Under the pieces are notes generated by a model, which saw only the letters and a program-made list of their open reading frames with translations, made no database searches and had not been told where the DNA came from. A program made the position numbers and the translations under genes. Positions 1 through 64,000 of a stretch of DNA of 64,000 bases are shown piece after piece. The DNA lies in assembly GCA_017506865.1 (NCBI GenBank), contig JAFCMP010000124.1, positions 434,001 through 498,000 on the forward strand. Reading direction: 5' to 3'. The number at the start of each line of letters is the position of its first letter. The stretch's first letter is position 1. This DNA is from Tribonema minus (lineage: Eukaryota > Sar > Xanthophyceae > Tribonematales > Tribonemataceae).

Positions 1-1579
1 ATCGTAGAATAACGAGTTTACTTTTAAGAACTTAAAGAGAAACTTCTGTTTGAGGAGTTGAAGTGACACGCTGAGGTGAAGTTGGAAGTGTTGTGGCAAT
101 GCGGTGGCGGGCTGTGGCTGCAAGTGGCTCAGAGACACGAATACCTAGGTGCAGGTGGGGATGGCTCCTAGTTGGCAGGGTCGGAGTTGATCGGAGTCAT
201 TCGCTCATTCGCTCCGGCCCGAGCGAGTCAGAGTCGTTGGGCCATTTGCTCGGAGTCGTGCGGAGCGGAGTCGGAGTCGTACAGATATTGTGGATATGAG
301 ACATGATAATACCTGAATTTTATTGCAGTCATCACAGGTGCAGTCATCACAGATGCGCATGAGAGCATCTCTCAGCTGTCAACGCTACAGTAAAGCATGG
401 TTGCATCGAATGCCATGGTTGCATCGAATGCCACCATGGCGCCATAACAGTAGTGTCCATGTCTCTGAACAGTGGCATGACAGCATCCAATAACCACAAC
501 GTGAGTGATGAGGGCAGTGGCAGGTGAACACAGAGCGGCAGGGACACTGACTGACACTGACAGCTTGTGCTTGGAAGAGCCTAATTAAAGGTGGCAATGG
601 CTGTGGTGGTGCTGCTTCACTCGAGGGCTTGCATCGAGCGCTCAAAGCTTAAGTGCCACTACATGATGTGATCAGCTGGACATCTTGTAAGCGGTGGCTG
701 GCTGCACACTGTGGCACTTGGACGCATAAGGCAATACTGCTGAGACCACTGCAACAAATGTCGCCTGTCTGGTTGATACGGCACCTCAAATACCAAGCCA
801 TGTACTACATGTGCCAAGCCAATGCTGCATCAAGAGCCACACCAACTTGTTCAACACCACCGCGTCATAGATGCGCCAGCGGCGCATGTGCCGCGCACCG
901 TTGCTACACGCATGTGGCAGCCGTAAAGCATCGCCTCTGACTGCTGGCTCATGGGGGGGCATACGTTCACCTGGCACACTCCTTGTGTGCGCATTCTGGT
1001 CACTGTAACCTTGCTTGCCGAGTGCCTACGAGCATGGAGGCATGGAGACCATCCCCATGTCATTGCAACAACATTCCTGAGGACAACCCGATGTTATGGG
1101 TCTCTGCTGCCCTAGCACTTGAGCCTGCCGTTTGATGCCGGGATGTGCTTGTGCGAGGATAGGCAACGTGGCTGAGGCCAGGGTCCTGCAAGCCTCTGGC
1201 GCGGCTCGTTGCGCAGTGCAACGTGCGGTTGAAGCTGAGGATAGCCTCAGAGTCGGCGAAACCCTTTGCGCACACCTCAGCAGTGCGCACATACTTTAGG
1301 GCACAAAGACAAGGCAGGGAAGCCCTGCTGCGCCAGGGTCTTGGTCAGGCTTAGGGTGCCACCCCTGCAGCCGCTGCTGTCGCTGCCGCTGCCCTGCGCG
1401 CCGATCCAACTGCCGCCGCCACCACTGCACTCACACAGACCGACGCCGCACCTGCCGCTGCCGCTGGCGCCGCCACTGCCGTCGCCACCGCCACCGCAGC
1501 TGCCCCCCAGCCACCAACGACACGACCGCAGCAGCCTGAGCCATGTGCTGTGACGTTTTAGCCAAGCCTCAACGCTCAG
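1..1579. other. No supportable gene
   Basis: No exon chain or recognisable protein was found here. The stretch holds short direct repeats: a doubled GCAGTCATCACAG unit near 328-352, a doubled GGTTGCATCGAATGCCAT unit at 410-440, and repeated GGAGTC words at 180-290. A Pro-coding (+) or Gly/Ala-coding (-) low-complexity stretch lies at 1360-1530. ORFs here look accidental. It is the 3' flank of the dioxygenase gene that ends at 1580. Confidence 0.5.
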
Positions 1580-4500
1580 CTATGGCTCATCGTCCACGCT
1601 CTTGTCGTTGAGGCCCGCGTGCAGCGCCTCCATGGCGATGCCGTCCAGCGCGCGCAGCGCAGCGGCTACACTGCCGCTGCCGTTGCCGCCGCCATCGCCG
1701 CCACCACCACCACTGCCGAGCAAGGCAGCCGCGGCGACGCTCGCGCCGGCGCGCTCACGCACCAGCAGCGGCGCGCTGAGGCGCCCCTGCGCGCCCGCAA
1801 CCACCCTGTGCACCGCCGCCGGGAACTTTCCTGCGGACAGCGCCTGGAGGAGCTCGCCGCTGAGCACTGCCACATCGCGCCCCCGGGCGATGCAGGGGGA
1901 GCCCTCGGGGCCCACCCACCCACCGCCGCGCGTGTGCACCTGTATGCCCGGCACCGAGCACGGCACGAGGGTCACCATGGTGGTGTCGGTGTGCGCGCCG
2001 AATGTGACGCTGACGCTGCTGGAAGTTTCTCCAGAACTCTCTCCAGAACTTTCTACAGGACCCTCTCCCTCAGCGGCACTTTCTGCTGCTGTATGCTCCG
2101 GCTCCGGCGGGCTGTAGCGGCAGAGCCGGTGCACCGTCTCCGACATGCGCGTCGCCGCTGCGCGTTCCGCAGCAGCTGCAACGCCGTTTCGCGCCTCCGG
2201 ATCATTCCCCGGACCGCTCCCCGGAACGGTCTCCACGTAACTGTCATCCCCGTCCATCAGCGCGCAGAGCTCCGTCGGGGCGATGCCGCAGTCGCGCGCG
2301 GCGGCGGCGACGACGGCTGCGGCGACGCGCGACAGCGCTAGTCTGGCGCGTATGAGCGCTGCCTCGAAGCCGTCGAGCGCTGACACGGGGGGGCGCAGGC
2401 GCCCGGAACGGTCCAGGCGCGTTTCCAGGAACTCGTTCTCGTCGAGCTTGGCGTAGCCGAGGACCTGGCCGTTGATGTTGTCCATCTCACCCGCGAGACG
2501 CGTCTTGGCGTCTTCGTCGCCTGCAGGTATCAAACATACGACAGCGCATGATTTCAGCAATGAACGATTACAAACATAACATGGTCAAGATGCAACAACC
2601 TTTGATATTGTCCATCTCGCCCGCGAGGATGCTTTGTCGCCTGCAGGTATGAGATGTGAGACAAGATGTCGTTTCAGCACAATGAACTACACAGATTGGC
2701 AATGCAACAACTTGAGATGATCCCATATGCTGCAGTAGTTGGCTGCGCGGTCGGCGTGGTCATCGCGTGCAAACGCAAATTCAATGCAAGGTAACGCGGT
2801 GCAGTGGTCGTTAACTGCTTTGGAACACATCTGCGAATTCATCGTGAGGCGCGTGCAGACATGAGCCATACGGCAAGCTGACATGAATCACCACCTCCTA
2901 CAGTGACTAGCATGGAACAACTACATTGAAAACCAGGCATGAGTTGCTGCATGTGTTGACACAAATGGTAGCATCTGCTGCTTGCAATATGTGCCATGCA
3001 GTAGATAGTTCAGGTTTCGCAAGGCACATTTTGCAACTTCAATGAACGATGCATAGTCAAGGGAGCTTTGCAGCATTCTGCTACAAGGTGCACATACTTT
3101 TTTTTCATCATCTGGCCGAGACACGCCAGGCAGCTGCTTTTATGTGTCCTCATGGGGTACTGCTTCCAGTGCATCCGCTGCAGCGGTCATTGATGCAGGT
3201 ATTGCAGCATCTTGGTTACAGATAAAGAGTTTCATAGCTCGAGCTTGTTCAAGTCATTGTCTGTAAATCAACAAAGACGCAACAGCCACTTGCTTGCAGC
3301 AGTAGACAAAATGTGCAGAGGAGAGTAGCTAATAAAAAATGCTGAAGTACTGCCCGAAAGTGGTAATCGTCAATGCGCTTGCGACAAAAGACATGTAGAT
3401 TGTGGTAGCAAGCTGGACATCTACCATCTGTGGGCTTTTTCGCGTGCTACGCGAGAATTCATAGAAAAGTACTTCAAGAGAGTGTGCAGTACCTGATTCG
3501 ACGAAGAATCGCTGCAGCTGCCGCCACATATCCTCAAGCGGTTCCGCCTCTGGAAGTCGCACCACCGCATAGTGGTTGGTGGCAAGGCTGCGGCACAGTC
3601 GCGCGCTGACTGGCCCTTCCCCTTGCTCTCTTTCCAGAGTTTCCAGACAGAGGACCTCCAGATCTGCTGGGACTGTTCCTGGTGTGGAGCCTTTGCCAGC
3701 GGCTATCCTGGCTCTGAGTGTGAGAATGGGGCAGGACTTGAAGTTAGAAAGTGAAGTTGGACAGTAGCAAGCAAGCAAGCAAGCAAGCCTACTGTGATAT
3801 GGGGGGGGGGGGGGGGGGGGGCAGCTTGGTGAGGTCAGCCATTGCGATTAGCGGAACAGAAATGTTCGGCAGGCGAAGGTGTCATCTCACAGCAAATGGT
3901 GTGAGTTTGTAGCTGCACACTTCATGACAGTGAAGCCGTGCAGCATTTGTGGCAGGGTTTGTTTACTTGCCGGAAAAAAAACGGGTATGGCATAGACGGT
4001 CCGTGCACCATGCAACCCAAATCGCAAAAGCGCACGGAGTGGTGACTTGACGCCCCCAAACTTCAAATGGTCATGCATCGGGCCGTAATTCCATGTGTGT
4101 GCCTATATTCTCCCTAGGCTTGCAAGTGGACCAAAGTGCACCAATGAATAGAGGAGGTTCTGGGGCAGGGTGCTGTTGTGAATTGCAAAAGGCTGGCCAG
4201 CCGAGGGCGCACACCTTGTGAAATGGCGAGTTCTCACAGCACTGCACTGCCCTTGCAATTTGTACTTTTTGGCAGGTGACCAATGTTTGCACCTGGATTC
4301 TGAGGGGGCTGGCCTGATGGCCACATAATGACACACCTTACGAAGGGCAAACACTCACATTACTGATAATGAGACTTTGGAACATATGAAGATGGACGTC
4401 AAGTATAGATGCGACACTTTACAGGCCTACACTTACAAGGCTGGGGCCATACTTCCGAAGGATCTCATTCAAGTTGTGCTAATTAGTCATTATCGCTACA

Positions 4501-4998
4501 AGTTCTGAGGTCGGCCGATGCAAAAGCATTTGCGGCGCTGACCAATATGCTGATGACAAGGGGCACCAGATGATTTTGCGGACCGCGCTTTTGTATGATC
4601 GGGCCTAAGATTACATGCAGCTGGCCCAACAGCTGGGCCATCATTGCTCAAACGGTTGAGCACAGGAGTGCGTGCAGGTGCGTCAGCGGCGTTGCGGATC
4701 TCGAGCTCGCCTTGACTCATACAGTGTGTCATAAATCCACGAGCTTTTGCGCACTTGTAACGTACCTCAGGTCCATTCTATGCTGCTTAAGCATAGCTGC
4801 CCTGTCCACTGCAGCCCTGTCCACTGCAGCCGCAGCTGGCGTTCCCGTTGCCAAAGCCGCTGCTCCTGCAGCGCACCCAAACCAGCACCACAGCATTAAG
4901 AACACGGCCGCCCTCGCAGAGTGCGTCCGCATCGCCAGCATCGCCATCGCTGCACAAATGCTGCCACCTCGCTCGCAGAGGCTAGGGGGGACTTTCAC
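1580..4998 (-). CDS. 2OG-Fe(II) dioxygenase, isopenicillin-N-synthase-like, with signal peptide
   Basis: Three exons: complement of 4766-4998, 3493-3713 and 1580-2520. Phases fit at both junctions (AG|A and G|GC) and give 464 aa. Residues ~18-50 are a hydrophobic leader (AVFLMLWCWFGCAAGAAAL), suggesting entry to the ER. Exon 2 matches the DIOX_N region (LCRSLATNHYAVVRLPEAE, then RFF). Exon 3 carries the double-stranded beta-helix core: FGAHTDTT gives iron ligands H328 and D330, AVHRVV gives H389, and GRLSAP gives the 2-oxoglutarate-binding R398 and S400. The family oxidises small molecules or proteins using Fe(II), O2 and 2-oxoglutarate; the substrate cannot be read from sequence. An acidic/Ser-rich insert (about 290-325) and a Gly-rich tail are unusual. 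The first exon was chosen on phase and leader, and is less certain than exons 2-3. It lies head-to-head with the ankyrin gene, 371 bp apart. Confidence 0.83.
2600..2652 (-). repeat. Echo of dioxygenase exon 3 acceptor
   Basis: A decayed copy of the intron-2/exon-3 junction lies inside intron 2. It repeats ATACCTGCAG|GCGAC on the minus strand, the following exon codons (GAGATGGACAA) and the CTCGCGGG block. The true junction is at 2520/2521. Confidence 0.8.
3411..3472 (+). repeat. R1 dispersed repeat copy
   Basis: Carries the R1 core (GACATC, CATCTG..GGGCTTTTTCGCG, CGAGAATTCATA, AAAGTAC). Its hairpin is TCGCG-tgcta-CGCGA (3440-3454), with a loop different from the other copies. It sits in dioxygenase intron 2, ~20 nt past the donor and antisense to the gene. 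Confidence 0.75.
3765..3821 (+). repeat. (AAGC)n then a 21-base G run
   Basis: About six AAGC units (3765-3788) and a run of 21 G (3801-3821) within dioxygenase intron 1. These are simple repeats and could form a G-quadruplex. Copy number may be affected by assembly error. Confidence 0.9.
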
Positions 4999-5369
4999 AA
5001 AAAAAAGTGGGGCGTGTCACTGAAGTTTCCTGAATTCGAAACCGCCGATTGGTGAGAGACGAAGAAGAATTTTAGCAATGCTGTACACTGAATCGCGGCC
5101 GGGGTACGAGCTGTATCTTAATCGCAGCGTGTACAGCGGCACGACCGCTGCGATGATTGGTACAGTATCGGGTCAGCAAGGTCTTGCACGCACTTGAGTC
5201 GGAGGCAGCAAAAAAGTAGTGCGCATCCCCGGAGGACTGAACGGGGAGCGCCGACAGAGACAGTACGCCTAGGCCCCAGGCTGCGGGAGCTGACTTGGCG
5301 TGGAGTGCGATGGTGCTGCCGTGCTGCTACGGCAGACGCGACCGCTGTTGGTGGTCGTAACGTGAGCAA
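4999..5369. promoter_or_regulatory. Shared divergent promoter interval (dioxygenase / ankyrin gene)
   Basis: 371 bases separate the two start codons, which face away from each other, so promoters and 5' UTRs of both genes must overlap or abut here. No TATA box or other motif can be assigned with confidence. Confidence 0.4.
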
Positions 5370-8300
5370 ATGGGCAATGCGGTGAACGTCTTGCCAGCCT
5401 ATATCAATGTGCACGAGGCAGCTCGCACAGGCCACATTGCCGAAGTCAGGTGAGCACACTTGGCGAGCTGGCATCTTTGCATTGACGTGCACATTAGTGT
5501 TCCCTTGCGTGAGTGCAGCCAGTCGGACATTGATCGCGCTGACTCAACGCTGAGGTCCATCATGCGTCGCGCTCCATCTGCCTTGGTGTGCGATGCTGCA
5601 CCCAGCAATGAAACAGTCTTGCACATTCATTGACCCCGCTGAGTTAAGCATACCATCATGTCTGCACACAATTTCTGACAGCATGACACCTGACATGTGG
5701 CAGCACATTGCCTCCACCTTCCGACTGACACACACCTCAAGAAGTTCGCCAACCGAAGGCCAGAGCACACGCCAGTCCTATTCCAGCCTCGCTGAGTTTC
5801 GCTGCTGCCTCGCATGACCGCCAAACAGAAAATGGGTGGACGCAGGCAAGGAGGTGGATGTGCGCGACAACACGCAGAAGACGCCACTGCACTTTGCCGC
5901 GCAGTGGGGGCAGGAGGAGGTGGTGGCGTTCCTGCTGCACTGCGGCGCAGATGTCAACGCTCAGGACTTCATCAATGACACGCCGCTGCACGTGGTACGT
6001 ATGTATGTGTGTGTGTACGCGTGTGTGTGTGGGTGGGTGAGTGTGTCTGTGTGTATGGACGAGGTAGCTCTCACCCGGGCGCATTTATACATAATTTATG
6101 ATGATGTGTAGGATAATGTGACGCCTGCACTGCGGCGCGGACGTCAACGCTCAGGACTTCATCAATGACACGCCGCTGCATGTGGTATGTATGTGTGTGT
6201 GTGCATGTGAGCGTGTGTGTGTGTGTGCGTGTGTGTGTGGGTGTGTGTCTGGGCGAGGTAGGTCTCGCGCTCGGGGGCAATATGAGTATGATGATGTGTA
6301 GGATTATGTGAAGCCTGCACTGCGGCGCCAATGTCCACGCTCAGCACTTCATCAGTGACACGCCGCTGCACGTGGTGCGTATGTACGGACGAGGCAGCTT
6401 GCACACCCGGGCGCACTTGTGTAGAGGTATATACATACATATATATTCACTTGCTTCCATAAGGCTCCTGAGGGAAGAGAATGTATGTGTGCGCGCGCTG
6501 CAGTCAAGTTGCGTGCAGCAACTTCACGACATGTGCTGCGTCTCAGCAGTAGCACCATCGGCAATGCCACCATGTGCTCGAAGGTACCTTCCAAATGTGA
6601 CTGTCCTCCAGTAGTCAGATGCGCTTGGAAATTGCTGCTGAGCCAATGTCAAAACGCATGCGTTAATCAGGTGACACGGCGCTGCTTTTGGGGCGTGTGT
6701 CATAACCCTGTGAATAGTCACTCTCTCTCACTCACTCACTCACTCACTCACCCCATCAGGCGTCCTACTGGGGGCAGGCGCGCTGCGTCGGCGCCCTCCT
6801 CTCCGCCGGCGCCGACGCCCGCGCCCTCGATCAGTACGGCAACGGCCCCTGCGACATCTTCGATGACCACATCCGGCCCGAGGTGGCGGATGACATTCGC
6901 GCGCAGATCGCCGCAGCGCGCGCTGCGCTGCTCCGCGGCGAGCAGCCGCCGCCGCTGCTCGCAAGCCTCTCGGTCCACCACAACTCTGGCGGCGGCAGCG
7001 GCGGCGGCGGCATCGGCGGCGGCGGCGGCGGCAGCAGATATTGTAGCAGCGCCGCACTGCTGAGTGCGAGTAGCGGCGGCGGCGGCAGCAGCGGCGGTGG
7101 CGGCGGCGGCAGCGGCGGCGATGGCGCCGACCGCAGCTGCTGCACGTGGGGCGCGGCCAGCGGAGCGATGCTGCGGGCGGCGGATGCGTATCGGACGCGG
7201 CCGGATGGGGGTATCGATCTGCATGCTGCCGCGCGCGATGGGCAGGTGGCAGTGCTCCGGGTGGCGGTGACGGAGGGGACGTTTGTGGACGTGTTTGACG
7301 AGGCGGGGATGACGGCGCTCATGTGGGCGGCGCGCTGCGGCAGGTATGTATGTATGGCCCAGACGATCAACGTAGCGCTCATCACGAAGGGAACCAATGG
7401 TGCAAAGTTGTTGCAGAGTTACAAAGTGCTCGGGCACACAATTGATGTTGCCAAATGGGAGGTCGCCTTCCATTGCTGGTGCTGGTGCCACTTGGTCATG
7501 GAAACGAATCAGAAGATCATAGAGCTCTAGGTGACAAGGTGTGGCTTGCCGCCGGTGCCTTCCACCAGTAACCGCGGTCGCCGCTGCTGCGGTCATTGGC
7601 CACGGGTCAAACAGTGCCACCCTATTCACAGGAGCCAAAAGACTTCTGTGTGCAAGTGTACTACTTTGAGATGTGTGATTGGCCGCACGTGCTTGCGCAT
7701 ACCGAGTCAAATCAGGTTCATCTCTTTACTGAGCCCATATAAGGCTCGCGTGAAAGTCGGTGGCCGAACCGTGTTCGAGTGCGGCTGTCTACGGCAGGTA
7801 TGTATGTATACTACTTCAAAGTATGTGATTGGCCGCACATGCTTGCGCATACAGTCAATCGGATTCATATGTTTACAGAGCCCACCTCAGGCTCGTGTGA
7901 AAACCGGCGGCCGGACCGTGTTTGATGCCGCTGTGTTTCATGGTGGCAGGGCAAATGTGACCGTGCGCGCTCATGTGGGCCGCGCGCTGCGGCAGGTATG
8001 CATGTATGCTACTTCCAAGTACTTCAAGTATATGTGATTGGCCGCACGTGCACACTCACGCGGTCACTCAGATGCGTACCTTAGAAGCCTGAATGTGTGC
8101 ATGTATACCTCTGTAAGTATGTGATTGGCCGCACGTGCTCGCGCATACAGTCAATCAGATGTGTCGCTTGTGTTGGCCGCACGCTGCAGGTATGTATGTA
8201 TGGATGCTTTGTTGTTGGCTAAACGTGCCTGCGCATGTGCTCTGACATGACGTAGAGAGCTGCTGCTCACTGACCTGGTGCTCCTTACTGGCAGACACAG

Positions 8301-11300
8301 ACGTCAAGGTGACCAATGCAATGGCAGACAGACGCCAGTCGCATGCTGCTAGCATTGATTGTGTTGTGGTATGTGCACCTGCAACGGTGACTACCTTAAC
8401 CGTCAAGCGTGCAAACGGCAGTGAGCATGTAACTGTCATATGCTTCAACATGCTTGATCACGCACTTGGCGTTGCAGCCACGCCAAGGCTCGCGTGAAAG
8501 TTGGTGGCCGGATCGTGATTGGTGTAGCTGTGTTGCATAATGGCAGGCCAAATGTGGCCGTACAGAATAAGAAGTAAGAAAAAACGTGATAAACTGTGGA
8601 ACGTAGGCGCTGCGTGAAGTGTGCCCGTGCACACGTACAGTGTACTCATATGGAAACGTACTTTAAAGTGTGCTTCTTCATAGTATTTGGTTGGTTTGGT
8701 TGAGAGGCAACAGACCGCAATGAATGTGTATGCTGCAGGCGGTTTCGCTCGTAACTGAAACTAGCCGTGCGTGCGCGACGCTCATCCCAATCAGCACTGC
8801 ATGCATGGCACGGCCGAGTGTCATACATGCATACATGTGTGGCCACTGGCTGTTGTGTTGCAGCAGTGCTCAGGGGTTCAAGCACAGTTCATAAATGTAC
8901 TTGTATATACACACCATTCGGACATTCAGCCATGACTTTGCCTACATGTAATCATGTACTTGGCAGAGCCAGCTATGTAAGATAGGGGCTGCCAGTTTCA
9001 CTGTAGCAGAATCTGTTTAAGTGTAAGATGCAGTCAACAGCTCGCCCATTCCGTGCAGCGATCTTGCCACAAGGAACTGCCACATCCCAGCAGCTGGTGG
9101 TGATATGCCACGCTGCTGCAGACATGCCACAGCAATGACAATACAGCGGATACGAGAGAGCAGACCAAGTTTCTGCAGATTGCCACTTGCAGCAGGACAC
9201 AACAAGAAACTTTGATTTTGACCAATGCTTTCTCGCTAACCCTAACCCTAAGTCACGGTCAGCGAAGATAAGGTGCGGCAACGCGCCTGCCCAAAACATT
9301 ACCCTAACTCTAGCCCTGACCCCTACCCTAACGCCTGCACTGCCCTCTCCCCGCCGACGCAGATACGGTGCGGCCAGGGGTCTTTCCAAACCCAAACCCT
9401 ATTCTTAGCCCTAACCCTACTACCTGCACTGCCCCCTCCCCGCCGAACCACGTTACTTGCAGCAGTACGCAGGAGGCAACCTATGCTCTGACCAACCCTT
9501 CTTTGCTGCCCTTTTTACTGTCAGCGTGGGCAGGGCGCGGACAGGGTTCTTTCCAAACTCAAACCCTAACCCTGACTCTTGCCCCACCACCTGCGCTGCC
9601 CTCTCCCGACAAACGCAGATACTCCAGCGCGCAGTTTCTCCTCGACGCGGGAGCCGCCACCCTAACCCTAGCCCTCTGCAACCCTAACCCTAGCCCTAAC
9701 CCTACTTACTCCCTGCGCTGCCCTCCGCCCGACAAACGCAGATACTCCAGCGCGCAATTCCTTCTCGACGCAGGCGCCGCCATAGACTGCCGCGTGGGGC
9801 CCCGCAGCAGCAGCAGTGGCAGCGCGCAGCGGCGGCGGCGGCGGCGGCAGTGCGCAGCGACGTGCGGTGCGCGCTGCTGCCGCCGCGGCGGCGGCTGCGT
9901 AACGGCGCTGCACCTGGCGTGCTACCACTGCCGCCCCGCCATCGTGCGGCTGCTGGTGGAGAGGGGAGCGGACGTGGGCATTGTGGACGCAGAGGGGCGT
10001 GCGCCTGGGCGCGTGTTTACCGTGGCAGCGCTCATACGCTGCGGCGGGCTGACCGAGAGACGACAGGTGCGCTACGTTGTCATTCAAATGCGTTGAAGTG
10101 GGGGATAGGGCTAAGCTTGGACGTGGGGATTGTGGACGCGGAGGGGTGCGTGTTTACGGTGGCACTCATACGCTACGGTGGGCTCGCGGAGCGGCGGCAA
10201 GTGCGCTCTGCTGTCACGCATGCTGTCAAAGCATCAGAGTTGGCGATAGGGCTGAGATTTGCCTTGAGGCTTAGCTTAGCAGTGGGGCGCCTGCCGGGGC
10301 GAGTGTTTACCGTGGCAGCGCTCACACGCTGCGGCGGGCTGGCGGACCGGCGGCAGGCGAGTGCTGCTGTCGTACTGGCAAGCCTGGGGTTCGGGGTTGA
10401 ATCAGCAATGGCGGTTCCCTTGGGGGCGCATGGTAACTGCGGCAGCCCTCATACGCTGGGGTGGCTTAGCTAACAGGCGGCAGGTGATCACGTAATCCTG
10501 CCCCCAACTCTATGCGAATTGACCTTGCGGGTCAAAATGAAGTAAAGATTAGGGTTGGGGTCAGGGTGGCCCTTATGAAGGGCTTAGTGCTTGAAATAGC
10601 AAGCAATAGGGCGCATATTGCTGGTGGCAGCACTCATAGGCTGCGGCGGGCTGGCCAAGCGGCGGCAGGCGATGTTTGCATGGCACTTGGGTCAAGGCGT
10701 AAAATTTAGGGGTTGTTCAAAGCATACTTCGACATTGGGTCTAGTATTAGGGCTACGATAAGGGCTGCCGACGCGGCGGAGCGCCTGGTGGGGGGCGCGT
10801 TAGGGTTAGGGTTAGGGTTAGGTTTAAGGTTAAATTAGGGTTGGGGTTTGTTGTGGCGGGCTGGCCGAGAGCAGCAGGCGAGCGAGGGTGCCTATACGCT
10901 GGGGGTGACCAATGTGTCGTCAGTATGGCTTGGGACCAATTGATTAACAGCCAGTTGAAGACTTGGTCTTTCAGTGTTAACGGCATTTGCACTATTTGGG
11001 CCACACGTTGCCACCCGCTACTTTTCCGAGTTCCGCCTCCACTTTGACCCTAACCCTACGTAATGCCCAAGCCCTTTTTTCAAGTGTTATTTAAGCCATT
11101 TGTGTCCGCTCTATAGAAACCCCATTTCAACCCCAGCTGACACCCTAGCCCTAAACCACCATTTGCTCGTGTGCCACGCGTCATTGCTCTCCTAAACCCT
11201 GTGTGCCCGTGTCCATTCCCTTCTTGAATCATGCCCCAGCCTTCACCCCGAATGTAGTTCACACATACGTATTCGCGCGCTCCAACCCTGACTTGAGCAT

Positions 11301-14300
11301 GAGAGGCCTAACTCTGCATTTCCTGGGCCACTCCTCAGTGCTCCCTGAGATCCAACACCAGCATATGACAACGCACTACTGCTCTGCGTACCTGCAACAA
11401 ATTTTTGCCTGCCCTGCCTGCTTTCCTCAAGGCGTAGCAGAACCCTATGTCTAATCCTTAGCTGAACACTAGGCGTCGCGCTAACTTTTCTGGGCCACAC
11501 TTGATTGCTCCCTCAGATCCTGCAGTTTCTGTCCGGCAATCTGGAGTGCGACAGGGGCACCCCGAGGATCACAAGCCACATGTGTCCGCTATATACTAGG
11601 CTTACTTCAACCCCCGCTGACATTGAAACCCCTACCCCAATGCTTGCTTGTGTTCCCACCCCTGGCTTGCTCCCTCAGATCCTGCAGTTTCTGTCCGGCA
11701 ACCTGGAGTGCGACAGGGGCACGCACGGCCCCGTTTTCCCCACACACGCCCCCCTGGAGGCCTATGACGAGGAGCACAAGCCAGCAATTATACTGCCGAA
11801 ACCGCACAAAGGGAGCACTGATGGTGAGCCTCCGAGTCGTTGCGCGATTGATGCAGACTATGCTTGTAACCGTTTGTTGTGGGATTAAATCATTTCAAGC
11901 AGAAGCACAAGCCGGCAATCATGCTGGCCAGACCGCACAACGGGAGCACCGATGGTGAGTCTGAGTACAAGTCTGAGTCTGAGCACTGTCAAAAGTGTGC
12001 AAGGGGAGCACTGATGGTAAGCCCAAGTACAACAGTAGTCTAGTACACAAGCACCGGCCGGTCAGGATGTTGTCATGCACTTCTCTCAGTAGCACCAGAA
12101 GTCGGCAATTGCCTTGCTGGCAAAACCGCACAAGGGAGCACCGATGGTGAGTCTGAATGCGCATTGGGTGTGCATTTGTCCTTGTCCTCTGAGCGCTGTC
12201 ACAATGTTGCGCCTCCAGTACCCCCATCTCTGCAGCGCAGTGCCAGAGAACATGATTGAAGTAGGAGAATGAAGACTGGGATTTGAGCAAATAGACTTTG
12301 AGATTAACGCCCACACGTAAACATACATGCGCGCACCCACGTGTGGCGCGTGTCGCATTGCCGATCTGTCCGTTCACTGCTGCAGTGCCACGCCTCTCCA
12401 CTGGCGGCGGCATCCACTACTACCTGTACATACTGCAAAAAGCCAAAAACCATGCGTACACTTCAATAGCACGTAGAACTGTGATGTAAACGTTCAACAG
12501 TACAAACCACCCCAGTAGCGAATCTAGACCTAACCCTCCCCCCGAGGGGCGCTGTCCTCTTTGCTGAGCACTGCTGCAGCGCCGCGCCTGTGCGCCGGCG
12601 GCGGCATTCACTACTACCTGCGAAGGATAGCTTTTGAGTGCAAGTATGCGCACACACGCCATTCAATACCTACCCCAGCAAAGAAATCAAATCCAAACCC
12701 TAATTACGCCCGTTTTGTTGCAGAGCGCTGCTGCAGCGCCGCGCCTCTCCGCCGGCGGCGGCATTCGCTACCTCTTGCGCCATATACGCTTCCTCTTCAA
12801 AGCAGGAGTACATGCACACACGCCAAACAATACATGCGTACATACATGCCCACCACCGCAGCGATGAAATCATATGCGCCCATTTTGCTGCTGAGCGCTG
12901 CTGCAGCACCGCGCCTCTCCGCCGGCGGCGGCATCCACTACTACCTGCGCCGCGCCAGCATGCTGCCCGTGGCCGTGGCAGCGGACGTCGGCGAAGCCAT
13001 GTCCAGCATCCGCGTCGTGGTGGCGCGCGGGCTGGGCATGGCGCCGCCGCTCGCGCAGCAGCAGCCGGCGCTGGGGGTTGAGGTGAGGTTGAGCATCAGC
13101 ATCACGGGAGCGTTACACTTAAAGTATATACTTCTATACTGCAAGAGCATGCACTTGAAGTAGCATATGGCATGGTGCCGCCGCTCGCGCGGCAGCAGCC
13201 GGCGCTGGGAATTGAGGTGAGGCTGAGCATCAGCATCATGGCAACATTTGCCTTACTGATAACCCTATGAAACTCTGGTGCTCGTGTCAAGTGTGTGCTC
13301 ATACGCATTTCGCGACCGTAACATGTACTTTGAATGTAATGCCAAGCCCAGCATACGCGTCGTGGTGGCGCGCGGGCTGGGCATGGTGCCGCCGCTCGCA
13401 CGGCAGCAGCAGCCAACGCTGGGGGCTGAGGTGAGGTTGAGCATCAGCATCACGGAAACGTGTACTTCAAGTGCAATGCCATGTGCAGCATATGCTTTAT
13501 GGTGGCGCGCGAGGTGGGCACGGTGCCGCCGCTTGCGCGTCAGCGCTGTAACCTATAACCTAACCCTAACCCTAACCCAATCTCACAACAAGCCCCAAAC
13601 CCTACAGCTTGGCCCCAATGCTATACCAATGAAACCTGCCGCATCTCGGCCAGCCCGCAGCAGCCTATGAACATGGCTCTCCCAGTCGCCCCCGTAGCCT
13701 AGCGCTTTGTCATAGCCATGACCTCCCATCGTCACCAGCAGCCGCGCTCACTAGAACAGTCAGCTTTTCCAACATTCCCATAATCTGAAAAGTAGAGGTG
13801 CCGTTTACGAAACGCTTGACTCAAGCCTCAGGCGGCGCACGCGCCTCCCCACTGCGCCTTTCGTCAACTGCCCACCCCCAACCTCACCTTGACCTGACTG
13901 CCTAAACCTAACCTAACCCAAACCCTAGCCTACCCCTAACCCTCCTCTGGCAACACGGCTCAGGCAGCGCAGCAGCGCAAGCGCCGCCGCCAGGGCCGGC
14001 GCGCCCCCTAACTGCCTACGCCTAACCTTACCCAAACCCTAGCCTCACCCAAATCCCAGCCTAACCCTAACCCTCATCTGTCAACAACGCTCAGGCAGCG
14101 CAGCAGCGCAAGCGCCGCCGCCAGGGCCGGCGCGCCTCCGACCCCGGCGTCCTCAACCACGGCGGCAGCGCGGCGCTGCCAGGCGGCGTGCCGCTGCCGT
14201 CGGCAGCAGCGGCGGCAGCGGCGGGCGGCGGCGGCGGCGTCATGATGGGCCGCGAGCGCGGTCTCGACGCGCTCCTTGCACAGCGCCTGCTGTCGTTCAA

Positions 14301-14361
14301 GGGCCACGGCTCCTCCAATCAGGTGCTGCCGGCGGAGAGCGACGACAGCGAGAGCGGCGGA

Positions 14362-14433
<72 letters not shown>

Positions 14434-14736
14434 ATCGGCACCGGGCGCGGCGGCGCGCTGGTGGCAGCGGCGGCGGCGCTGCCGCCGCGGCCGTCGCGCG
14501 CAGCCAGCTTGGTGAAACAGAGTAGCATGCCTGCAACAGCGGTGGCAGCGCTGCTAGCAGAGGTGCCTGTGCCAGGGGCTTGCAGCGATGACAGTGACGC
14601 AGAGCCAACGGGGCTGCGGACGACACGGCTATCGGCAGCGGCGGCGGCGGCAGCGGTGGCGGCGCCGCCGCCACTGCCGCCGGCGGCGGCGGTGCTGCCG
14701 CCGCCGCGTTTTGCGGGGGCGCGCGTGGGCGCTTGA
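5370..14736 (+). CDS. Ankyrin-repeat protein
   Basis: Seven exons: 5370-5449, 5829-5994, 6760-7343, 9742-10066, 11679-11823, 12907-13082, 14095-14736. All phases match and give 705 aa. The start MGNAVNV could be N-myristoylated (inference). Ankyrin repeats are clear: HEAARTGHIAEVRKWVDAG, then TPLHFAAQWGQEEVVAFLL and TPLHVASYWGQARCVGALL, then DLHAAARDGQ with TALMWAARCGRYSSAQFLL, and TALHLACYHCRPAIVRLLV. A Gly-rich linker (exon 3) separates two ankyrin blocks. The second half (exons 5-7) has no domain I recognise: a basic QQRKRRRQGRR stretch that could be a nuclear signal, then poly-Gly and Ala/Pro-rich tails. Ankyrin repeats mediate protein binding; partner and compartment are unknown. Introns 2-6 are packed with echo copies of the flanking exon edges, which generate many of the spurious ORFs here. 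Confidence 0.85.
5935..6385 (+). repeat. Ankyrin exon 2 donor echo array (3 x 190 bp)
   Basis: The end of exon 2 (CTGCACTGCGGCGC to CTGCACGTGGT) plus the start of intron 2 recur at 5935, 6125 and 6315, a period of exactly 190. Only the first is joined to an upstream exon. The second and third are intronic and progressively mutated. The intron part of each unit contains (TG)n. Confidence 0.95.
7497..7645 (+). repeat. R2 dispersed repeat copy
   Basis: Starts ATGGAAACGAATCAGAAGAT, runs through AGAGCTC, GTGACAAGGTGTGG, CCGCGGTCGCCGCTGCTGC and ends AAACAGTGCCAC. It matches the copies at 40194 (+), 50700 (-) and 56824 (-). It lies sense in ankyrin intron 3. Confidence 0.85.
7780..8210 (+). repeat. 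Ankyrin exon 3 donor echoes
   Basis: Copies of GCGCTGCGGCAG|GTATGTATGT occur near 7790, 7980 and 8180. They follow the true donor at 7343/7344 and also share 'GATTGGCCGCACGTGC' intron text, giving a repeat unit of about 190 bp. Confidence 0.8.
9236..9741 (+). repeat. Ankyrin exon 4 acceptor echoes with CCCTAA repeats
   Basis: Copies of CTGCCCTC..CCGACAAACGCAG|ATAC occur at ~9340, ~9425 and ~9590. The 9590 copy extends ~45 bases into exon sequence and then breaks into CCCTAACCCTAG. The true acceptor is at 9741/9742. Degenerate CCCTAA tracts lie between the copies (9236, 9300, 9400, 9565, 9660-9710). Confidence 0.85.
10067..10850 (+). repeat. Ankyrin exon 4 donor echoes with TTAGGG tract
   Basis: Copies of the exon 4 end (GTGTTTACCGTGGCAGCGCTC, CGGCGGGCTG, CGGCAG) recur at ~10130, ~10295, ~10425 and ~10620 after the true donor at 10066/10067. 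A TTAGGG tract follows at 10799-10825. Confidence 0.85.
11489..11570 (+). repeat. Ankyrin exon 5 acceptor echo
   Basis: Repeats CTCCCTCAG|ATCCTGCAG and ~40 following exon bases ahead of the true acceptor at 11678/11679. A weaker copy lies near 11325-11350. Confidence 0.85.
11885..12150 (+). repeat. Ankyrin exon 5 donor echoes
   Basis: Three copies of the exon 5 end (AGCACAAGCC, CCGCACAA.GGGAGCAC.GATG|GT) lie at ~11900-11960, ~12000-12020 and ~12090-12150. Confidence 0.85.
12365..12906 (+). repeat. Ankyrin exon 6 acceptor echoes
   Basis: Copies of CTGCTGCAG|..CCGCGCCTCTCC..GGCGGCGGCAT..CTACTACCTG lie at ~12380, ~12570 and ~12730, spaced ~160-190 bp, before the true acceptor at 12906/12907. 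Several stay open in frame and could be used as alternative acceptors. Confidence 0.9.
13150..13545 (+). repeat. Ankyrin exon 6 donor echoes
   Basis: Copies of GTGGTGGCGCGCGGGCTGGG through GAG|GTGAGGTTGAGCATC lie at ~13165-13240, ~13355-13460 and ~13495-13540, after the true donor at 13082/13083. Confidence 0.9.
13556..14094 (+). repeat. CCCTAA tracts and exon 7 acceptor echo
   Basis: CCCTAA-type tracts at 13556-13580, 13910-13945 and 14020-14080. One copy of CTCAG|GCAGCGCAGCAGCGCAAGC lies at ~13960-14010, before the true acceptor at 14094/14095. Confidence 0.85.
14358..14433 (+). repeat. (GGC)n coding poly-glycine
   Basis: About 24 GGC triplets in ankyrin exon 7 encode a poly-Gly run. A trinucleotide repeat like this is likely to vary in length between strains. 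Confidence 0.95.
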
Positions 14737-15539
14737 GTCGCTTGTCTGCGGCATCAGGCTTGTAGTGTATCGACATGCGCAATCGGCAGCTGGCAGCAGC
14801 AAGCAGCTACAAGCCCCGCCGCACTTGCAGCAGCTGTATTAGTGCAGCAGCAGGTGGCGGGGCTGCGGCCGCTGGGATGAAGCTCAACCAACCAAGCTGC
14901 GCTGCGCACAAGTTTCGATGATTGTTGTACACCTGGCGCTGAGAACTTCAAGTTGCCTGGACAGCTGGGTACTGCCGCTGCCGCGCGATGAAGCGCTGTG
15001 CTGCTGCCTTAAACTTCGAGATGAAGTTTATCAGGCGTTACCGCTTGGACATCACGCCGACCTGACGCTTGCGGCTGTATGTACCCCCGTCGCAGCAGCA
15101 GCAGCAGCGCTCAGGGGGGGGGATCGCGCCTGCAGCAGAGTCGCGTCACTGTCTGCGCAACGACCACAAATTTTGTTACTCGGGCCGATCGATTGCCCTG
15201 CTCTTCCATGTACTCATGGCGCGGCGGACAGCGCATGACAGCCCGCACTTACACGCTTACACTCAGAAACAAGTGCTCTTGAGCACCATCGGTATTACAG
15301 TTTACGATACTCGCGGGTTTGTAGGTGTAATCACAAGCACATGTGCCTGCGCGCTGCGTCTCTCACTCTCTGTCGGCATTTGACGTTTATTGTGTGCTTT
15401 GTATGCGTACCGCGGCGGCAAACCGTTCCCCCACACATGTCATTCCATGAGTACAGCAGCTGTTTCATGAGTACAACTGCGGCACTGACGCGCCTAAATT
15501 TGCTCATGTTGCTTGCTCACAACACATGTACAAGAGCAC

Positions 15540-15642
15540 TTTCAGACTGTCATACGACATGTAGATTCTTTACAGCTAGATGCCAATCATCTGGGCTTTT
15601 TCGCGCCCTGAGCGAGAATTAATACAAAGTACAAGAGCTGAC
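15540..15642 (+). repeat. R1 dispersed repeat copy
   Basis: Contains CACTTTCAGACTGTCATACG, ACATGTAGATTC, the CATCTGGGCTTTTTCGCG core and CCCTGAGCGAGAATTAATAC, AAAGTAC. Hairpin stem TCGC/GCGA with loop GCCCTGA. Confidence 0.9.
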
Positions 15643-16338
15643 ATGACCGATACTCTTGAAGCATCACACTTGCCCCATGGTGTCTTTGAAACAAAAATGT
15701 GCCGCGCATCGCTGCTGTCATACGGCGTTTTACAGCCAGGAATGCAAACGGCAGGAGTTTTGATGCAGCCGGTGTCTTGCCACTGCACTCTTTGGTCAAC
15801 GTCAAGATGCCAGCCAAAGCATGTTTGTCGAGATCGTGCTGTGTGCAAATGCTCAAATGTGAAACAGTGATAGCGACATTGGCAGCACACGAGCAGTCCT
15901 GCCACAGCAACACCAACAGCCGCAATGCAACAGGAGCACGCAAACCGACAAAGGAACGGCGCCCACTTGCAGCAGCTCTGATGCTGCACAGCGCATTTGC
16001 GGGAAAACACTCTGTGATGCTTGAAGTGTGCATACATCTCCGATGTCGCACAGCTGATCTAAGCGAGTGTGGGGTGGTGCTTAACAAGTGCTGAGTGCTG
16101 CCACACACAGCCGGCACTGCTACCGCACAAACCGATGCGGCGCCGCTTGGTACAGTACCACGGCGGCTGTGCTGTGTGTGCGTACTGCCATGTTGAGCGC
16201 ACAGCTGACGCGCAGGGGAGAAGTGAAACTTCCATCGTGGAAGTTCAACTTCCATGTAGATCTGCAATGCAGTTCGCAAAGCCATTCGGGGACCCGCAGC
16301 TGGCAGCAAGCGCACAATGTACTAAATGTACTAGAGGT

Positions 16339-16560
16339 CGCGCCCTGAGCGAGAATTAATAAAAAGTACATACATGGGGGGGGGGCACATGGAGGAGGAC
16401 GTAGGGGAGGATCCCGAGATGCCATTTGGCGGCGGCGGCGTTTGAGTGGTTGTCGTTGCGACACTTTCAGACTGTCATACGACATGTAGATTCCTTCCAG
16501 CTAGATGCCAATCATCTGGGCTTTTTCGCGCCCTGAGCGAGAATTAATAAAAAGTACATA
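16339..16560 (+). repeat. R1 repeats in tandem (188-bp period)
   Basis: CGCGCCCTGAGCGAGAATTA starts at 16339 and again at 16527, exactly 188 bases apart. Between them lies a unit (GGAGGACGTAGGGGAGGA, CGAGATGCCATTTGGCGGC, GAGTGGTTGTCGTTGCGAC) that recurs inverted at 41838-42005. This defines the full-length R1 element, at least ~190 bp. Confidence 0.9.
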
Positions 16561-16745
16561 TCTTCAGCCTCAAGATTTATTGTCAACTTCAACATGGAGT
16601 GAGCGCGCTGGACGTGCTTGGGACCATAAAGAATTGCATCTTTGTCAGCTCATGGCTGGGCTGCCAGCTGTGGCGAGTTTGCTGAGCGCTGCATGCAGTA
16701 GATACCTGCACAGGGGGGGGCAACGCATGCACAAAGGTGGCAGGT

Positions 16746-19700
16746 TCAGCTCATGTTTGTAACGGTGGAGGCACCGGACGCGCCCGTCGCACCAGCGCTG
16801 ATGCTGGCGGCGGCGGCGGCGGCTACCGTCAGGAGTCGCGTTCGAGTGTTCGGAATGAGTGGTGATGATCAAGTGGCGTACCAGGCATCTTACAGGCAAT
16901 ATCATGCTATAGCTTTTCAGGCACCACGTGTGCAGCAGGGTTCTAATAGCACTACTCAGCGTGCATAATGTGAAATAATCGTATTTGCCTACGTGTGGCC
17001 ATCAGTGGACGCAGCATCAGCCGCCAGCTTCTGACACCAATATTCACCCAACTTCTACTTTGCGGTCCTCGCATAACCAGCCGCACAATGATCAGCGAAT
17101 ACCCGTACCCACCTGCCCTGACACCAACCTCGTAATTACCCACGGATTGCTCCCTCTGATCTCATACTGCACATTCCCCACTTGCATGTGTTTGGCCATC
17201 AGTTGGCGCAGAATCAGTCTTGCCGCCAGCCGCTGCCCGCGCCAAGCTCTGCCAATGCCAATATTCACATATCCTGACACTAATACTTACCTACCTTGTA
17301 CTTTCCCATTTGACACTGCGCCGCAGTCTCCTACTTGCTTAGGGTTAGGGTAAGGGTTAAGGGTTAGGGTTAGGGTTAGGGTTAGGGTTAGGGTTAGGGT
17401 CAGGGTTAGGGTTAGTTCGTTTGGCCCTCCGTTGGCGCACGACCAGGCGCGCCGCCAGCCGCTGCCCTCGCTCCGAGCGCCGCCAACACCAATACCTACA
17501 TACCCTGACAACAATAATTACCTACCTTATACTTTCCCACTGATACTTGCCTTCGTTTGGCCATCAATTGGCGCAACATCAGGCGCGCAGCCAGTCGCCG
17601 TCCTCCCAGCCTGGTCTTCGCGAGCGCATGTGTCTGCGCTGTGGCGCTAGCCATCGCAGTGGCAGATAGCCGCAGTGGTGACAGTGCTCGGGACAAGGCA
17701 CGCCGCCGCCTGAAGTAGCGCAAACAGCGGAGCGCATTTGCAGCTACGCTCAGCTGTTTGTTGGGGCGGCGGCTGCAGTTACTCACTCACTGACTCACTC
17801 ACACTCACACTCACAGCGTTGGCGCTACGGCACACGCAGCGGCGCGACTCAGCAGGTGTTGCTGAGATTTAGGGTCAGGGGTTAGGGTTACTGACAGCGC
17901 ACAGCTCGCTTTGCTGCTGCTGAGCACTGATGTGCCTGTTCATGCGGGATTTTGCGTCAATAATCGCTTCACACACTTGTCAGCAACATAAGCAGCAATC
18001 TTATGGTGAAACTTGTTGAAGCGGGCGTTTGCAGCAGTGCTCTGAATGGGTTCACGCAGTACACTTGGTGTACTGGCAGGCAGAGCGCTGCCGTGCGCTG
18101 GCCACATGTGAACAAAGTTGCTGCTTGCCTGGTTGGTCTTGTGCTATGGCCTGAACATGTGGCTATTGCCACAGCTGTCTGACGCTTTGGTGTGAGAGCA
18201 CGGCCTCTGTTTGAAGCAGAATGTGCTGGAAGGCCCCACAACAGCGTCTGAAGAATGCATTTGCAATTAATGCTGTCACCAATGCCTGAAGGCAACGCAC
18301 TTTGAGTGACTGCTTACCTACATTGGTGTACACCACTCAACCCTTTGCACAAGCTCTCACCGACCTAGACTATGCCATCGTGCTTTCGCAGCGAGCATCG
18401 ATCCACACTTCAGAGAATACACATGTTATGAAGCACATTTAAGCGGTTCAAAGTATCTAATCCTAACCCTACGCCAACCCTATCCTACCCTTCATTTTAA
18501 CCCTAAAACCTAACCAATACAGTGTGCACAACACATCGCGCAAATCAAGTCAGGTACCTGGAGTATGCAACCCAGTCGGCGAACGCGCGCCTGCAGAGCA
18601 GCAAATTACACCTGCGCTCCTTGGCGGTGACCACCGCCACCGCTGCCGCCGCAGCCCACCGCCTCTGAACCGAACCGCTGCCATCACAACTACCGCTACA
18701 GATTGGTGCAGCGCAGCAGTGCTCCCCTGTTGGCGCACTGCACGCATCCGATGGCACTGCTGTCAATGCGCCGCGTGTCAGTGCTCCGTGTTGCACGTCA
18801 CCGGCGGCAGGCGCGCCGCAGCAGCGATGCTCGACGGGTCCCTGCTTTGAGGCCTCGATCACGCCAGGTGGCGTCACCTCAGAAGCGCCACATGGCAATG
18901 CCTCAGAGGTGCCACGTGGCGATGCCTCAGTGGCGCCAGGTGGCGTCGTGTCAGAGGTGCCGCGTGGCAACGCCTTAGCAGCGCCAGGTGGCAAAGCCTC
19001 ACACAACCCCTCCGCGGTGACACATGGCGACGTCTCAGGGGCGCCACGTGGCGGCACATGGTGTGCGGCGAGCAGCGCAATGTGGCGCTGGTAGGCATGC
19101 AGTCTGCGCGTGAGGTCGGCAATGGTGGTACGCTGCTGCGTGAGCCGCTGCGCCGCTGACACACGGGGTGTGGCAGTGCTCGGCGGTGCGCAGTGCGCCT
19201 GGCGCGCCGAGCGGTGCGGGAGAGCAGAACAACACAGGCAACACGGAGAGTGAGCCGGTAGATAGTGGCAAAAGAGCCCGCGTACTATGTAGTGGAGTTG
19301 AGGTGAAATTGAGTTGCTGTGTGCAGTGCGGGAGCAGAACGAAAATGACACGCCGGGCGCAGCACCGTAACTCACAATGAAAAATGTGGCGCTGTAAAGA
19401 GGTGCCAAATGGTGCAGTCCGCTCTCTGGCCTTGCACACGCACGCTGTGGTCATCTCGCCTGTGCAGGTCGGAATGTCCTGAGTGGGTTAATTATTTTCT
19501 ATGTTCAGGCACTGAAGGCGACACTCAGCTGCACTCTGCACTGTTGTAATGATAGTCACGACGACAGCTGAGCCAGGGGGCTCAGCAACGCTCCAACAGC
19601 ACGTATAGCTCAGACATGAGCGCTGGTGCAGCACGCGCTTGCCTGCCACCTTGTAAAAGTATACGGATTGACGTTGTTCAGATGTGATTGTCGATGCTCA

Positions 19701-21852
19701 TCGAGGCACGCTGTCACAGCGTACACGAAATTTCCGATAGCAAGCTTGACATCACCCATCTGGGCTCTTTTGCGATTTAAGTAGTGAGGAATTCATACCA
19801 AAATATACACACTTCCAACTTTACTTTAAATGAGCACTGCTGCAGCGCATGCTTGCCTGCCACCTCCACCACGCGTCGGCGACGGCGTTGCGCGCTGCCG
19901 CGGCGGCGCTGCGCCGCAGCAAGCGCTCCAGAACATGCAGCTGCTCCGCAAGATAGCCGCGCTGCACGTCATCGAGGGCTGCGTAGCGCGCACACCTCTG
20001 CTTGTCGGGCAGTGGCTTTCCTGGTGATGATCAACAGAGAGTTTGAGAAGAGGAGAGCGATAAATAGGCTAGGGTGAGCGTGCCATTGCTCAGCAAGGTA
20101 GCCGCGCTGCTGATCATTGAGGGCTGCGTAGCGCGTGCGCCGCTGCTTCTCAGACAATGCTTTTCCTGGTGATGATCAACAGGGTCAGGGTTTGAAGAAG
20201 GGCAGAGGCAGGGTTAGAGTCAGCGTGCAGCTGCAGTGTAGCTGCGCTGCGCGTCATGGAGGGCTGCGCAGCGCGCGCGCCGACTGCTCATCCGACAGTG
20301 GTGTTCCTGGCAGTGGCAGCACCCGAGAGGGTCACAATCATGGAGGGCTAGGTTTGGGCAAGGGTGAGATTGGGGTCACGGTGAGGGCTTGGGTTAGATC
20401 AGATGGCGTTCTCCCTGGCAGCGATGAAGAGAATTGGAGGTAGGAGTGCGTTCAAGATTGGTGTAAGCGATAGGGTTAGGTTTAGGGCCAGGTGGGCTAG
20501 CGCTCTGCTGGGGCAGTGCTCAGAAGATTGGCGACAGAAGGCGCATGCTTCAGCTACGGACTATTCTGACAGGCAAGAATAATGTCGTCATGCAGGCTAG
20601 GGCAGGCTTGCGGCATAGGTGTACACGTCGCACAACATGTACAACGCGAAACATAGCATACTCATATATGCACGCTACACGTGAAGATGTGCATGCATGT
20701 GCTGTTAGAGACTAGAAGCATCCAAGTCGGACTGTCACGACAGCAAACGCGTAGCCCACAAATAAGCGCATCACTGTTGAGCATCCTTGTGTGCACACTG
20801 CTGCGAACCACCTCAGCTTCCACAGGCTCCGGCAGTCAGAGTTGGGGTATCTCAGGAGAATGATTGTTGTTGCCACGGCGCGGCAACCCAAACCGCATTG
20901 CGTGAGCTCCAGCACAAAGGCTCAGGCCAGCGTTTCACAAAATCGCGTCACGCCATACCCTTCGAGTATGGAGGGAGCTGCAAACTGCACAGTTTACTGT
21001 GTACTCGTGACACACATCCTACAGTGACAAGAGGCAGTAGACCTAACCCTCCGCCTCATTATCACACCACTTCCAACCCTTATATTGATGCTGACCCTTA
21101 CCTCTGACTGAGAATGGCGCTGCGGCACCGCCCAGTGCTGAGCACTGCGCTCCAGGCCTTCGCCGCGCTGCTGCCGCCGCCTCCGCCGCCACTGCCGCCG
21201 CCGCCGCCGCCGCCGCGCGCTGCGTCCTGCTCAGGTACATCGCATAGGCAGTCTGTTGTCTCTGCCATACAGTGTGAGGGCCTCCATCATACTGCCACTC
21301 GTCGCCTGTTTGACGTCCATAGTCAGCCTCAGGGGCGCACTTTGCAGGGGACCAGCAGTGGGAGAATCTGGTGCTCTTGCGCTGGTGGCGGTGGAGAGTG
21401 TCGAGCTCCGACAGCTGAGAGGATCCGGTAACTGGAAATGCCGAGACAGCATCGGTGATATCTGTTGAAGGTCTGCTCGAGCCATGATACTTGTGACTGG
21501 CGTTATGTTGAGCCGCAGGGGCGTTGCTGAATGTCTTGGTGTCATGCTGGGTCTGCAGAGGAGAGGCCTCAGAATTCTCGCCCTTTCCATGGATGCATGT
21601 GAATCGCTGTGCGCCGCCTTCATTGCTTCGAGGTTCAAGTGCTTTAGCTGCATCGATAGCAGCCGCATCAGCTCCTGTGAGCTTCGACAGAACCTGTGCG
21701 ACAGACGTGCTGATCTGCTGCTGTAGCCTCTGAAGCTCCTCGTCTTTCGCCAACCCATGAGAATTCAGGTCACATAGCAGTGAGAAAGCTGACTCAAGAT
21801 GCAGATCTATCAGCTGCGCAGCTGTCAACACTGACTGAACAACCAGCTGCAT
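16746..21852 (-). CDS. Unrecognised helical, low-complexity protein
   Basis: Five exons: complement of 21102-21852, 19857-20020, 18558-19198, 17551-17772 and 16746-16803. Phases agree throughout and give 611 aa. The last exon (18 aa) is weakest. Introns 2 and 4 would use GC donors (CAG|GCAAGC, AAG|GCAAGT). Exon 1 begins MQLVVQSVLTAAQLIDLHLE and is helical with a coiled-coil-like EELQRLQQQI region, then Ser/His-rich and Ala-rich. Exon 2 is helical (LPDKQRCARYAAL, EQLHVLERLLRR) and ends ADAWWRWQ. Exon 3 holds a TTIADLTRRLHAYQRH helix and an imperfect Pro/Gly/Glu repeat. Exons 3-4 give AFADWVAYSSRR followed by very basic helix (RYFRRRRALSRAL). The F/W-x-x-W spacing vaguely recalls SFI1-type centrin-binding repeats, but that is only a suggestion. 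No function assigned. Its 3' end converges on the ankyrin gene. Confidence 0.6.
16990..17480 (-). repeat. Donor echoes of exon 4 with telomere-like tract
   Basis: Minus-strand copies of the exon 4 end (CGGCTGGCGGC..CGCCAACTGATGGCCAAACG) lie at ~17424-17480, ~17190-17265 and ~16995-17035, downstream of the GC donor at 17551/17550. A tract of ~11 TTAGGG units (plus strand) lies between them at 17338-17416. Confidence 0.85.
18866..19065 (-). repeat. Coding minisatellite
   Basis: Eight or so imperfect ~24-base units (GCGCCA.GTGGC.., CCTCAGAGGTGCCACGTGGC) lie inside exon 3 of the helical-protein gene. They encode a repeating Pro-Arg/Pro-Gly-Thr/Ala-Ser/Thr-Glu-Ala pattern. The frame is preserved. 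Confidence 0.85.
19570..19660 (-). repeat. Donor echo of exon 2 (helical-protein gene)
   Basis: Minus-strand GGTGGCAGGCAAGCGCGTGC with the following GCTGCACCAGCGCTCAT copies the exon 2 end and its GC-type donor at 19857/19856. The copied junction keeps GCAAGC. Confidence 0.75.
19737..19803 (+). repeat. R1 dispersed repeat copy (diverged)
   Basis: AGCAAGCTTGACATCACCCA, TCTGGGCTCTTTTGCG, then GAGGAATTCATACC. It lies in intron 2 of the helical-protein gene, antisense. Confidence 0.7.
20070..20340 (-). repeat. Acceptor echoes of exon 2 (helical-protein gene)
   Basis: Two copies of the exon 2 start (minus strand: GATCATCACCAG|GAAA.., CGCTACGCAGCCCTC, CAGCGCGGCTA) lie at ~20085-20180 and ~20225-20330, ahead of the true acceptor at 20021/20020. 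Confidence 0.85.
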
Positions 21853-22537
21853 GATGCCTTTTCACGCACCATGTTGAAGCAAACTGTTACGGAGGATGTT
21901 GAAGTAGCGGTTGGGATCATCTGCTGTGGTTAGACGCGCAGTCTGTTGCGCGCTTCAGCGAATCCCTCCTATGTGGTCTATTCGTGGGTATAGCTCCAAG
22001 TGGGCTGTGGATTTGCAGGGCCATGGCCAACAAAAGCGGGCGGCCCCCTTGTGAAAAGTACTTGTTACTGCAGGCTACTGCCCAGACAGGTGTGTGTGGG
22101 GGGAGGCAGACCGCAGTGCGCACATACAAGACAGGCTTGTAACAACAAAAATGCCCTACCACTGATGCAAATCTTGAACATGATGAAACAAGGCAATGAT
22201 CTTCGACGGCGGCGTCGCGCAACTGAAACCCTAAACTAAGCAGGGCAAGCTGGTGAATGCTGCAGGGTGTAGACGGCAATGGTGTGTTGTAGACGGCAAT
22301 GGTGTGTTGAACATTATGAACAATGCGCGCACTCGCTTGCGCTCGCTCACGGACCGTTGACGCCCGCCGAGAATGCTCTGCTGTAGCAAGCGATGCAGTG
22401 AGGCAGAACGCGAACCCTGGCACAAAATTGCACTTGACTCAGACTCATGACCCAGACGTACACACCTACTCAGCAATTATGGCAGCGCCACAACACTCAT
22501 GAATGAGAGCATCCGCTGCTGCAAAAAGATGTGCGTT
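21853..22537. other. Intergenic, no gene seen
   Basis: Between IFT20 (3' end) and the next minus-strand gene (5' end). Contains a doubled GTAGACGGCAATGGTGTGTT at ~22268-22312. The promoter of the downstream gene should lie here, but no motif stands out. Confidence 0.4.
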
Positions 22538-25500
22538 TTATTTTCTCAAATGGCCATCGGGATCCGCTGCGACGGATTCGCTGTTGCTGAGCCTCTCAAT
22601 GAGCGCCTGCTGCTCTGCCTCCACCCTCAGCAGACTCTGATACTGCACGTTGTTGCGGTCGAGCTCTGACATCTTCTCCTTGATGAGAACCTGCAGGGCC
22701 ATTCTCTGGCGTGCGCGATGCTCGGCTTCGCCGTCCACCTGGGTTGAGCAGCGCGAACGAGAACGCGCATGAGAACAAGGCTCGGCGGTGGCAATGTCGC
22801 TTTTTTTGTCTACGCTTTGCATTCAAAAGGAAGGCGGACTGCAACGGTGAAGCATGAAGGTACCGCCAATAGAATGCAATGCGACGGTGCTGTATGATGT
22901 GCATTCTCTCGCGCGCATGATAGTCAGCTTCGCCATCCACCTGTCACATGTAATCATTGAAGGAAGGGGCGAGAGCGCTAGTTAGGAAAAGCGCATGGCG
23001 ATGGTTGACACAGCGAATGACAGTAAAATGTACAGCTAATAGATTGCAAAAGTGGCGGTGCTGTGTGATTGCCATTCTCTGCGCGCGCGAAGAGCATGGC
23101 GATGGTTGACTCAGCGATTGACACTGTAGTGTACGGCCAATAGACTGGAAAAGTGGCGGTGCTGCGTGATTGCCATTCTCTGGCGCGCGCGATGCTCAGC
23201 TTCGCCGTCCACCTGTCACATGCAATAGTTGAAGAAAGCGGCCAGAGCGTAAGAGGCGACGTGCTTGGCAATGCAAACAGCGACGACATGTGTGACCTGA
23301 TTGACGAAATGTATAAGAATGGCGCGCGCGATGCTCAACTTCACCTTTCACCTGTCACACAGAGCAAGCATCGGCAATGGCCTGCGGTGGCATGTGTCAA
23401 AGGCTTGCTGTCGACGCTTGGTGTACGCACATTGCAGCTGCGTCGTTGAGGAAAGGGGCGAGGGCGCGAGAGCTGACGAGAACGACGATGCAAGCAGCAA
23501 CAAAATTGTGTGATCTGATTAACGGAAGGAATAGGAATGGCATGCGGGATGCTCAGCTTCGCCGTCCACCTGGTTGAGCAATGCGAACGAGAACACATGA
23601 AAAAAAGAGCATGGCGATGGCGATGTCAAGAATTTTTTTTTTGATGCTTTGCCGTTCACCTGTGTGAATGTCAAGGACGGCGATGAGAGCAGACCGCATG
23701 GTGAAGTAAACCAGTTGACACAGCGAATGAGTCTAAAATGTACGGCCAATGGAATGCAACGTGACGGTGCTGTAGGATGGCCATTCTCTGGCGCGGGCGA
23801 TGCTCAGCTTCGCCGTCCGCCTTGTTGAGCAATGCGGGCGAGAGCGCGAATGAGAGACAGAGCATGGCGGTAGCGAAGTCAAGATTTTTGTTGTGGATGC
23901 TTTCGCCGTTCACCCATGTAGTTGTCAGTGAAGGCAGTGACAGCTGACTGCAAGGTGAAGCACGGTGAAGTATCCCAGTTGAAACAGCGAACGAGAATAG
24001 AATGTACAGTCAATAGAATGCAACGTGCCATTGCTGTACGATGGGCACCATGGCACCCCTTGCCTCATGTACACCAACTCATGATCCTTACCCTTGTGCT
24101 GCCCTGCCTGTCCTCTCAACTCTCACATGGGACCTGTCTGTGCGTCTCAGAGCCGTTTGAGCTGAGAGAGGACTGTCTGCATTGATGTTTTTCTTTCTTT
24201 CTCAAAAGGCGTATTGTTAGGTGCGCAGGGATAGCCTTACTCTAAGCCTACCGTTCCATACATACCCCCTGCAGGCCGGGTGCCAGATGCGCTCCGCTCC
24301 CCCCCCCCCCCCCCCCCCCCCCCTTTTTGTAGGCCGCTTCCAGCCAGTAGAATCAGGATTGAAGTGGCCTAACCCCAACCCTAACCCTCCGCGTAACCCT
24401 AACTCTAACCCTAGGATGCGGTGGCTGAGCAGTGCTCAACCAACCGCAACCCCTTTGAGTACGTCATAGCGCCATCTCGTTTTCAAAGCAGCAGTGATGA
24501 GGATGTGAAGTGCAAGTCTAGGGTTACGGCTAGGGTTAGTGCGAGCGCAGCCCTGTGGCTAGGGCTGAATTCAGGACTGGTGTGTCAGTCAAGTCTGGTT
24601 GCAAGGCTTGCAATGGCAACCCAGGTGCTTGGATGAATTGCCATGCCATGCGTCTTTTGACACCGAAAGTGACAGCAAGCGCTGTGCGCCTTTAGCACCC
24701 AAAGTCAGGTAGAATACATACTTCTGTGAATGGACACTGTAGCTGTAGGATGTGGTCCGTTACACAGCCCTCTGTCATTGCTGCAGCCGTGTACGCATAG
24801 TCATTGAATGCCATTGGGTGGCCTTTATCCAGTCGCACCACAGTGTTGCGCGTGAAGCATAATGGTACTTCCTTTTGTGGCGTGCACGTATCTACCGGTG
24901 CAACATCTGCATCAGGTTCTGCGAAGCACGCGCTTTCACATACATGCGTGAGAGCAAATTGCATGCTGCTGCCGTCAAATGATGCCCTAGTCCTTCTCTA
25001 AACCAAACTCCAACCCTATGGACCGGCGCCACGCTAGTTGCCGTGTTCCGCATGTCTACCCCGCATATCTTCTGCTACTCTATGCAGCCCGAGAGAGCTG
25101 TGCGCCTCAAAGGCTGTAGCAGCCAAACTCAGCAGGTAGAACACGAGTGAATGGACACTGTACAGCCACAACGCGCGTTCACGTACATACATGAGAGCAC
25201 ATCGCATGCTGCTGCCCTCGAGTCATGCCCCAGCCCATTTCTAAACCTAACTCCATCCCTCCGCACCGACGCCTCATTTGCCGCCATGCTCTGCAAGTCT
25301 ATCCTGCACATCTTCTGCTCCTCTATGGAACCGCGAGTGAGCACCCAATCCTGACCCCGACCCTAGTCCTGACCTCCACCCCAGCCCTAATCATCGGCGC
25401 CACGTCACTCGCCTTGTTCCGCATGCCTATCGCGCGCAGCTTCTGCTTCTTGATGCAACCCGAGTAAGCACCCAACCATGACTCTAAACCTAATCCTGAC

Positions 25501-25766
25501 CTCAATCATAAGCAGTACTTGTCACTCGCCTTGTTGCGCATGCCTATCGCGCGCAGCTTCTGCTTCTCGATGCGGCTCGCATGAGCGTCCAGCACCGCGA
25601 CGATGCCGTGCACCGCGGCGTTGAACGCCTGCATCTTGGTCGCGAACGCCTTGCAATTCTCCTCCAGCTCCTCGCTATGCTTGAACACATCGGGGTCGAG
25701 AACGCGCACCCTGCACTCCTCGTCAAACGAGACTTGAACTTTCTCCTCCTGAGCGGTGCTGCTCAT
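22538..25766 (-). CDS. IFT20: Intraflagellar transport protein IFT20
   Basis: Two exons, complement of 25530-25766 and 22538-22738, both phase 0, 145 aa (family ~130-135). Exon 1 has the family N-terminus: F-D-E-E followed by RVLDPDVFKHSEELEENCK, and KLRAIGMRNK. Exon 2 has the C-terminal coiled coil: EKMSELDRNNVQYQSLLRVE and EQQALIERL. IFT20 is a small IFT-B subunit that also acts in Golgi-to-cilium vesicle traffic, so the organism is expected to build a flagellum. The start MSSTAQEEK was chosen because it aligns with the family start; the frame is open further upstream. The 2.8-kb intron begins with GC (AAG|GCGAGT) and is full of echo copies from both ends. Confidence 0.9.
22895..23920 (-). 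repeat. IFT20: IFT20 exon 2 acceptor echoes
   Basis: At least six minus-strand copies of (G)ACAG|GTGGACGGCGAAGC plus GAGCATCGCGC..CAGAGAATGGC end near 22940, 23212, 23350, 23572, 23660, 23822 and 23912. The true acceptor is at 22739/22738. Copies carry up to ~70 exon bases. Confidence 0.92.
24299..24324 (+). repeat. Poly-C run
   Basis: Run of about 26 C in the IFT20 intron, with CCCTAA-like repeats nearby at 24370-24415. Length is subject to sequencing slippage. Confidence 0.9.
25030..25475 (-). repeat. IFT20: IFT20 exon 1 donor echoes
   Basis: Minus-strand copies of AAGCAGAAGCTGCGCGCGAT with GGCATGCGGAACAAGGCGAGT lie at ~25395-25465, ~25265-25340 and ~25035-25095, following the true GC donor at 25530/25529. 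The nearest copy still reads AAG|GCGAGT. Confidence 0.88.
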
Positions 25767-27113
25767 GGCTGCTGCCGCTGCTGCCGCCGGCGCTGCTGCT
25801 GCTGCGGCGGCGCTGCTGCCGCCCTGCCTGGTTGGCGACCGTGGCTGCTGCTGCCGCTGCTGCTCGTGCACGGATTCCTGGCGGTGCACAGCGAGCAGCC
25901 TGGCGCAGCAGAGACAATACAATGGTGGGAGCTACTTTAACCAGGGGAAGTACTCCAAAGCACTGCAACAGAAGTAGTCGCTGTGGTGCAACGCAGGCCC
26001 TGAACATGACATGGATTCCCCTGAGGTAAAGAGAGCTGATGAATGACACGTGCTTGATGCATCTCTCTTAGGAGCAGCACTTGAAGTGATGCAAGTGTAA
26101 CTCTCAGGCTCAGGCAGCTTCCGAAAAGTACACCAGATCAGCCGTGTTACTGCAAGGAAATGCCATTCGACAGCGACCGTCAAGACAACACTTCAGGTAG
26201 CATGTAGAAGTTCGCATTGCTTGCATAAGTCAAAGCAACGCACATGCCAAGTCTGCATTGCGCACCTCGCCTGTGTTGCTGCAGACTGCTTGCGGAGCCA
26301 AATGGTGGCAACTGCTTATTTAGCAGCAGTGCTGCGCCCCAAAAGAACCCAGCTCCTTGTCACGCCTGCACTGATGTGATTGGATAACGAGCCACACGAC
26401 GCCTCTGATCTGCTGCCACCAGCTCCTGTCCCTCCTCTTCCAGCGATTTGCACCTCCTACACAGAACCCCAGGCTCAACGGATTGTAACAGTCAAGTTGA
26501 AGTAATTTTGGCGACATTCACAGGAGAGGACCATGGAGGTGATGCAAGCGACACCTGCAACGCTAAGCCCGGACATCAAGTATCCTAGCGACCTCGAACC
26601 CCGGCGGGTGTCATTCACCAGCCTCGTGCCTCCGCCAGCCCATGAGGGCTGTGAAGGCCGCCCGTCCTTTCAGCGTCAGCGAACCAGCAGACAGCAGGTC
26701 CGTGGCGTTGTTGTAGCATTGAGCCGCATTTCACTAGCATCGCAAGGCGCTCAGAATGACCCAGATGTCTGGTCTCAAAGTTAGGACTGTGCAGCGCAGT
26801 CTGGCCTGTCCTTTGCGAGTGCCTTGCGCACAACGGGGCGGGACACAGCCACCCCAAAGTCTGCACCGGCGATGTAATTGTACTTGCTTGCGCACAAAAG
26901 AGAAGTTTACACGGCATCAGTTCTATAGGCCATGACTCTTTGCTACTGTTGAACCATCTGTTTGAACCCAAGTCATCACCTAAATCTTACATGAGGGCTT
27001 GCCACTGCGTGGTGCTGTAACTCGCTTGATCTGCGAGCAACTTCCTACGTCGCAGCAATTGCGCCAGTGCTACCATTGCAGGCCAGGCTGATAACACTGC
27101 TTTCTGCCCTGAA
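25767..27113. promoter_or_regulatory. Divergent interval between IFT20 and the MDHAR-like gene
   Basis: Contains the 5' ends of two diverging genes. One 55-codon open stretch, 26533-26697 (+), starts MEVMQATPATLSPD and ends CAG|GTCCGT in phase 0. It could be an alternative first exon for the MDHAR-like gene, since exon 2 is also phase 0. No other feature is supported. Confidence 0.35.
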
Positions 27114-30100
27114 ATGGCGATTGCACCTTCATCCCCTACAAAATGCGACTGCTGCCCGGCAATGCCGTCCTCACTCTGTGTACCACTTACGCTGATGCGG
27201 CGTGCCTTTCAGTCACTGCCTGCGATGTGGTGGACGCAACCATTGCGGCAGCAGGTATCCCATTCTCTATCCCTAATCCTAATCCCACAATGCACTACGG
27301 CAAGTCCCCCCACTGCACCCCCCCCCCCCCCCAACTCCCACTATTGTCTCTAAGCTATATCCACGGTGACCTCTTACACTACGTATAGCTGAAAAATGAC
27401 GCCTGTGTCCTATGCTGTGGTCGCCCAACCCTCAAGTATGCTTCTATCCCATGTCTAACTCTTACACTACATTATGTACCGCTGACCAAACTGGCGTGCT
27501 TGCCTCCCTCCGCAGTCGTCGTCGCTGATGCGCGCCATCAGAGAGGACGACGACGCATGCGCGGAGCACCGCGCGTTCGACCTGCTGTGTGTCGGCGGCG
27601 GCGAGGCCGCGGGACACTGGGCCTCGGCGCTGGCGGCGCTCGGCGCACTTAAAGTTGAAGATCATGCACCTCAACCTGAAGTTCACAGCGCAGCAGCGGC
27701 GGCGGTGGCGGCGGCGCGCACGCATCACGGCGCTGCACGCGTACCTGATACGCAGCCACGAGTCGACGCGCCGGCGGCACGGAATAGACCATCTGAGCCT
27801 CAACTTGAAGTTTCTGGCCCGCCGCCGCCGCCGCCACGGCGGTTGAGCGCTGCGATCGTCAGCGGCGACCCGGAGGGGCTGGCGCCGTACTTGCGCGCGC
27901 CTCTTGCAGCAACTTTCCTGGCCGGATTAAATGGAATGAGCGATGAGGAAAGAGGGGGGGAGGGGGGGCCAGGGGGGTGTAGCGGGGGGGAGGGGGCGGA
28001 GCTGGTGGACGGTCACGATGCGGCGTGGTACGCGGCGAATGGCGGTGAGTGGCATTGCCGTCGAGCGCTGTGGCATGTGTATTGTGTACTCGTTGCGGTA
28101 CGCCCTGAGTACACCTTGCGTACACCTGCCACGGCGTGGTACGCGGCGAATGGCGGTGAGTGGCGTAGGTGGGCGCTGTGGCATGTGTGCTGTGTGAGCA
28201 GGCCAGGTGTTTACTGGTGTACTCGTTGAGGTACACCCTGAGTACACCTTGGGTACACCTGCCATGAGCAGGTGCCCTCATATAGTACGCGTACCATCAG
28301 CCAGTGCCAAGAAGGATCCGTTACAAAGATGGCTGAGTATTGCTGGCTGCTCATTGTCGATGAAAGGGCCGCTTTCTGCAGTCCTCGTTGTGATGTGCCG
28401 GCATGGACTTTTGCAGTAGATGATTTTTACAAAGAAAGCCGGTCCAGTGATCCACTGAGTAGGGCATGAGTGCTGCGGTTTTTGGGGTTAGGGTAAGGGT
28501 TAGGCTTCTTCCTTCAAACAAACCTACCTAAAACGCTGCTGTGCGATATCTACAAATGCAGTCACCAAACGCTACAAAGCTCAGCATTGTAGCACTCTGT
28601 GGGTCGCACGGTATGCCGGTGTCGCCGCGACTGCTCCCAGTTTGAGCGCTGTTACGCTGAGCAATATGTTGAAGTTTACAGACCCTGGTCCTCATGATGC
28701 TCGGCAGTGGGGTTGCTGATCAGTGGCTGAATGGTGCACTCTGTGTGGTCTGCAGCAGAGCCAGTTGAGCGCTGTCAGCATGTGTAAGATGTTGAAGTTT
28801 ACATGTATTCGTTTATGATACACCGATGCGTTTATTTTGTACTGGTTCTTGATGATTCTTATTCACTACGGTGAACAAAAAGCACTGTCTGCCACGTGGC
28901 ATGTTGCGCCCTGAACCACGAGCGAGTTGATGCTGATTGACAACTTGAAGTTTGCATTCCTGGTCTGGTGAAGCGGCGCTGCTGAGCGTTGCCAGGTGGT
29001 GCGCTGTGTCGTTTGAGCGCCGTCATATGTACTGAAATAGGTGTCCATAATAAAGCTGGCACTTGTCTTTGACTGGCTGTTTCTCTTGTGGTTCTTTCTT
29101 TTTGCGTGCAGGCGCGTTGCTGAGTGACTGTCAGGCCATGCGCTGCGACCTGGACCTGAGGCAGTGGAGCGCTGTCATACGGAACGAGATGTTGAAGTTG
29201 ACGCAAAAATGCCTATTTGTTTCTGCTCGTAGTATGAAGTCGACATGATGTATTGAAGTTTACATGAGATGTTGAGATTGACTTGAATTCTGATGATTTC
29301 TTCTTGTGTGCAGTGGCGCTGCTCAGCGGCTTTCAGGTTGTGCGCTGCGACCTGGAACAGCGGTACGTCGTGGCCAAGCGCGTCAGACCAGACGGCAATG
29401 GCAGTGTGGCCTACAAGGTATGTATGTATGCTCGCTATGAACTGCTTGAGTGGATCTAATGGTGAGTAGTTTTCGTGAATGAAATGAAAGAAGTGGCGCT
29501 GGCACATGAAGCATGGTCACTTCATGCACCAGTCACTATGCAAACAAAGCGCTCAAGAATATGTACATTCAGATAATGTTAGCATCAACCCTGCCCCCGG
29601 ATCCGAAATCACGAGAGAAAACAGGGTTCACACAATGCCTTTCAACTTTAATTAACGACGTACACACTTGCGGTCGAATCCTGAACGGCACAAACCTAAC
29701 TTTCAATCCGTAACCCCACCCCAAACCCTAACCATGTGTGATTCACGCAGCCGTGCACCCAGAAACATACGCTGCAGGCCCAGTGCAACAGAGTTCAGCA
29801 GAGTACAACGTTTAAGTTACCGCAGTGTGGTGAATTGCCTCCCTGCTGCGATGCGTGTGTGTGTGACTAATGTGCAGGAGACCATCAAGGTGACGTGCCG
29901 GCAGCTGCTCATTGTGGCAATGTTGAAGTTACTGTACTGTGTGCCGCGCACCCCACAAACATGCCTACTGACGCGCACCGCACGCTGCTAGGCCCAAGTG
30001 CAAGCGGAGTACAATGTTGAAGTTACTGCTAGTGCGGTGAAGTAGCTCACACTCTGCTGCAATGCGTGTGTGTGTGTGTGTTTAATGTGCAGGAGACCAT

Positions 30101-33100
30101 CGAGGTGTCGTATCGGCAGCTGCTCACTTTGAATATTGTTGAAGTTACCGGAGTGTTGTGAAGTTGCTCACTCTTTGCTGCGATGCGTGTGTGCCTGATG
30201 TGCAGGAGACCATCAAGGTGTCGTATCAGCAGCTGCTCATTGCGACCGTGTTGAAGTTACCGGAGTGTTGTGAAGTTACTCACTCTCTGCTGCGATGCGT
30301 GTGTGCGTCACACGGTCACTCATGTGCAGGAGACCATCAAGGTGATGTAACGGCAGCTGTTCGTTGCAATGGGGGCGCACTGTCAGGCCCAGTGCAAACG
30401 GAGTACAACATTGAAGTTACCTTACTATGGTTGAAGTTACTCACCCCCTGCTGCGATGCGTGTGCGTGATATTGATGCAGGAGACCATCAAGGTGTCGTA
30501 TCGGCAGCTGCTCATTGCGACAGGCGCGCGCTGCGGGGGGGTAACGCGTCAAGGGGGAGTGGAGTTTCCGTTGAAAAGTGAGTAAACGCGGGTGAAAGTG
30601 CGCGCCGATTGACAGCGCATAGCGCCACCACCGTGCTACCACCGTGCCAGAGGTGGACGACCAAGCAGCCAAGCAGACACAATTCACGAGAGGAGCGGAG
30701 TTTCCGTTGAAGAGTGAGTGAACGTGGGTGAAAGTGTGCGCCTGCACTTGCGCACTGGGTCAGCCCGCAAGGTCGGCAGGGTTAGGCTTAGGGTCAGGGG
30801 TAGTAGGATTTGGGTTAGGGTTAGGGGTAGGTAGGTTAGGGGTTTAGGCTGGCATCCGTGCTGCAACCGCTGGCACGATGCTGAGAACATCTTGCAGCGC
30901 TCTGAGGCATGTTGCCCTCACCCTAATCCAAAGCACCTTGCATGAGAATGCTCTGGCTGATGCAAGGACTCATGATGCAGCAACCTGAATCAGTGACAAA
31001 ATCTGCACACCTGAGGCTGAAGTCACATTGTAAACCATGGGAGTGCCCTGGCTGGTTCAAGAAGAGCAGCAAATCAGTCACGAAACCCACCAACGTGACG
31101 TTGAAGTTCCAGTGCTCAGCAAGGTCACTCCCTTTGCTGTTTCTCAATCTTTGGTGCTGTCTCTCATGACCAACCCTAACCTGAACCCTAGCCTGACATC
31201 TCAACCCAAACCTAAGTCACCAACAGCGCACGGCTCAACCGTGCGACAACATTCACGATGGGGGCGCTAGCGAGATGCGGGGCTGACGCCCACTAAACAG
31301 TTATTACTACAACGATTGCTTCAAGACGCTGAGCGCCAGAACAGGAGCAGCATGCACGTTGGTGCAACTGGGTTAGGGTCAGAATTGGGTTCATAGATAG
31401 GGCAGGGGTTAGGCATCGGGTTAGCTGAGCCGTCTGTGCAGCCTACAACGTCGACTTGTAAAAAGCAAACTATCTGTAGAACTGCAAATAAACTTCCGGA
31501 GTTGGTGTTGCGGGAGCCACGCTGCAGCACTGCTCTGCACACTAGCCTGATGGCAGCCGCACACACTTTGCGCTGAAGTGCTCAAGGGCGTTGGCAATAC
31601 AATGCCCCTGTCCGGCGCTATGCTGGGAATCAAATGGCAGGGTGATGTCAAGATTGGCAACAGGGTCAGACTAGCTGTTGACCGTTGTCCCTCTACGTCG
31701 CTTTCTCATTGACGGTTTGTGCGCGGCAGGCATCGAACGCGCATGCTTTGTCAGCAGGCACTAGCGACAAAAACACAATGTTCCTGCCCAGAGCTGCGCT
31801 AACCCTAAGGATTACAGCTAGGGTTACGCCATGATTATGATTAGAGCCATTCTGTACGCTTGAGCAGCCCTGAATTTCTGGTGTGATTCACGTGCCAGCG
31901 TTCCATACGACAGAAGCATTGGTGGCTGGTTCATCGGATGTGACCTGCGTTAGAGGTCGCTGACAACGCACCGCAAACAACGGCACCAGAGCGGTGCTGC
32001 TGGCACTAGCAGCATTCCCACAGGCCACGGCACGCGCAGCGACTGCAGCGCAAGCCACTATGCCTCGCCACCGAGTGCCTGGCATACGCACTATGTTCGG
32101 CCGCGCCAGCTGATTGGCTGAAATGTTCTTGCACTTCTTTAATCACGCCATGTTCCCTTCATCGAGCCTGAAAGTGTTGGAGCATGTGGCAGTTACATGT
32201 TCATTACTAGGGTTAGGGTTAGCCCTAGGTACGTACTTCCAGACAGACTACAATACATTCACTTCTAGCAGCACACGACTGGCGTCGGTCTTCTGTTGCA
32301 TTGGTCACCTTGATGTCTGCCTCTGCCGGTGTGGTGCAACAGGGCAGTGAGCAACAGCTCTCTACGTTGCCACAGAAAGGTCGTCGTGAAAATCACGTCC
32401 TGATCTGCGGCCTTTCATGATCGACGCCACTGTTTTTCATGATATTTCACGCCAACTCGGGACGTACAGAATGGCTCTTAGGGGTTTGGGTTAATATCTT
32501 CAATGTGCAGCGGTTGACCGTTGCCTCTCTTGTTTGTGTGTGGCAGGCATCGAACGCGCGTGCTTCGTCAGCCGGCACGCAGACACGGTCATTCATGGCA
32601 GAAGAGGGTCTCAGCTGAAGCTTCATCCCGCCGGTGGCGCATATGGTTTTGGATCACTGCACCCGCTTCGAGACTTGGGGGATGCATATAAGCTGGTGCA
32701 AGCGATGGAAGCAGGTGACACACGAACTTCAACATAGTGCAAGTAGCCAATTGAAAAAAAACACTTGCAGTGGGACTTGACAGCGGAGCTTAGTAGAGCG
32801 GCTGCAGTGCTCCATAGAAGTATAGTTTGTGTTGATTTGTACAGCACGTGCCACTTCATGTGCGGTGCTGCGGGACGTGACATGACTGTTTTTCCGATTG
32901 AAGCTGAGTCTGGTGCACTTGAAGCGAGCACTTGTCCATCTCATGAAAAAGCATCGCATTTACATGTAGTCGCTTTTTTGAAGGCTGCAGGCGCAGACAC
33001 ACACCCGACAGAGGTGCATCCCTCGATGAACTAGAAGCTCAGTGTGCATCAGCTTTCCGTCCTCTTCATGTGTGCAACCTTAACACCAAGTACAAAAACA

Positions 33101-36100
33101 CGGTAGCGGATCCTTTATAGTGCATCAAAGTTTGACATGGAAATTTGTGGAAGTGCCTCTCTCAAGGAACCAAGGCAGCAAGCACCATTTCCTTGGCGCA
33201 CAATGGCAGAAAAAATCTACGATTGGCTGTTTGCTCGCTTTGGGTTTGGCTAGGTTGGAGGTCAGGCTAGGGCTGGAGTCTGGCCCTAACCGTAAACCTA
33301 ACCTGCTCTTCCATCAGCGACTTCAGTTCAATTTCATCTTTGCAACACTCACCCCCCTGGATCAATGAGTGGTGTGACACCTGGACGCAGCAGTTCACAA
33401 GGTATGTACTTATATGTACTTCAGAAGTATCAGCATCCGAAAACCACACAACGATTCGACATTACCCAGACTAGCTACATGTGTGTGTGGCCATTCGCCT
33501 CACCCCTCCTAGCCTTCCCTACTGGCTCCAAATACTCCATTCCGTGCCTAACAACTGCCAAAGTCACTGACGTCGTCAGCTGCCTCTCCGGTCGCTCTGC
33601 AGTGGAATTGGATGGGCAAGATGCGTGTCTGCACTCGGTGGTGATACTGGGCAAGCCGCTGCAGTAGTGGCAGCCGATCTTGATACTCCATTCTGTGCCT
33701 AAAAACTGTCAAATTCTCCGACGTCAACAGCTGCCTCTCCGCCTGTCCTGCAGTCGAATCGGATGGGCAGGACACATGTCCGCACTCGGTGGTGATACTG
33801 GGCAAGCCACTGCAGCGGTGGCAGCCGGCCAGCGCCAGAGACGGCGCCTTTGTGGCCTTCGCCGTAGCCGCCGCCATTGCCGCGCGCCGCAGAGACCTGC
33901 GTGTGACGCTGGTGCTGGACGAAGCGGCAAGTCACATGTTGAAGTTTTGTGATTGCGCTGTTGAAGTTGTGTGATTGCCTTGTCGTTGTTCCTTGCTGTT
34001 ATGAAGGGCGTGGGCGTACGCAACGTTACTCGCCGTTTGATGACCGTTTAGTGAACAATACATGTTGAGAGAGTTGAGGTTGTGACTGGTGTAGTCAGTC
34101 ATGTGCTGGAGAGGCAACGTTTGACACGCCGCATGCAGCGCAACTGCTTCTTACAGGCTTCCAACATAAGTTTTTCACAGGTCAACACAGCGCAGATTTT
34201 TTTGCAATGAAGCCTCTGTACTCAGCGACGCCTTTTGCAGCGCCGCCCATCGCTGCAGTGCTCCCCTTACACACCCCATAAATCTTGCACCGGAGCTGAG
34301 GGCAGCACGGCACACACTTGATATTTGTGGTAAGGGCACATGATTTTTCCTACAATAGCATCGAGCAGCCCCCCCAATACGAGCGTTCACAGTTAGGGTT
34401 AGGGCTAGGGCTAGGGTCAGGGCTTCAGGTTAGGGGTAGAATTGATAGCGCTTTTTAAAGCGGCGCTGACTGATGCCATGTGCTTCACAGCTCCTTAAGC
34501 TCCTTGTAGCACCAGACAACATTGCGTTCAACACGTCATGCCAATGACCGCCCGCGGCTCATGTCCTGATGCAGCTGTCCTGAGCAGCTGTGGAGCGATG
34601 TGGACTGAATCACTGTAATCAGCAGTGCTGTCAGCTGCAGCAGGGCGTGGCAGCACCAGCGCTCAGCAGCAGCAGCGGCAGCAGCAGCAGCACGCAGCAG
34701 CAGCAGCATCGCCGCTCCCCCACCCTACTTGCTGTGTGTTGTGCAAGCGCCTCGTTGCATAATGTGGACTTGCATTGTCACCACCGCACTCGAATGCGCC
34801 TCAAAATGTGTGCTGAGGGTTAGGGTTAGGCTCAAGGTTAGAGTTGGAGTGAGGGTAAGGTTTGGGGTGCTGCACTGGGCGGCTGCTGACGGTTGCCGTC
34901 CTCTCTTCCGCTCAAACCTGACTATCTGCATTGCATTGCCTGTTCCCGATTGTTTGGTCTCGCGCGTCAGAGCGACGCAGGCGGCGCGAGGGCAGCGCAC
35001 AGCCAGCCGCGACGCCCTTCGCAGCAGTGCTCAGCGCAGCATGGCTCCGTGCAGCAGTCGCCGCGACAGCAGCAGCAGCAGCAGCAGCTCTCGACGTCTC
35101 AGTGCTCAGCGCAGCAGCTGCGCGGCACGGAAAACTGCTGCGCGAAGGCAGCGGATCCGACCGGCCTCCCAGATGCCATCTGCGCTTACTACGAGAGGTA
35201 TTGTATAGATGGTGCATGTTATGCAATTGAAATTCAGGCGCACTGAGTATTGATTCTCAATTGAATGGTTGAGTGCTTCGGGTCTTGATGTGTTGAGCGC
35301 GCAGGGGGGGCAGGGGGGGGGGCACGCACTGCACCAGGTGTTTGCATCCTCTGTACAAAGAGTCACATCCTGTGGCTTGAACTTTGCAACCGTGCACAAA
35401 CAGAGTTTTCATGTCATCGCAACATGTAGCGCGTCCAATCACAGTGTAGCGAACTCTTGGATTCTCGATATCAACTACTTCAACTCATTCTTCAAGTGTG
35501 CGACGCTCCGCAGGCTGCTTGCGCCGGCGACCGCTGAGAATCTTGACATCAACTACTTCACCTCACTCTTCAAGTGTGCGACGCTCCGCAGGGTGCCCGC
35601 GCGCGCGCCCGCCGAGGTGACTGCGGGTACTGCTTCAACTCACTCTTCAAGTATGTGATGCTCCGCAGGCTGGTCACGCGTGCCCCCGCCGATTGACTGC
35701 AGATACCGCTTCAACTCATTCTTCAAGTGTGCGACGCTCCGCAGGCTGCTCGCACGCGCGCCCGCTGAGGTGATTGTGGTCACTGCTTCAACTCACACTT
35801 CAAGTGTGTGACGCTCCGCAGGCTGCTCGCGCGCGCGGGCGTGTGCGTTGCACACGGCTACCGCGTGGAGCGTCTCTGGGCACTTGAAGAAGAGGGTGAC
35901 TTGCCCGTCTTGGAGTACAGCCCAGCGGGACTGAGGAAGTCGACGCCACGGTGAGTGAAGGCCCAGTTGAGCTTTGAGTTGAAGTTTAAGTGCAAATTTC
36001 ACCACACTGTGCTGCTGATAGAATTGCGTGGCTGGCATGGCGTGCCTGGCAGAGCCAATGAGTCGACGTCGTCGACACTGTTGTGCGTTTGAGTTTGGGT

Positions 36101-39100
36101 GTCGTGAAGCGTATCTGGTGTTGTATGTAGGGGAAGGGCTTTTGAGTTCAAGGGAAGTTTGTGTGTCGTGGAGCGTCTCTGCGCCCTGGAAGAGGAGGGC
36201 GGAATGCCCATGCTTGAGTCATTCGTGTGCATTGCGCTCAGCGTTCATCACAAATTGAGGTTCCTGCTTGACACCTGCGAGGGGCCTCTTGATGAATGCA
36301 TTCAAAAGGGGTTTGCGCCGAAATTGCATAAACCTTTGCCAAAAAGTCTGCCTGAGTTTTTCACAACTCAACAATTCCTTCACGAGCCTGCCTATACAAC
36401 AAACCCATTTATTCATGTGCTGAAGCATATCCTCTCATGTACGCTGCCCCAGGTGGTGGGGCAAGGCGGACCCCTTCTTTACCACAACGCGAGGCGTGGT
36501 GCTCACGGATTCACAGTCCGGATCGCAGCACTGGCTGCCGGCGCGCTTCGTCGTGGCGGGCATGGCGTGGCACCCAAATTCAACTGTAAGTTGAGGTTGA
36601 ACTCTGTTGAAAGGTGTGAAGCGCTGTGAAGCTCGTACAACCATCCACTGGAATTCAACCTGTGAATTTAGGGTAGATCAGTTGATGTAGATTATTTCTG
36701 ATGTAGATTATTGTTGCATAGAATTTTTTGCGAATGGGGCCCTCCGCCTGTACGCAGAGCACACGCGTTGCAGTGGAGATGCTGATCAGGCTTCTGGAGT
36801 TGCCTTGCCCGAAGTGGTGTACATTTCGTCCCACAGCCTGCCATCACCTGCAATATTCTTCAAAATGCCCAACCATCTGCAGCATCGGAGCTATATTTCC
36901 TCATGCTTTTTGAAACGACAGTCTCAAGCTGCCAGCCAATATCGCCAAAGGATTAACAGCATGTGTCCGTATCCCCTGATGATTTTTCTCGATACAACAG
37001 TCCGGAATTAACAATGTTGTTCATCCCGACATCACCCACCAACCCATGCCCTTCTGCCCAATCTGACCTGACTCTGGTTCTGAGACTCTGTCCCTGACTT
37101 ATCCACACCACTGATTTCCTTGACTCTGACCCTGACTTCACCGCAATCCCTCGTTCTGACGCTGCGACTCCGACCCTGACCCACCTGCCTACCCACTTCT
37201 GACTCTGACACTGTGACTCTGACTTGGATTCATCCAACCTACCCACTTCCTGACTCTGACCCTGGCTCCACCACACTACCCGATCCCTGACTCTGACCCT
37301 GTTGACTCTGACCCTGTGACTAACCCTGGCGCATCCACAACACCAATTTGTTGACTCTGACCCCATGACTCTGACCTCGTGACTCTGACCCTGACTTGTC
37401 CGCAGCTCTTCGCGGCATCGCTGGACCTCGCGCCCGACGCGACCATCCGCGTGGATGAGCATCTGCGCACCAGCCACGCCAGCGGCGCAGTGTTCGCCGC
37501 TGGCGACGTTGCATCATCTGCTGCGCCGTCGCCATCTGCAACTGGCAATGGCAGCAGCGGCGATGGGGGTGGCGGCGGCGGCGGCAGCGGCGGCGGCGGC
37601 GGCAGCGGCAGCGGCAGCGGCGATGGCGGCGGCGGCAGCAGCAGCGGCAGCGGCGATGATGATGCTATGCTGAGCGCTGCTGCAGCGCAGGGAGCGTACG
37701 CAGCGCGGGCGATGGTGGCCGCGGCCAGCGCCGACAGCGATGTGAGTGTCACTGCTTGAAGTTTGTCGGGACTGGGGAGACGTCGGACGAAGGGGCCAGC
37801 AAGTAACAGTGCTCGAGAGGTGGGGTGCCACATCCTGCACCCTGACCCTGCACATGCGTCACCCCCCCACGGAATACAGGTGCCACTGCCGTTGTCAATT
37901 TGCAATCGCCACCGTTCCCTTTGCGCCATGTACCAGTGTGGAGATTGGGTTTTCCTGACCCAATCAAGTCTTTGCCCCATGTACCAGTGCTTAAAATGAC
38001 ATCTTTCGTGACCCACTGAAGCCTTCGACCCCCCCTCCCCCTGCCGCCACATGTGCAGGTGCCGCCCCCGCCCCCCTTCAAGTTCCCCTTGAAGTTCCAC
38101 CACACGCCAGCGCTCAGCATGGCCTTCCAAGGCGTGCGCTGGTGCTTTGCGGGGGACGCCGTCGGCGAGCCCGTTCTCCTGAACTTTCCAGAACCTTCCG
38201 CAGAAAATTCCAGCAGTAGCTGCAAGGGCGCACCCACCGTGCACTCCGGGGAGGGGAACGCCCCTTCATCCCCCCCCCTCACGGCCCCCTTTGGTGTGGT
38301 GTGGGTGAAGGCAGGGGTCATGGTGGGGGCCTTTGTGGAAACAGGGGAGTGTTCCGCGGAGAGTTCTGGGGAAGGTTCTCTGAGTGCGGAACGCGCTCTG
38401 CGCGGCGCGCTGAGGATTGCGCGCGAGCGGCCGCAGCGGCGCAGCGCGCGGCAGCTGCGGCACACGCGCCTGGAGAGCCTGCTCGCAGGTATGCATGTAT
38501 GTATGTATGTATGTATGTATGTATGTATATACATATATATATGTAGGTATGTATGGTGGAGATGTCCCAGCAGGAGAAGCACGCACGTGCTCAATAGGAG
38601 CATATGTGTTGTACACGGTGCGGCGTGAAATAGAGTTTTTGCCCCTCAAGTGGAAGCAAAAAAGGTACATGCGAAAAGAAGTTGAGGCAATACGTGCTGT
38701 ATATGATGTGCTGCAAAACAAGGGTTCCGCCCCTCAAGCGGAAGTAAACAAAGCATACACCATGGACAAAAGTTGAGTTTGGGTGTCAAGCAAGCGCTTG
38801 CCCCAACCCTATCTTTAGTGTCAAGCTAGCCTTTGCCCCTATCTTCAGGGCTCGTTGATACCTAGGGCCTAGTTTGTTCACGCACATTGTGCCCGCAACC
38901 TGTGGAGGCGCATGGCCCGTTCTGCAGTATCAAGGCAAAACTTCTGTCAATGAGCACACGGAGACAACAAGTGGATTGTCAAATACAATTCACATTGCAC
39001 CTTTGTACTATGCTGATAGTGGCATGTGAACGCGCTTTGTGTGCTGAGCAATGCTACTGCAGTTTGCTCATACATATACACCGGTGAAACAGAGACAAGG

Positions 39101-40904
39101 TTTGATGATACTCCGCAAGGTGTCTTTGATACCTTGATGTACTCGCGAGCTTGCATATCCGAAGTCGCTGCGGCCTCACCACCTTGGCGCGGGCGGGATT
39201 TGACGCAGGAGACGAAAATGTCATATATATATACTATACTTTGAGTTGTGTTACATACATATATACATACCCTTGTGTGCTGTGCAACCACACCATACCC
39301 CCGTGCATACATGCCCCGCAGATCCACACATGCTGCGGCCCCACCAACTGGGCCCAGGCGAATTTGACGCGGAAGTCGACGAGGAGAGCATGAGGGAGGC
39401 GTTCGCCAAGTTCAGCCGTGCGCGCAGCGGAGCAGCAGTGCTCAGTGACAGCATCGGCGCCATCATGCAGGTCAGTACATGAAGTACAATACGGTACTTG
39501 AAGTAGGAGCATGCGGCAGTTACATGCTCATTGCCGTTTTTGGTGATTGACAGCATCGGCGCCGTCATGCAGGTGAAAATACTTGAAGTACGACATGATA
39601 CTTGAAGTAGGAACATATGGCAATCAGATGCTCATTGCCTTTTGCATGCTTGGCGGTTTCGGCAGTTACACTTGCCGGTACACAGACCACGATACTGTAC
39701 CTTGACTTCCAACAGAAGACCGACGCCAGCCGTGTGCTGCTAGAAGAGAGTATGCCTTGATGTCCACATCTGTAGGTGTGGAGCAACAGGTTAGCGAGCA
39801 GCAGCTCCCTATGTTGCAACACATGTGATTTTACTGTAAGTAGATGCTTGAGGGGTTCGATGCCTGCCTGGAAATTCGCAACGTAACAGTGTCGGCGCCA
39901 GCATGCGGCAGGAATCCCGGTACGCACATGAAAACATTTGACACTCAATGCAATATGGCAGCAGCGGCGCTGACTACATGCAGCGGGTGGGTATGATGGT
40001 GTGTCTGCAAGTGTGTATTTTTGAGTGGAGTTCAATTGCTTGTACGATTACAATTTGGCAGCATTGGCTTCCTCATGCAGGCAGGAAGAGAGCCCTGACA
40101 AAAGTCAGGGTGAGGGAGCTAACCCTACTTGTAACCCTCACGCCCAGTTTAGTCCTGAGCAGCTATAACTCAACTCTCACCCTGAGCTATGCCACATGGA
40201 AACGAATCAAAAGATCATAGAGCTCCAAGTGACAAGGTGTGGTCAGCTGCAAGTGGCTTCCACAAAAACCGTGGTCGCCGCTGCTGCAGCTATTGGCCGC
40301 GAGGCAAACAGTGCCATCATACACTCGTGCCTTGTGTTCACTGGTCTCCCTGATCGTGGTGCCTGTAATCAAGGAGCTTCATTGCAGCCTGCCAAGCCCA
40401 GGGTAACCAGAACACGCACCACGTTTGTGTGTGTTACTGGGGGGCCATTCACCGCAAGTCACCGCAAATCAAGACTTCATCAAATCACGAAGCGTTCTAA
40501 CGAGCACTAGGTCCCAATGTAGTCACGGACTTGTGTGATGTGTAGGTATGCATGCACACGACTCAGGGTTAGGGTGAGGTTTAGGGCTACTCTAGGATTA
40601 GGGCGAGGGTTAGTTTGTGTTTACTCGTCACTCAGCGCCTTTCTGCATTGCACCAAGAGAAGTACTACTTGAAGAATACAAAGTGCTACGCATCTGTCAC
40701 ATCATGTGCGCGTAGCACCAGCATGCCTTGACCTGCTGCAGCACTCAGCGCCTGATCTTGAATTGTTAAACTCCTGCAACGTCCAATCAGGAGCTGGGAG
40801 CTGACTGGGATGGCGTTGAACTTGTGCTTGCCAAGAAGGCAATGGATCCGCACAACACCGGTGCCATCAGCTATGACAGGTTCCGAGAGTGGTGGCGGCG
40901 TTGA
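27114..40904 (+). CDS. MDHAR: Monodehydroascorbate-reductase-like flavoprotein with C-terminal EF-hand-like extension
   Basis: Thirteen exons: 27114-27254, 27516-28044, 29314-29417, 30481-30577, 32547-32714, 33754-33926, 34971-35197, 35822-35950, 36453-36585, 37406-37741, 38059-38488, 39322-39470, 40791-40904. Every phase fits, 909 aa. FAD site DLLCVGGGEAAGHWASAL (G74-G80); APYLRAPL (equivalent of APYERPAL); YRQLLIATGA; HPLRDLGDAYKLVQAM; second FAD motif VFAAGDVA (G600-D601). Exon 11 matches the MDHAR C-terminal domain (WCFAGDAVGEPVLL, FGVVWVKAGVMVGAFVE). Exons 12-13 add a helical pair with a degenerate EF loop starting D891 (DPHNTGAISYDRF) and ending EWWRR. MDHAR recycles the ascorbate radical with NAD(P)H. 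Oddities: the NAD(P) Gly-rich motif in exon 6 is split by an insert, and exons 2, 7 and 10 carry low-complexity inserts, so activity is uncertain. Intron 6 would use a GC donor. Exon 1 is the least certain. Confidence 0.85.
28041..28200 (+). repeat. MDHAR-like exon 2 donor echo
   Basis: GCGTGGTACGCGGCGAATGG CG|GTGAGTGGC recurs at ~28133-28172 after the true donor at 28044/28045. A GTACACCCTGAGTACACC motif also repeats nearby. Confidence 0.9.
28620..29313 (+). repeat. MDHAR-like exon 3 acceptor echoes
   Basis: Decayed copies of GCGCTGCTGAGCG..TTCAGG..GTGCGCTG plus GAGCGCTGTCA and GTTGAAGTTTAC lie at ~28635, ~28755, ~28975 and ~29110-29200, before the true acceptor at 29313/29314. Confidence 0.75.
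29860..30480 (+). repeat. MDHAR-like exon 4 acceptor echo array
   Basis: GTGCAG|GAGACCATCAAGGTG, CGGCAGCTGCTCATTG and the downstream GTTGAAGTTAC recur at 29875, 30090, 30203 and 30329, with the true acceptor at 30480/30481. Spacing is ~115-215 bp. Each unit also carries CTGCTGCGATGCGTGTGTG intron text. Confidence 0.93.
30555..30850 (+). repeat. MDHAR-like exon 4 donor echo and TTAGGG tract
   Basis: GAGCGGAGTTTCCGTTGAAG A|GTGAGT at ~30693-30725 copies the true donor at 30577/30578. Degenerate TTAGGG repeats follow at 30777-30845. Confidence 0.88.
31690..31775 (+). repeat. MDHAR-like exon 5 acceptor echo
   Basis: GTTTGTGCGCGGCAG|GCATC GAACGCGCATGCTTTGTCAG copies the true acceptor at 32546/32547, ~820 bp upstream of it. 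Confidence 0.9.
33560..33672 (+). repeat. MDHAR-like exon 6 acceptor echo
   Basis: A ~110-bp copy of the acceptor and first ~55 exon bases (CTGCAG|T.GAAT.GGATGGGCA, CACTCGGTGGTGATACTGGG) precedes the true one at 33753/33754. This copy reads into a stop codon (CTGCAGTAG). Confidence 0.93.
35485..35821 (+). repeat. MDHAR-like exon 8 acceptor echo array (~80-bp period)
   Basis: Five tandem units of TCAACT..TTCAAGTGTG, CGACGCTCCGCAG|GCTGCTCGCGCG and GAGGTGA. Acceptor AGs fall near 35513, 35591, 35669, 35745 and the true 35821. All five retain a usable-looking AG. Confidence 0.95.
36095..36230 (+). repeat. MDHAR-like exon 8 donor echoes
   Basis: GTGTCGTGGAGCGTCTCTGC GCCCTGGAAGAGGAGGGCG (~36160-36200), with a weaker copy at ~36100, resemble exon 8 codons for RVERLWALEEEGD. 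Confidence 0.75.
38486..38545 (+). repeat. (GTAT)n microsatellite
   Basis: About nine GTAT units directly follow the exon 11 donor (38488/38489). GTATGT is also the donor consensus, so the array duplicates potential 5' splice sites. Confidence 0.9.
39535..40090 (+). repeat. MDHAR-like exon 12 donor echoes
   Basis: Copies of GACAGCATCGGCGCC.TCATGCAG|GT occur at ~39548 and, more decayed, ~39887 and ~40055, following the true donor at 39470/39471. TACTTGAAGTA motifs are embedded in the units. Confidence 0.85.
40194..40325 (+). repeat. R2 dispersed repeat copy
   Basis: CATGGAAACGAATCAAAAGA, TCATAGAGCTCCAAGTGACA, AGGTGTGG, CCGTGGTCGCCGCTGCTGCA and AAACAGTGCCA. Sense in MDHAR-like intron 12. Confidence 0.88.
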
Positions 40905-41335
40905 TGCCAATTTGAAGTGTGGATGTCAAGTTGAAGTTTGGAACGAGCAGAAGGACTGAGGCGGCGAACAAGCGGCGGTGCGCTAGGGAGGTTCTAGCTG
41001 CACGTGCGCTGTCTCTAGCTGAGTTCTACTCCTAGGTGAAACCTATGTGTGTCAGTGAGAGTGATTGTGTGTGTGTATGTGTGTGTTGGAGAGGGGGGGG
41101 ATGGGGGCAATATCTCCTGTAAGATCAGCCCCCTGTAGGCCTGGCTTTCCTTCCGGTGTGGCAGTCCGTGAGCGGCTATGAGGGGTTCAATGGCTGATCA
41201 TCATCATCACCTGAAGCCGTTGCGACACAAAGAGTTCACAAAGAGTTCACCAGGGGGGTACATGCTGGTCCAATGCTGATCCTGATCAGGCATATAAGCT
41301 CTGAGGCACGCTTCAACTTGTAGTAGATGCACATG

Positions 41336-41406
41336 TGTGCGCCCAGGTGTTGTCGATACAACGCATCTCGGTACTTGTGCGACACTCGACAACACCTGGG
41401 CGCACA
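41336..41406. repeat. Perfect 21-bp inverted repeat (hairpin)
   Basis: Arms TGTGCGCCCAGGTGTTGTCG+A (41336-41356) and its exact reverse complement (41386-41406), separated by 29 bases. No mismatch. Could be a hairpin RNA, the remains of a MITE, or a cruciform site. Confidence 0.95.
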
Positions 41407-41837
41407 GATAGTATGTGGCAGTAGGTCTAGACACCGCGCACGAGGGATGGGGTTGAGCGTCAAAGTTCAACTTGAAGTATGGGTATTTGTGGCTACGATC
41501 TCAGCACACAAGCAGGGCGTAACTCGTTTCCGTGTAAGGCGGCATCGTGGCGGAGCTAGATGTTGTGATGTGCGGGTGTTGTCAACTTCAATGTTGAGTT
41601 TGAAGTGCAGCGAGTTGGCCTGCGAGGTGCAACACACATTGCGCGCCGCGTCTCCCCCGCAAGTCAGTACAAGCACATACCAGGGTACAGCTCAATGTGA
41701 AACTCGTCACCCTGATTCTTGTCAAAGTATGCGTATTGCATCGCGTTGCTGTGGCTTGTGCATATCTGCCAGATCATGTGCTTGACGCGCCAGCCTGGAG
41801 CGTGCAGTGCTTGCGCACTTGCTGATGACACCTATGT

Positions 41838-42005
41838 ACTTTGTATTAATTCTCGCTCAGGGCGCGAAAAAGCCCAGATGATTGGCATCTAGCTGTAAGG
41901 AATCTACATGTCGTATGACAGTCTGAAAGCGTCGCAACGACAACCACTCAAACGCCGCCGCCGCCAAATGGCATCTCGGGGTCCTCCCCTACGTCCACCT
42001 ATGTA
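41838..42005 (-). repeat. R1 dispersed repeat, long copy
   Basis: Reverse complement of the 16378-16557 element, including CCATTTGGCGGCGGCGGCG, GGTTGTCGTTGCGAC, TCATACGACATGTAGATTCC and the CGCGCCCTGAGCGAG core. It is nearly identical, suggesting a recent copy. Confidence 0.92.
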
Positions 42006-42306
42006 CCACTACAGTACATGCATCACACGCGCGAAGCGCCAATAATTTAGTGCATAGCTAACACATGCGTAGCATCATGATGTTTGATGAAGACGACAGC
42101 AAGAAATCACAACCGGTGCGCACCGGCATCTCATTGCCACGGTGTGCTCAACGTGTAAGTGCATGTGCATGTGTACATGGAAGCACTGCGTGCCGCATGT
42201 CTGTAGCATGACTGTCGTATCGGAGATGCCGAGCAAGCTATCATGACAGCCGCTGACCCTGCTTGGCATGCCCAACGAACCCTAACCCTGACCCTTACCC
42301 TAACCC

Positions 42307-42702
42307 TCACTTGTTGGCTAGTCTCCTCTCATCGCGCATGGCCTTGGCCTTGGATACTATCACACACTGAAGCGGTATCACCCGACACATCCGTTCCAGG
42401 AACTCTGCAAAAAGCTTGCCGACCCGGTCACGATCGATCACGAAACGACCAAGAAGATCCTCTTCAATGCCCATGGGGTCACGTGTCTCCGAGTCAGCAG
42501 AGAGATTACTGGTAGAAAAGCACGCTGCCACTGTGGCGGGGCCTTGTGGCGCCTTGAAAACGCGCAACGCGTCGACAGCGCGCGCAACCTTTTCACTTCG
42601 CAGCACGCGAGGGTTGTTCTCATTCTCCAGCTGCGTCCAAAACGCCATCCTGCCGGCTTTGGTTACCTTCGTCTTCAGCTTCTTGAAAGCAGCAAGAGCC
42701 AT
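42307..42702 (-). CDS. Unrecognised ORF just beyond, and in frame with, the UGA of the upstream gene
   Basis: 131 codons starting MALAAFKKLKTKVTKAGRM. The middle is basic, followed by acidic/hydrophobic FVIDRDRVGKLFAEFLERM, ending RDERRLANK. Codon use looks genuinely coding and no intron is needed. The start lies 9 bases past the stop of the gene at 42712-44187, in the same frame. It may be a second cistron, a UGA readthrough or selenocysteine extension, or an ancestral C-terminus cut off by a stop. No known domain. Confidence 0.45.
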   Translation of the reverse strand: MALAAFKKLKTKVTKAGRMAFWTQLENENNPRVLRSEKVARAVDALRVFKAPQGPATVAACFSTSNLSADSETRDPMGIEEDLLGRFVIDRDRVGKLFAEFLERMCRVIPLQCVIVSKAKAMRDERRLANK

Positions 42703-42711
42703 GGGATCGGA

Positions 42712-44187
42712 TCAGTCTGTTGTTGCCAGTTTAGCTGACCAGTACGCTTCGGTGGCTATGCCCTCAGCAAACTCAAGGATTCCACGCATGTGCGCCAGGC
42801 CCATGGCCCTGATATACCTGGCGTTCGCCTGTGACGACACAAAGGCAAGGCGAGACGAATGTCACCGAATGCAAATTTTAAACACAAAGCTCATCGGCCC
42901 CAGTAAAGCTGAGTGGCAGGAGCTGTTGCTGCTGTTTGCTGAGGATGGGCAACGGAGAGCGACAATGTCATGTACTCTTTATATCTCGCTCAGGGCGCGA
43001 ACAAGCCCAGATGGTGGATGTCCAGCTAGCAAGCGGAACTCATGTGTGTTTTAGACTCTTTGTGAAAAAACCTTGAAAGTGTCTCAATGCGCACTGCCGA
43101 TCACGTCCAAACGAGATGTACTCGATGGCACACAAAGAGCCTGAGGCGGTGCACCTTGTTGAGCTTGAGACGAGCAACGTAATATGCATCCACCAATCAC
43201 ATCAAAACACCGGCATCAAAAGAGCATGTCTCCGATAGAGTGTTGATGGACATACCTACATACCTGCATGAGCTCGAGCTCCTTCATCTCAAGCTGCAGC
43301 TCAGCCGTCTGTCTCTGCGTATCGGCCCTGCGCATTATTGCCTGAGCGCGTTTGTTCTCCGCCTGGGCCAACTTTGCCATGCCTACAGCAGAGACGCGTT
43401 GAACTGCGTAGTCAAAAACGACCTCTGCTGCCTCTGGCGGAAGCTGGCCCCGAATCACCTGCTGCTTGGCAATGCGCAGCTTGCTGCTGCCTACACCCTG
43501 TTGACGAGGCGCGAGTAGCAGATGGAGAAAAGGGAACATAATTAGTCCCTACTGTAGACTGCAGATCAACTAAACGTGAAAACTCAAATAATAGTTGAAG
43601 TTCAAGGAGTGCACACATCAAAAGTCATACACACATCCACTTGTTTTAGAGGCGTTCTTTGCACCGTGTGGGGCATGTTTGAACCAAAGTTCAGGCGAAG
43701 TCTATCTACGCCATTCCTGACAGTTGTTTTCTTCACCCTGTGAGCAAGATGCGAGTGGCGTACTTGCGTCAGCGCCTGTATCGCTACGCAGGGAGAGCAA
43801 GTAGGTGTTGACGCACACATCGCACAACGCTAGCTCAAATCTTGACCAAATGAAAGCGAGTGCCACCAGTAATGCTATAACACCAACCGTGCTGTTGATC
43901 ACACGGCTCTCAGTGATGGCAATTGCGAAAGGCTGAAAACTCGCCTCGACGACGTAATCCGCTGGTGCCGGTGCCGCTGTTTTGGTAGCTGGCCCCCGTC
44001 TTCGCGCGCTTCGTGTCTTCTGCAGCAGCAGGCGCCAAGGCCTCTTGATCGCCGGCTGGCGAGACTGCATCACCTCTATCCTTTGGCCCTTTTTCGTCAT
44101 CTTTTCTTCAAATACGACGACGTCGTCACCGAGCTCCACAAAAGCAGCTGCTGAAAGTGTTTGACGACGATCAAGTGTTCGGGGAAC
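42712..44187 (-). CDS. Unrecognised protein with one membrane segment and coiled coil (5' end not found)
   Basis: Exons, complement of 43768-44187, 43264-43497 and 42712-42828, all phase 0; 256 residues are visible. The acceptor at 44188 (TCGGTCAG|GTTCCC) implies at least one unfound upstream exon. The first exon here is basic (QSRQPAIKRPWRLLLQKTR), then has a transmembrane segment (VINSTVGVIALLVALAFIW) followed by Cys residues. The second is coiled-coil-like (AQAENKRAQAIMRRADTQRQ, ELQLEMKELELMQ). The third is helical and ends KLATTD-stop. Intron 1 would use a GC donor (GAC|GCAAGT). Introns are short and lack echoes, and codon use is less GC-rich than in neighbouring genes. Function unknown. 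Confidence 0.55.
42982..43032 (-). repeat. R1 dispersed repeat copy
   Basis: Minus-strand AGCTGGACATCCACCATCTG, GGCTTGTTCGCGCCCTGAGC, GAGATATAAAGAGTAC. In intron 2 of the membrane/coiled-coil gene. Confidence 0.85.
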
Positions 44188-44339
44188 CTGACCGACAACG
44201 ACAAACAAACAAACAAAACACAGGCAAGTCTTCGGGAGTAAAACATGTTGAAGTTCAGCTTGTCTTCATTCTAGGAGTGCGTTAAGGACTGTGCCATGGA
44301 GACACCTTCAGAGTCTATTGAAACGGATTATGTACCATC

Positions 44340-44402
44340 AGCTTTGATACAAGCATCTGGGCATTTTCGCGCCCTGAGCGAGCATTAACAAGGAGTACGC
44401 CG
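44340..44402 (+). repeat. R1 dispersed repeat copy
   Basis: AGCTTTGATACAAGCATCTG, GGCATTTTCGCGCCCTGAGC, GAGCATTAACAAGGAGTAC. Confidence 0.85.
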
Positions 44403-44567
44403 TGCAGTCGCGGTGCCTTGCAATCTGTAGATTGATCTACTGCTTTTTGCTCATACACACGGCGCGCTGAAATGCATACGGTCAACCATATGGTTGGCTC
44501 AGTGAGGCGATCCCCCCACACAAGCTCTTGCGGCTCTTGCATGATGCCATTGACAAGTTTCTTTTTG

Positions 44568-44602
44568 ATTAAATTCTCGCTTAGAGCGCAAGAATATTTG
44601 TA
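44568..44602 (-). repeat. R1 fragment
   Basis: Plus strand reads ATTAAATTCTCGCTTAGAGC GCAAGAA. The inverted core keeps the stem (TCTTGC/GCGAGA with one wobble) despite base changes. Confidence 0.6.
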
Positions 44603-44768
44603 CATGCAACGCATGCGCTTGTATAATGAGATGGTCACAGCGAGTGATGGTGTATCTGGCAGCGGCAATTTATAGGACAGTAGCAGTGATTCTGAGGCGG
44701 ACCAAGTCATCCTGGAAGTCCATCTTTGGTTAGCCTGGTGGCCTCACACTGAGCGTGCTGTGTTCCAG

Positions 44769-44900
44769 TTGTGTGTGACAAACAAACAACAAACAGCGAC
44801 AACGCAGACAGCACGCACCATGAGTCACAGGAGTGTGTGACAAGAAACAAACAACAAACAGCGACAACGCAGACAGCACGCACCATGAGTCACAGGAGCA
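44769..44900 (+). repeat. Tandem duplication (~64 bp x 2)
   Basis: GTGTGTGACAA..CAAACAACAAACAG, CGACAACGCAGACAGCACGC and ACCATGAGTCACAGGAG occur twice in succession (from 44769 and 44834), with a 3-base difference in length. Confidence 0.95.
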
Positions 44901-44902
44901 GG

Positions 44903-45687
44903 GTGTGTGGTATACCATTGACGACTCAGACTCAGAACAAAACTCAAGAAGGGTGTGTGAACGGCAGACCGGATTGCCAAGGACCAATCTGACCTCTACA
45001 CAAAAACAGGCAGCCCCGGCGTACAACAAGGCATGCTCTGGCTTGGCAGAGCGCCTTCGTGCCATGGCACGATGTTTCTCTTTCTCTAAGTGGCCACTAT
45101 GCCCTGCCAGTCCTTGCTGCATTAAACTGCTTGATCCTGAACCCCCCCCATTCGCACAATGAGCGACGTCACCGAAGCAGCCATACTGCATCCCACGTGA
45201 GCGCCGCCGCTGAACTGCACCACTACAGGCAGCGCTGCTGTGCGCTGAGCATCGCCATCAGCACTGCACTACCACGCCGCCTTGCAGCGCTGACTGTCGC
45301 TGCTGCCGCGCCTGCTGCTGCGCCGCCGACGCGTCTGAGCCGCCGCTGTAGCGCCCTGCTGCACACTGAACAGCACCATCAGCACCCCCCACGCCAGTTG
45401 AGCATCACCACCAGCACCACCAGTGCCGCGCTAGGCGCCGCCGCCGCCAGCAGCACCCACCCCCCTGCGCCGTTGCTACCGCGTGCTGCGCATCACCACC
45501 ACCAGCGCCAGCAGCAGCCCCCCCCCCCCCCGGGCCCCCGCGCCAGTTGAGCATCACCACATCAGGCGCTGCTGCCCATGGGCTGGCGCGCCGCCTGCTG
45601 CCGTGTGCTGAGCATCAGCACCGCCGCCACCGCCACCGCCACCGCCAGCACCCTTGCTGCCGCGTGCCGAGCACCACCAGCACCACA
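44903..45687. other. 3' flank of the fructosamine kinase gene with repeated stop-region copies
   Basis: Repeats of GCATCACCACCAGCACCACC, (A/T)AGGCGC.GC(T/C)GCC and CGCC.GCTGC at ~45230, ~45400-45460, ~45550-45610 and ~45660-45730. They copy the last codons and stop region of the gene ending at 45688. His/Pro-rich ORFs on the plus strand are by-products. Confidence 0.6.
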
Positions 45688-48600
45688 TTAGGCGCTGCTG
45701 CCGACAGGCTGACGCGACGCCTGCTGCGCCTCGAGAATGTCCGCGGTGAGGCGCTGCACCGTGAGCGCGACGTTCGAGTCGCCAAACAGGTTCAGCTGGT
45801 TGAGGTAGTGGTACAGCTGGTAGACGCGCTGGCGCTCGCGGAACCCCTCGGCGCGGGGGATTTTTGCGTGGTATGCGGCCCAGAACGCGTCCGTGTAGCC
45901 CGCAAAGAGGTCCATGATGGACAGGTCGAACTCGCTGTGGCCAAAGAAGCTGCGGGGGTGGGGGAGGGGGGGGGGGGGGGGCAGGGCAGCGTTTCATCAG
46001 GTGCACTCAGACGCCTACACACATGCAGACGCCGTCTGTCCGCCTACAAAAGGTTCATGATGGACATGTTCAAGACGAAAAAGCTGTGTGTGTGTGTGTG
46101 GGGGGGGGGGGGGGCATCAAGCAGCGAGCAGCGTTTCATCGGGTGCACTCAGATGCCTACAGATTTGTATGCTGAAACTGCATCTGTCAGGACAAAAAGT
46201 GCTTGCTCACCTGGCCAGATTCAAGGAGCAGGCCCCTCAGTTCCCCCTTCCCCCCTCATTCCAATCCGCATTACTCTCCGTCAATGCCACATGACTTCAA
46301 CTGCAACTCCCCCTCGCTTGGCCTTCTGCTTATTAGTACATTACTTTTCCGACCCGAAAACACCCTGGCTAACCTAGCTGGGTCGAAGCAGCAAGGTCCC
46401 TCAGGCGTGCCCCCCGCGTTGCCTATCCACATGTCGCCGTGAAGTTCAGTGAAAATTTAACTGCAACTCCCTGCTCCATTTGTTGGCGGCATGAGCTGAG
46501 ATGCATTGAATTCCTCAAACCACATGGCTCGCCTGGCTGGGTCAAAACAGCACGGCCCTTCAAACCATTTGTTTGCGGCATGAGCTGAGATGCATTGGGT
46601 GCCTCAAAACACACTGGCTTACCTAGCTGGGTCAAAGCAGCAAGGCCCCTCAGGCATCGCCCCCCGCATTGCCGATCCACATATCCCCATCAGTGCCACA
46701 TAGCTTCAACTGCAACTCTCTCACTCTTGGCCTTCTGCTTGTTGGTACATGAAATTTCAACACGAAAACACCCTGGCTTACCTGGCTGGGTCAAAGCAGC
46801 AAGGCCCCTCAGGCGCGCACCCTGCGTTGACGATCCACAATATCGCCGTCAGCAGCTTTCGTTGAAACTTCAACTGCAACTCCCTTGCTGCACAGGCCTT
46901 TCATCTGCAGCATGAGCTGAGATGCATTGAATGTTCCTACCTGAAAGCGCCCTGGCTTACCTAGCTGGGTCGAAGCAGCAAGGCCCCTCAGGCGTGCCCC
47001 TCGCGTTGCCAATCCACATGTCCCCATGGAGCAGCACCGGCGTAACTAACTGCAGCTGCCTCGCTGCACGAGCCATTCGTTTAAAGCACGAGCTGACATG
47101 CATTGAGTTCCAGCCCGAAAACACCCTGGCTCACCTAGCTGGGTCAAAGCAGCAAGGCCCCTCAGGCGTGCCCCCCGCGTTGCCAATCCACATGTCCCCG
47201 TGGAGCAGCACCGGCGTAACTTCAACTCCCTCCAGCATGGCCGGAATCCCCTCAATGACCGCCCCCAATGCCTCCTTCAGGCCCCCGTCTTTCCCCTTGG
47301 CAAGCGCCGCACGCCCGTAGGCCTTGTCCTGGTACAGCGTGCGCAGCTGGTCGTTCATGCGCCTGCGAGCGAGGCGCGAAATCGACTTGTGTCTCTGAGT
47401 TGAAGTTGAAAGAAGGCGGGTGACATCGGTGCTCCTTCTGACAAATCATGATTGAAGTTGAATTTTGATGTTTGATGCCAAATATACTCCTGTGGCCAGC
47501 GCTGCGCGCCCGTAGGCTTTGTCCTGGTTAAGCGTTCGCAGCTGGTCGTTCATGCGCCTGCACGGCAAGCGACGCACGTCACATTCCTCAGTTGCAGTTG
47601 CAGTAACAAAGGTGTGTTTCAGAAGTGCCGTTCCAACGTGAGAATCGCTGACGGGGCATGTCATATGTAGACAATTTTTGGGTGCTGGTACAGCGCGCGC
47701 AGCTGGTCGTTCATCCGCCTGCACGCGGCGAGAGTGACGCAGGTCGCATCTTGTAGTTGAAGCTTCATGGATGAAGGTGAGGTTGCTCAGACATGCCATA
47801 TCGGCGTGAGCATCACTGACATGTCATAGATGATGTTTTGTGTGCTGGTACAGCAATCGCAGCTGGTCGTTCATGCGCCTGCACACGGCGAGTGACGCAC
47901 GTCCCGCCTCTCAGTTGAAGTCCCAGGCACGAGGTGGAGAATGCTCAGACATGCCGTTTCGGCGAGCATCGCTGGCGAGGCATTCATAGACGATGCCTGT
48001 GTGGTGGTACCGCATGCGCGGCTGGTCGATCAGGTGCCTGTCGAGTGCCGCAAGTCACATGTCTCAGTTGAAGTCGAACGCATGAGGTGAGGTTGGTCCG
48101 ACGCGCCATTGTGGCTTGGGCATCACTGACGGGACATGTCATAGATGACTTTTGTGTGCTGGTACCGCGTGCGCGGCTGGTCGTACAGGTGCCAGTTGAG
48201 TGACGCACGTCATCTCTCAGTTGAAGTTTAACGCATGAGGTGAGGTTGCTCAGGAAGCCAGTCTACAGGGCATGCTATAGCTGATGTTTGTGCTGATACA
48301 TACATACATACCTGGTGAACAGCTCCGTCCAAGTGTCGCACCACTCGTTGTTGAGGGGGGTGAGCGCCAGGAAGTTGCTGACGGGGAAGCCGAAGCGCCC
48401 CTTGTGCAGGTCGTCGTGAACCTGCGTCAGCGGTTTAAGAAGTTGAAGTAGAAAAGGAAAACAGTAAGGTTTGAGAAGTTGAAGTGGAGAAGGGTGGCTT
48501 GACGGTCAGGATCTGCGCAAAAAGCACATACTCTACCAAAGTGCGATTCTACCAAAGTGCGATTCCGGTCGGATTCAGCGCGGCACCTACAACTTCATAG

Positions 48601-51600
48601 TTGAAGCACTAATGATGGGCGTTGTATACGCCTTTTTAAATAGAAGGCCCTTGTGAAGGTCATCGTAAATCTGCATCCTGTGGATATGCAAAAGGATGCA
48701 ATCGGCGATTCAGAGTGTCCTCGCGATATATGTACATGTGTCATAATGTTATTGGGATCAGGCACTTCTCAGAATTGAGTACACTTACTAAGTTGAAGTA
48801 CATCGAGCACTTGCCACGTAGTGAAGGCGCACTGCATGTACGCTCCATCCAATACTTTCCATACTTGCACATGCATGTTCTGATACTTTACCTTGAAGTA
48901 CCCATCACTGTAGCTGAGTACTCTAGCATTTCAAGTAGTTTGTAGTGTAGTCCCTCTGCGACAGGTGTCAAAATATACCACAACGCACGTTCAAATATCG
49001 TGAAACCTCATGTACAGTTGGTTATTCTAAGGCTACTCGAAGGACTATGCTGCAAATGTGTATTGATTTCTTCAAGTAGTTCAAGTGCAGGTCCGCCAGC
49101 TTGTCGCCAGGCCCAACTGCATGTCACACGTACATGTGTATACAAAGCGTGCACAAGTGTGGTATAAACTGATGTGCAAACGGTTGCCGCGTACATACCC
49201 AGAGAAGCGTATAAGCGCATTAGCCTCACAAACTTCAAGTAGTTGAAAAGGGGGCATAGGCTCACCCGCAACAGGTGCGGATCTGCGACCTGACCGCCCA
49301 GGCCCAACTGCATGTCACATATACAGCATACAGCACAGTACAAATTTGAAGTACTCCTATGAGATTAAAGTGCATGTCTTCAAACTTTGAGTAGTTGAAG
49401 TGCAATGACCTCACGCGTGACAGGTGGAGATCCGCTAGCTTGTCACCCAGGCCCGACTGCACGTCACACATACAAACCACATTCTAAACATTCGATATAA
49501 GCTTGATGTGTAACTTCAAGTAGCTGAAGTGCATAACCTCACCCGCGACAGGTGCAGATCCGCTAATTTGTCGCCCAGGCCCGACTGCACGTCGCTGCGC
49601 ATGGCTCCAAATGGCTTCAGGTCGAGCCACTCCAGCACCATGAATGCGCCGGGACCGATGTCTCCCACCTGACTCAAGGTCAAAGACGGCATTGACAAAG
49701 AAATTTGTAAACACAATGGTCTCAGCAAGTGAGGCTGCTAGTCCGGCATTGTTCTCCCTGCACATGGTTCTGCAGTGCAAGTTGGTGAGCTCGAGGTATG
49801 ATCAATGTCGGCAACCTGAGTTCATGGCGTGAAACGAGGTGCTTGAAGTCATTCATGAACATGGGGGCCAAATGGCTTCAGGTCGAGCCACTCCAGCACC
49901 ACCAATGTCGCCAACTTGAACACAATGTGAGCAAACAGAATTTTAATGATCTACTTCTTTAGAAGGGAGCTTAGCACATGGATCGCGCATACATGCTGCC
50001 TATAGGCAGGTGTGATCATATGCATGCAGACTCAGGGGAGCTCAGCACATGGATCGCGCATACATGGTACCTATAGGCAGGTGTGATCATATGCATGCAG
50101 ACTCAGGGCAGGCGTGCCCGAATACTTCGCACATACATTCTGGGGGCAGACCAATGTGTACATGCCATCTTTACTTGGGGCAGCATGTGTGTGCATGCGC
50201 AGCCAGAGCAGTCGCATGTACATGCCTACATGCCTGTTGCATGTACATACATACATACCTTTGGCAGGCGCCCGAGGTGCAGCGGCAGCGGGCAGTGCAG
50301 CGTCTGCGTCTTGGCCAGCGCGCTGAGGCTGACGGCCTCCGTCATGAGCACGCTGCGGCGCGTGAGAAATGGCAGGAAAATGCCGGGGGAAACGGTAAAC
50401 GCACTGCATTTATAATGCTGAAGAGCCCGCGACTTGCAGGAAATGCGTGGAAGACGGTGAATGCACTGGTGCTGCAGGCTGCAGCGAAGGCGGGACTCCT
50501 TCGTGGGCATGCCGCAGCACGAATGGCATTGCAGCAAATGACACGGAGGGGGACGATACTTGCTCTGCAGGTGCCAATGGCGGCTCTGCAGCAGCGGACG
50601 CTGACTCAGTCCAGAGCCTTGCCTTGCGTGTAAGATCAGGAACGTAACTAGAACACTAAAAAGCTGGCACACACAAGTATTTTGACAACTGTGGATATGA
50701 TGGCACTGTTTTACGCGTGACCAATGACTGCAGCAGCGGCGACCACGGTTATTGGTGGAAGGCACTTGCGGCCAACCACTCCTTATCACCAGAGCTCTAC
50801 GATCTTTTGATTCGTTTTCGTAACATGGGGGGGGGGGGGGGGGGGGACCTGCCGCCTGGTGCTGCAGGCGATGCTGGCGGTCTCTGCAGCAGCGCTCATT
50901 GCATACGCGATCTGCACATCGAAAAGAGGGGTGCTGGCCTGCTCGTGCAACTTCAACTTCAGGGGGCCACAGACAGGGCTGGTATTGAGGTTAAGGTCGG
51001 AATGGTCCTGCTGCCAGCTTCAGTTTTGGCTGTTGCGTACTTCAAGAAGTGCTTATTGAACTTCAAGAAGTGCTTTTTGAAGTACAGAAGTACCACAGGA
51101 CACTGGCAGAAACGTCAGTGCAAATTGCACCGCAAACGTCCGGCGAGGCACTCTTGGGCGCTGTGCAAGTTTGCAATATGGTGCCGGCAACCAGGCGTGA
51201 AGATGCCGCGTACACATTCATGAACGCGGATGAATTGAATGCCTTGAATGATGCCGTGACTCACAATGTGATGCGCGAGTCCCACCAGACGTCATGTACA
51301 CAATCACGGACATAATATTTCGGATTAGTTCGTGTAGTATCATATCAGTAAGGCCAGGAGTAACATAAATACTTCCAGGTGCACACGCGATACATCATGA
51401 ACGCCGTGAGCAGCTCTGCTACACGAGGTGCAACATGCGAGCCTCGCATGATGTCACATCCACATCCATGGATTTGAATTAAATTCATCGCGGTGAAGCA
51501 TCATTTATCAATTCTGTGAAGCATATATGGATGTTCTGACTCATGAGCCGCACCTGACGTCTTCCACCCTGTTCATCTTGACAAAGAACCGGCCCTTGTC

Positions 51601-54600
51601 CGTGTCGTACCGGAACGCCTCGTTGCCGTTCCACCTGCATAGGGTTAGGGTTGGGGTCAGGGTTAGCACACGCCCACGAACACGTCAGCGAGGGTCAGGT
51701 TAGGTGCCTCATTGGCATTCTAACTGCGTAGGCGCAAGCGCCAGCAAGCGCATCCAGTGAGGGCAAGTACGAGTTCCGACAGTCACACACTTAGGGTAAG
51801 GGTGAGCTTGGTGCCGTTCCATCTGGAGGAGCACATGTGCTTACGGGCGCATCAAGTTAGGTTTAGGGTTAGCACAGGATTAGGGTCAGGGTCGGTGCAT
51901 ACGCGGAGCGCACACCCAGTGACGGTTGGTACAAGTCCCGATAGTCACACACATGCGCTTGGGGGTTAGGTTTAGGTGCGTGATTTTATCGCCGTTCCTT
52001 TTTGAGCACATGCGCGTACGGGCGAATCAAGCTAGGGTTAGGGTTAGCACAACGTTAGGGTCAGGGTCAGTGCATGCCGATGTTGCCGATCTACCTGTGT
52101 GAGCGCACCCAGTGACGATTAGCATGAGTCCCGATAGTCACACACATGCACTTGAGCTTAAAGTGAGGCTCGTTCCACCTGTGTGAGCGCACGGCGAGAT
52201 TGGTATTTCCATGCTTTGCTAGATGAAAATCTTACTTTGAAGGACACAAAATTGTGTGCCTGCGCACTCTGTACGCAGCCGTCAGTCCACGACAAGACAA
52301 AACGTGGACCCTCCAGCACAACTCTAGTGCACATGTTGACCCTCTGGGCTCTTTTGTTCCCTCAGCAACACTGTCAAGTTCAAAAACACGCGATGGTCGA
52401 AAACAGTACGGGTAGTCAGAGCTTTAAGGCACGGCAGCAGCGCGCCTGCCGCGCTATGCTATCTGTATACCGCTATGCTAATTTGTGTGTGCGCGCTCTG
52501 CGCCAGTGGTGTGCACATGCACACCACAACCTCACCTACAACTTCAACATGGTACCGCCAAGCGGCCTGAGTGTACACATTTGTCGCTAAGAACAAGCCA
52601 GCGTCGCAACATGTCATGGGCATGCGCCAGCGTTGCAATAGGCGTGTGTCCAGAGGCAGGGATTGAACTTCAAGTTTGAAGTACTGGACGTGAGTGCATC
52701 ACCCCGAGCGGCCTCGATGCATGTTTGCACAAGGACACGGCAGCACGCCATCCTATGCAACACGCCACCCAATAGTGTGTTCAGAGGGTAAATTCAAACT
52801 TCACAGTTGAAGTTATGGATTGGTGCGTCACCTGCTGTCGAGCAGCTCCAGGCCCTTGACCTCGGTGCACTTGAGCACCGTCTTCAGAGCCGCAACGATG
52901 GGATCGCTGTCCTCCGTTGTTGGCTGCAATGCACAACAGGTCGTGATCGCGAGAGAGAGAGAGTCTCACTCAGGGACACGGGGATGACAGTGCTCTACGG
53001 CATGTGAGCTGAGCAATGCGACAGCTTTGGTCGTGTGCATTCGCCGGTGCCTGGTGCATGCCACGGGGCTGCGGCAAACTCGCATCTGCTCCAACGGAAC
53101 ATGAAGTACACACATCTAGTGCGCCAGTCACAGGTTTAGGCCCATGTGCGGGGTGACATTCCCCCCTGCGTAGCGTAGATTGCAGCTTTTTGCTGGCCGC
53201 AAAGCAGGCTGCATCAACGCTCCTCCGTGCCAGTTCAGCTGCGGCTCAGGGCAGGTTTTTATAGCCTCATATATTGCAGTATGCTATGTAGAAGGGCGCG
53301 AGTTTCTGGCACTCCACGTGCCACCGCAACAGCTGTCACTGCGCAGTACGCTTGAAGGGCACATTCTGGCACTCCACCGCGCGTCAACACACAGAGCGGC
53401 ATGCCATCAACGTGGCATCACTGAACATGCATGCGGCGCTGGCAATGTGCTTGTGATCTCAGATCTACAGATTCTCATCTGCTGAGCTGCAAAAATGCTA
53501 CCTCGCTGCGCAGTACACATGCAAGTGAGGGCCAAAATCACTGACCATGTATTTCGCAACGCCCTCCAGTAGACTATAACGTTCTCGCGCTCTGCGTCCG
53601 CCTGCAGCTTTTGCGTGCACAGATTGACAAGCATCTCATCTACGACAGCACAGTATTGAGCTGCAAAACTGCTTCCTCGCTGCGCGATACACTTGCTTGC
53701 AAGCAAAAACGAAAAGTACTGACCATGTATTTCGCAACGCCCTCCGGTATGACATTTTCGCGCTCTGCGTCCGCCTGCAGCTGCTCCATGATCCGCTCCG
53801 CCTCCTGCATGGCCTCCTGGTCGCCTTCCTCGTTGTCAAAGCCCACATCGAGGACAGCCTGCACACATGCACGCACACATAAGACTCCACAGTGTCAAAT
53901 CCAAACTGCATGTATGAATACATACACGACCTTTGCTGTCAGAACGCAAGTTGACCTCTGCCTGCATATGTACGTCATACTTTGAAGTACACTGTCTTTA
54001 CGGTTGAAGCCCACGTCGAGGACAGCCTGCACACATGCATACATGCCCCCCGTCTTCAGTGTCAGAATTATTTAAAACCGATATCAAGCACAGCCTTTGT
54101 AAATGGGTACACCATGTTTGCTGTAAAATCCCACATGAAGCACCGCCTCCCTTCGTTATGCACATGCCGTGTTCGTTGCCAATACCGGGCAACACCGTCG
54201 CGACCGGCCTGCATGTGTGCAATGGCCCAGCAATCAGTGGTGGGCGCGTATTGCAGCATCCAGTGAATCAGTTGAGCGAGTTGGTGGAAAGTGAGTGTGT
54301 TGAAGTGTGTGTGTGTTGAAGCTAGGGGCGCTCAACATAGCTCTTTGTGTGTGAAGCGCATGCGCTTCACAGGTGAAGCTGGGTTTGGTTGGTTCAGCCT
54401 TTGCTCCAGTAGCATGACACTCGAAGGTCACGTGGCCTTATTCCAGCCTGGTGCCTCAGACCATTCGACTAAACTATTCCTTGTTTGTTCTTCTTTCAAC
54501 AGGTGATCGGCCAGCAGAGCAGTTTTCAGCCCATTTTCGACCTTGAAAACGACAATTTCACTGCTTGTTGCAATATCATGTCTGGAAATAACCCATGGTC

Positions 54601-55117
54601 ATGGGCTTACGCAATTGCACAGAGTTTGACTACGCCACAAGAGCAGGATTGGCCTAGTGTCATGTGCAAGCTGGCCAAGATACGCGCGTGCCATTGCTGT
54701 ATGCGTATAGAGCAGCACGAATTTGGCAGCTATACGTGTGCATGCGCGGTGCAGTCGCTAGAACACACAGAATGTCAGACAGTCGTGCTGCACCGGCAGC
54801 ATGCGACTCATACAGACGAATGACACAGCTGCATTTGGTGTAATGCCGCAATTAGCGCCCGTCCCCACTGCACTGCAACTTCAAATTGACGCATGCACCT
54901 GTCTTCGAGTATCCAGCGCTCGCTCCGTGGATCGGCGGTGACAGGAGGATCGCTGCTGTCTGCTGCTGCTGCTCCTCATGCTGCTGCTGGCCACCCCTTG
55001 GCTGTGCATCTGCCTTGACGCAGGAGCTGGTCCTGCGACAAATGCAGAGGCATCACGCACTGCAGGGCCGCACAGCAGCAGAGCCGAGGACGCCACCAGG
55101 GCGAGCCGGGAGCACAT
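45688..55117 (-). CDS. FN3K: Fructosamine-3-kinase family protein with plastid-type presequence
   Basis: Nine exons, complement of 54899-55117, 53724-53858, 52832-52923, 51554-51634, 50259-50352, 49543-49668, 48312-48421, 47135-47362, 45688-45949. All phases fit, 448 aa (family ~290-310). The catalytic fold spans ~120-448: FFVKMNR (ATP-binding K168), SALAKTQTL, GAFMVLEWLDL, LGDKLADLHL, FGFPV..TPLNNEWCDTW, VLLHGDMWIGN (catalytic D342, N347), FDPASFFGHSEFDL (metal-binding D359) and YQLYHYLNQLNLFG. These kinases phosphorylate sugar-derived adducts on protein amines so that they fall off (deglycation). Residues 1-25 are a signal peptide (LALVASSALLLCGPAV) ending DASA-F, followed by Ser/Arg-rich sequence: a bipartite complex-plastid signal. 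An acidic segment from exon 2 (74-118) is not part of the kinase fold. Confidence 0.9.
46355..47035 (-). repeat. FN3K exon 8 donor echo array
   Basis: Plus-strand ACCCTGGCT.ACCTAGCTGG, GTC.AAGCAGCAAGGCCCCTC, AGGC, CGTTGCC.ATCCACAT.TCCCC recurs at ~46360, ~46605, ~46775 and ~46950, with a partial copy at ~46530. The true donor is at 47135/47134. Period ~165-175 bp. Confidence 0.95.
47495..48210 (-). repeat. FN3K exon 8 acceptor echo array
   Basis: Plus-strand CAGCTGGTCGTTCATGCGCC TGCA.GGCGAG.GACGCA recurs at ~47537, ~47698, ~47858, ~48018 and ~48173 (period ~155-160), upstream of the true acceptor at 47363/47362. Confidence 0.95.
49070..49465 (-). repeat. FN3K exon 6 donor echoes
   Basis: CAGGTG.(A/G)GATC.GC.A.CTTGTC, GCCCAGGCCC.ACTGCA.GTC recurs at ~49095, ~49275 and ~49420 after the true donor at 49543/49542. 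The units include 'TTCAAGTAGTTGAAGTGCA'. Confidence 0.9.
49975..50106 (+). repeat. Tandem duplication (69-bp spacing)
   Basis: AGCACATGGATCGCGCATAC ATG..CCTATAGGCAGGTGTG and ATCATATGCATGCAGACTCA occur twice, almost identically, in FN3K intron 5. Confidence 0.95.
50700..50822 (-). repeat. R2 dispersed repeat copy followed by poly-G
   Basis: Reverse of the R2 unit: TGGCACTGTTTTACGCGTGA through CGACCACGGTTATTGGTGGA to AGCTCTACGATCTTTTGATT CG. A run of 20 G (50827-50846) follows immediately at the element's 5' end. Sense to FN3K (intron 4). Confidence 0.88.
53545..53612 (-). repeat. FN3K exon 2 donor echo
   Basis: Plus-strand CTGACCATGTATTTCGCAAC GCCCTCC and CGCGCTCTGCGTCCGCCTGC copy the donor region at 53724/53723. 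Confidence 0.92.
54000..54160 (-). repeat. FN3K exon 2 acceptor echoes
   Basis: Plus-strand AAGCCCACGTCGAGGACAGC CTGCACACATGC at ~54007, with decayed copies at ~54082 and ~54128, precede the true acceptor at 53859/53858. Confidence 0.85.
54351..54370. repeat. Perfect 20-bp palindrome
   Basis: GTGAAGCGCATGCGCTTCAC equals its own reverse complement. Lies in FN3K intron 1. Confidence 0.97.
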
Positions 55118-55695
55118 GGTGGGGGTTGCGACTCGCGCGCTGACGACCTCTCCGTCTGACACTTGGTCGCGCACGATCCTAATTTCAAGCCCTCTACTTC
55201 ACCAGCGACATTGACCCCAAACCCTAACCCTAGGAATGCCAACCTCTCATCAACTCGAATGTAAACTTGGACAGAACCGTCTGCGGCAGCCCATCTAACA
55301 GCGTTGCAGCAGCAGTAGCGGGAGCAGCAGCAGCGTCTCTCTCTTTAGGCAAAGCACTCACGCCTGCGGGAGCAGGGCCGCTCACGGAGCCTGTTCGCGC
55401 TCTGCACATCAGTTCTCCAGACGCGGCGCCTACACACGGTCTGCAGCTCCAGCGACGTTACCACATCGCTTTCAGCGCGAGGGATGACATCGCAGCTGGC
55501 CCAGTAGGTCGCAACGCACACCGCTGCTACCACGGGTCGGCAGGGGGGGCTGCGCAAGCTGCAACTTTGCGCAACGGAGAGCGTAGTTGAGCGGACCCCA
55601 CAGTGCCGCGAGGCCTAAGAGACGCCACAAGCTGGAACCCCAGCACCTCGACTGCAGCACATCAGCTGGCTTCCGGCCAGGCCACTTTTCCAACC
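55118..55695. promoter_or_regulatory. Shared divergent promoter interval (FN3K / antiporter)
   Basis: 578 bases between facing-away start codons. Contains an AAACCCTAACCCTAGG telomere-like tract (55217-55233) and GCAGCAGCAG-rich DNA. No core promoter element can be assigned. Confidence 0.4.
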
Positions 55696-58600
55696 ATGCT
55701 GCAGACGTTGCTGCGGCGCCTGTCAGAAGGAGGGGGAGTCATCGCTGGGGATGGCCCTCTGTCCACCTCGCTCACCCTCTACCTCATGCAAATCATCGTC
55801 ATCATGACGTGCTGCCAGGTAAGCAGCTGCATACAGCACTGCTGCTGCAATCCCAGTATGCATTGACGCATCGCGAATGACCATTTCATTGTGTGAACCA
55901 TCATTTGACACGCTCGAGGCCTCTAGGAGTGTTGTGTTCTTTGTGGACAGAGCGAACTCATCTTCTAGCGATGCTGAAATGGCAAGTTGTCTGTATTTTG
56001 ATGGGTAGAGAATGCTACCTCAAACGGTTTTGCATTAATGGTCCTTTCCCGAGCACGCCTCTGCCGCTGAATACTACGCGCCGTCGTACACTCTTAGTAG
56101 TTGACACAGGCCCTGCCTTTCTGTTCCGGCACCAATGTTTTCATTTGATCCCTTTTCTTTTCAATTCTGCCGCTGCCACCCTTCTTCTACAGTTACTTGG
56201 AATGGTGCTGGTGCGGTTCAACCAGCCCAGGGTCATTGCTGAGGTGAGAACATGTCAAAAGCAGCACTGCACTGCACGTACATAGAACCCAATGCGCCAC
56301 ACCTGTTCAGCTTCTTGTGCACATCAGTCATTTGCGGTATGAAGCTGGCGAGCGGTCACTGACCCTGTCCACCACATGTACAGAATCTAAAGCCAGCAGC
56401 TTGTGCCATGCTTTGGCCGTCCCATGCGGAGAATGTATGGCACGTCAGCATCGCTCGCCTACATAACTCAATCCTAACTCAAATTCTAACCCTAACCCGA
56501 ATCCTACATTCACCCTAGCCAGGGCAGTGATAGGGGCAGAGGCAGCCAATGCTGGCGCATTGGTTGCATAACCGCTCCCGTCCTGAGAGTGCTCTCTGGC
56601 GCTCGTGACAGGCTTGCCCATGCACTGGCATCTCATCGGTCGTCGCACCGTTTCTGGCCACTTGAAGTCTTTGCGTCGCACAGCGCAATTTTATTGCAAT
56701 GACCGCCCTTTGATGACATACGAAACACTAAGAAAATTTACCTAGTCGCGCATGCTTCACTTTCATCAGCGCGCGCCATGTGCTGACAACACACCTGCTT
56801 ATTAACGCGCGCCACGTGCTACATGAAACGGTGGCACTGTTTGACTCGTGGCCAGTCGCTGCAGCAGCGGTAACCGCGGCAACTGGTGGAGGGCATCGGC
56901 GGCTAATCACACCTTGTCACCCAGAGCTCTACGATCTTTTGATTCGTTTCCATGAACTCTGCCTTGCCATTTTCCGCATTGCGCGCTGATGCCATCCAGG
57001 TGATTGGCGGGATCCTATTGGGCCCGTCCTTCCTGGGCCGCATCCCCGGCTTCACGGACACGCTGTTCCCCCCGGACAGCATCAACGCGCTGGAGTTGAC
57101 GGCGTCACTGGGCCTCATCTTGTGGGTGACTCTCCCATTGCGTGTGTGTTGTGCCGAGGTTCAGCGCGTGCTGCTGTCTTTGATCCTGACCCTAATTCCT
57201 GTGAGAACAGCCCGCATGTTGAAAACATGTGACTTGTGTGTGTGGCGGACAGCATCGACGCGCTGGAGTTGACGGCGTCGCTGGGCCTCATCTTGTGGGC
57301 GACTCTCCCTTCATGCGTCGTCTCGTTGCGTGTCTTGTGCTGAGGTTTAGCGCGGGCTGCCATCCCCTAACCCTAACCCTAATTCCTGTGAGAAAAGCCC
57401 GCACACTGAAAGCACGTGACTTGTGTGTTTTGGGTTTTTGCAGAAGACCAGCGCTCTCAGTCGTGCTTCCTGTTCCTGTGAGGCACGTCACCATGAGAAT
57501 TGTGGGATCCAGGCAGGCGGCTTGTCTAGAACTGCAACTTGAACTTGAAGTCAGGCGCCTATATACATGAAAATGTGCGCCTGCACGCGCATGACAACCG
57601 CAAAGCAGTGGTCTGCTGCTGAGCCACCTGATGAGCTGCACACTGCGGGGCAGTGCAGCCACCAGCGAGCAAGTTGAGGCGACTCGGCGATGCTAATGCC
57701 CCTATCCATCTCTCTCTGTCTACATCTTTCCCATTCATGCAATTGCTGCAGTGGCTGTGCAACGCTGAACCGTCATTCCCCTCTCCCTCCCGCGTGTGTT
57801 GTGTTCAGCTTCTTGTTCATAGTCGGGCTGGAGCTGGACCCGAGGCTGCTGAAGGACAATGCGAAGCGGTCGCTGATGATCTCGGTGGGGGGGCAGGGGC
57901 TCACGTGGGTGTTTGGAGTGCTGCTGGCGCTGCTGCTGTACAACACCATGAAGGGAGACAGCGCGAGCTTTGCCACTTTTGTGGTGAGTGGTGACTGCGC
58001 AGTGGGGCATTCATAGAATCAATTTACAGGTGACATGTACTGACTCCACTCATCTGTACAACACCATGCGGGGGGGCAGGGCGAGCTTTGCCACTTTTGT
58101 GGTGAGTGGTGACCGCGCAGGGGGCTCAGTGATGTTGCATTCATTCACTGCATAGATGGATGAATGAATTCCATTCACATCGCGTACAAGGAATGATTGT
58201 GGTGATTGGTGACCGCGCAGGGGCCGTTCAGTGACACTGCATTCATTCATTTTACAGGTAAATGAATGAATTCCATTCGCGTCGTGTTAAGTAGTGAGCG
58301 TGGTGAGTGGTGACCGCGCAGGGGGCTTGGTGATGCTGCACTCATTCATTTCATAGGTGAATGAATGAATGAAGCTATTTGCGTCATGTACAAGTAATGA
58401 TTGTGGTGAATGGTGACTGCGCAGGAGGCATTCATTGTTGCTGCATTCATTCATTGTACAGGTGCATGAATCAAATCCGATTCACATCGAATTGAAGTAA
58501 TAAGTGGGGTGAATTGAGGCTGCGCAGGGGGCAGTCAGCAACACTGCATTCATTCATTTCATGGAAGAATATCGGCACATCGCATACAAGTGATGAGTGT

Positions 58601-61600
58601 GCAGCCATTCATCACCAGGGTTGAGTGCGTCACTTTGAAGTTATTCAAGACAGTGATGTGATCTGGCGATTTGAGAGCTGCTGACGCTGCTGCTGCAGAA
58701 GAACCTTGAGAGTCTAATTGCGTCGTTCGCCCGTTCCCATTCAGCAACTTAACATGGGCAATCAGTTGCATGGGGTGGGTGCCATCAGTCCTGTCTGCTC
58801 TGGTCACCTTTATACTTGAAGTGTATTTTCTTGGAGCATACACATGAGCGCTATCAGTAACTGCCACAGCGGACTTGAGCACTGCTGCCACCGTGCAGTG
58901 CAATATGGCGTTACTGCAAGCTGAAAGACTTCTTTCCCATTTCAAGTTGGGTTCGTGTCCAAGGAGCATTGTTCATATGTGTACACTATATCTACCTTGG
59001 TGTACTACTCACAAGTCATATGAGTACTGCAGAAGCATTGACGACACAAGCGACAAGGTAATGGTGGCTTGAGGCAGTCGCAGTGCTAGGGTTAGGGATA
59101 ACCTAACCCGAAACCTCTGCACTAGCTTCTGCACAACAATGTCATGGTTTCTTACCACTTACCTCGGTGGGGGTTGGGTGTATGCCTGATGGCATCAATG
59201 CCCTGGATCGGGGGCTTGCCCGGTGATGTTCTGAACAAGCAGGGTAAGTATGTATCTTAGAAGGAAAAACATCAATCTAGAAAACGAACCAAGACTAAAC
59301 GAGCACAATCTTCGGATATTGAGACTATTCTGGAGCATGAAGTGGTGTCCTGGAAAGCTTTTTTTTTTTTCCACTGCTGCACAGCAGTTTTTAGAGAGTT
59401 GGTACAGAGCGCTCACACCGCTGCGGCTGCTACACGAACATCACGCAGGCGCTGAATGCCCCATGGCTTTGCTGGCATGAGCATGGCTTGATTTCAGGGG
59501 TCATACAAACCCTATAGTCAGGTTTACCCTACGATTAGGGTTAGGGTGAGGTCAAGGTGGGGGTTGCATTGCTCCTTGGATCAGCGCCTGCGGACGCTTG
59601 ATTCTTCTGTTGCGCCATGTTGAAGTATGATCATCTTCACGTTGTCCCCGCGTCGAGTTCTACTGCATCAGATGGCCGTTAGCATGCAGTGGCAAGTTAT
59701 GTCTGATCTTGAGCTTCGCTTCATTCTGACCGTGTTGGTTATGTCGCTCTGCGCCTTTATCCGCTTTTGTCTGTTGCGCGTGCAACAGCTGTTCATGGGG
59801 GTCGTCATGTCCGCTTTATTCTGACCGTGTCTGCGGCATCGCTCTGCGCTTTCTCCCTGCGCCTGTTGCGCGTGCAACAGCCGTGCATGGGGGTCGCCGT
59901 GTCCGCTTATACTCTGACTGTCGCTCCGCGCTTTTCTTCCTGTCTTTGTTATGTGTGTAACAGCTGATCATCGGGATTGCCGTGTCCGCTTTATTCTGAC
60001 TGTCGCTCCGCGCTTTTCCCCCTGTGTGTCTGTTGCGCGTGTAACAGCTGATAATGGGGGTCGCCATGTCCGCTTTACTCTGACTGTCAGGCCCTGCTCT
60101 TATCCCCTTCGTCTGTGCGTGTAACAGCTGTTCACATGTCCGCTCTATTCTGTCCGTGTCTGTGCTAAGTATTCTCTGCGCGCTTTTCTCCCAATGTCTG
60201 TTGTGCGTGTAACAGCTGTTTATGGGGGTCGCCATGTCCCTCACGGCGTTTCCCGTGCTGTCGCGCATTCTCACGGAGGGGCGCCTGCTGGGAACGACTG
60301 TGGGCATCACTACCATTGGATCTGCAGGTGCGATACTTCTTTGAAGTATTAGTTAAGCTTGAGCACTAGAGTTAGGATAGGATCAGAGCTTAGGGCTAGA
60401 GACAGGAAGAGGGTTAGAGGTAGTAGGGTCAGGGATTCAATGCCTGACAGAAAGGCGGCTGCGGGGGGTAGGGTTGGGGTGAGTGCTATTGTAATGACTG
60501 TGGGCATCACCACCATCGGATCTGCAGGTGCGATGTTAGTCAAACATGAGGACTGGGGTAAGAGTGAGCATAGGAGCTTAGGGCTAGAGACAGGAAGAGG
60601 GTTCGAGGTAGGGTCGGGGGATCCAGTGCCTCACAGAAGGGCGGCTGCGGGGGGTAGGGTTAGGGTGAGTGCCAGCGTAATGATACTAGGTTAAGAGTGG
60701 GATAAGGGTTTAGGGCAAGTGATGGGAAGGGGTTAGGGGGCAGGGTCAGAGACCCACCTCCTGACAGAGGGGGGGGGGTGTCGCGGGTGGGGTTAGGGTT
60801 GGTGTCACTGTTAGCCATCGGATCTGCAGGTGCGATGCTTGTCAAACATGAGACCCAAGCAGACACAATACTCTTTGCGGCTAGTGCATATGTTGCTAGA
60901 AAGGCTAGTGCATATATATGTTGCTAGACGATTTGATCATTTAGATTAGGGTTAGGGTTAGGGTTAGGTTTAACCCTAACCCAGGCAGCAAAACATCAAG
61001 AGCCACGTCAGTGCCCAACGTGGGCATCACCACCGTCGGATCTGCAGGTGCGGCCCCCGTCAAACATGAGGAATAGGGTTAGGGCTAGGGTAAGGACTAG
61101 GGCTAGACAGGGAGAGGGTTAAGGGTACAGTAGGCTCAGGGATCCACTGCCTGACTTGCCTACGACACCGTGTAACCGTGTACGCTGCTGACAGCCTTTG
61201 ACGATGCTGGCGCCTCGCACCAGTGCCTGACCCTGACCCTACTTATCTGCTGTACCGCATGCCGTCTGTCTGCCCTGCGCAGCCTTCGTCGACCTGGTGG
61301 GCCTGGTCCATGCTGATCCCGAACCCTACTTGCCTACTAAACTGGTACCTCGCACCAGTGCCTGACCCTAACCCTACTTACCTACACCACCGTGTCAACG
61401 CCCCTGTGCCCTATTGCGCGCAGCCTCTGATGACCTGGTCGCCAACCCTACTTGCAAAACTGTAACCGTCTGCGCCCAGCCCTCGACGACCTGGTTACCT
61501 GGTCCATGCTCGCGCTCGTCCTCTCCATCGTCCATGCCGGCCAGCCGCAGCCGGCGCTATACGTCTTCCTACTTATGCCTAACCCTAACCTACTTACCTA

Positions 61601-63970
61601 CATCACCGAGTAAACTGCCTGTGTCCACGCCGGCCAGCCGCACCTGTGCCTAACCCCTAACCCTAATGTGTACCCCCCTGCTTACTGCATGCCCTGGTGC
61701 GCGCAGCCTTCGACGACCTGGTTGCCTGGTCCATGCTTGCGCTCGTCCTGTCCATAGTCCACGCGGGTCAGCCGCAGCAGGCGCTGTACGTCTTCCTGAC
61801 GATGGTCGCCTTCGTCATCGTCATGCTCACCGCGGGGCGCAAGGCAGCGGCGTACCTCGTGCGCCGCTTCGGCGCCAACGACAACGTCTCGCTCGGCGTC
61901 GTCTTCTGCATCTTCGTCACGGTGCTGCTGAACGGCTGGTTCACGCAGATCATAGGGGTGGACGCGATCTTCGGCGCGTTCGTCACGGGCCTCGCGATGC
62001 CCAAGGACGGCAAGCTCGCCATCACAATTACGGAGAAGCTCGAGTCGTTCGTCACGGTGAGTGAAGTTGAATCTAACAGGAGCAGGTAGGGTCGGGGTTA
62101 GGGACTAGGGTTAGGATTAGGATTAGGGTTTGGGTCAGCTTGCGTGCCCTATCCTGCAGTCCCTGCAATGCACACAGGGTTATCGCCTAGGCTCAAAGTT
62201 AGCGTGAGGGTTAGCACAAGGCTTGGGCAAGCGCTACGGGTATGTATCGCGGTGGGTCATGAGGCCGTGAGGTTGCTGCGAAAAGGCACGCACGGCATGA
62301 AGCGCACCTAACCCTTACCCTGGTTGGGAATAGGGTGGGGGTCAAAGCTAGGCCAGCACGCGTGCTTCCGCGCTCGTTAGGGTGAGGGTTAGGGCTAGCC
62401 ACCGCCGTGCACCAGGCCAGCGCACGCAGCTCCTGCGGCTTTTAGTAAGGGCTGGCGCTAGGGCTAGAGTTAGGTAGGTCATGTTCTCGCGCTCGCTGCC
62501 ACTGCCGCGCGCATTGCAGCCATGTTGGCTTCAACACGTGCAAACCATAACTGATCAACAACTATGAACACACACCAATCCCCGTCGCAGGTGCTGCTGC
62601 TACCGATCTTCTTCGCCAAGAGCGGTCTCAAGACGGATTTTGGGGCACTCAGCAATAGACAGGACTGGTGTTTGCTTGAATATGTGTAAACCAACAACTG
62701 ATCAACAACTCTGAACACACACCAACCCCTGTCGCAGGTGCTGCTGCTGCCGATCTTCTTCGCCAAGAGCGGTCTCAAGACGGACTTCGGGGCGCTCAGC
62801 AATGGAAAGGACTGGGGCTACGCGGCGCTGGTGATCCTGGGGGCGTGCACGGGGAAGATCGTCGGCTGCGGCACCGCGGCCAAGCTCTCGGGTCTCGGGT
62901 GAGTAGACTCAGACTGAGACTCGGACTTGTTTATCGGATGGATACTCACATCCACTGAATCGTAGTCCTAAGGGCGTTCACGGGGAAGATTGTTGGCTGC
63001 GGCACCGCGGCCAAGCTCTCGGGGCTTGGGCGAGTGGATTCAGAATGAGACTCGGACTTGTTTATCGGATCGAGACTCACAATCACTGAACCGTGATCGT
63101 CGGTTGCGGCACCGCGGCCAAGCTCTGGGGGCTCGGGTAAGTGGCGCATCAGATTGAGACTCAGACTTGTTTATTTGATCAAGACTTGCACTCATTGAAT
63201 GGCGATCCTGGGGGCGTGCTCGGCTGCGGCACGGCGGCCAAGCTCTCGGGGCTCGGGTGAGTGGACTCAGAATAAGACTCAGACTAGTTTTATCAGATCG
63301 AGACTCACATTCACTGAATCGTGATCCTGGGGGCGTGCACGGGGATTCATTGGCTGCGGCACTGCGGTCAATCTCTCGGGTCTCGTGTGAGTGGCATTGG
63401 ATCGAGACTCGCACTCGTCGGATGGAGACTCACATGCATCAGATCAAGACTCACAATCATCACATCGAGACCCACATTCACCTTGCATTAGGTTAAGACT
63501 TGCGCTCATCAGATGGAGACTTGTAAGTAAACGTCTATTTGAATCAAGACTCGCGTGCATCGGGTTGAGATTCACATTCACGTGGCATCAGATCGAGACC
63601 GACGTGCCCCCCTATGCCTGAAACAGCGCAATAATTATCTACTGGCAGTCAACAAGGTGTACGTGTTTCCTACACATTTCTGGGTTTATCTCGCTTCACA
63701 GTGCTGACCGGTGCCCCCTATTGCACGCTGTGTGCTAAGCCCTGCCAGCTTCACTTCTGAGTCTGTCTGGCTGAACAATGCTGATCCCCTCATGCCTGAA
63801 ACAGCACAATGATCACCTACTGTCAGTCAGCAAGGTGTATGTATGTGTTTCTTACACATTGCGTGCGCACTTGCTTTGCTGAGCACTGCAGCAAGAGGGA
63901 GTCACTGTGCGTGGGGGTGCTCATGAACACGCGCGGCCTCGTGGAGCTCATCATCCTGAACGCCGGCCTG
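55696..63970 (+). CDS. CPA2/CHX-type monovalent cation:proton antiporter (3' end outside window)
   Basis: Exons 55696-55818, 56193-56243, 57000-57121, 57809-57983, 60216-60327, 61707-62056, 62738-62898, 63892-63970 (then a GTGAGC donor at 63971). Phases fit; 391 residues are seen. Family landmarks in order: RFNQPRVIAEVIGGILLGPS, LFPPDSINALELTASLGLIF, FLFIVGLELDPRLLK, LFMGVAMSLTAFPVLSRILT, AFDDLVAWSM (ion-binding D197-D198), IGVDAIFGAFVTGLAMPKDG, LLLPIFFAKSGLKTDF and VGVLMNTRGLVELIILNAGL. These proteins exchange K+ or Na+ for H+ across internal or plasma membranes through ~12 helices. The DD pair is like bacterial CPA2 members, whereas plant CHX proteins usually have ND. The first ATG is at 55696; the frame is open a little upstream. 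Nearly every intron holds echoes. Confidence 0.93.
56824..56957 (-). repeat. R2 dispersed repeat copy
   Basis: Inverted R2 (GAAACGGTGGCACTGTTTGA, GGTAACCGCGGCAACTGGTG, AGAGCTCTACGATCTTTTGA, TTCGTTTCCAT). It ends 42 bases before the exon 3 acceptor of the antiporter gene and is antisense to it. Confidence 0.88.
57240..57305 (+). repeat. Antiporter exon 3 donor echo
   Basis: GACAGCATCGACGCGCTGGA GTTGACGGCGTCGCTGGGCC TCATCTTGTGGGCGACT copies the exon 3 end (true donor 57121/57122), with the preceding CTTGTGTGTGTGGCG intron text. Confidence 0.95.
57975..58590 (+). repeat. Antiporter exon 4 donor echo array (~102-bp period)
   Basis: GTGGTGAGTGGTGAC.GCGCA recurs at 57981, 58099, 58199, 58300, 58403 and (decayed) ~58505. 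Each is followed by CATTCATTCA..CAGGT and GAATGAATTCCATTC. The first is the true donor; the second still carries ~50 exon bases. Confidence 0.96.
59785..60215 (+). repeat. Antiporter exon 5 acceptor echo array (~85-bp period)
   Basis: GCGTG.AACAG|CTG.T.ATGG GGGTCGCC.TGTCC and GCTTTATTCTGACTGTC recur with AGs near 59788, 59879, 59964, 60049 and 60127, before the true acceptor at 60215/60216. Confidence 0.95.
60300..61075 (+). repeat. Antiporter exon 5 donor echoes with TTAGGG DNA
   Basis: GTGGGCATCACCACCATCGG ATCTGCAG|GTGCGAT and TCAAACATGAGG recur at ~60499, ~60817 (short) and ~61020, after the true donor at 60327/60328. Degenerate TTAGGG text (GCTTAGGGCTAGAGACAGGA) is part of the repeated unit. 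Confidence 0.93.
60945..60982. repeat. Head-to-head telomere-like junction
   Basis: Four TTAGGG units run directly into TTTAACCCTAACCC, so G-rich and C-rich telomere repeats meet in inverted orientation in antiporter intron 5. Confidence 0.93.
61260..61640 (+). repeat. Antiporter exon 6 acceptor echoes
   Basis: GCGCAGCC.TCGACGACCTGG and GCCTGGTCCATGCT.. recur near 61277, 61419 and 61478. The 61478 copy runs ~85 bases into exon sequence (to TACGTCTTCCT) before turning into CCTAACCCTAACC. True acceptor at 61706/61707. Confidence 0.94.
62530..62665 (+). repeat. Antiporter exon 7 acceptor echo (~148-bp unit)
   Basis: ACTGATCAACAACT.TGAACA, CACACCAA.CCC.GTCGCAG|GTGCTGCTGCT and ~70 exon bases appear once before the true acceptor at 62737/62738. 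Confidence 0.95.
62940..63480 (+). repeat. Antiporter exon 7 donor echoes
   Basis: GGGAAGAT.GT.GGCTGCGGCA CCGCGGCCAAGCTCTCGGG, CTCGGGTGAGTGGA and GAGACTC..ACTTGTTTATCGGATC recur near 62985, 63095, 63225 and 63345, after the true donor at 62898/62899. Beyond these, GATCGAGACTCACATTCA units continue to ~63600. Confidence 0.93.
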
Positions 63971-64000
63971 GTGAGCGCTGTTGCAGTTCTTTGATTGGAA

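Follow-up and report, generated by a model that had tools for sequence, protein, structure and literature searches.

Why do the introns of one algal locus begin and end with copies of the exon edges that border them? The locus belongs to Tribonema minus, a xanthophyte and a member of the PX clade of the Ochrophyta, whose genome comprises 158 Mb in 554 contigs. The window, the whole stretch of 64,000 nucleotides that was analysed, corresponds to positions 434001–498000 of contig JAFCMP010000124.1 (C124), and its positions 5000–64000 were inspected. The first-pass annotation had reported, in six of eight gene models, copies of the preceding exon end at the start of most introns and copies of the next exon start at their end. 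It had proposed recurrent duplication starting at splice junctions, or selection keeping spare splice sites. Here, an echo is a copy of an exon edge and its intron flank that is found inside that edge's own intron.

Twenty-four introns in four genes (ANK, OXR, FN3K and NHX) were spliced by hand, of which 23 were GT-AG and one was GC-AG. The affected genes are unrelated and lie on both strands, with ANK, OXR and NHX on the plus strand and FN3K on the minus strand, in agreement with the earlier description. The hand-spliced FN3K protein (330 aa) matched the deposited 'fructosamine 3 kinase related protein [Tribonema minus]' with 100% identity and coverage, and all seven junctions agreed with that protein. 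It also showed 73% identity over 98% to a Vaucheria transcript protein. The ANK protein aligned collinearly with a protein from a metagenome (39% identity, 549 columns, 14% gaps). The alignment of NHX with a Powellomyces exchanger had one gap in 341 aa, so the NHX echoes are not coding insertions. Every frame of OXR was interrupted, and the best frame had two stops, which leaves one or more of the OXR junctions in doubt. The genes and echoes are listed in Table 1.

Table 1. Genes in the window and echoes found at a score of at least 40.
Feature	Gene or intron	Position	Strand	Remark
Gene	Ankyrin-repeat gene (ANK)	5370..14736	+	7 exons, open over 705 aa
2 donor echoes	ANK2 (5995-6759)	6125..6385	+	90-92% identity
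2 donor echoes	ANK3 (7344-9741)	7967..8203	+	
3 acceptor echoes	ANK3 (7344-9741)	9302..9659	+	
4 donor echoes	ANK4 (10067-11678)	10144..10669	+	
1 acceptor echo	ANK4 (10067-11678)	11505..11560	+	98% identity
2 donor echoes	ANK5 (11824-12906)	11901..12154	+	
3 acceptor echoes	ANK5 (11824-12906)	12377..12781	+	
3 donor echoes	ANK6 (13083-14094)	13169..13544	+	
1 acceptor echo	ANK6 (13083-14094)	13904..14008	+	
4 acceptor echoes	OXR1 (29418-30480)	29841..30382	+	
1 donor echo	OXR2 (30578-32546)	30692..30742	+	
1 acceptor echo	OXR2 (30578-32546)	31715..31761	+	
1 acceptor echo	OXR3 (32715-33753)	33544..33662	+	
4 acceptor echoes	OXR4 (33927-35821; donor GC, uncertain)	35474..35760	+	about 77-bp period
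2 weak acceptor matches	OXR5 (35951-37405)	37121..37316	+	doubtful, look like short simple repeat
Stop-codon-region echo	FN3K, coding end, not splice junction	45552..45601	-	score 65, reverse complement 17; coordinates by hand
Gene	FN3K gene	45688..53860	-	hand-spliced, 8 exons, introns FNK1-7; outer coordinates by eye
1 acceptor echo	FNK7 (45950-47134)	46048..46151	-	
5 donor echoes	FNK7 (45950-47134)	46347..47020	-	
5 acceptor echoes	FNK6 (47363-48311)	47498..48193	-	
3 donor echoes	FNK5 (48422-49542)	49082..49465	-	
1 acceptor echo	FNK4 (49669-50258)	49870..49912	-	
1 donor echo	FNK1 (52924-53723)	53490..53609	-	
Gene	KefB-type cation/H+ exchanger gene (NHX)	56244..63970	+	from first spliced intron on, introns NHX1-6; right end by eye
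1 donor echo	NHX2 (57122-57808)	57246..57360	+	
4 donor echoes	NHX3 (57984-60215)	58054..58435	+	
4 acceptor echoes	NHX3 (57984-60215)	59747..60071	+	
3 donor echoes	NHX4 (60328-61706)	60493..61052	+	
3 acceptor echoes	NHX4 (60328-61706)	61247..61537	+	
1 acceptor echo	NHX5 (62057-62737)	62538..62650	+	
4 donor echoes	NHX6 (62899-63891)	62972..63438	+	

Each of the 48 edges of the 24 introns was searched against its own intron with a query of 60 nt of exon and 30 nt of intron. The same-strand score was at least 50 at 26/48 edges (13/24 donor, 13/24 acceptor), and 31/48 edges outscored all 100 dinucleotide shuffles. Against the reverse-complemented own intron, 0/48 edges reached 50 and 1/48 beat its shuffles, which shows that the excess over chance is real and that orientation is kept, as had been noted. 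When the other 23 introns were the target, a score of 50 was reached by any of them for 1/48 edges only. At a score of at least 40, 70 echoes (35 donor, 35 acceptor) were found at 28/48 edges in 20/24 introns, and ANK1, NHX1, FNK2 and FNK3 were free of echoes. These counts cover four genes and 24 introns, against the eight gene models of the first-pass annotation. In two more genes, seen as minus-strand fragments at 22700–24050 and 24930–25930, echo arrays of the acceptor and donor types were recognised by eye only and do not enter the counts.

The echoes in the window differed from their parents by 2–22%, with up to five echoes per edge. Local repeats covered a median of about 0.38 of the intron (24 values), and the NHX3 intron contains up to eight decoy junctions (four donor and four acceptor echoes). 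Splicing of the deposited FN3K protein joins the outermost sites of all seven introns, five of which contain echoes. At the level of this deposited splice model, the inner FN3K junction copies are shown to be left inside the intron.

The arrangement of the echoes is that of tandem duplication. Donor echoes all preceded acceptor echoes in the 8/8 window introns holding both kinds, because a tandem unit across a donor places its copy downstream and a unit across an acceptor places it upstream. The reported absence of donor echoes from the acceptor side follows from this geometry. The nearest-copy spacing had a median of 136.5 bp (5–95%, 76–430; 46 edges), and each unit comprised about 20–90 nt from the exon edge together with flanking intron, with a mean exonic share of 0.43. 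In the window, 115/120 direct repeat pairs lay within 1.5 kb and TRF arrays were present; 0/19 inverted repeat pairs lay within 2 kb. The copies are therefore tandem and share intron flank, as the first-pass annotation had it, and the flank in each unit is contiguous and unspliced. Its further claim that copies decay with distance was not borne out: the nearest echo resembled the parent more than the farthest did in 18/33 untied arrays (p = 0.73), and the identity–distance correlation had a mean rho of −0.19 over 25 arrays. The spacing of the 46 nearest echoes modulo 3 was 0 in 8, 1 in 14 and 2 in 24, a distribution spotted post hoc.

The pattern was then sought in kinesin genes and sampled regions. 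In a Pfam search for kinesins there were 132 exon matches, from which 20 stretches were chosen because their matches were adjacent, and six more were added later. Of 43 introns found, 33 were kept; 10 with weak splice calls were dropped, as were three of the six later ones. Echoes were present in 14/33 kinesin introns, in 9/18 loci. The score was at least 35 at 20/66 edges, and 24/66 exceeded all 60 shuffles; against the reverse complement, 0/66 reached 35 and 4/66 beat their own shuffles. A control with another intron as target was weaker here, with at least 35 reached for 13/66 edges. With a 120-nt query and three extra introns, an echo of at least 40 was found at 24/72 kinesin edges versus 28/48 window edges. 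The window is richer in echoes than the kinesin sample.

Sixteen sampled 10-kb regions were examined with a purpose-built exon finder, which was weak: it predicted 88 exons, of which 40 donor and 33 acceptor edges survived low-complexity and flank filters. The signal was weaker here than in the kinesin sample, a point against an excess at junctions: echoes were found at 6/40 donor edges versus 80/1901 downstream noncoding windows. The acceptors of these regions showed no clear excess (2/33 edges versus 79/1917 upstream noncoding windows). One of the 16 regions (L013) had been picked for its match to the window, and the region on the window's contig (L021) was excluded from the edge and motif counts. 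Local direct repeats within 1.5 kb occurred in 14/17 sampled 10-kb regions (15 picked by position, plus L013 and L021). The junction-copy architecture is real, in the window and far beyond it, on many contigs.

The divergence of the echoes was measured on 120 echoes at 49 edges. In the 76 echoes with 10 or more aligned bases in the exon as well as in the intron, the mean identity was 0.90 for the exon part and 0.87 for the intron part. With OXR excluded, the mismatch at codon positions 1, 2 and 3 was 0.088, 0.075 and 0.165. The intron-flank mismatch of edge-spanning echoes, taken as one minus identity, was 0.17 for donors and 0.15 for acceptors. Mismatch at positions 1 and 2 is about half that at position 3 or in the intron because only the echo drifts there, the parent being constrained. 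This shows that the echoes drift much as neutral DNA does when it is copied from a parent under constraint.

A rival account of these data is tandem duplication that is purely neutral and strikes anywhere. Exon copies would be purged, intron copies would fade, and edge copies would stay recognisable via the conserved exon. The neutral drift of the echoes, their tandem layout and the local direct repeats in most sampled regions are all consistent with it. The stop codon of FN3K and its flank (45678–45727, minus strand) are also duplicated about 126 bp downstream, the gene having TAA where the copy has TGA. This was the one coding end echoed among three tested, the other two scoring 26 and 16; it fits neutral duplication, and a single echoed stop-codon region is too little to tell a splice-linked process from one that acts at exon edges in general. 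Sliding 60-nt windows centred on the exon side, at most 30 nt from the edge, had a copy in the intron at a rate of 0.49 in the window and 0.27 in the kinesin sample. At 90–510 nt inside the intron the rates were 0.23–0.35 and 0.12–0.23. Deeper than 720 nt, the kinesin sample reached 0.25–0.43 in five bins (at most 14 windows each) and then 0. This edge excess is only moderate, again as neutral duplication would have it; the count mixes echoes with independent repeats, and interior matches include echoes matching each other.

Repeat families and the length of the exonic part argue against neutral duplication alone. The families touching an exon edge were 31/37 in the window (0.84) and 21/31 in the kinesin sample (0.68), where uniform placement expects 11.6 and 10.2. 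One kinesin gene (L023) supplied 7/21 of the anchored kinesin families, and without it the count was 14/23. Forward simulations ran on random sequence free of simple repeats; exons were kept under constraint, tandem duplications fell at random, and deletions and array exchange also took place. Under neutrality, the simulated anchored fraction had a mean of 0.30 (maximum 0.50, 16 replicates) or 0.34 (maximum 0.41, 12 replicates), with 33 introns each. Other settings without a hotspot gave 0.31–0.55 at higher family density and 0.17–0.38 elsewhere, so that the overall range was 0.17–0.55. Unequal exchange inside arrays alone was rejected as a cause, the fraction in simulations lacking a hotspot being 0.17, 0.38 and 0.34 with exchange versus 0.35 and 0.24 without. 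When duplications overlapping an exon were made 10–20 times more frequent, the range of factors covered, the fraction was 0.59, and it was 0.75–0.77 once array exchange was added. In the model behind the value of 0.75, the hotspot consisted of exon DNA, yet the observed mean exonic share of 0.43 per unit is lower than expected if duplication depended on exon content. In the sampled introns, the share of arrays located at exon edges is thus two to three times the neutral expectation, and conservation of the exon by itself fails to account for it. Of the earlier reading, these families support recurrent local duplication across splice junctions, with a specificity beyond that of a general invasion by repeats.

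The exonic part of the echoes was limited. At 44 edges, the longest exonic extent was 0.05–0.50 of the exon (5–95%), with a maximum of 0.55 and a median of 47 nt, and it exceeded 60% of the exon at 0/44 edges. Random placement, and with it neutral duplication, predicts more than 0.6 in 29/62 cases for 120-nt exons, 18/56 for 160 nt and 5/60 for 220 nt. Relative to the smaller of unit and exon, 0.6 was exceeded at 4/44 edges versus 34/62, 27/56 and 26/60 in the simulations. The measurement left out the first- and last-exon edges of the window genes and the 10 kinesin introns with weak calls; where a kinesin edge was marked approximate, the true exon is at least as long as the value used, so the ratio can only be overstated. 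Taken with the anchored fractions, these counts make neutral duplication by itself a possible account, but a less likely one than that favoured below.

Two readings of the exonic cap remain: breakpoints are confined near the junction, or copies with too much exon are lost. The brown alga Ectocarpus shares the PX clade with T. minus. Two reports describe long introns and mammal-like exonic splice enhancers in Ectocarpus (PMC12477816, PMC4476162), which fits the loss of copies with too much exon.

We favour junctions as zones prone to duplication, combined with the loss of exon-rich copies, and give this explanation a probability of about 0.55. On this view the echo arrays are local tandem duplications of DNA, with units that span a splice junction. 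The roughly 100 nt to each side of the junction would be unusually prone to tandem duplication, for example through stalling or template switching at transcription–replication encounters. Through exon definition the cell may ignore the junction copies, and copies with more than about half an exon would compete in splicing and be lost. Introns would thereby lengthen inward from both ends. A more tentative proposal, which we rate at somewhat worse than even odds, is that junctions are duplication hot spots via transcription- or splicing-linked mutation, that introns bud off junction copies at both ends, and that an exon-definition filter limits the exon carried. The anchoring mechanism is one that we only infer.

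Selection preserving spare splice sites close to the real junction, the other proposal of the first-pass annotation, or preserving exonic enhancers there, seems possible but not likely. GT/GC or AG was kept in 68/72 echoes (64 under the strict count) versus 57.2 expected from exon dinucleotides. An edge bootstrap gave P = 0.0014 for this excess with GC donors counted as intact and P = 0.094 under the strict count. With GC donors counted, the edge-mean retention excess was 0.132 (95% CI 0.052–0.198), and the most diverged echo per edge retained its site in 36/40 cases versus 30.4 expected (p = 0.018). A fully constrained parent, at the rate of codon positions 1 and 2, by itself predicts that about 61/72 are retained. 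The donor G at +1 and +5 was kept in 33/33 echoes each and the acceptor G in 38/38, as selection would predict, but constraint on the parent site confounds this result. The same confounding applies to the splice dinucleotides, which beat the intron flank at 17/19 donor and 16/19 acceptor differing edges. The excess with GC donors speaks for spare-site selection, whereas the strict count and the neutral codon pattern speak against it, and it is not established.

A copying mechanism that starts exactly at the splice junction, such as an RNA-templated or spliceosome-linked one, would account for arrays sitting on junctions. The units, however, contain 6–119 nt of exon with contiguous unspliced flank, their start varies and they have no fixed phase, so the idea that duplication begins at the junction itself is unsupported and very improbable. 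Assembly stutter is hardly credible for echoes that differ 2–22% from their parent, number up to five per edge and recur on several contigs.

Other repeats were observed in the same introns and regions. The motif TTGAAGT/ACTTCAA was about tenfold over-represented (184 versus 18.3 expected, whole window and 16 sampled regions) and was not found in the exon flanks examined. As a breakpoint motif it was rejected, with no significant intron polarity (17 introns versus 12, p = 0.46) and no tie to breakpoints. In 57 window and kinesin introns, telomere-like GGGTTAG was polar, with 51 in the 5′ half versus 8 in the 3′ half, and CTAACCC occurred 32 times in the 3′ half versus 11 in the 5′ half. This polarity (19 introns versus 3, p = 0.0009) is part of a general G-rich 5′ and C-rich 3′ skew, and CTAAC could serve as a branch point. 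A short dispersed repeat containing GCGCCCTGAGCGAGAATTAATA lies at 15537–15633 and 16462–16558 (97% identical), and similar text was seen by eye near 41.85, 42.97 and 44.4 kb; it is probably a mobile element. A second dispersed repeat, containing GAGCTCTA(C/T)GATCTTTTGATTCGTTT, was seen by eye near 7.5, 40.2, 50.8 and 56.9 kb on both strands. A 24-bp tandem repeat of 5.8 copies lies within a long open reading frame (18862–19001, minus strand).

Several known systems resemble the echoes in part. Intronic minisatellite-like tandem repeats represent tandem duplication of intermediate size, and share with the echoes head-to-tail, diverging copies of about 75–200 bp in introns. The T. minus echoes are likewise adjacent same-strand copies at regular spacing, as in a tandem repeat array, but their families are mostly anchored at junctions and carry an exon edge of limited length. 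Tandem exon duplication, which gives mutually exclusive exons, also copies exon sequence into the adjacent intron, whereas the whole exon was copied at 0/44 T. minus edges (maximum 55% of the exon). Intron gain via tandem duplication likewise involves tandem duplication with splice signals. In that model, the 5′ end of the intron copies the start of the next exon and the 3′ end copies the preceding exon. In T. minus, the 5′ copies are those of the preceding exon's end, donor copies come before acceptor copies (8/8) and the introns pre-exist; with the far side of its own exon as target for each edge in the 16 regions, matches were 0/40 and 1/33. Potato RdRp is an example of such gain (PMC4974935).

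A report on Amoebophrya introners describes genome-wide spread, with direct repeats of 3–5 nt and inverted repeats of 8–20 nt (PMC7789003). Repeats shape introns in both organisms and direct repeats lie at exon/intron boundaries, whereas T. minus copies are local, contain 6–119 nt of exon, and inverted copies were not found among them. Dispersal of the introner kind was nearly absent from the window, where other introns reached at least 50 for 1/48 edges (13/66 kinesin edges at the laxer 35), and terminal inverted repeats were found at 0/48 window edges (at least 50) and 0/66 kinesin edges (at least 35). No description of the junction-echo pattern was found in the open-access literature searched. 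As far as that search went, tandem duplication is a known kind of event, and junction anchoring and the exonic cap are undescribed.

The introns of T. minus form a readable record, in which junction copies carry exon segments of a constrained parent, and this record bears on why introns grow. One genome makes it testable whether junctions are mutational hot spots, how a cell passes over as many as eight decoys in an intron, and how much exon a decoy can include before it is spliced. The echoes resemble real splice sites, and gene prediction in such genomes is affected.
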